IMG/VR virus record: IMGVR_UViG_3300030109_003704
Span: 1-21,929 of that record
From: a virus
Direction: 5' to 3' (one strand)
Length of the DNA: 21,929 bases
The stretch's first letter is position 1. Each line of letters starts with the position of its first letter. This document shows, one piece after another, positions 1-21,929 of this stretch. The position numbers and the translations under genes are program-made. The notes beneath the pieces are model-generated. The model was not told where the DNA came from. It saw only the letters and a program-made list of their open reading frames with translations, and ran no database searches.

Positions 1-18
1 ATTTACAATATAAAAAAA

Positions 19-33
19 AGTTCTCTTGGAACT
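19..33. other. Small inverted repeat before the first gene
   Basis: A 5-bp perfect inverted repeat (AGTTC, 5-base loop, GAACT) follows a run of eight A and precedes an AT-rich stretch. It could be a weak terminator of an upstream gene or a leader stem-loop. The stem is short, so the function is uncertain. Confidence 0.25.
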
Positions 34-52
34 ATTTATTAAGGAGCATTAA

Positions 53-262
53 ATGAGTAATAGAGATTATACAAACTTAAATAAATCTAATTATGACAAG
101 TTAAGTAAGATTAAAAAAACTTGGTATAATATAAAAAGAGATGAATTACTTTTAATTAGAGAGATGATAAATGATGGCAGTTTTATAAATAATAGAGCCT
201 TAAAACAACTTGATTCATTAATTTCTAAATTAAATAATACTATTTCGGGAGATATACTTTGA
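53..262 (+). CDS. Small hypothetical phage protein (69 aa)
   Basis: I do not recognise this protein. It is Lys/Asn/Leu-rich, predicted helical and soluble, with no membrane segment or metal motif. The ATG is supported by AAGGAGC at 41-47. It overlaps the next gene by 4 bases (TTGA), which suggests translational coupling. It is the first of a run of small accessory genes. Confidence 0.7.
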   Translation: MSNRDYTNLNKSNYDKLSKIKKTWYNIKRDELLLIREMINDGSFINNRALKQLDSLISKLNNTISGDIL

Positions 263-501
263 GCAATAACGATTATGCAGACTATAAGATACGGCTTGTT
301 TATAGCGATACTGTAGACAAAGCCAATTATACTACTAGCCCAACAGGTAAGCTAGGAGGTCAAGGCGATTATATAGATAAAGAAAATTGTTTATATAAAC
401 TTGGCGAAACTCACCCATTAGTAGTACACGTTAGAGAGCAACACAAGTTCTCTAATATTATTAAAAATACAAACTATTTATTATTAGATACGGAGGATTA
501 A
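259..501 (+). CDS. Small hypothetical phage protein (80 aa), TTG start
   Basis: Unknown function. The start is TTG at 259-261, placed inside the stop of the gene before it and preceded by CGGGAGAT at 245-252. No ATG occurs early in the frame, so TTG is the best start. The protein is acidic with many Tyr and shows no known motif. The next gene follows with a consensus ribosome binding site in the last codons of this one. Confidence 0.6.
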   Translation: MSNNDYADYKIRLVYSDTVDKANYTTSPTGKLGGQGDYIDKENCLYKLGETHPLVVHVREQHKFSNIIKNTNYLLLDTED

Positions 502-502
502 A

Positions 503-772
503 ATGAGTGGAGCAACAGCAAACCAATTTAAAGATTGGGAAGAGCATGCAAAGAAATGTTCTGTTGAGAGTTTAAAATTTATAATTAAAGATTGCAGGGA
601 AGCTCAGGAAGCTATGCACGGTTGGAATCCTGAGAAAGAAAATTACTATGCAGACCAACGAATGACTTATTCTGCTGAGTTGAGTAGAAGATATCATAAA
701 GGAGTTAAAAGAGATTTCTCTAATGATATTGTAATTGAAAAAATAATGAATAGTGGTAAGAGGTTTATATGA
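503..772 (+). CDS. Small hypothetical phage protein (89 aa)
   Basis: Unknown function. ATG 503 has CGGAGGA at 491-497. The protein is charged, with a likely helical N-terminal half (residues 8-60) and no Cys cluster or membrane segment. Its stop overlaps the ATG of a 27-residue membrane peptide by 4 bases (ATGA). Confidence 0.65.
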   Translation: MSGATANQFKDWEEHAKKCSVESLKFIIKDCREAQEAMHGWNPEKENYYADQRMTYSAELSRRYHKGVKRDFSNDIVIEKIMNSGKRFI

Positions 773-852
773 TTTTACTAATTTTATATACTATATTTTG
801 TGTTGGTTGTACTGTATTCATGTACAACGACTTCAAGAATCGCCTTAAATAA
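769..852 (+). CDS. Tiny single-pass membrane peptide (27 aa)
   Basis: A 28-codon frame starts at the ATG that overlaps the preceding stop (ATGA). Residues 2-18 are almost entirely hydrophobic (ILLILYTIF then CVGCTVF), followed by a polar, net-basic tail ending in KNRLK. This is the topology of a small inner-membrane peptide with a cytoplasmic basic C-terminus. The overlap argues for coupled translation. Function is unknown; phage peptides of this shape include host-membrane modulators and holin-like or lysis-inhibition proteins, but nothing here decides between these. Confidence 0.5.
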   Translation: MILLILYTIFCVGCTVFMYNDFKNRLK

Positions 853-894
853 TTAAGGTGGTACAACGTCAATTAACATATAGGAGATTTTACA

Positions 895-1218
895 TTGACA
901 AATAAATACAAAAGAGTTGCTTACAACTCATACTTTTATCAAGCCCTTTTACCTAGAGGTGACCAAGACCCTGCACTTACTATTAGAAGTAAGATAGAGA
1001 AGTTGGGTGTTACTAAGCACTTTTGGATGGGTAGTTGTAGGAAAGCCTTAAACAAGGCTAGAACTATGAAACCTAAAAAGGGTATCAATATGAATGTACT
1101 CGCTAATTCTATCTTGGTGGAGGGATTAACTAAAATCCTAGATAAAGATAGGGCTACTGTTGATACAGATGCACGTATAAGTAAAAAAGTTGTGGGTGTA
1201 TTTCGCAAGGTTGCTTAG
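895..1218 (+). CDS. Hypothetical basic phage protein (107 aa), TTG start
   Basis: Unknown function. The start is TTG 895 with TAGGAGA at 881-887, an 8-base spacing. The first in-frame ATG lies deep in the gene and has no comparable binding site. The protein is strongly basic (many Lys and Arg, pI clearly above 9), with a central stretch around WMGSCRKALNKAR and a Lys-rich segment, so nucleic acid binding is possible but unproven. Confidence 0.6.
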   Translation: MTNKYKRVAYNSYFYQALLPRGDQDPALTIRSKIEKLGVTKHFWMGSCRKALNKARTMKPKKGINMNVLANSILVEGLTKILDKDRATVDTDARISKKVVGVFRKVA

Positions 1219-1240
1219 ATAACTTATTTTTAGAGGGAGC

Positions 1241-1269
1241 TTGACAGCTATGGGTAAATTTGGTATAAA
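1241..1269 (+). promoter_or_regulatory. Sigma70-like promoter P1
   Basis: Perfect -35 TTGACA at 1241-1246, 17-base spacer, -10 TATAAA at 1264-1269. The bases TG lie one position before the -10 box, giving an extended -10. It would start transcription near 1276, upstream of the 56-aa gene and the zinc protein. The same architecture recurs at six or seven other places in the window. Confidence 0.6.
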
Positions 1270-1411
1270 TAATATAATAAATCCTATTGCCAAGATACTA
1301 CTTACTAGTAGGAGACCTAAGCAGATAGTTCCTTCTAAAAAGGGTAAAGGCTCATATAATAGGGCTAAGGAGAAAAAATATGTCAAAGAACATAGAGCAA
1401 ATGATGACTAG
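1250..1411 (+). CDS. Small basic hypothetical protein (53 aa)
   Basis: An ATG frame of 54 codons lies 31 bases after the preceding stop, with AGGGAG at 1234-1239 about 10 bases upstream. The product is very basic (about a third Lys and Arg). It overlaps the next small frame by 32 bases. A strong promoter (1241-1269) covers its first codons, so it would only be translated from a longer upstream transcript. Without homologs I cannot exclude that it is spurious. Confidence 0.4.
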   Translation: MGKFGINNIINPIAKILLTSRRPKQIVPSKKGKGSYNRAKEKKYVKEHRANDD

Positions 1412-1550
1412 CCCAGTCTTTGAAAAAATTAGGGTTAGTCGCAAAGGTAGTCCAAAGATAAAGGACTATAGACAAACTAAAAGGCAATCTTTACGTAGGT
1501 CTAAACTAATTAGGCAAGAGAGAGCCTTAAACTATGGACAAACAACTTAA
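1380..1550 (+). CDS. Small basic hypothetical protein (56 aa)
   Basis: ATG 1380 has a consensus AAGGAGA at 1367-1373 with a 6-base spacing, better than most accepted genes here. The protein is Arg/Lys-rich with several Gln and no hydrophobic segment, suggesting nucleic acid or ribosome contact. It overlaps the preceding 53-aa frame by 32 bases and ends 15 bases before the zinc protein gene. Function unknown. Confidence 0.5.
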   Translation: MSKNIEQMMTSPVFEKIRVSRKGSPKIKDYRQTKRQSLRRSKLIRQERALNYGQTT

Positions 1551-1565
1551 GCAAAGGAGGTTAAT

Positions 1566-2777
1566 ATGTGTGGTAGTTGTGACAATCAGTGGAGAAGTAG
1601 AGAGTCCCATAAGTTCCACGATGGTAAATACCAACATCCAATATGGGTAAAAGACTCTGATATTTGGAAAGACGTACAAGATGCTATGCTTATAGACGAT
1701 ACTAAGTATCATTTTGTACACGTTTCTACAAATAATCCTGCTATGTTGGCTTATACAGAGAATGCTACTAAGGGTGAAGCTGACAGACAAACACCTATCA
1801 AGGTAGGTAGGTATCTCAATCGGTTTACTAAAGGATTGACTGAGGATAGAATACGGCAAGTTGTTGAAGCTCATAATTCTGAGTTTGACACAGGTGCATT
1901 AGAGATAGCCAAGACTACAAACGATATTGTATCGGTATATCTCAATGGTCCGAGTTCTTGTATGTCGCATTCTGTAAGTAATTTCTCTAGTTCTGAACAC
2001 CCTACAAGTGTGTATGGTGCTGGAGATTTGGGTGTTGCCTATGTTGGAGGTATAGCTAAACCTAAAGGTAGAGCTTTAATACACCTAGAGAAAAAAGTGT
2101 TCAGTACCATCTATGGTGATTCGGCTAGACTTGGGGCTATACTAGAAAAGAGTGGGTATAAACCTGATAGAGGTAGTGACTTTGAGGGTGCTAAGATTAA
2201 CAAGATAACTTGTGCAAACAATCCTGACTTCTATGTTATGCCCTATATGGATAATGACTATGGTGTAAAGTATTCTGAATGTAGAAAATACTTTACTATG
2301 TCTCGTAGTCCTGACTACTACGCACAGTTTACGCACGGTCTCAATGATGAGAATGGTTGGTGGTGTGCGTGGTGCGAGGATAACCAGAGTGATGGCACTG
2401 ACCCTATATATGTAGATGGTACAGGGGATATATGCGAATGTTGTTATGATGATAACTTCTTTTGTTGTGATAATTGCGGTGAACATAGCCACAACGATGA
2501 ATGGCGAACTGTGCATCACTTTGTAACTAGGACTATAACGACTGATGAGCTAGACCCCAAGACAAATACTTACATAAGACGTACTGAACGTTTTAGAGAT
2601 GAGAGGGGTGTATGTTCTTGTTGTGCAGAGGATAGTCACTTCTGTGAGTCTTGTGAGGAATACTATAATGAAGCTACACACTCTGAACACGATGACCAAT
2701 ACCGATGTGAGGATTGTCACAGCGAGCATGAAGAAGAAATTAAACTAGAAAAGGAGCAAGATAATAATGAAGAATAA
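1566..2777 (+). CDS. Cys-rich protein with multiple zinc-binding knuckles (403 aa)
   Basis: ATG 1566 follows a near-perfect AAAGGAGG at 1553-1560, one of the strongest binding sites in the window. The first ~260 residues have no motif I recognise. They contain a conserved-looking Gly/Tyr-rich stretch around residues 148-162 (VYGAGDLGVAYVGG) and 179-187 (FSTIYGDSA). The last third holds at least six Cys pairs: C267/C270, C290/C292/C293, C300/C301/C304, C350/C352/C353, C360/C363 and C381/C384, with interspersed His. This is a zinc ribbon or treble-clef-like array. The tail is very acidic (Glu/Asp). The N-terminus also has C2/C5. Reduced metal binding would fit a cytoplasmic role in protein or nucleic acid contact. 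Function unknown; the two-part architecture is clear. Confidence 0.75.
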   Translation: MCGSCDNQWRSRESHKFHDGKYQHPIWVKDSDIWKDVQDAMLIDDTKYHFVHVSTNNPAMLAYTENATKGEADRQTPIKVGRYLNRFTKGLTEDRIRQVVEAHNSEFDTGALEIAKTTNDIVSVYLNGPSSCMSHSVSNFSSSEHPTSVYGAGDLGVAYVGGIAKPKGRALIHLEKKVFSTIYGDSARLGAILEKSGYKPDRGSDFEGAKINKITCANNPDFYVMPYMDNDYGVKYSECRKYFTMSRSPDYYAQFTHGLNDENGWWCAWCEDNQSDGTDPIYVDGTGDICECCYDDNFFCCDNCGEHSHNDEWRTVHHFVTRTITTDELDPKTNTYIRRTERFRDERGVCSCCAEDSHFCESCEEYYNEATHSEHDDQYRCEDCHSEHEEEIKLEKEQDNNEE

Positions 2778-3765
2778 ACAAAGTAAAGTGAAAGAACTTT
2801 ACGAAATACTTAAGTTTTGCCGACCGGCAGATGGTGTTGGCGAATCTACAATGATTGATACTTTTATCAAACCACTAGGTGTAACTGAGGATAAAGCAGG
2901 TAACCTATACAAACGAATAGGCAAGAATCCTACTGTAATGTGGTCGTGCCATACGGATACTGTGCATGGATTCAATTCAAAAGAAACACAAACTATTACT
3001 GTAGATAGTGGGACTAATCCCACAAGGATATTCAAGACAGATAAAGAATGCTTGGGTGCTGATTGTGGTACTGGAGTGTGGCTTATGATGCAGATGATTA
3101 GGGCAGGTATACGTGGCTTATACATATTCCATAGAGGTGAAGAGTGTGGTGGTATAGGTTCTAACTATATCAGTTCTGATACACCTGAATTATTGGAGGG
3201 TATAGACAAAGCCATAGCCTTTGATAGGTATGGATACGATAGTGTTATTACCCATCAAGGAGGTGAAAGAACTTGTTCCGATGCATTTGGTAATGACCTT
3301 ATAGAATTACTGAGTAGTGTAGGTGGCTATCGTCTAGATAGCAATGGTTCGTTTACCGATACCCTAAACTATGCAGAACAGATATCGGAGTGTACCAATA
3401 TATCGGTAGGTTATTTCAATCAACATACATCTAAAGAATATCAAGATATATCCCACGCTCTAGCCTTATGCGAATTATTGTGTAGGCACGGCAATGAGTT
3501 TAGTAAGTTGGTTTCTAAACGTGACCCATCGGTAAGAGATTACAAATGGTATGGTACAAGTTGGAGAAATCAAAAGGTTTCACAGCAATATAGTGTATAC
3601 CCACAGTATGAAGATGTATTGGTGGAAAAGATACTTGACTTTCCTGAGATGGCGGCAGGTCTTCTAAGGAAATCATTTCATCAACTATCTGATGAGCAGA
3701 TTGCCCAAGCCATAGAAGATAGGTACTATATGTATGGTGAGGATGATGACCAAATACCTTGGTAA
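2767..3765 (+). CDS. M20/M28-like zinc metallopeptidase or deacylase
   Basis: The protein shows the full ligand order of the M20 clan of di-zinc hydrolases: H62-x-D64 (in CHTDTVHG), D99 as the bridging ligand (GADCGTG), E125-E126 (GEECGGIGS) as general base plus ligand, D153 (AFDRYG) and H220 (NQHTS). All expected metal residues are present, so it should be active. Family members remove terminal residues from peptides or cleave amide bonds of amino-acid conjugates; the substrate here cannot be read. At 332 residues it is shorter than usual M20 enzymes (350-450), and the residues between D153 and H220 leave little room for the usual lid/dimerisation domain. There is no signal peptide, so it acts in the host cytoplasm. 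It overlaps the zinc protein by 11 bases, with AAGGAGC at 2751-2757. The gene after it is the cell wall hydrolase, so a role in peptide salvage or murein-peptide trimming is possible (inference). Confidence 0.75.
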   Translation: MKNKQSKVKELYEILKFCRPADGVGESTMIDTFIKPLGVTEDKAGNLYKRIGKNPTVMWSCHTDTVHGFNSKETQTITVDSGTNPTRIFKTDKECLGADCGTGVWLMMQMIRAGIRGLYIFHRGEECGGIGSNYISSDTPELLEGIDKAIAFDRYGYDSVITHQGGERTCSDAFGNDLIELLSSVGGYRLDSNGSFTDTLNYAEQISECTNISVGYFNQHTSKEYQDISHALALCELLCRHGNEFSKLVSKRDPSVRDYKWYGTSWRNQKVSQQYSVYPQYEDVLVEKILDFPEMAAGLLRKSFHQLSDEQIAQAIEDRYYMYGEDDDQIPW

Positions 3766-3787
3766 CAATTAACAATAGGAGAAGTAA

Positions 3788-4219
3788 ATGATAGCTGAAG
3801 CATTAGTATGCCTAGCTTTAAATATATATCACGAAGCTAAGAACCAACCTTTAATTGGACAGATAGCCGTGGCACAAGTAACTATGAATAGAGTACGTGA
3901 TGACCGATACCCTAACACAGTATGTGAGGTAGTTAAGCAAGGTCCAACGTACTCGTGGAAACCTGACTATCCAGTACGTAATCGCTGTCAATTTAGTTGG
4001 TACTGTGATGGCAAGAGTGATAAACCTAAGCAAGAGTTTGCATGGGAACAAGCAATCACAGTAGCACATGGTGTCTATTATGGTAACCTAGATGACTTTG
4101 TAGAGGGTGCTACACACTACCATGCTCACTATGTCACACCTTCATGGGCGAGTAGTAAAACTTATATAACTAGAATAGAAGACCATATCTTCTATAGATG
4201 GGATATTAAATATGACTAA
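3788..4219 (+). CDS. SleB-type cell wall hydrolase, probable endolysin
   Basis: This is a 143-aa Hydrolase_2 (SleB/CwlJ) domain with nothing else attached. The family opens with a lytic transglycosylase-like catalytic Glu in a YHEA motif, here E16 in LNIYHEAKNQ. It is followed by GQIAVAQVTMNRV and later by CQFSWYCDG and GATHYHAHYV, all expected positions. The product cleaves peptidoglycan glycan strands. There is no signal peptide, so export would need a holin, or it could be a virion or late lysis enzyme. Start ATG has AGGAGAAG at 3777-3784. No holin is recognised beside it, although the 27-aa membrane peptide at 769 lies upstream. The next gene overlaps the stop by 8 bases. Confidence 0.9.
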   Translation: MIAEALVCLALNIYHEAKNQPLIGQIAVAQVTMNRVRDDRYPNTVCEVVKQGPTYSWKPDYPVRNRCQFSWYCDGKSDKPKQEFAWEQAITVAHGVYYGNLDDFVEGATHYHAHYVTPSWASSKTYITRIEDHIFYRWDIKYD

Positions 4220-4367
4220 ATACACATTTACTTTACATATGCTACAAAAACATGCCGAGAAATTGGGTGAGATAAAGCATAAAAAACACACTGAAGAATT
4301 TAAGAGTGAGTGGAATGAAATATTAGAAGATATATTGTTGCTTGCTTTACAAGGAAAGATTAAATAA
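4212..4367 (+). CDS. Small hypothetical protein (51 aa)
   Basis: ATG 4212 lies inside the last codons of the hydrolase gene. The frame is open for 52 codons and closes 2 bases before the HNH gene. The product is Lys/Glu/His-rich with an amphipathic C-terminal helix (residues 30-50, EFKSEWNEILEDILLLAL). Function unknown. Its tight fit between two good genes is the main support. The ribosome binding site is weak (GATGGGA upstream). Confidence 0.5.
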   Translation: MTKYTFTLHMLQKHAEKLGEIKHKKHTEEFKSEWNEILEDILLLALQGKIK

Positions 4368-4369
4368 TT

Positions 4370-4687
4370 ATGCCTTATGCTGACAATGCAATGAACCAAG
4401 CCTGTAAGAAACGTAGGTATGAACGTAACAAAACCTTTAGAAGAAGAGTAAAAAAATTAGTAGGGTGTCAAGGTACACTTACAGATAAATGTAATTGGGA
4501 AGGAGAAATTAGTCACGTTGCTTTACAGTTTGACCACAGAGAAGATGAGGACAAGGTAATAAATATTTGTAGAATGGATGGACATTCTATAGAAAATATT
4601 AAAAAAGAAATGAGAAAGTGTGATGTAGTATGTGCTAACTGTCACGCAATTCGAACTGAACAAAGGAGATTAAATAATTATGACTAA
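4370..4687 (+). CDS. HNH endonuclease
   Basis: A 105-aa protein with a basic N-terminal arm (many Arg and Lys, residues 12-30) and a compact HNH core: D55-H56 (FDHRED) and C88-A-N90-C91-H92 (VCANCHAIRTE). C88/C91 with C33/C41 could hold a structural zinc. Such small stand-alone HNH genes in phages act in DNA packaging, host-DNA degradation or as homing endonucleases. Here there is no adjacent terminase, which favours a free-standing nuclease. The ORF overlaps the next gene by 8 bases. Two compositional islands elsewhere in the window (polymerase, RNR) could be old targets of a homing enzyme, but linking them to this gene is speculation. Confidence 0.8.
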   Translation: MPYADNAMNQACKKRRYERNKTFRRRVKKLVGCQGTLTDKCNWEGEISHVALQFDHREDEDKVINICRMDGHSIENIKKEMRKCDVVCANCHAIRTEQRRLNNYD

Positions 4688-4967
4688 ATTTTCTGAAAAG
4701 AGAACAGGTGATATAACGGAGATAGCTGCTTGTAATCTTTTGTTAAAAGAGGGGTATGAAGTTTTTAGAAATCTGTGTTGTACAGGTCCTGTTGATATTG
4801 TTATTATAAAAAATAATAAAGTATCTCTTGTTGACATAAAAACACCTCATGTGTATAAAGAAAAAATGCATTTTCCTAAACTTACCCAAACGCAAAAAGA
4901 GTTAGGGGTTATTTTGTTGGGTGTGTATAAAAATAAACTTTATTGGAAGGAGAGTGATGATGAATAG
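4680..4967 (+). CDS. PD-(D/E)XK nuclease-like protein (95 aa)
   Basis: The fold signature is short but complete: G10-D11-x-x-E14 in the first helix, then P38-D39 (GPVDIVI), a turn of Asn/Lys, and D52-I53-K54 (LVDIKTP). These match the E, D and D-x-K positions of the PD-(D/E)XK superfamily, close in size to Holliday junction resolvase-like and restriction-like domains. Role unknown: DNA repair, junction resolution or host DNA degradation all fit. ATG 4680 overlaps the HNH gene, with AAAGGAGA at 4660-4667. A promoter lies inside the gene (4831-4859). Confidence 0.7.
   Translation: MTKFSEKRTGDITEIAACNLLLKEGYEVFRNLCCTGPVDIVIIKNNKVSLVDIKTPHVYKEKMHFPKLTQTQKELGVILLGVYKNKLYWKESDDE
4831..4859 (+). 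promoter_or_regulatory. Sigma70-like promoter P2
   Basis: TTGACA at 4831-4836, exactly 17 bases, then TATAAA at 4854-4859. It lies inside the PD-(D/E)XK gene, 100 bases before the next start at 4960. See the promoter-family finding. Confidence 0.6.
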
Positions 4968-5460
4968 ATTTATTATAGAAGAGTCACCACAAAAGATTGC
5001 ACAATCTCTGTGCGACCAACACGTAGTCAAGATGCCACTAGAAGAAGCACAGATGTTATGTACTACACTATGGCATTATGCACCTGAGTATGCAGAAAAG
5101 CATGACTTATATAAACCTGTGCATCGGAAACACCCCTGTACGTTATGGGCTATGGAAAACTGTAGTAACTTTATGTTTGCTTATAGATTATATGTTCATA
5201 TGCTTGAAGAGTATACGTTTAGGTACAATAAAATACATGGTGCAGGTAAACATAGGACTGCTATAGAGAATGGTTATCAATACTTACCTAAGGGTGGTAG
5301 TAAAACTAAAATGCCACAATGTTTTAGTGGGTATGATGAACTTAAAACAAATGAGTTTTATCCTATCAAAGCCTATCGTGCATTTTATAATGTTGACAAG
5401 GTTAAATTTGCGAGGTATAACTATACTAATAAACCACATTGGATAAATATGGATGACTAG
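4960..5460 (+). CDS. Conserved phage protein of the 'DxHVVKM' family (166 aa)
   Basis: From memory, this resembles a family common in marine and T4-like phages. It has CDQHVVKMPLEEAQML near residues 18-33, HPCTLWAMENCSN at about residues 58-70, and AYRAFYNVDK with a KPHW close near the end. The family is usually annotated hypothetical and I know no settled function; some annotations relate it to pyrimidine-dimer glycosylases, which I cannot confirm. I chose ATG 4960 because AAGGAGA at 4947-4953 sits 6 bases upstream. The in-frame ATG at 4957 is a near alternative, and the longer frame from 4921 has no binding site and would overlap the preceding gene by 47 bases. Promoter P3 lies in its 3' part. 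Confidence 0.7.
   Translation: MNRFIIEESPQKIAQSLCDQHVVKMPLEEAQMLCTTLWHYAPEYAEKHDLYKPVHRKHPCTLWAMENCSNFMFAYRLYVHMLEEYTFRYNKIHGAGKHRTAIENGYQYLPKGGSKTKMPQCFSGYDELKTNEFYPIKAYRAFYNVDKVKFARYNYTNKPHWINMDD
5393..5421 (+). promoter_or_regulatory. Sigma70-like promoter P3
   Basis: TTGACA at 5393-5398, 17-base spacer, TATAAC at 5416-5421. It would start transcription near 5428, just upstream of the 52-aa gene and the DUF932-integrase pair. Confidence 0.6.
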
Positions 5461-5611
5461 GTTAACAGATAATACAAGAGAACATATGTCCAGACGATTA
5501 AAGTTTAGGATAGCTGTGGAACGTGCTAAACTAAAGAAGCTAAAGAAATTACTGGACAAAGATTCTGATACAAACAAGTATCAGTTACCACCAAGTGAAA
5601 AAAGGAGATAA
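5453..5611 (+). CDS. Small basic hypothetical protein (52 aa)
   Basis: ATG 5453 overlaps the preceding stop by 8 bases. The frame runs 53 codons, and its last codons contain the AAAGGAGA that serves the DUF932 gene. The protein has a long Lys/Leu/Arg-rich helix (residues 13-37) that could form a coiled coil or bind nucleic acid. Function unknown. It would be the first gene of the transcript from promoter P3. Confidence 0.5.
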   Translation: MTRLTDNTREHMSRRLKFRIAVERAKLKKLKKLLDKDSDTNKYQLPPSEKRR

Positions 5612-5613
5612 AT

Positions 5614-6474
5614 ATGCCACTTGATTTTATAGACGACAATAACTTACTACTAAATATGCCTACCAAACTAGATTTTGGTGTGCAATTTGAGCCAACTAAG
5701 GTGCAGGATAAAAAATATGTTATCAATGACGTTACAGGTGAATACTTGGGTGTTGTTGGTCATAATTTTAGTTGTGCAGACCATAGGTTATTCTTTCAGG
5801 GTGTAGAAGATGCCATGACGGAGAACTTACAGGACAGTCAGCTTGATGATGCCAAAGTAGTGTGGAGAAGTGCTAGGAATAACTCTTGGGGGATGATGGA
5901 TATTACCCTACCCAATGTAAAACGTACAATCATATCAGATAAGCATGAAACTAAAGTAAATCAACGATTTATAGCCCTTCATGCGATAGATGGCTCGTGT
6001 TCTAATCAGGTCTACTATGGTGCAATAGATACATTCTGTACAAATGGTATGATTACAGGAGATTATGATAAAGTTCGTAGAAAGAACAGTTCTAACTTCA
6101 GTATGGATAGATTTATAGACGAATTAAAGAACTCTAGGCGAGACTTCGATACTCAAATGGATATGTTTCAACAGTGGGCATTCAGTCCTATTGGTACATT
6201 TGATATTAAATCCATGTTAGATTCTTTGATGGGTTCGGAAAGTAAATCTGACAAGATGTATACTTTGTACAACCAAGAGGTATCTAAACGAGGTAAAACT
6301 GTGTTTGCTTTGTATAGTGCTTTCACTAACTATGCTAGTTATGCAGATGAGAGGAATGGATTTAGAATGCGAAACACTGGTAATGATACACAAGCCCAAA
6401 CAATGTGGCTTCGTGAGCAGGAAGTTGCTAAGTGGATTGCAAGCCCTCAGTTTAATCAGTTAGTGGCAGCATAA
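5614..6474 (+). CDS. DUF932 phage/plasmid protein
   Basis: A 286-aa protein matching the DUF932 family of phage and plasmid proteins. The hallmark F-C-T-N-G-M stretch is present (residues 145-150, in AIDTFCTNGMITG), preceded by GEYLGVVGHNF and VYYGAI. DUF932 proteins are widespread in phages and plasmids; no biochemical role is settled, though DNA-associated or plasmid-maintenance roles have been suggested. ATG 5614 has AAAGGAGA at 5601-5608. It overlaps the integrase start by 1 base (TAATG), so the two are co-translated. No membrane segment or signal peptide. Confidence 0.85.
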   Translation: MPLDFIDDNNLLLNMPTKLDFGVQFEPTKVQDKKYVINDVTGEYLGVVGHNFSCADHRLFFQGVEDAMTENLQDSQLDDAKVVWRSARNNSWGMMDITLPNVKRTIISDKHETKVNQRFIALHAIDGSCSNQVYYGAIDTFCTNGMITGDYDKVRRKNSSNFSMDRFIDELKNSRRDFDTQMDMFQQWAFSPIGTFDIKSMLDSLMGSESKSDKMYTLYNQEVSKRGKTVFALYSAFTNYASYADERNGFRMRNTGNDTQAQTMWLREQEVAKWIASPQFNQLVAA

Positions 6475-7376
6475 TGTTAAAAAATAAATCACTAAATGGA
6501 CTAGTGGAAAACTATTATTTATCGTATGATTTCAATAAGTTACGAGATGAAACTAAAGCACAATATAAATACTTTATGGGTGTGATGTTAGAAACAGTAG
6601 TACAAGATAAGCCATTAAAATTATGGAAGTTTAAAAATATTACTACTGGTGTAGCTAGGGAAGCATATGAAATGTGGTCTAAACGTGGCATTTATATGGC
6701 AAACCATGTGATGTCATGTTCACGAGTTGTGTACTCTCATGCGATGAATTTTGATTATTGTGAAGTCAATCCATTTAGTAATGTTAGAAAATATACCACT
6801 GAATCTAGAAGGGTGGTATGGACTAAGGATAACTTGTGTCAATTTCTTGACACTTGTTATTCTGATTTCAAGACTAGAAATATAGGATTGATAGCACATA
6901 TGGCATATGAATGGTGTCAAAGAATAGGCGATATGCGTATGTTAAATTGGGAGAGTATTGATTTACCTAATAAAAGAGTTAATATAGAACAATCTAAACG
7001 TAGGGCAGAGGTATTTTTACCTATTGAAGATGCTTTATGTGAGATGCTAGAGCAACAAGAGTCTGACTTTGGCTTTCAAGATTGGGTAGCACCTAATCCA
7101 GTCCCTAGAAAGGGCATATACAGCCCCTATAGTGTGTTTATGCTACCTAAACATGCTCGCAATATCATGGATAAGGCAGGATTGCCTACAGAATTAAGAT
7201 TATCTGACCTAAGACGTACAGGTACAATAGAAATGGTAGATGCAGGGGTAAGTATGGGACAAATAATGTCAGTAACAGGGCATGTTAATCCACAAAGTGT
7301 TAAACCATACTTAAAGAATACATTTGCTAGTGCAAACAGTGCTTTAAAACTTAGAAAGGAGAATGTGCATGGATAG
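6474..7376 (+). CDS. int: Tyrosine recombinase / phage integrase
   Basis: A 300-aa site-specific recombinase. The catalytic domain begins near residue 114. Visible catalytic positions are R150 (CQRIGDMRML), K175 (QSKRRAEV), R247 in SDLRRTG, H270 (VTGHVN) and the nucleophile Y279 (KPYLK), with the normal 9-residue H-to-Y step. The usual His of the HxxR box is Ser (S244). The N-terminal ~100 residues would be the core/arm-binding part. It could let the phage integrate into the host chromosome, as known for podoviruses of SAR11 and cyanobacteria that integrate at tRNA genes. I find no tRNA-like attachment sequence beside it. It sits between DUF932 and the replication genes and overlaps the next small gene by 8 bases. 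Confidence 0.9.
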   Translation: MLKNKSLNGLVENYYLSYDFNKLRDETKAQYKYFMGVMLETVVQDKPLKLWKFKNITTGVAREAYEMWSKRGIYMANHVMSCSRVVYSHAMNFDYCEVNPFSNVRKYTTESRRVVWTKDNLCQFLDTCYSDFKTRNIGLIAHMAYEWCQRIGDMRMLNWESIDLPNKRVNIEQSKRRAEVFLPIEDALCEMLEQQESDFGFQDWVAPNPVPRKGIYSPYSVFMLPKHARNIMDKAGLPTELRLSDLRRTGTIEMVDAGVSMGQIMSVTGHVNPQSVKPYLKNTFASANSALKLRKENVHG

Positions 7377-7545
7377 AAGAGAAAAAGTGGTGAAAAAACA
7401 ATTAGTAGATAGCTATGAGGACTTCTTAAATTCCTTTAATGAGGAAGATTTAGATGAAAAGTACATCGTGGATAAAGATTTTGACTTGACAGACGATGAT
7501 TTATCGTGTATAAGACATTCATCTGTCCGAGGGTTATATATATAG
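7369..7545 (+). CDS. Small acidic hypothetical protein (58 aa)
   Basis: I chose ATG 7369 because AAAGGAGA at 7355-7362 then sits 6 bases upstream; the in-frame ATG at 7363 would touch the binding site. The product is strongly acidic in its middle (residues 17-45, many Glu and Asp), with a basic N-terminus and a short hydrophobic C-terminus. Function unknown. Promoter P4 and an operator-like dyad lie in its 3' end. Confidence 0.6.
   Translation: MDRREKVVKKQLVDSYEDFLNSFNEEDLDEKYIVDKDFDLTDDDLSCIRHSSVRGLYI
7486..7514 (+). promoter_or_regulatory. Sigma70-like promoter P4 for the replication module
   Basis: TTGACA at 7486-7491, 17-base spacer, TATAAG at 7509-7514. A perfect 5-bp dyad (ACGAT, 5-base loop, ATCGT, 7493-7507) fills the spacer. 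The expected start near 7521 is about 40 bases before the first gene of the primase-helicase-polymerase block. Confidence 0.65.
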
Positions 7546-7560
7546 TATAAGGAGAATATA

Positions 7561-7731
7561 ATGTATTATGAAATAGATATAAAAGATTTAGAAGACTTAG
7601 ACAGACAAGCTATACTAGAGATAGTGGCAGATTATCTTGCCGATACGCATGGAGACATAGCTAGTTTTTCTATTAGTATAAATGGTGAGTACGAAGTATC
7701 GTCACTTCCATTTAAAGGAACAAAACATTGA
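7561..7731 (+). CDS. Small acidic hypothetical protein (56 aa)
   Basis: ATG 7561 follows AAGGAGA at 7549-7555. The 57-codon frame ends in TTGA, whose first three bases are the TTG start of the primase, a 4-base overlap typical of coupled genes. The protein is acidic, with a helical N-terminal half and a beta-like second half (ASFSISINGEYEV). Function unknown. It lies directly downstream of promoter P4. Confidence 0.6.
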   Translation: MYYEIDIKDLEDLDRQAILEIVADYLADTHGDIASFSISINGEYEVSSLPFKGTKH

Positions 7732-8495
7732 ATTTATACGAATACGTTCGTGATTTAGATGTGTCTATAGATGAGACTAAACGATTGAATTGCCCTGTTT
7801 GTGATGGTGTAAAGACATTTACTGTTACAAATAGTATGGGGACACGTTTATGGAACTGTTATAAAGCATCTTGTAGTGCTAGAGGTAAGGCTAGAATGCA
7901 TATGTCTATGGAAGATATGCGTAAGATAGTTGACTCTCGTAATGGTGCTACGAATAAAAAAGAACAGTTTGAATTACCCGAGTACATAACAAAACGAAAT
8001 GATAAACTTACTATGCATGATGTAAAAGACGATAGGGTAGTGTATCTAATACACGATATGTCAGGTGTGCTAGTAGATGCTGTAGGTAAATCTATTAATA
8101 AATATAGGATTCCTAAATGGAAAAGATATGGAAAAAGTAAAGTGCCTTATTTTGTGGCATTTGAAGACGATGGTACTATCATCAATGACCCACGAAAAGC
8201 GTCTGATGTGTGTGTTGTTGTAGAAGATTGCATAAGTGCTGTTACTTGTGCAAAACATAATGTGCCTGCCGTAGCCTTGCTAGGTACAAGTTTATTAGAA
8301 GAACACAAGCAATATCTAAGTGTATTTAAAAAAGTTATTATTGCTCTTGACCCTGATGCTTTGCCAAAGGCAGTTCTTATGGCTAAAGAATTACGTGGAT
8401 GGGTTGACAATGTAAAATTATTAAGTATAATAGATGACTTAAAGTATGAAAAAGAAACCGATATAAACAATTTAAAGGAGTTAGCATGGAATTAG
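7728..8495 (+). CDS. DNA primase (zinc-binding and TOPRIM), T7 gp4 N-half-like
   Basis: A 255-aa primase that makes RNA primers for lagging-strand synthesis. The zinc site is C22/C25 (CPVC) and C44/C49 (NCYKASC), the template-reading module of phage primases. The TOPRIM core shows E166 (VVVEDCIS) and D208-P-D210 (IIALDPDA), the metal-binding residues. The start is TTG 7728, inside the preceding stop, with AAAGGA at 7714-7719; the first ATG would delete most of the zinc domain. In T7 the primase is fused to the helicase; here it is a separate polypeptide whose 3' end overlaps the helicase start by 10 bases. Promoter P5 lies in its last 100 bases. Confidence 0.85.
   Translation: MNLYEYVRDLDVSIDETKRLNCPVCDGVKTFTVTNSMGTRLWNCYKASCSARGKARMHMSMEDMRKIVDSRNGATNKKEQFELPEYITKRNDKLTMHDVKDDRVVYLIHDMSGVLVDAVGKSINKYRIPKWKRYGKSKVPYFVAFEDDGTIINDPRKASDVCVVVEDCISAVTCAKHNVPAVALLGTSLLEEHKQYLSVFKKVIIALDPDALPKAVLMAKELRGWVDNVKLLSIIDDLKYEKETDINNLKELAWN
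8404..8431 (+). promoter_or_regulatory. Consensus sigma70-like promoter P5
   Basis: Both boxes are perfect: TTGACA at 8404-8409 and TATAAT at 8426-8431, with a 16-base spacer. It lies in the primase gene, 54 bases before the helicase start, and would give separate expression of helicase and downstream genes. Confidence 0.65.
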
Positions 8496-9709
8496 GATTA
8501 ATACGGAGTTTAATGGACAAAGCCTTCTATGATGACCATCGTGGAGCTAAATGCCCTGATAGACTTTTTAGCAAAGATGTTCGTAAAATAAAAGAGACTA
8601 TAGATATAGCCATACTTAAATACGAACGAAGTATAACACCTGATGAAGTTGAAGCTTTGTTTATGTCTAGTAATCCTACATTAACCACAGCTCAGAAGAA
8701 TGGTTATGCAGGTTTATTTAAACAGATAAAGAAAGAAGAAACTATGGGTAGCGATATAGCACAAGAAGTGTTATCTAAGCTATTCCAACAGGTTATAGGT
8801 GAAGACATAGCCAATATTGGATTTGATTATGTTAATGGGACTAAGAATAGTCTTGAACCTTTACGTAATATACTAGAGCAGTATGGAGATGATTTTACCC
8901 CTAATCTAAATATAGAATGGGAAGATATATCTATAGAAACACTCTTAGCTAAAAACGACATGGAAGCTAGGTGGAAGTTTAATATCCCAATCTTAGGTAG
9001 AAAAGTTGAGGGAGTTAATGCCGGACACTTAATTGAAATAGGTGCTAGACCTAATACAGGTAAGACATCTTTTCATGCTAGTATGATTGCAGGTGTAGGT
9101 GGCTTTGCTAGGCAAGGCGCTAAATGTGTTATACTTTGTAATGAAGAAGCAGCACATAGAGTTGGTGCTAGATATCTAACTACAGCATCAGGTATGACTG
9201 TCCATCAAGTTAAGAATAATATGATAAAGGCTAGAGATTTGTATAGCCCAGTAAGTGACAATATTAAAATCAAAGATGCTACGTCACGAGACATGTCTTG
9301 GGTAGAAAGTGTTTGTAAAACATTTCGTCCTGATATATTAGTATTAGATATGGGTGATAAGTTTGCTAAGATGGGTGGCTTTGCTAGGGCAGATGAAGCT
9401 CTTAAAGCTAATGCAATTCATGCTAGACAAATAGCTAAAGAATATTCTTGTGCTGTGTTTTATATGTCACAGTTATCAGCAGAAGCCGAAGGTAAGATTA
9501 TACTTAATCAAAGTATGATGGAGGGTAGCCGTACAGGTAAAGCAGCTGAAGCAGACTTAATGTTACTTATATCAAAGAACCCAATGAAAGGAGAAACAGA
9601 CGACGAGGATTTACAAAGACACTTAAATGTGGTAAAGAATAAATTAACTGGTTGGCATGGTATTGTATCGTGCGAACTCAACTATGAAGTAGGAAGATAT
9701 GAGGAGTAA
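8486..9709 (+). CDS. DnaB-like replicative helicase (RecA-fold)
   Basis: A 407-aa replicative helicase, the counterpart of the C-terminal half of T7 gp4. Walker A is GARPNTGKT (residues 186-194), the catalytic Glu is E220 or E221 (CNEEA), and Walker B ends in D288 (PDILVLDMGDK). Q329 (YMSQLS) fits the H4 sensor Gln, and R349 with K385-N-K-L-T fits the end of the motor domain. About 150 N-terminal residues carry no zinc or TOPRIM, consistent with the separate primase upstream. It unwinds DNA at the fork as a hexamer, with the polymerase gene following 3 bases later. The ATG overlaps the primase by 10 bases with AAAGGAG at 8474-8480. Confidence 0.9.
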   Translation: MELGLIRSLMDKAFYDDHRGAKCPDRLFSKDVRKIKETIDIAILKYERSITPDEVEALFMSSNPTLTTAQKNGYAGLFKQIKKEETMGSDIAQEVLSKLFQQVIGEDIANIGFDYVNGTKNSLEPLRNILEQYGDDFTPNLNIEWEDISIETLLAKNDMEARWKFNIPILGRKVEGVNAGHLIEIGARPNTGKTSFHASMIAGVGGFARQGAKCVILCNEEAAHRVGARYLTTASGMTVHQVKNNMIKARDLYSPVSDNIKIKDATSRDMSWVESVCKTFRPDILVLDMGDKFAKMGGFARADEALKANAIHARQIAKEYSCAVFYMSQLSAEAEGKIILNQSMMEGSRTGKAAEADLMLLISKNPMKGETDDEDLQRHLNVVKNKLTGWHGIVSCELNYEVGRYEE

Positions 9710-9712
9710 AAA

Positions 9713-11755
9713 ATGAAGCTAGTACTTGATGTAGAAAATACTGTTACTAATCGTGATGGTAAAATGCACTTAGACCCATTTGAGCCTACTAATACGTTAG
9801 TAATGGTTGGAATGTTAGATGAGGTAGGTAAAGAAACACAAGTTGTATTTGACCATTCTGAAAAGTCTAATACATTAAATGGTACTAAAATGGTACAGTA
9901 TACATTAGATAATACAACTCTTCTTATAGGACACAATATCGCATATGATTTAGTGTGGCTGTGGGAGTCTGGCTTTACTTATACAGGTAAAGTATTTGAC
10001 ACAATGCTAGGGGAGTACGTACTACAAAGAGGTATTAAACAACCTCTATCCTTAGAAGCCTGTGCTGAAAGATATGAGTTGGATACAAAGAAACAAGATA
10101 CTTTGAAAGAATATTTCAAGAAGGGTTATACAACAAGAGATATACCTTTTGATGAGTTGTCTGAATATTTATCTTGTGATTTGTTCGCTACAAAACAACT
10201 CTATGATAAGCTAGAATCTAGACTTCAAAGTGCAGAAGACCAAGTGTTAAGAGATACTATAGACTTAACGAATGAGTTGTGTCCAGTCATAGCCAAGATA
10301 TATCAACGTGGTTTTTCTATTAACGTAGATGCTTTAGATGCAGTTAAAAAAGAGTTTGAAGAAGAAAGAACAGAAATACAAAAAGCATTGGGTACAATGG
10401 TTACAACTTTGATGGGCGATACACCTATTAATTTAAATAGTCCTGAGCAACTATCTACTGTTATCTATAGTAGAAAGCCTATAGATAAATCTATGTGGGC
10501 AAATAACTTTAGTCAATATATGAAGTCTGAGGATTACAGAAAAGAAGTAAGAACAAATAGTTTTGTAGTATATAAAACTAAAGCAGAACAGTGTAATAAT
10601 TGTAAGGGTAAAGGATATTATACAAGAACTAAAAAAGATGGAAATCCTTTTGCTAAACCTTCTGTATGTCATTCTTGTAACAAAGCAGGGTATCATTTTA
10701 TTGATACAAATAAACAAGCAGGATTAAAATTTAATGCTCCCAATGCAAAGTGGGTAAGTGCTAATGGTTTTAGTACATCTAAATCTAATCTAGAAGTATT
10801 AGAAAAAGCTGCTAGAGAAAAGGGTATGAAACTAGCAGAAGAATTCTTATCTAAAGTACGTAGACTTAGTGCAGTAGATACATATCTATCCTCATTTGTT
10901 GAGGGTATAAGAACACATCAGAAGCCTGATGGAAAGTTACATGTTAGATTATTACAGCATAGAACATCTACAGGGCGACTGAGTGGAGCAGACCCCAATA
11001 TGCAAAATATGCCTAGAGGGGGTACATTTCCTGTAAAAAGAGTATTTAAATCTCAATGGGAAAATGGTAAAATATTAGAAGCTGATTTTGCTCAATTAGA
11101 GTTTAGAGCTGCAGCTTATTTGTCACAAGATACAACAGCTATAGAGGAGATAGAAAATGGTTTCGATGTTCATGCGTATACCGCAAAAGTTATTTCGGAT
11201 AATGGGCAGGCTACCACTCGTCAGGAAGGAAAAGCGCATACGTTCGCCCCACTCTACGGAGCTACAGGGTTTGGGAGGACAGCTGCTGAAGCAGCGTATT
11301 ATGAACAGTTCACGGAAAAGTACAAAGGGGTCGCAATTTGGCATTCCAGATTGGCTAAGGAGGCTTTAAACTGTGGTAGAATTACCACACCTTCAGGTAG
11401 ACAATTTGAATTTCCTGACATAGAAAGAAGAAGAAATGGTACTGTTTCACACTTCACACAGATAAAGAATTACCCTGTACAAAGTTTTGCTACTGCAGAT
11501 ATAGTACCTGTAGCATTACTTTATATAGAAAAGAAGTTGACTAACATGAAGTCTTGTATAGTCAACACAGTACACGATAGTATAGTAATTGATGTTCACC
11601 CCGATGAGGAGAATCAAGTTATTTATACTATTGATACTACAAATAAAACATTAAATGATATAATAGAAAGCAAGTGGAATATAACATTTAATGTTCCATT
11701 AGCACTAGAAGCAAAAATAGGTAATAATTGGCTTGACACAGTTGATGTTTTATGA
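9713..11755 (+). CDS. polA: Family A DNA polymerase with 3'-5' exonuclease and DnaJ-like zinc finger
   Basis: The 680-aa replicative polymerase. The exonuclease domain is at the N-terminus: D6-V-E8 (LVLDVEN), D79 (GHNIAYDLVW) and D156 (YLSCDLFATKQL). Polymerase motif A has D458 (ILEADFAQLEFR). Motif B is R503...K507...F511...Y515-G516. Motif C has H621-D622 (NTVHDSIV). Between exonuclease and palm lies an insertion with C294/C297 and C319/C322; the first pair is CNNCKGKG, the CxxCxGxG signature of the DnaJ central domain. A partial DnaJ domain at this position is described for HMO-2011-type marine podoviruses. The residue matching E. coli Phe762 is F511. Bases from about 11161 to 11400, encoding the fingers/motif B, have higher G+C and different codon use than the rest. 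Promoter P6 overlaps the stop. Confidence 0.95.
   Translation: MKLVLDVENTVTNRDGKMHLDPFEPTNTLVMVGMLDEVGKETQVVFDHSEKSNTLNGTKMVQYTLDNTTLLIGHNIAYDLVWLWESGFTYTGKVFDTMLGEYVLQRGIKQPLSLEACAERYELDTKKQDTLKEYFKKGYTTRDIPFDELSEYLSCDLFATKQLYDKLESRLQSAEDQVLRDTIDLTNELCPVIAKIYQRGFSINVDALDAVKKEFEEERTEIQKALGTMVTTLMGDTPINLNSPEQLSTVIYSRKPIDKSMWANNFSQYMKSEDYRKEVRTNSFVVYKTKAEQCNNCKGKGYYTRTKKDGNPFAKPSVCHSCNKAGYHFIDTNKQAGLKFNAPNAKWVSANGFSTSKSNLEVLEKAAREKGMKLAEEFLSKVRRLSAVDTYLSSFVEGIRTHQKPDGKLHVRLLQHRTSTGRLSGADPNMQNMPRGGTFPVKRVFKSQWENGKILEADFAQLEFRAAAYLSQDTTAIEEIENGFDVHAYTAKVISDNGQATTRQEGKAHTFAPLYGATGFGRTAAEAAYYEQFTEKYKGVAIWHSRLAKEALNCGRITTPSGRQFEFPDIERRRNGTVSHFTQIKNYPVQSFATADIVPVALLYIEKKLTNMKSCIVNTVHDSIVIDVHPDEENQVIYTIDTTNKTLNDIIESKWNITFNVPLALEAKIGNNWLDTVDVL
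11161..11400 (+). other. G+C-rich codon-usage island in the polymerase gene
   Basis: By hand count about 48% G+C over these 240 bases (57% in 11221-11280), against 25-38% in sampled lines on each side. Codons such as GCG, ACG, TCG, GGG and GTC appear here and are rare elsewhere in the gene. The tract encodes motif B and the O-helix. It is in frame and unbroken. Confidence 0.7.
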
Positions 11756-11761
11756 TATAAC
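11733..11761 (+). promoter_or_regulatory. Sigma70-like promoter P6
   Basis: TTGACA at 11733-11738, 17-base spacer, TATAAC at 11756-11761, with TG one base before the -10 box (extended -10). The -10 box begins immediately after the polymerase stop and the gene 11792-12724 starts 30 bases later. It is the best-placed promoter in the set. Confidence 0.7.
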
Positions 11762-11791
11762 AAAAAAACTTAACAGAGGAGAAGTTTATAT

Positions 11792-12724
11792 ATGAATGAA
11801 ATAATGACTATAGACACTGATAATTATTCAGCTATGTCCAAAGCTATGGGCTTTGCTGGAGAAGCAAAAAAGAGTGGAGGTAAGACAGTTACTCTACCTC
11901 GCTTTAGAATATGGCATCAACCTATAATGGGTCAAGCTAAAGTAAATGGTAAGACTGCTAACGTAGAAGTAGTAGAAGGTGGGTCTTATCGTCTTGAAAC
12001 ACCATCTAAAGATGAGGGTGGTGAATCTACCTTTGCATTTGCTAAGAGTGCAAAGATACGAGTATTCGCACAAAGGTTTATGTGGCGAAGATTTGTGGCT
12101 AGTAAAAATCCTAAGCCTAATGAGCCAAAGGGTAGCTTCCATAGAACACTTATGGCAGACAACCTAAGTATTGATTTAAAAGACAATACAGGTGGATTTA
12201 ATTGTGGTAAGCCTTCAGGTTGGATTAAAGACTTTAAAGCTCTACCACAGAATACGCAGGACTTACTTAGACAAATAAAGAAAGTTAGAATATTGTTTGG
12301 GTATGCAGAATTAATTAATCCTGTAGATGCTAGTGGTAATCCTACTAAAGTACCACTACAACCTGTTATATGGGAAATTGACAATCGTAATGCTGTTGCT
12401 CATATGGGAGAAATATTATCCCAAATAGATAAAAAGCAAAGGTTGCCTATACAACATTTCATTGACCTAGAAACAGAAAAGAATGAGTTACCTAATGGTA
12501 CTAGTTATTATACACCAGTAGCAAAAGTTGACTTTAAAAATTCTGTTGAAATTGTTGATGCAGACCAAGATGTATTCAAAGATTTTATGGAATACATTAA
12601 AAACTACAATGAGTATATCAATAATCAATGGCTAGAAAAGTCAGGAGATGAACCACCAATATCAAATAATGATATGAAGGTTGTTGAGTCTTTCGTTGAT
12701 ATTGACAATACTGAGGTAGCATAA
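11792..12724 (+). CDS. Conserved replication-module protein, possible ssDNA-binding role (310 aa)
   Basis: A 310-aa protein between the polymerase and the exonuclease, the place occupied by ssDNA-binding or annealing proteins in T7-like phages. I recognise the overall pattern (GGSYRLETP, FAQRFMWRRF, MADNLSIDLKDNTGGFNCGKP, IKKVRILFGYAEL, PVIWEIDNR) as shared by marine phage proteins of unknown function. The N-terminal two thirds look beta-rich; the C-terminal ~50 residues are acidic, as in ssDNA-binding proteins that contact polymerase, although the terminal Phe of T7 gp2.5 is missing. ATG 11792 has AGAGGAGA at 11774-11781. It overlaps the exonuclease by 1 base. ssDNA binding is inferred from position and tail only. 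Confidence 0.6.
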   Translation: MNEIMTIDTDNYSAMSKAMGFAGEAKKSGGKTVTLPRFRIWHQPIMGQAKVNGKTANVEVVEGGSYRLETPSKDEGGESTFAFAKSAKIRVFAQRFMWRRFVASKNPKPNEPKGSFHRTLMADNLSIDLKDNTGGFNCGKPSGWIKDFKALPQNTQDLLRQIKKVRILFGYAELINPVDASGNPTKVPLQPVIWEIDNRNAVAHMGEILSQIDKKQRLPIQHFIDLETEKNELPNGTSYYTPVAKVDFKNSVEIVDADQDVFKDFMEYIKNYNEYINNQWLEKSGDEPPISNNDMKVVESFVDIDNTEVA

Positions 12725-13581
12725 TGCAACACCCTGCTGAATTGTCGCTACACTCCTATATGAACAAAGCACTAAAAGGCACTTCTGTAGTGTCAACTAA
12801 AACTGTAAATCAAATAGCTACGGATGTAGCTAATGCAGTTAAGCGACAATTTGGTGGGGGAAAGCGTGGTGAGTTTAGGTTACGTATGTCTAACATAGGT
12901 AAACCTACTTGCCAACTTTGGTTTGAAAAAAATAAACCTGAGAAAGCTTTACCTCGCCCTAATAATTTTTTAATGAACATGATACTTGGAGACATAGTAG
13001 AAGCTGTATTTAAAGGATTGTTAACTGAAGCAGGAGTAAAGTATGATAATTCAGACACTGTATCTCTTGACGTTGGCGATACAGCTATTAAAGGTACATA
13101 TGATTTAGTTTTAGATGGAGCAGTTGATGATGTTAAATCAGCTTCTGATTGGTCATATAAATATAAGTTTGAGTCTTTTGATAAGTTAAAAGAAGGAGAT
13201 GACTTTGGTTATGTAGGACAACTTGCAGGTTATGCAAAAGCCAGCAATAAAAAAGCTGGTGGTTGGTGGGTTGTAAATAAAGCTAATGGAAAATTTAAAT
13301 ATATTTCTGCTGAAGGTATTGACATTGATAAAGAAATAGACTATATAAAAGATACAGTTAAAACAGTAAATAAAAATGAGTTTAAAAGATGTTTTAATTT
13401 TGAAGATGAGTTGTTTTATGGTAAGCCTACAGGCAACAAAATCTTAGGGAAAACTTGTGGTTTTTGTGACTTTAGATTTTCTTGTTGGACTTCTCTAGAA
13501 GAAAAACCTTCTAAAGTATCTAAAGCTAAAGAACCTAAAATTGTACCCTATTTGAACCTTTCAAAGGAGAATGTATTATGA
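12724..13581 (+). CDS. Cas4/RecB-like exonuclease with Fe-S cluster cysteines
   Basis: A 285-aa PD-(D/E)XK nuclease. Residues in order: G89-D90-x-x-E93, D127 (KGTYDLVLDG), D136-V-K138 (DDVKSA) and Q166-x-x-x-Y170 (GQLAGY), the Cas4/AddB-type nuclease core. Four Cys frame the domain, C63 (PTCQLWF) and C245/C248/C254 (CGFCDFRFSC), the usual ligands of a 4Fe-4S cluster that staples the fold. It would resect or degrade DNA ends, the counterpart of T7 gp6 exonuclease in host DNA breakdown and recombination. It follows the probable DNA-binding protein by a 1-base overlap and is followed by endonuclease I two genes on. The end overlaps the next ATG by 4 bases. Confidence 0.85.
   Translation: MQHPAELSLHSYMNKALKGTSVVSTKTVNQIATDVANAVKRQFGGGKRGEFRLRMSNIGKPTCQLWFEKNKPEKALPRPNNFLMNMILGDIVEAVFKGLLTEAGVKYDNSDTVSLDVGDTAIKGTYDLVLDGAVDDVKSASDWSYKYKFESFDKLKEGDDFGYVGQLAGYAKASNKKAGGWWVVNKANGKFKYISAEGIDIDKEIDYIKDTVKTVNKNEFKRCFNFEDELFYGKPTGNKILGKTCGFCDFRFSCWTSLEEKPSKVSKAKEPKIVPYLNLSKENVL
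13319..13347 (+). promoter_or_regulatory. Possible sigma70-like promoter P7
   Basis: TTGACA at 13319-13324, 17-base spacer, TATATA at 13342-13347. The -10 box is a weaker match. It lies inside the exonuclease gene about 230 bases before the next start, so it is less convincing than the others. Confidence 0.35.
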
Positions 13582-13781
13582 AAGATAGCATAGATGATAT
13601 GGCTGAATTAATTAAAGAGAAAGAAAAAGAACTCTTAGAACTTAAAAAGGAGTATCGTGATAAACGAACCGAGGGTTTAAGACATGCTATGGAAGCTCGT
13701 AAAGATGCAGAAAGACTTGTTAGAGATGAGTTAAAGGCACTAGGTTATGATGAGCCTTCCTACTATAGGTTTAGAATTTAA
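13578..13781 (+). CDS. Small coiled-coil protein (67 aa)
   Basis: The ATG overlaps the exonuclease stop (ATGA) with AAAGGAGA at 13563-13570. Residues 6-58 are almost pure Glu/Lys/Leu/Arg heptads, predicting one long coiled-coil helix, followed by a short aromatic tail (SYYRFRI). Function unknown. It sits between two DNA nucleases and may be an adaptor or DNA mimic, but nothing shows this. Confidence 0.65.
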   Translation: MKDSIDDMAELIKEKEKELLELKKEYRDKRTEGLRHAMEARKDAERLVRDELKALGYDEPSYYRFRI

Positions 13782-13784
13782 CTG

Positions 13785-14237
13785 ATGGCAGCTTATAGTG
13801 CTACCCAATTAGCACGTAAACATGGGTATAAGAGTGGTTTGGAAGATAAAGTTGCTACTTATCTGAAGACACACAAAATAAATTTCCTATATGAAAAAGT
13901 AAAGATTGAGTGGGAAGACCTTTCATATCGCACTTATACCCCTGATTTTATACTTTCTAATGGTATTATAATTGAGACAAAAGGTAGATTTTTAGTTGCA
14001 GATAGACGTAAACATTTATGTATTAAAAAGCAACATCCACAATTAGATATTAGATTTGTGTTTACAAATAGTAAATCTAAATTACGAAAAGGAGCAAAGT
14101 CTTCATACTCTGATTGGTGTATTAAATATGGATTCAGATATTTTGACAGAATTATTCCTGAAGACTGGTTAAAAGAAAAAGGTATAAATAAACATTCTAA
14201 GTTTATAAAGTTTCAACAAACTAAAATAAGGAGATAG
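13785..14237 (+). CDS. Endonuclease I, T7 gp3-type Holliday junction resolvase
   Basis: A 150-aa match to the phage endonuclease I family. The four catalytic residues of T7 gp3 (E20, D55, E65, K67) have direct counterparts E20 (KSGLEDKV), D54 (YTPDFIL), E64 and K66 (IIIETKGR), at almost the same numbers. The enzyme cleaves branched DNA as a dimer, resolving replication and recombination intermediates before packaging and breaking host DNA. ATG 13785 lies 3 bases after the preceding stop; no strong binding site is seen, so it may be coupled to the coiled-coil gene. It is complete in length compared with T7 gp3 (149 aa). Confidence 0.93.
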   Translation: MAAYSATQLARKHGYKSGLEDKVATYLKTHKINFLYEKVKIEWEDLSYRTYTPDFILSNGIIIETKGRFLVADRRKHLCIKKQHPQLDIRFVFTNSKSKLRKGAKSSYSDWCIKYGFRYFDRIIPEDWLKEKGINKHSKFIKFQQTKIRR

Positions 14238-14240
14238 TCC

Positions 14241-14561
14241 ATGGTAGTAAACAATGAAGATTTCTATATACAGTTAATTCCGTATATGGATAAACATGAT
14301 AATTGGTTAGGTAATATGCAAGTTAATATTGTTACCTCTAATAAAAATCCTATAGATGATGATGGATACAATCAAATGTTTTATATGTGTCAGCTAATAT
14401 CAGCTATAGTTCCTTATATGAACGATAATCCTGAAATAATACCTGAACTTGAAAAGTATATCCAAGAAGAGAAAAAAGAAAAGGAAGTACTTAAAGTAGT
14501 TGAAAAAACTGGTAACTTAATTAAACTAGGAAAATATTCAAAAACAAATGGGAGTGCATAA
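14241..14561 (+). CDS. Hypothetical acidic protein (106 aa)
   Basis: Unknown function. ATG 14241 has AAGGAGA at 14228-14234. The protein has a beta/alpha-looking N-terminal half (GNMQVNIVTS, then YNQMFYMCQLISAIVPYM) and a Glu/Lys-rich helix at residues 65-87. It overlaps the DUF3310 gene by 1 base. Confidence 0.6.
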   Translation: MVVNNEDFYIQLIPYMDKHDNWLGNMQVNIVTSNKNPIDDDGYNQMFYMCQLISAIVPYMNDNPEIIPELEKYIQEEKKEKEVLKVVEKTGNLIKLGKYSKTNGSA

Positions 14562-14953
14562 TGAGTTATATAAAAGCTGTAGAAAAGCATAAGAAAAAGA
14601 AAAATAAAACAGAACAACAAACTCACGATGAATTTTTAAGTGAGCAAATGAAAAAAGGAGCAGAGGAAGTTATGACAGATGGTTTATTTACAAAGTTTGT
14701 AGGAGAAAAAGATTTCTTTTGGGACAAACCAAAGTCCGATTCAGTAAACAGCCCACCCCATTATAATCAATATGGTATTGAATGCATTGATGCTATACAG
14801 GCAGCTACTGCAGATGGATTTGAATTTTATCTACAAGGAAATATTCTTAAGTATCTGTGGAGATACAATTATAAGAATGGTATTGAAGATTTAAAAAAAG
14901 CCCAATGGTATCTTAATAAATTACTAGAGGTTAAAGATGGCAATAAAAGCTAA
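14561..14953 (+). CDS. DUF3310 protein, T7 gp1.7-like
   Basis: The C-terminal ~70 residues are a clear DUF3310 domain: VNSPPHYNQYGIECIDAI, then YLQGNILKYLWRYNYKNG and DLKKAQWYLNKLL. T7 gp1.7, which carries this domain, is a nucleotide kinase acting on dTMP and dGMP. Whether the short domain alone (130 aa here, about 196 in T7) has that activity is unclear. The first ~55 residues are a Lys-rich, low-complexity helix. It lies directly before ribonucleotide reductase with one tiny gene between, so a role in dNTP supply fits. Confidence 0.85.
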   Translation: MSYIKAVEKHKKKKNKTEQQTHDEFLSEQMKKGAEEVMTDGLFTKFVGEKDFFWDKPKSDSVNSPPHYNQYGIECIDAIQAATADGFEFYLQGNILKYLWRYNYKNGIEDLKKAQWYLNKLLEVKDGNKS

Positions 14954-15104
14954 GGTACTAATGACTATAACCATAGACGAGGATGAATATCCTGTACCTG
15001 TAGATGGTCAAGTAGATGAAGAAATACAAGATGCCCTAAAAGAATTCTTTCACGACATTGAAGGTATGAAAGTTACTAATGTAAGAATAATAACGGAGAA
15101 CTAA
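14937..15104 (+). CDS. Small acidic hypothetical protein (55 aa)
   Basis: An ATG frame of 56 codons overlaps the DUF3310 gene by 17 bases and ends 3 bases before the reductase. AGAGG lies 6 bases upstream of the ATG. The product is acidic with a beta-alpha-beta pattern (VLMTITIDEDE, a helix, then KVTNVRIITEN), a compact ferredoxin-like or phage accessory fold. Function unknown. Confidence 0.55.
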   Translation: MAIKAKVLMTITIDEDEYPVPVDGQVDEEIQDALKEFFHDIEGMKVTNVRIITEN

Positions 15105-15107
15105 CGA

Positions 15108-17039
15108 ATGAATAATATAACAGAATTACCCACCGATTATCAAAACTTTATAGCACTATCTAGGTATGCTAGATGGCTTCCCGAAGAAGGAAGAAGAGAA
15201 GTATGGTCTGAAACTGTAAATAGATACTTAGACTTTATGGAAAACCATTTAGAAAAGGAACACAACTTTTCTTTATCATATGAGGTGCGACAAGATTTAT
15301 TGGAGTATATTACAGATTTAAAAGTAATGCCTAGTATGAGAGCTTTGATGACATCAGGCAATGCTTTGGACAGATGCCATGTAGCAGGTTATAACTGCTC
15401 TTATCTTCCAGTAGATAGTCCACGTTCTTTTGATGAGACTATGTATATACTTATGTGTGGTACAGGTGTAGGTTTTTCTGTTGAAAGAGAGAATGTTGAT
15501 AAGCTACCTATAATTAATGAACACTTTGAAGAAAGCGAAACAATTGTTAAGGTAGGTGATTCTAGACAAGGTTGGGCAAAAGCATTACGTGAACTATTAG
15601 CTATGCTCTATGCAGGACAAATACCTAAATGGGACATATCTGATGTAAGACCTGCCGGTGCTAGATTAAAAACATTTGGTGGCAGAGCATCAGGACCTGC
15701 ACCTTTAGTAGAATTATTTGAGTTTTGTATTGCGATATTTAAGAATGCATCAGGAAGAAGATTGTATCCTATTGAATGTCACGATATAATGTGTAAGATT
15801 GGTGAAGTTGTTGTAGTCGGAGGGGTACGACGTAGCGCACTTATCAGTCTTTCCAATCTTGGTGATGACCAAATGCGTCATGCTAAGTCTGGACAGTGGT
15901 GGGAAACTGAAGGGCAACGTGCGCTAGCTAATAACAGCGTTGCCTATAAAGGTAAAGTACAAATGGAAACATTCATGCGTGAATGGTTATCCCTAGTAGA
16001 AAGTAAGTCAGGTGAACGTGGTATCTTTAATCGTAAATCTGCAAAAGAACAAGCTATGAGAAATGGAAGAAGAAAAACCAATTATGAATTTGGTTGTAAT
16101 CCTTGTAGTGAAATAATATTACGTCCTTACCAATTCTGTAACTTATCTGAAGTTGTAGTTAGACAAGACGATACAATAGAAAGCCTAACAAAAAAAGTAA
16201 CAATGGCTACTATACTTGGTACGTTTCAGTCTACGCTTACAGACTTTAAATATCTACGTAAGGTATGGAAAGATAATACAGAAGAAGAAAGATTATTAGG
16301 TGTATCTATTACAGGTATAATGGATAATAAATTACTTAATTTTAAAAGTGAGTCCTTGCCTAGTTTACTAACACAATTAAAGGAGACAGCAATTGAAACT
16401 AACAGAATATTTGCAGAACAGCTTAATATACCACAGTCTACTGCGATTACATGTGTTAAGCCTAGTGGAACTGTTTCTCAACTCGTTGATAGTGCGAGTG
16501 GTATACATGCTCGACATAGCAAGTATTATATTCGTACTGTACGTGGTGACAACAAAGACCCTCTTACACAGTTTATGATTGATAGTGGCATACCTAATGA
16601 GCCTGATGTTATGAAGCCTGATAGCACAACTGTATTTAGTTTTCCTATGAAGTCACCTGAAGGTGCTATTACTAGAAATGATATGTCGGCTTTAGAACAA
16701 TTACAATTATGGCAGGTATATCAAAAGTATTGGTGTGAACATAAACCATCTGTAACGATAACTGTCAAGGAAGATGAGTGGATGGATGTAGGAGCATGGG
16801 TATATAAAAACTTTGATGAAATATCAGGCATAAGTTTTTTACCACATAGTGACCACACTTATGCACAAGCACCCTATCAAGAGGTAGGTAAAAAGGTTTA
16901 TACCAGTGTTTTAAATAAAATTCCTGAAATTAATTGGAATAACTTGACAAATTATGAAAAAGAGGATACAACTACAGGGTCAAAAGAGCTAGCATGCACT
17001 GCTGGCGTTTGCGAGGTCGTAGACATAGAGGCAGCATAA
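15108..17039 (+). CDS. nrdJ: Class II (adenosylcobalamin-dependent) ribonucleoside-triphosphate reductase
   Basis: A 643-aa monomeric B12-dependent reductase of the Lactobacillus RTPR type. It converts ribonucleotides to deoxyribonucleotides for phage DNA. Catalytic positions: C97 (GYNCSYLP), N331-P-C333-S-E335 (GCNPCSE) with thiyl-radical C333's redox pairing supplied by C97 and C344 (QFCNLSE), and the C-terminal shuttle pair C630/C635 (LACTAGVCEV). GGVRRSALISLSN and KPSGTVSQLVDSASG are present. It is shorter than the bacterial enzyme (~740 aa), as usual for phages. No second subunit is needed, and no oxygen is needed, but B12 from the host is. A G+C-rich island at 15800-15960 covers the GGVRRSA region. 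ATG 15108 has CGGAG at 15094-15098. Promoter P8 lies near its end. Confidence 0.95.
   Translation: MNNITELPTDYQNFIALSRYARWLPEEGRREVWSETVNRYLDFMENHLEKEHNFSLSYEVRQDLLEYITDLKVMPSMRALMTSGNALDRCHVAGYNCSYLPVDSPRSFDETMYILMCGTGVGFSVERENVDKLPIINEHFEESETIVKVGDSRQGWAKALRELLAMLYAGQIPKWDISDVRPAGARLKTFGGRASGPAPLVELFEFCIAIFKNASGRRLYPIECHDIMCKIGEVVVVGGVRRSALISLSNLGDDQMRHAKSGQWWETEGQRALANNSVAYKGKVQMETFMREWLSLVESKSGERGIFNRKSAKEQAMRNGRRKTNYEFGCNPCSEIILRPYQFCNLSEVVVRQDDTIESLTKKVTMATILGTFQSTLTDFKYLRKVWKDNTEEERLLGVSITGIMDNKLLNFKSESLPSLLTQLKETAIETNRIFAEQLNIPQSTAITCVKPSGTVSQLVDSASGIHARHSKYYIRTVRGDNKDPLTQFMIDSGIPNEPDVMKPDSTTVFSFPMKSPEGAITRNDMSALEQLQLWQVYQKYWCEHKPSVTITVKEDEWMDVGAWVYKNFDEISGISFLPHSDHTYAQAPYQEVGKKVYTSVLNKIPEINWNNLTNYEKEDTTTGSKELACTAGVCEVVDIEAA
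15800..15960 (+). other. G+C-rich codon-usage island in nrdJ
   Basis: By hand count about 45% G+C over 15781-15960, against about 32% in the 60-base lines on either side (15721-15780 and 16021-16080). Codons GTC, GGG, CGA, CGT, AGC and GCG cluster here. It encodes residues about 231-285 including GGVRRSALISLS. The frame is intact. Confidence 0.6.
16944..16972 (+). promoter_or_regulatory. Possible sigma70-like promoter P8
   Basis: TTGACA at 16944-16949, 17-base spacer, TACAAC at 16967-16972 (one base off the TATAAC seen at P3 and P6). It lies near the 3' end of nrdJ and would transcribe the last gene group (17135 onward), with the 17074-17086 stem-loop in its leader. Confidence 0.4.
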
Positions 17040-17073
17040 TAAGGGTACAATCACACACGGAGGTATTGTTTCA

Positions 17074-17086
17074 CCCCTCTGAGGGG
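17074..17086 (+). terminator. GC-rich stem-loop after nrdJ, possible terminator
   Basis: A perfect 5-bp stem CCCCT/AGGGG with a CTG loop lies 34 bases after the reductase stop, followed by CTTTAAAA; a run of seven T occurs later at 17102-17108. The stem is strong for its length but the T tract does not follow directly, so it may be a partial terminator, an mRNA-processing or stability element. The 95-base gap (17040-17134) otherwise holds only a second, weak dyad (ACAAT 17047-17051 with ATTGT 17065-17069). Confidence 0.4.
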
Positions 17087-17134
17087 CTTTAAAACAAGAC
17101 GTTTTTTTAATATTAACTAATTTAGGAGCATTTT

Positions 17135-17557
17135 ATGCAAAATTTAGCACCAAGTAAAGAAAATAGAAAAAAGTTTGACATTGATTTAGAATATGGTAAA
17201 GTAAGAGAGCAATTAGTTGCAGATATGCTTCAAGATAAAAAGATTGAAGTTAAAAGTGAAAGAGATGTTTGGCAAAAAACTGGTAACATAGCAATTGAAT
17301 ATCAATGTTATGGAAAACCTAGTGGCATTAATGCTACAGAGTCAGACTATTGGTTTCATAATCTTTGTATAGGAGATGAAACATTTGCTACTATAGTTTT
17401 TAATACAGAGAGTTTAAGAAAGATTATAAAAAATCTTGATTATAAGAAGAGTGTTTCCGGTGGAGATAATATGGCATCACGTATGTATTTATTAAATTTA
17501 CAGAAACTCTTTTCATCAGATGTGATAAAAGCATTTAAACAAAACAAAGGAGAATAG
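17135..17557 (+). CDS. PD-(D/E)XK nuclease-like conserved phage protein (140 aa)
   Basis: A conserved phage protein pattern: FDIDLEYGKVRE (E25), KIEVKSERDVW with E38-V-K40, TGNIAIEY (E55) and GKPSGINATESDYW. The E...E-x-K order on a short alpha-beta-beta core suggests a PD-(D/E)XK nuclease of Holliday-resolvase size, although the usual Asp before E-x-K is not obvious. It could resolve or degrade DNA. It is the first gene after the 95-base gap, with TAGGAGC at 17123-17129. Nuclease activity is inferred from motif order only. Confidence 0.65.
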   Translation: MQNLAPSKENRKKFDIDLEYGKVREQLVADMLQDKKIEVKSERDVWQKTGNIAIEYQCYGKPSGINATESDYWFHNLCIGDETFATIVFNTESLRKIIKNLDYKKSVSGGDNMASRMYLLNLQKLFSSDVIKAFKQNKGE

Positions 17558-17558
17558 A

Positions 17559-17822
17559 ATGAGAGAATTATTAATTGGAGCAGCTAGAACTTATTACGTT
17601 GGACTAATAAATAGACATATATCTAATGTTGAAATACTATTAAATAATCCTGTGGGTATTAGTGGTGTTGATGATAGACATCAAGATATTCAAGAATCTA
17701 TTGAAGTTGAACTTGGTAAAATAGCCGACTATAATGATAAGCTAGAAATGCTTATGAAATACTTTACAAAACCTCAACAAACTGAAACAACAGAGGACAC
17801 AAAGAAAGATGCAAAATCGTAG
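17559..17822 (+). CDS. Conserved small phage protein (87 aa)
   Basis: The pattern MRELLIGAARTYYVGLINRH, NVEILLNNPVGI and KLEMLMKYF is shared, from memory, by small proteins in many marine phages; function unknown. It is predicted all-helical with a polar Thr/Glu/Lys tail. ATG 17559 has AAAGGAGA at 17547-17554. It overlaps the RMF-like gene by 14 bases. Confidence 0.65.
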   Translation: MRELLIGAARTYYVGLINRHISNVEILLNNPVGISGVDDRHQDIQESIEVELGKIADYNDKLEMLMKYFTKPQQTETTEDTKKDAKS

Positions 17823-18036
17823 ACAAAGATATGGTTTAAGCAAATATGACGCACCCCTTAGAATTCAATACCAAAAGGGGTACGATAGTTTTAGAAGGGG
17901 TAAAGTAACAAGTCCTTTTCATCCTAACTCTATGCAGCATAGAGAATGGGCTAGAGGATTTAACGATGCCTTTGCTAGAAATCTAAAGAAAGTTAAACAG
18001 TATGAATATAGAGGAAGAAGCCAAAAAGTTTCTTAG
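17809..18036 (+). CDS. RMF-like (ribosome modulation factor family) small protein
   Basis: A 75-aa basic protein. Residues 20-58 follow the RMF family layout: Y21-x-K-G-Y-D-S-F-R-R-G, then SPFHPNS, then R45-E-W-x-R-G-F-N-D-A-F. E. coli RMF has the same Y/G...G...P...W..G...A frame. RMF binds the 16S anti-Shine-Dalgarno region and makes inactive 100S ribosomes. A phage copy might tune host translation, but the family also contains phage and plasmid proteins without that role. It is strongly basic, as rRNA binders are. ATG 17809 overlaps the preceding gene by 14 bases; AGAGGA lies upstream at 17791-17796. Confidence 0.6.
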   Translation: MQNRRQRYGLSKYDAPLRIQYQKGYDSFRRGKVTSPFHPNSMQHREWARGFNDAFARNLKKVKQYEYRGRSQKVS

Positions 18037-18370
18037 AGAAAAAAATATGAGTAATATAACAGCTACTGAATATCAAGACAACGCTAAGAAAACTGCTATA
18101 TTCCCAAAAGAAAAAGCCCTAGAGTATTTAGCTCTAGGGTTATCTTCTGAGTCTGGGGAAGTGGCAGGTAAAATGAAAAAAATTATACGAGATAAAAGTA
18201 AATTAAATAAACAAGATTTAGGAGCTGAGATAGGCGACGTACTATGGTACTGTGCTGTACTTGCTTCTGAGTTAGGTTTAAATCTAGGTAAGATTATGGA
18301 AAATAATATTGAGAAGTTGCATTCTAGAAAAGCACGAGGAGTACTTGGTGGCTCAGGGGATAATCGTTAG
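18002..18370 (+). CDS. MazG-like nucleotide pyrophosphohydrolase
   Basis: A 122-aa all-helical MazG-type NTP pyrophosphohydrolase. The metal-binding E-x-x-E...E-x-x-D motif is E50-S-G-E53 and E76-I-G-D79, in LGLSSESGEVAGKMKK and DLGAEIGDVLWY. The domain starts at EYQ (residue 23). Phage MazG enzymes hydrolyse (d)NTPs, and some lower ppGpp, keeping the host in a growth state. The start is uncertain: ATG 18047 would give a 107-aa protein starting near the family's usual position and would remove the 35-base overlap with the RMF-like gene; neither start has a good binding site. A perfect 8-bp hairpin inside it (18117-18139) is a terminator for the opposite strand. The stop overlaps the convergent gene by 4 bases. 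Confidence 0.85.
   Translation: MNIEEEAKKFLREKNMSNITATEYQDNAKKTAIFPKEKALEYLALGLSSESGEVAGKMKKIIRDKSKLNKQDLGAEIGDVLWYCAVLASELGLNLGKIMENNIEKLHSRKARGVLGGSGDNR
18106..18139 (-). terminator. Intrinsic terminator for the leftward (late) transcript
   Basis: Perfect 8-bp inverted repeat CCCTAGAG (18117-18124), 7-base loop, CTCTAGGG (18132-18139), extended by a G-U and an A-U pair in RNA. On the minus strand the stem is followed at once by C, five T, C and four T, the textbook intrinsic terminator. It lies about 230 bases past the stop of the large leftward gene, inside the rightward MazG-like gene. Confidence 0.75.
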
Positions 18371-21300
18371 TTTATATTTTCGTAGCCTACTGCACCTTGA
18401 GATTCAAAAATAGATTTTTGTTCCCTTAATTTATTTCTTTCTTTTATTTTTGTAGCATAGTATATCAATGCTCTATAATTATATGGGCTACCTCTGCTTG
18501 GCTTACCATGATTCTTTTTGTACATTTCTGTGGCTTCTTCTCTAACCGACTGGTTAAATTTTTCAAAGTTATCTTGTTCAATCGGATTAAAACCATATCG
18601 TTCAACACTTTTAGTTAGAGGTAATGTATCAATACCCTCAATAACTCTAGGGTCACTTTTATCTTTAATTTTCTTTCTTGCATATTTAATAACTAATTCA
18701 TTAACATAATCCATATGCCTTTGTTTTATTTCTAATAACCTTCTTCGTTGTTCTGGCACATTATTTTCTTTTTTGGCTCTTAAGTAATACTCGTCTTTTT
18801 CTAGTACTGGAGAAAGGTATTGACTAGCATATTCTCCTCTAAACTGATTATATAATTGGTCTGCTTCAGGTATACCGGTTCTAGATTTTAAAACATTAGG
18901 ATTCATTTTTAATCGTATAATTTCTTTTTCAATAAAAGATTTTTCAGACTGTAATAATAAACCAAATGTTTGTCTAGTTATAGGTATTTCTCTACGTAAG
19001 TTATTAGCTACAAATGCAGACTCTAATGGTTCAGGTACTTTAGTGCCTATTTTTTCAGAAAGTAATCTTTCTAAATTTTTATTTCCAGGAATTCTAGCTA
19101 TAGACCTATTTACTATATGTGAAAGTAAATCACTAGATTTACTATTGTATACTATTCTAGCTTCGTCAGGAGCTAAAAAAGTATTATATACATCTTGTGG
19201 AAAAGTAAGTGGTATTGTAAATGTATTAACAATATTACCAACACCTTTTCCTCCTAGTTTTAACAGTCCTTCAAAACTACCCTTGGAAAAATCTTCCATA
19301 GCATTATCAAATGCCCATAAACCCATACCTGCTCTCATCTGAGTTCCTGTAAGAGCTTGGGCAGATTCTTTTATAAAATCTTTTCCTCTATTTTTTAATA
19401 CGGGGTCTTCATTTTTCATACGTAAATACAAATCTGCAAAATACAAATATGGAGCTGCAGGAAAAAACGGTCTTAAATCAAATGTTCTTCCAGAAGGTGT
19501 TTTACCTTCCCACCAATTATCTCCACCATAGTTTTCTCTATAAGCTATTGCTCCTGCAAAAGCTCCTAGCCCAACTAAACTTTTAGCAACTTCTTCATAA
19601 TTATTTGCATCTTTAGCAAAAGACCTAGCTGCTCCTTGAAAAATATATAAAGGAGAATATTCGTAAGTAAATCTTAAAGCGTTAGCAACAAATCTAGGAA
19701 AAGGCATAAAAGAAGTAGTCAAAAATGGAGCTTTGTGCATTAAGTTAATCATTAACTTTGCAGTATTTCCATCAGGAGTTTTTTGATAAGTAAAATATAA
19801 AGCATCTTCTATAGCTTTACCTAAAGCATTTTTACCCTCCTTTGATTGAAAAGTTTCAGTAAATTTACCTCTTTTTACTATGTCCACTATGTTATACTTT
19901 TCTCGCAATAAGTTTGGTTCTACATAGTTTTTATCTTTTTTAGATAGCAGCTTATTAGCATCTCTTTTAGCTACATACATTTCATTTAATTGTCTTTTTA
20001 AAGAGCCAGAAAATGCTATTCGTTTAAAATAATTATCAGATATAGTATTTAATGCATTAATGTCTCTGCTTATGTTACGCATAACTCCGGCTTTACCTGA
20101 CATACTACCTGAAGCATCGGCTATATCTCTTAGTTCTCTGAATAACGTAGTTGCTTGTTTATCAAATCCTAATCTAAACATAGTTTCTATAGCTTCAGTT
20201 TCATGTCCATTGGCTAGACCTAATAAAACAGAAAAAGAATCATCATTAGGTAAATCTTTATAATCTAGTAAGGACACTTTTCCACTAGATGCTTTAAAAC
20301 CTGTAAGCTTGTCTGTTCCTCTTAAAATAGTAGCTATAGTTCTATCCAATAGTTTAGTTGCAGCATCAAAACCAATACGAGAGTAACCTGAAATAGTATT
20401 TCTGTAAGTAGTAGCTACTTGAGAAGTCATAAACGATAAACGCATTTGGTCTAATTGTCTAATAAATGTTTGTTTTGTTTCTCCTGTTTTTGCCACATCT
20501 AAAAGCTCTCTAGCATCTCCTAGATTTTTCATTTTAAGCAGTGTTTCTTTAGCTTCTTTTCCCATACCAAATATATCATCACCTGCAGAATCAATACTTT
20601 TTACTAGTTTAGCAACTGAACTGGCTGACTGTAGTGTTTTAGCTGCATTAGATACGTTTGCCATAAAAAAATTAGCAAAGTCATCTCCCGATAAATTATA
20701 TTTTTTATATATCGTAGTTAAAAATTTAACTTTGTCTGCATCATTGTCAAACTGAGTTCTTAATATTCTAGCAACACCTTCTGTTATACGTTCTCCTTTT
20801 TTTAAAATAAACTGTTGTTTAGATTGTGTACTTCTTCTACCATCTGTAGCACCTTTATGCATAATTTCCATTATAGCACCGAAGATTCTTTTACTTCTAC
20901 TAGAATCTAAACTTATGACAAAATCTGGTATTGCATCCGTTTTATTAAAAAGTTTTTTTCTTAATCCCTTTTCTACAACATCTCCTGCTTCAGTCAAATT
21001 AACATCTAAAGGTCGTAAATCTTTTATTATGCGATTTGATAACACTGCATTTTTTTTCATTAACTTTTCAGTTTCTAACACAGCTTTTTTATTTTTCTTT
21101 AAGAGTGAATCGGTAGCTTCCCCTAACATATCTCCTGATGTTCTTCTAGAACTTTTACCTAGTAAACCTACTGCTTTACCACCAAATACTTTAGCAGTAC
21201 TAACAGCTAATGCAGCATTTGTAGCAGCCCCTAAAGCACCATAAGCCCCTGCTTCTAAATAATTTATATCAAGAGCATTACTGCCCTTTTCTCTAACTCC

Positions 21301-21929
21301 AATTTCTTGTTCTGTCTTTTGCATAGCTACGTTTTGTAAGGCAGCTCCACTAGCTTCCACAATAGAAGAAGCCAATATAGGTCTCTTTGCTAATTCGGCA
21401 TAAGATTTTGTTAAAATTCCACCCTTTAAAGTATTTTTTAATCCTTGTTTAATTCCAACATTTTTTACTCCACTAGTTATAGCTTTATTTACGGCTAATT
21501 TAGCAGCTTGAGTAGCAGCTACCCCTCCTGCTTTACCTAGTCCCGGTAAAAATAATCCCGCAAATGTAGAAGGTGCAGTTACAATACCCCTAAAATAATC
21601 TCCAAATGCTCCATCAGCACCACCTTCTTCATAAAAATCTGGAAGAGTAGGAAAAGTATTATACAATAAAGTATAGTCATCAAATCTCTGTTTGGCATCA
21701 CTATCGGTAATGGCATCTGCTGAAGCCGCAGATATATAATTCCAATCTAATCCTGCCGTTAATTCATTAACATTAAATGACCTAAAATGAGATACAAAGT
21801 TTTCAATAGCTTCGTCTCCAGTAATACTATCATCATATTTACTTCTTGACTTAGCAAATCTAATTGCAGCTTCTCTTATTTTAGGGTCATTTTTAATTTC
21901 TTCATAATTACGTTTAGCACTATTTTCTA
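18367..21929 (-). CDS. Very large internal virion / DNA-ejection-like protein (partial, 5' end outside window)
   Basis: A long minus-strand frame that stops at 18367-18369 and stays open to the right edge, giving at least 1186 residues. The TTG at 21664-21666 is an internal Leu, not a start: 87 further sense codons continue upstream of it (including TGLDWNYISAAS-like text and ITDSDAKQRFDDY) with no stop. Size, Lys/Ser/Leu richness and several long weakly hydrophobic Gly/Ala stretches (about 21487-21585, 21157-21258 and 19540-19600) fit T7 gp15/gp16-type ejection proteins, which form a channel for DNA across the envelope. A tract reading TPSGRTFDLRPFFPAAPYL (about 19450-19510) looks conserved. 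No lysozyme or peptidase motif is visible in this part. It is the only minus-strand gene in the window, so a structural module begins or continues to the right. The role is inferred from size and composition. Confidence 0.65.
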   Translation of the reverse strand, partial: ENSAKRNYEEIKNDPKIREAAIRFAKSRSKYDDSITGDEAIENFVSHFRSFNVNELTAGLDWNYISAASADAITDSDAKQRFDDYTLLYNTFPTLPDFYEEGGADGAFGDYFRGIVTAPSTFAGLFLPGLGKAGGVAATQAAKLAVNKAITSGVKNVGIKQGLKNTLKGGILTKSYAELAKRPILASSIVEASGAALQNVAMQKTEQEIGVREKGSNALDINYLEAGAYGALGAATNAALAVSTAKVFGGKAVGLLGKSSRRTSGDMLGEATDSLLKKNKKAVLETEKLMKKNAVLSNRIIKDLRPLDVNLTEAGDVVEKGLRKKLFNKTDAIPDFVISLDSSRSKRIFGAIMEIMHKGATDGRRSTQSKQQFILKKGERITEGVARILRTQFDNDADKVKFLTTIYKKYNLSGDDFANFFMANVSNAAKTLQSASSVAKLVKSIDSAGDDIFGMGKEAKETLLKMKNLGDARELLDVAKTGETKQTFIRQLDQMRLSFMTSQVATTYRNTISGYSRIGFDAATKLLDRTIATILRGTDKLTGFKASSGKVSLLDYKDLPNDDSFSVLLGLANGHETEAIETMFRLGFDKQATTLFRELRDIADASGSMSGKAGVMRNISRDINALNTISDNYFKRIAFSGSLKRQLNEMYVAKRDANKLLSKKDKNYVEPNLLREKYNIVDIVKRGKFTETFQSKEGKNALGKAIEDALYFTYQKTPDGNTAKLMINLMHKAPFLTTSFMPFPRFVANALRFTYEYSPLYIFQGAARSFAKDANNYEEVAKSLVGLGAFAGAIAYRENYGGDNWWEGKTPSGRTFDLRPFFPAAPYLYFADLYLRMKNEDPVLKNRGKDFIKESAQALTGTQMRAGMGLWAFDNAMEDFSKGSFEGLLKLGGKGVGNIVNTFTIPLTFPQDVYNTFLAPDEARIVYNSKSSDLLSHIVNRSIARIPGNKNLERLLSEKIGTKVPEPLESAFVANNLRREIPITRQTFGLLLQSEKSFIEKEIIRLKMNPNVLKSRTGIPEADQLYNQFRGEYASQYLSPVLEKDEYYLRAKKENNVPEQRRRLLEIKQRHMDYVNELVIKYARKKIKDKSDPRVIEGIDTLPLTKSVERYGFNPIEQDNFEKFNQSVREEATEMYKKNHGKPSRGSPYNYRALIYYATKIKERNKLREQKSIFESQGAVGYENIN

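Follow-up and report, generated by a model that had tools for sequence, protein, structure and literature searches.

Sigma70-type promoters, very probably read by the host RNA polymerase, along the early and replication genes of an HMO-2011-type marine phage

Host-type promoters in phages and in Alphaproteobacteria

Transcription by the RNA polymerase of the host is a known, ordinary phage strategy. At the left end of T7, the annotated E. coli promoters A1, A2, A3, B and C are host-RNA polymerase promoters for the early genes, and the phage later switches to its own RNA polymerase. In T5, all gene classes are reportedly transcribed by the host sigma70 RNA polymerase (excerpt of PMC7472727). 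As for the hosts, an excerpt of PMC8407463 describes the sigma70 promoters of Alphaproteobacteria as having TTG in the -35 box, a commonest spacer of 17 bases and, in more than 60% of cases, a -10 box without T at -7, and the Caulobacter RpoD consensus is given as TTGaCgS / GCtANAWC (excerpt of PMC8144410).

The DNA analysed here (the window) is a stretch of 21,929 nucleotides from an IMG/VR virus record that is itself a 28.8-kb fragment. In this window, as at the left end of T7, host-type promoters appear to serve early genes, but no phage RNA polymerase was found in the 16 records searched; as in T5, there are both early and late promoters of the host type, although T5 belongs to another phage group, with a temporal switch and RNA polymerase-binding proteins (excerpt of PMC7472727) that are not known for the HMO-2011 type. 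The sites share with the promoters of PMC8407463 the TTG of the -35 box, the spacer of 17 and a -10 box mostly without T at -7; unlike the host promoters of that excerpt, they lie in a phage genome and have the -35 box written within coding sequence. The commonest -10 box at the end of the polymerase gene, TATAAC, fits the TANAWC of Caulobacter (PMC8144410, same excerpt), whereas the -35 box is TTGACA here and the GC before the -10 box is mostly absent. We consider it very probable that the sites are promoters for the host RNA polymerase with its housekeeping sigma70, placed along the co-directional early and replication genes.

The phage and its gene order

By its genes, the window is assigned to an HMO-2011-type marine phage. 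Its DNA polymerase is 67-68% identical over the full length to those of CRP-345, HMO-2011 and CRP-1, and the genes follow the order of this type (integrase, primase, helicase, polymerase, unknown protein, exonuclease-like protein, endonuclease, ribonucleotide reductase, MazG), with the late genes reversed after MazG, in the window as in HMO-2011-type phages. The related IMG/VR loci used below are the best 80 of 599 candidates. Four genes matter for what follows:

6474 to 7376, + strand: tyrosine integrase gene (Pfam Phage_integrase, 1.6e-16)
7728 to 8495, + strand: DNA primase gene, following the 7486 promoter (PHROG 47, 5.1e-14)
9713 to 11755, + strand: DNA polymerase A gene, with the putative promoter in its last codons (PHROG 17, E 1.6e-94)
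11792 to 12724, + strand: gene that the polymerase-end promoter is expected to serve; a homologue follows the polymerase in 11 of 11 isolates (profile E 1.7e-15 or better)

The product of the last gene matches no Pfam or PHROG family. Its AlphaFold2 model (pLDDT 77.7) had no match in the PDB at E<=0.001 and 39 in BFVD at the same threshold, of which two are named single-stranded DNA-binding protein and the others carry no functional name; the model thus hints, weakly, that the product is perhaps a single-strand-DNA-binding-like protein.

Number and spacing of the boxes

The first-pass annotation had counted about 16 TTGACA boxes on the + strand between 1 and 18370, six of them paired with a TATAA-type box and two with weaker ones; as rated here, they are:

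1241 to 1269, + strand: possible promoter TTGACA-N17-TATAAA, intergenic, before 1380
4831 to 4859, + strand: possible promoter TTGACA-N17-TATAAA, inside the open reading frame 4680-4967
5393 to 5421, + strand: probable promoter TTGACA-N17-TATAAC, end of a pyrimidine-dimer-glycosylase-like gene
7486 to 7514, + strand: integrase-primase promoter TTGACA-N17-TATAAG, in the 3' part of the small open reading frame 7363-7545
8404 to 8431, + strand: possible promoter TTGACA-N16-TATAAT, end of the primase gene, 12 of 12 consensus positions matched
11733 to 11761, + strand: polymerase-end promoter, -35 TTGACA at 11733-11738, 17-base spacer, -10 TATAAC at 11756-11761
13319 to 13347, + strand: weak candidate TTGACA-N17-TATATA, with N19 to TATAA
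16944 to 16972, + strand: weak candidate TTGACA-N17-TACAAC, in the ribonucleotide reductase gene

Exactly 16 boxes were found there, against 7 on the - strand of the same region (24 in the whole window, both strands), and synonymous-codon shuffles give a mean of 7.6 on the + strand and reach 16 in 3 of 3000 cases. All six pairs are exact, with an unaltered TTGACA, and lie on the sense strand; the spacer is 17 bases at 1241, 4831, 5393, 7486 and 11733 and 16 bases at 8404. Position 13319 begins a seventh exact pair (19 bases to TATAA, 17 to TATATA), and the - strand of the window has none at spacers 15-19. The excess over chance that had been claimed holds: TATAA occupies 0.33% of + positions (about 0.5% had been supposed), and 16 boxes at two spacings would give 0.10 pairs, with a binomial P(>=6) of 6e-10. 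Dinucleotide shuffles yield a mean of 0.34 pairs at spacers 15-19 and at most 2 in 100. When only codons are shuffled, the five sites with a coding -35 box compare with a mean of 0.32 and a maximum of 3, and 0 of 5000 shuffles reach five; with spacers 16-18 and with 1241, which is intergenic, outside the shuffled codons and therefore counted every time, the mean is 1.32, the maximum 4, and 0 of 3000 reach six.

The description of the sites as near-identical and buried in gene ends needs amending, since the sixth base of the -10 box varies (A, A, C, G, T, C), and, with five -35 boxes coding, 1241 lies between the open reading frame 895-1218 and the start at 1380. That they are not copied repeats was confirmed: the spacers differ, and direct repeats of at least 17 bases in 1-18400 form two-copy families only (17-27 nt), with no multi-copy repeat, which argues against a phage-type promoter repeat.

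In the best 80 of the 599 candidates, the TTGACA/TATAA pair peaks at a spacing of 17 (95 pairs, against 0-7 at each other spacing from 5 to 40, and 2 on the opposite strand), within the 17 +/- 1 of sigma70 promoters. With the polymerase, integrase and glycosylase sites removed, the peak is modest (14 against 0-5, copies kept in). A looser box, TA.AA, shifts the largest peak to 18 (44 against 21 at 17), probably owing to a conserved peptide of the 14241-14561 gene, where 28 of 46 relatives have a near-match with at most one mismatch, its -10 box mostly TAGAA and not TATAA. This spurious case indicates that peptides can make such matches, and the one-mismatch near-match was dropped as a sole criterion. 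A scan of IMG/VR for TTGACA-N17-TATAACTA returned at least 120 matches; two loci already in the set (L048 and L057) were left out, and TGGC precedes 65 of the 118 new matches listed, as at the polymerase end, against 0 of 120 listed in the N14 control of the TTGACA-TATAACTA scan.

The promoter at the end of the polymerase gene

The clearest of the host-type promoters is the one in which the -35 box lies inside the codons CTT GAC ACA of the DNA polymerase gene, the stop codon TGA (11753-11755) ends the spacer and supplies the TGn of an extended -10 box, and the -10 box itself is non-coding and conserved. With at most one mismatch, it is present in 85 of 89 relatives (exact in 73), against 10 of 89 for control spacings of 12-14 and 0 on the antisense strand. 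In the peptide LDT, the codon CTT is used in 76 of 77 and GAC in 77 of 77 sequences, and of the 392 conserved degenerate codon columns in 84 polymerases, no others are invariant; the Thr, Lys, Asp and Val codons that follow are variable. The stop codon is TGA in 86 of the 89. Transcription would start about 6-7 bases past the -10 box and feed the next gene. That this promoter is kept in nearly all relatives examined suggests that the phage probably depends on the transcription machine of its host.

The arrangement varies among isolates. In CRP-603, CRP-2 and CRP-207, the -10 box starts two bases past the polymerase stop, still 16 bases from the -35 box; in HTVC033P, a small gene follows the polymerase, and TTGACA-N17-TATACA precedes the homologue of the downstream gene. 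The promoter is weak in CRP-3, CRP-212, CRP-235 and CRP-738, whose polymerases are 36-38% identical to that of the window: three have two mismatches, and in CRP-3, with four, it is not kept. The early regions of these four have no exact pair with a spacer of 16-18, and neither does that of HMO-2011, where the polymerase-end -35 box is TTGACG (counts of exact pairs refer to the first 50 kb of each isolate genome).

The other sites

Whether related genomes keep the boxes had been put forward as a test. The polymerase end and the integrase-primase junction keep them, the glycosylase end does so partly, and at the other named sites conservation is scant or unconfirmed; of the eight, only two or three thus appear conserved. 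The 7486 promoter is exact in one locus, L009, the sole one with the small open reading frame. In the other relatives, the promoter lies mostly in or just past the integrase C-terminus, in codons that carry it in many of them: 44 of 65 have it with at most one mismatch (control spacing 3, antisense 1), and, of 46 aligned sequences, 42 spell the Leu codon there as TTG. In the window, this position reads TTAAAA, as if the promoter had shifted downstream, to 7486.

The site at 5393, a probable promoter, is exact in 9 of 24 relatives and within one mismatch in 12 of 24 (control spacing 1). At its -35 box, the Val codon is GTT in 10 of 14 cases (11% elsewhere in the gene) and the Asp codon GAC in 16 of 16 (50% elsewhere); the Tyr codon is TAT in 60% (55% elsewhere). 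The match is due in part to the motif VDK...RYN; of the 16 sequences with this motif, 8 lack the full promoter.

The sites 8404, 4831 and 1241 are possible promoters. The first recurs exactly and in the same position in a single relative, L009, and 3 of 77 relatives have it within one mismatch, two of these at another place. The second was kept in 0 of 6 distant homologues found of the open reading frame 4680-4967, whose product is weakly PD-(D/E)XK-like, below Pfam's cut-off; the open reading frames beside 1241 have no homologue in the 91 loci examined. The strings at 13319 and 16944 are real and little conserved: TTGAC with TATA 16-20 bases on occurs in 5 of 76 stretches homologous to the former, and the latter is kept in one relative (L008), 3 of 28 relatives having a site within one mismatch near the end of the reductase gene, two of the three at another place. 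As group-wide promoters, both were rejected, and they are probably coding coincidences.

Which polymerase reads the sites

The first-pass annotation had proposed that host RNA polymerase reads the early and replication genes from many small operons. The sites are of the sigma70 type and conserved at three places, not at all eight. Early and replication genes are not the only ones concerned, since 6 of 11 isolates have a promoter of the same type, with at most one mismatch, before the late coat gene; among 3300 stretches taken at random from the late strand, 2% have such a match. The small operons found no support: no convincing terminators delimit them, and of the 12 terminator sites on both strands of 1-18600 (6.4 expected), the 4 on the + strand all lie within genes, so that the promoters seem to reinforce transcription from within a row of co-directional genes. 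Host RNA polymerase would bind the boxes during infection, add transcripts before individual replication genes, with no need of terminators between them, and do likewise for the late coat gene, which lies on the opposite strand. The sites offer a map of predicted transcript starts and show that codon choice in a replication gene can be limited by a promoter throughout a group of phages.

The profile searches agree with the proposal that the phage does without a polymerase of its own: neither the single-subunit RNA polymerase profile PF00940, as in Autographiviridae, nor the sigma region-2 profile PF04542 matched any of 16 records (the window's own 28.8-kb record, 11 complete isolates and 4 IMG/VR records with lengths of 47.7-54.9 kb), while the former detects the T7 gene and the latter matches 10 of 14 control genomes. 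A diverged phage-encoded polymerase or sigma factor, carried for instance in the virion, might have escaped, given that many phage proteins belong to no family, that the record of the window is a fragment and that the window encodes a late protein of 1099 residues without Pfam or PHROG match. However, the boxes fit the bacterial consensus and not a contiguous phage motif, and the model of this late protein, mostly helical and of low confidence (pLDDT 49.7), speaks weakly against an RNA polymerase hidden in it; we regard such an enzyme as very unlikely. A general link between the absence of an RNA polymerase and the presence of pairs failed on the cobavirus CRP-4, which is described as lacking the enzyme and has no such pairs; CRP-7, which has it, shows 0 pairs on the sense strand and one on each antisense strand.

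One alternative would be that the pairs have no function and merely arise from codon usage and from conserved peptides such as VDK...RYN and LDT in an AT-rich genome. It fits 13319, 16944 and partly 5393, where the peptide supplies most of the bases, as well as the peptide-made near-match of the 14241-14561 gene, and invariant synonymous columns do exist away from proposed promoters (3 of 120 in 51 primases, 2 of 354 in 29 reductases, 1 of 121 in 33 DUF932 proteins). Against this, no codon shuffle yields as many pairs as the window has, the choice among synonymous codons is fixed or heavily skewed at the -35 boxes of the polymerase, integrase and glycosylase genes, and the -10 boxes at the polymerase end and before the coat gene are non-coding; at 11733, the invariant synonymous codons and the conserved non-coding -10 box already contradict this explanation, which is highly improbable. 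Another possibility is that the sites are dispersed operators of a phage repressor or regulator (stoperator is the name for this type), promoter-like by chance. Their scattered positions close to gene ends, all in the same orientation, would suit this, as would the integrase of the phage; CRP-3, which belongs to the same group, can integrate at a tRNA gene (excerpt of PMC6918029). Yet what they have in common is the two boxes and their spacing of 17 +/- 1, which are those of sigma70 promoters, the spacers differ, and 1-18400 has no near-identical contiguous site in many copies, which makes operators extremely unlikely.

The base at -7

T at -7, as in the E. coli-type TATAAT, is the exception: one of the 6 window sites (8404) has it, as do 4 of 54 matches at the integrase end and 1 of 10 at the glycosylase end, but none of the 85 at the polymerase end. 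An alphaproteobacterial -10 box, with any base at -7, accommodates the sites, and the C or G that mostly follows TATAA at the conserved ones fits the alphaproteobacterial hosts of the isolates. The E. coli-type promoter scan of 1-18600, which found no excess (74 against 79.4 expected), demands T at -7 and so can list just 8404 of the six; such a scan can miss promoters of alphaproteobacterial phages.

All 85 matches at the polymerase end (58 distinct sequences; 90 gene ends were examined) have C at this position, and so do 9 of the 10 glycosylase matches and all 6 clear promoters of the coat gene; among the 54 integrase matches, 46 have G. It is conceivable, if rather doubtful, that the lineage actively keeps a base other than T there, so that transcription of its replication and capsid genes would start from the CarD-assisted promoter class of alphaproteobacterial hosts; a CarD-like protein (PF02559) was found in 0 of the 16 phage records. 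If so, the phage would be coupled to a host factor linked with growth, and the polymerase would be balanced against the product of the next gene, perhaps a DNA-binding protein, by the promoter in the polymerase stop codon.

Phage and gene order

The virus record totals 28,848 bases, of which the window covers 21,929 (G+C 34.4%). Across its whole length, the DNA polymerase shares 67-68% identity with its counterparts in roseophages CRP-345 and CRP-1 and in the SAR116 phage HMO-2011. Genes follow the HMO-2011-type arrangement, beginning with small genes and a cell-wall hydrolase and continuing with a glycosylase-like gene, a DUF932 gene, an integrase, a primase, a helicase and the polymerase; next come an unknown 310-residue protein, a Cas4-like exonuclease, endonuclease I, a B12-dependent ribonucleotide reductase, MazG and, on the opposite strand, a late gene.

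5614-6474, gene preceding the integrase, DUF932 family (E 1.2e-08)
11792-12724, 310-residue protein encoded next to the polymerase, downstream; conserved, without a family
18367-21666 (- strand), late protein of 1099 residues

Two of the weak BFVD matches to the predicted fold of the 310-residue protein carry the name single-stranded DNA-binding protein. The late protein, without a Pfam or PHROG match, resembles 11 proteins or protein fragments of relatives at 18-42% identity, and its low-confidence model is mostly helical; it may be an ejection protein or an internal protein of the virion.

Paired Boxes in the Window and in Relatives

The first-pass annotation reported about 16 TTGACA (-35) boxes within positions 1-18370 of the + strand, six of them (1241, 4831, 5393, 7486, 8404 and 11733) with TATAA 16 or 17 bases on, as an excess beyond chance. 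A re-scan of the window counted 16 boxes in this stretch and found every coordinate correct; a seventh site, 13319, has TATAA at a 19-base spacing, and the - strand has no exact pair at spacers of 15-19. Dinucleotide shuffles gave a mean of 0.34 pairs (maximum 2). The excess also survived synonymous-codon shuffles, which preserve all proteins: the five sites with a coding -35 compare with a mean of 0.32 and a maximum of 3 in 5000, and holding the intergenic 1241 fixed raised the mean to 1.32 with the same verdict. The + strand has 5 pairs at 17 bases; if up to two of the twelve bases may mismatch, this spacing has 9, versus 0-6 at others between 8 and 29. In the integrase gene, an inverted repeat (6836-6853, GTGTCAATTTCTTGACAC) puts one TTGACA on each strand.

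The comparison set comprised the best 80 of 599 candidate IMG/VR contigs and the first 50 kb of each of eleven named isolates. In those best 80 of 599, homologous copies included, exact TTGACA-Nd-TATAA occurs on the polymerase strand 95 times at d = 17; every other d between 5 and 40 gives 7 or fewer, and the opposite strand never exceeds two at any d. Excluding the sites at the polymerase, integrase and glycosylase ends and adding isolate early regions leaves 14 pairs at d = 17 versus 0-5 elsewhere (copies kept in), so a small number of conserved sites account for most of the signal. In this reduced set, the looser box TA.AA peaks at a spacing of 18 (44, versus 21 at 17), which we put down to a conserved peptide of the 14241-14561 gene rather than to promoters. 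The junction of that gene (28/46, control 4) was not counted because its -10 is mostly TAGAA.

Pairs with at most one mismatch in homologues reaching the gene end, among 91 loci (best 80 of 599 contigs plus isolates); control, spacers 12-14
Polymerase end (11733): 85/89, 73 exact; control 10
Integrase end: 44/65; control 3
Glycosylase end (5393): 12/24, 9 exact; control 1
Hydrolase end: 9/14; control 0; window itself without a pair there
Primase end (8404): 3/77; control 0; same place in one locus (L009) only
Reductase end (16944): 3/28; control 0; same place in one locus (L008) only
ORF 4680-4967 (4831): 0/6

The Polymerase-End Promoter

At the polymerase end, the -35 box lies in codons for the peptide LDT. 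Among 77 LDT homologues, Leu is CTT in 76 and Asp is GAC in all 77, versus 21.9% and 45.9% in the remainder of the gene; all four Thr codons are in use. The stop codon is TGA in 86/89, versus 37% among 771 other-gene stops, and TATAAC follows it directly in most homologues. As a guard against shared ancestry, codons were compared column by column in 84 polymerases, the window included: among 392 conserved degenerate columns, only the CTT and GAC codons are invariant, and those following are variable. This test is not proof alone, since invariant columns without a proposed promoter occur in genes with fewer sequences (3/120 in 51 primases, 2/354 in 29 reductases, 1/121 in 33 DUF932 proteins).

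The -10 starts two bases past the stop in CRP-603, CRP-2 (stop TAG) and CRP-207 (stop TGA) and keeps a 16-base distance from the -35. HTVC033P has an extra small gene after the polymerase, and TTGACA-N17-TATACA precedes the next gene, a homologue (profile E 4.4e-30) of the 310-residue protein in the window. The box therefore tracks the downstream gene and not the polymerase reading frame. The promoter is absent from CRP-3 and has two mismatches in CRP-235, CRP-212 and CRP-738. Judged from sequence comparison, a host-type sigma70 promoter, conserved as a DNA element, is very well supported here.

Elsewhere in the polymerase, synonymous variation is unusually low, beyond protein conservation, over some 30 codons (470-498, 11120-11206; mean excess identity 0.48-0.62 versus 0.19 gene-wide, 84 polymerases); another embedded element or a recent exchange is possible.

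Other Early Sites

At the integrase end of relatives, TTGAC lies within Leu-Thr codons; TTG is used in 42/46 aligned, and in 98% of the 58 with the motif versus 20% in the gene body. The window has TTAAAA at this position, and its exact pair, 7486, lies in a small ORF between integrase and primase, common to the window and L009. The promoter seems to have moved, and a host-type sigma70 promoter at the integrase-primase junction is well supported. At the glycosylase end, Val is GTT in 10/14 (11% elsewhere) and Asp is GAC in 16/16 (versus 50%); the Tyr codon of the -10 is without bias, and the full pair is missing in 8/16 relatives that have the peptide. A putative promoter there is partly supported.

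Sites 8404, 4831 and 1241, the last without homologous context among the 91 loci (best 80 of 599 plus isolates), are plausible but unconfirmed candidates. The first-pass annotation's two weaker promoters, 13319 (retained in 5/76) and 16944, found no support. In the primase, codons 159-170 (8202-8237) have low synonymous variation (mean 0.59 versus 0.26, 51 primases), reading GTT GTT GAG GAC TGT GTG AGT in most of 30 displayed; the window deviates.

Which Polymerase Would Read the Promoters

Profiles of single-subunit RNA polymerase (PF00940) and sigma70 region 2 (PF04542) had no match in 16 records (11 complete isolates, four IMG/VR records of 47.7-54.9 kb and the window's own), a profile-based negative that a diverged enzyme could escape. 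The same search finds T7 polymerase, and the sigma profile matches in 10/14 control genomes. The recorded hosts of the isolates are SAR116, Roseobacter-group and Pelagibacter bacteria, all alphaproteobacteria. The polymerase end, with 58 distinct sequences, has C at -7, the last base of the -10 hexamer, in 85/85; the integrase end has G in 46/54 and the glycosylase end C in 9/10. According to excerpts of PMC8407463, more than 60% of alphaproteobacterial sigma70 promoters are without T at -7, with 17 as the commonest spacer and a proposed assisting role for CarD at promoters without this T. The phage boxes agree with those promoters in the mostly non-T -7. A scan for E. coli-type promoters found no excess because the phage boxes mostly are without this T. 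Cobavirus CRP-4, described in excerpts of PMC6918029 as without an RNA polymerase, has zero TTGACA/TATAA pairs and therefore counts against a simple rule.

The proposal of host-type promoters thus stands for the polymerase end and the integrase-primase junction, and in part for the glycosylase end. In place of the accompanying "many small operons", internal promoters within a co-directional array are the better description because, in a terminator scan, no terminators separate the segments. Such a strategy is already known, phage T5 being an example in excerpts of PMC7472727. Literature searches (subscription titles mostly outside scope) and word searches of the accessible text of PMC9038755 and PMC6918029 found, among the titles listed, no papers on HMO-2011-type phage promoters.

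Late Genes

The coat gene lies outside the window, and its data come from the isolates. On the late strand, TTGACA-N16-TA[T/A/C]AAC plus a following TAT is found upstream of it with one mismatch or none in 6/11 (HMO-2011, CRP-345, CRP-1, CRP-603, CRP-2 and CRP-207), 192-230 bases ahead of the start codon; the remaining five have 2-3 mismatches. Of 3300 random late-strand stretches of equal length, 2% reach this level of agreement.
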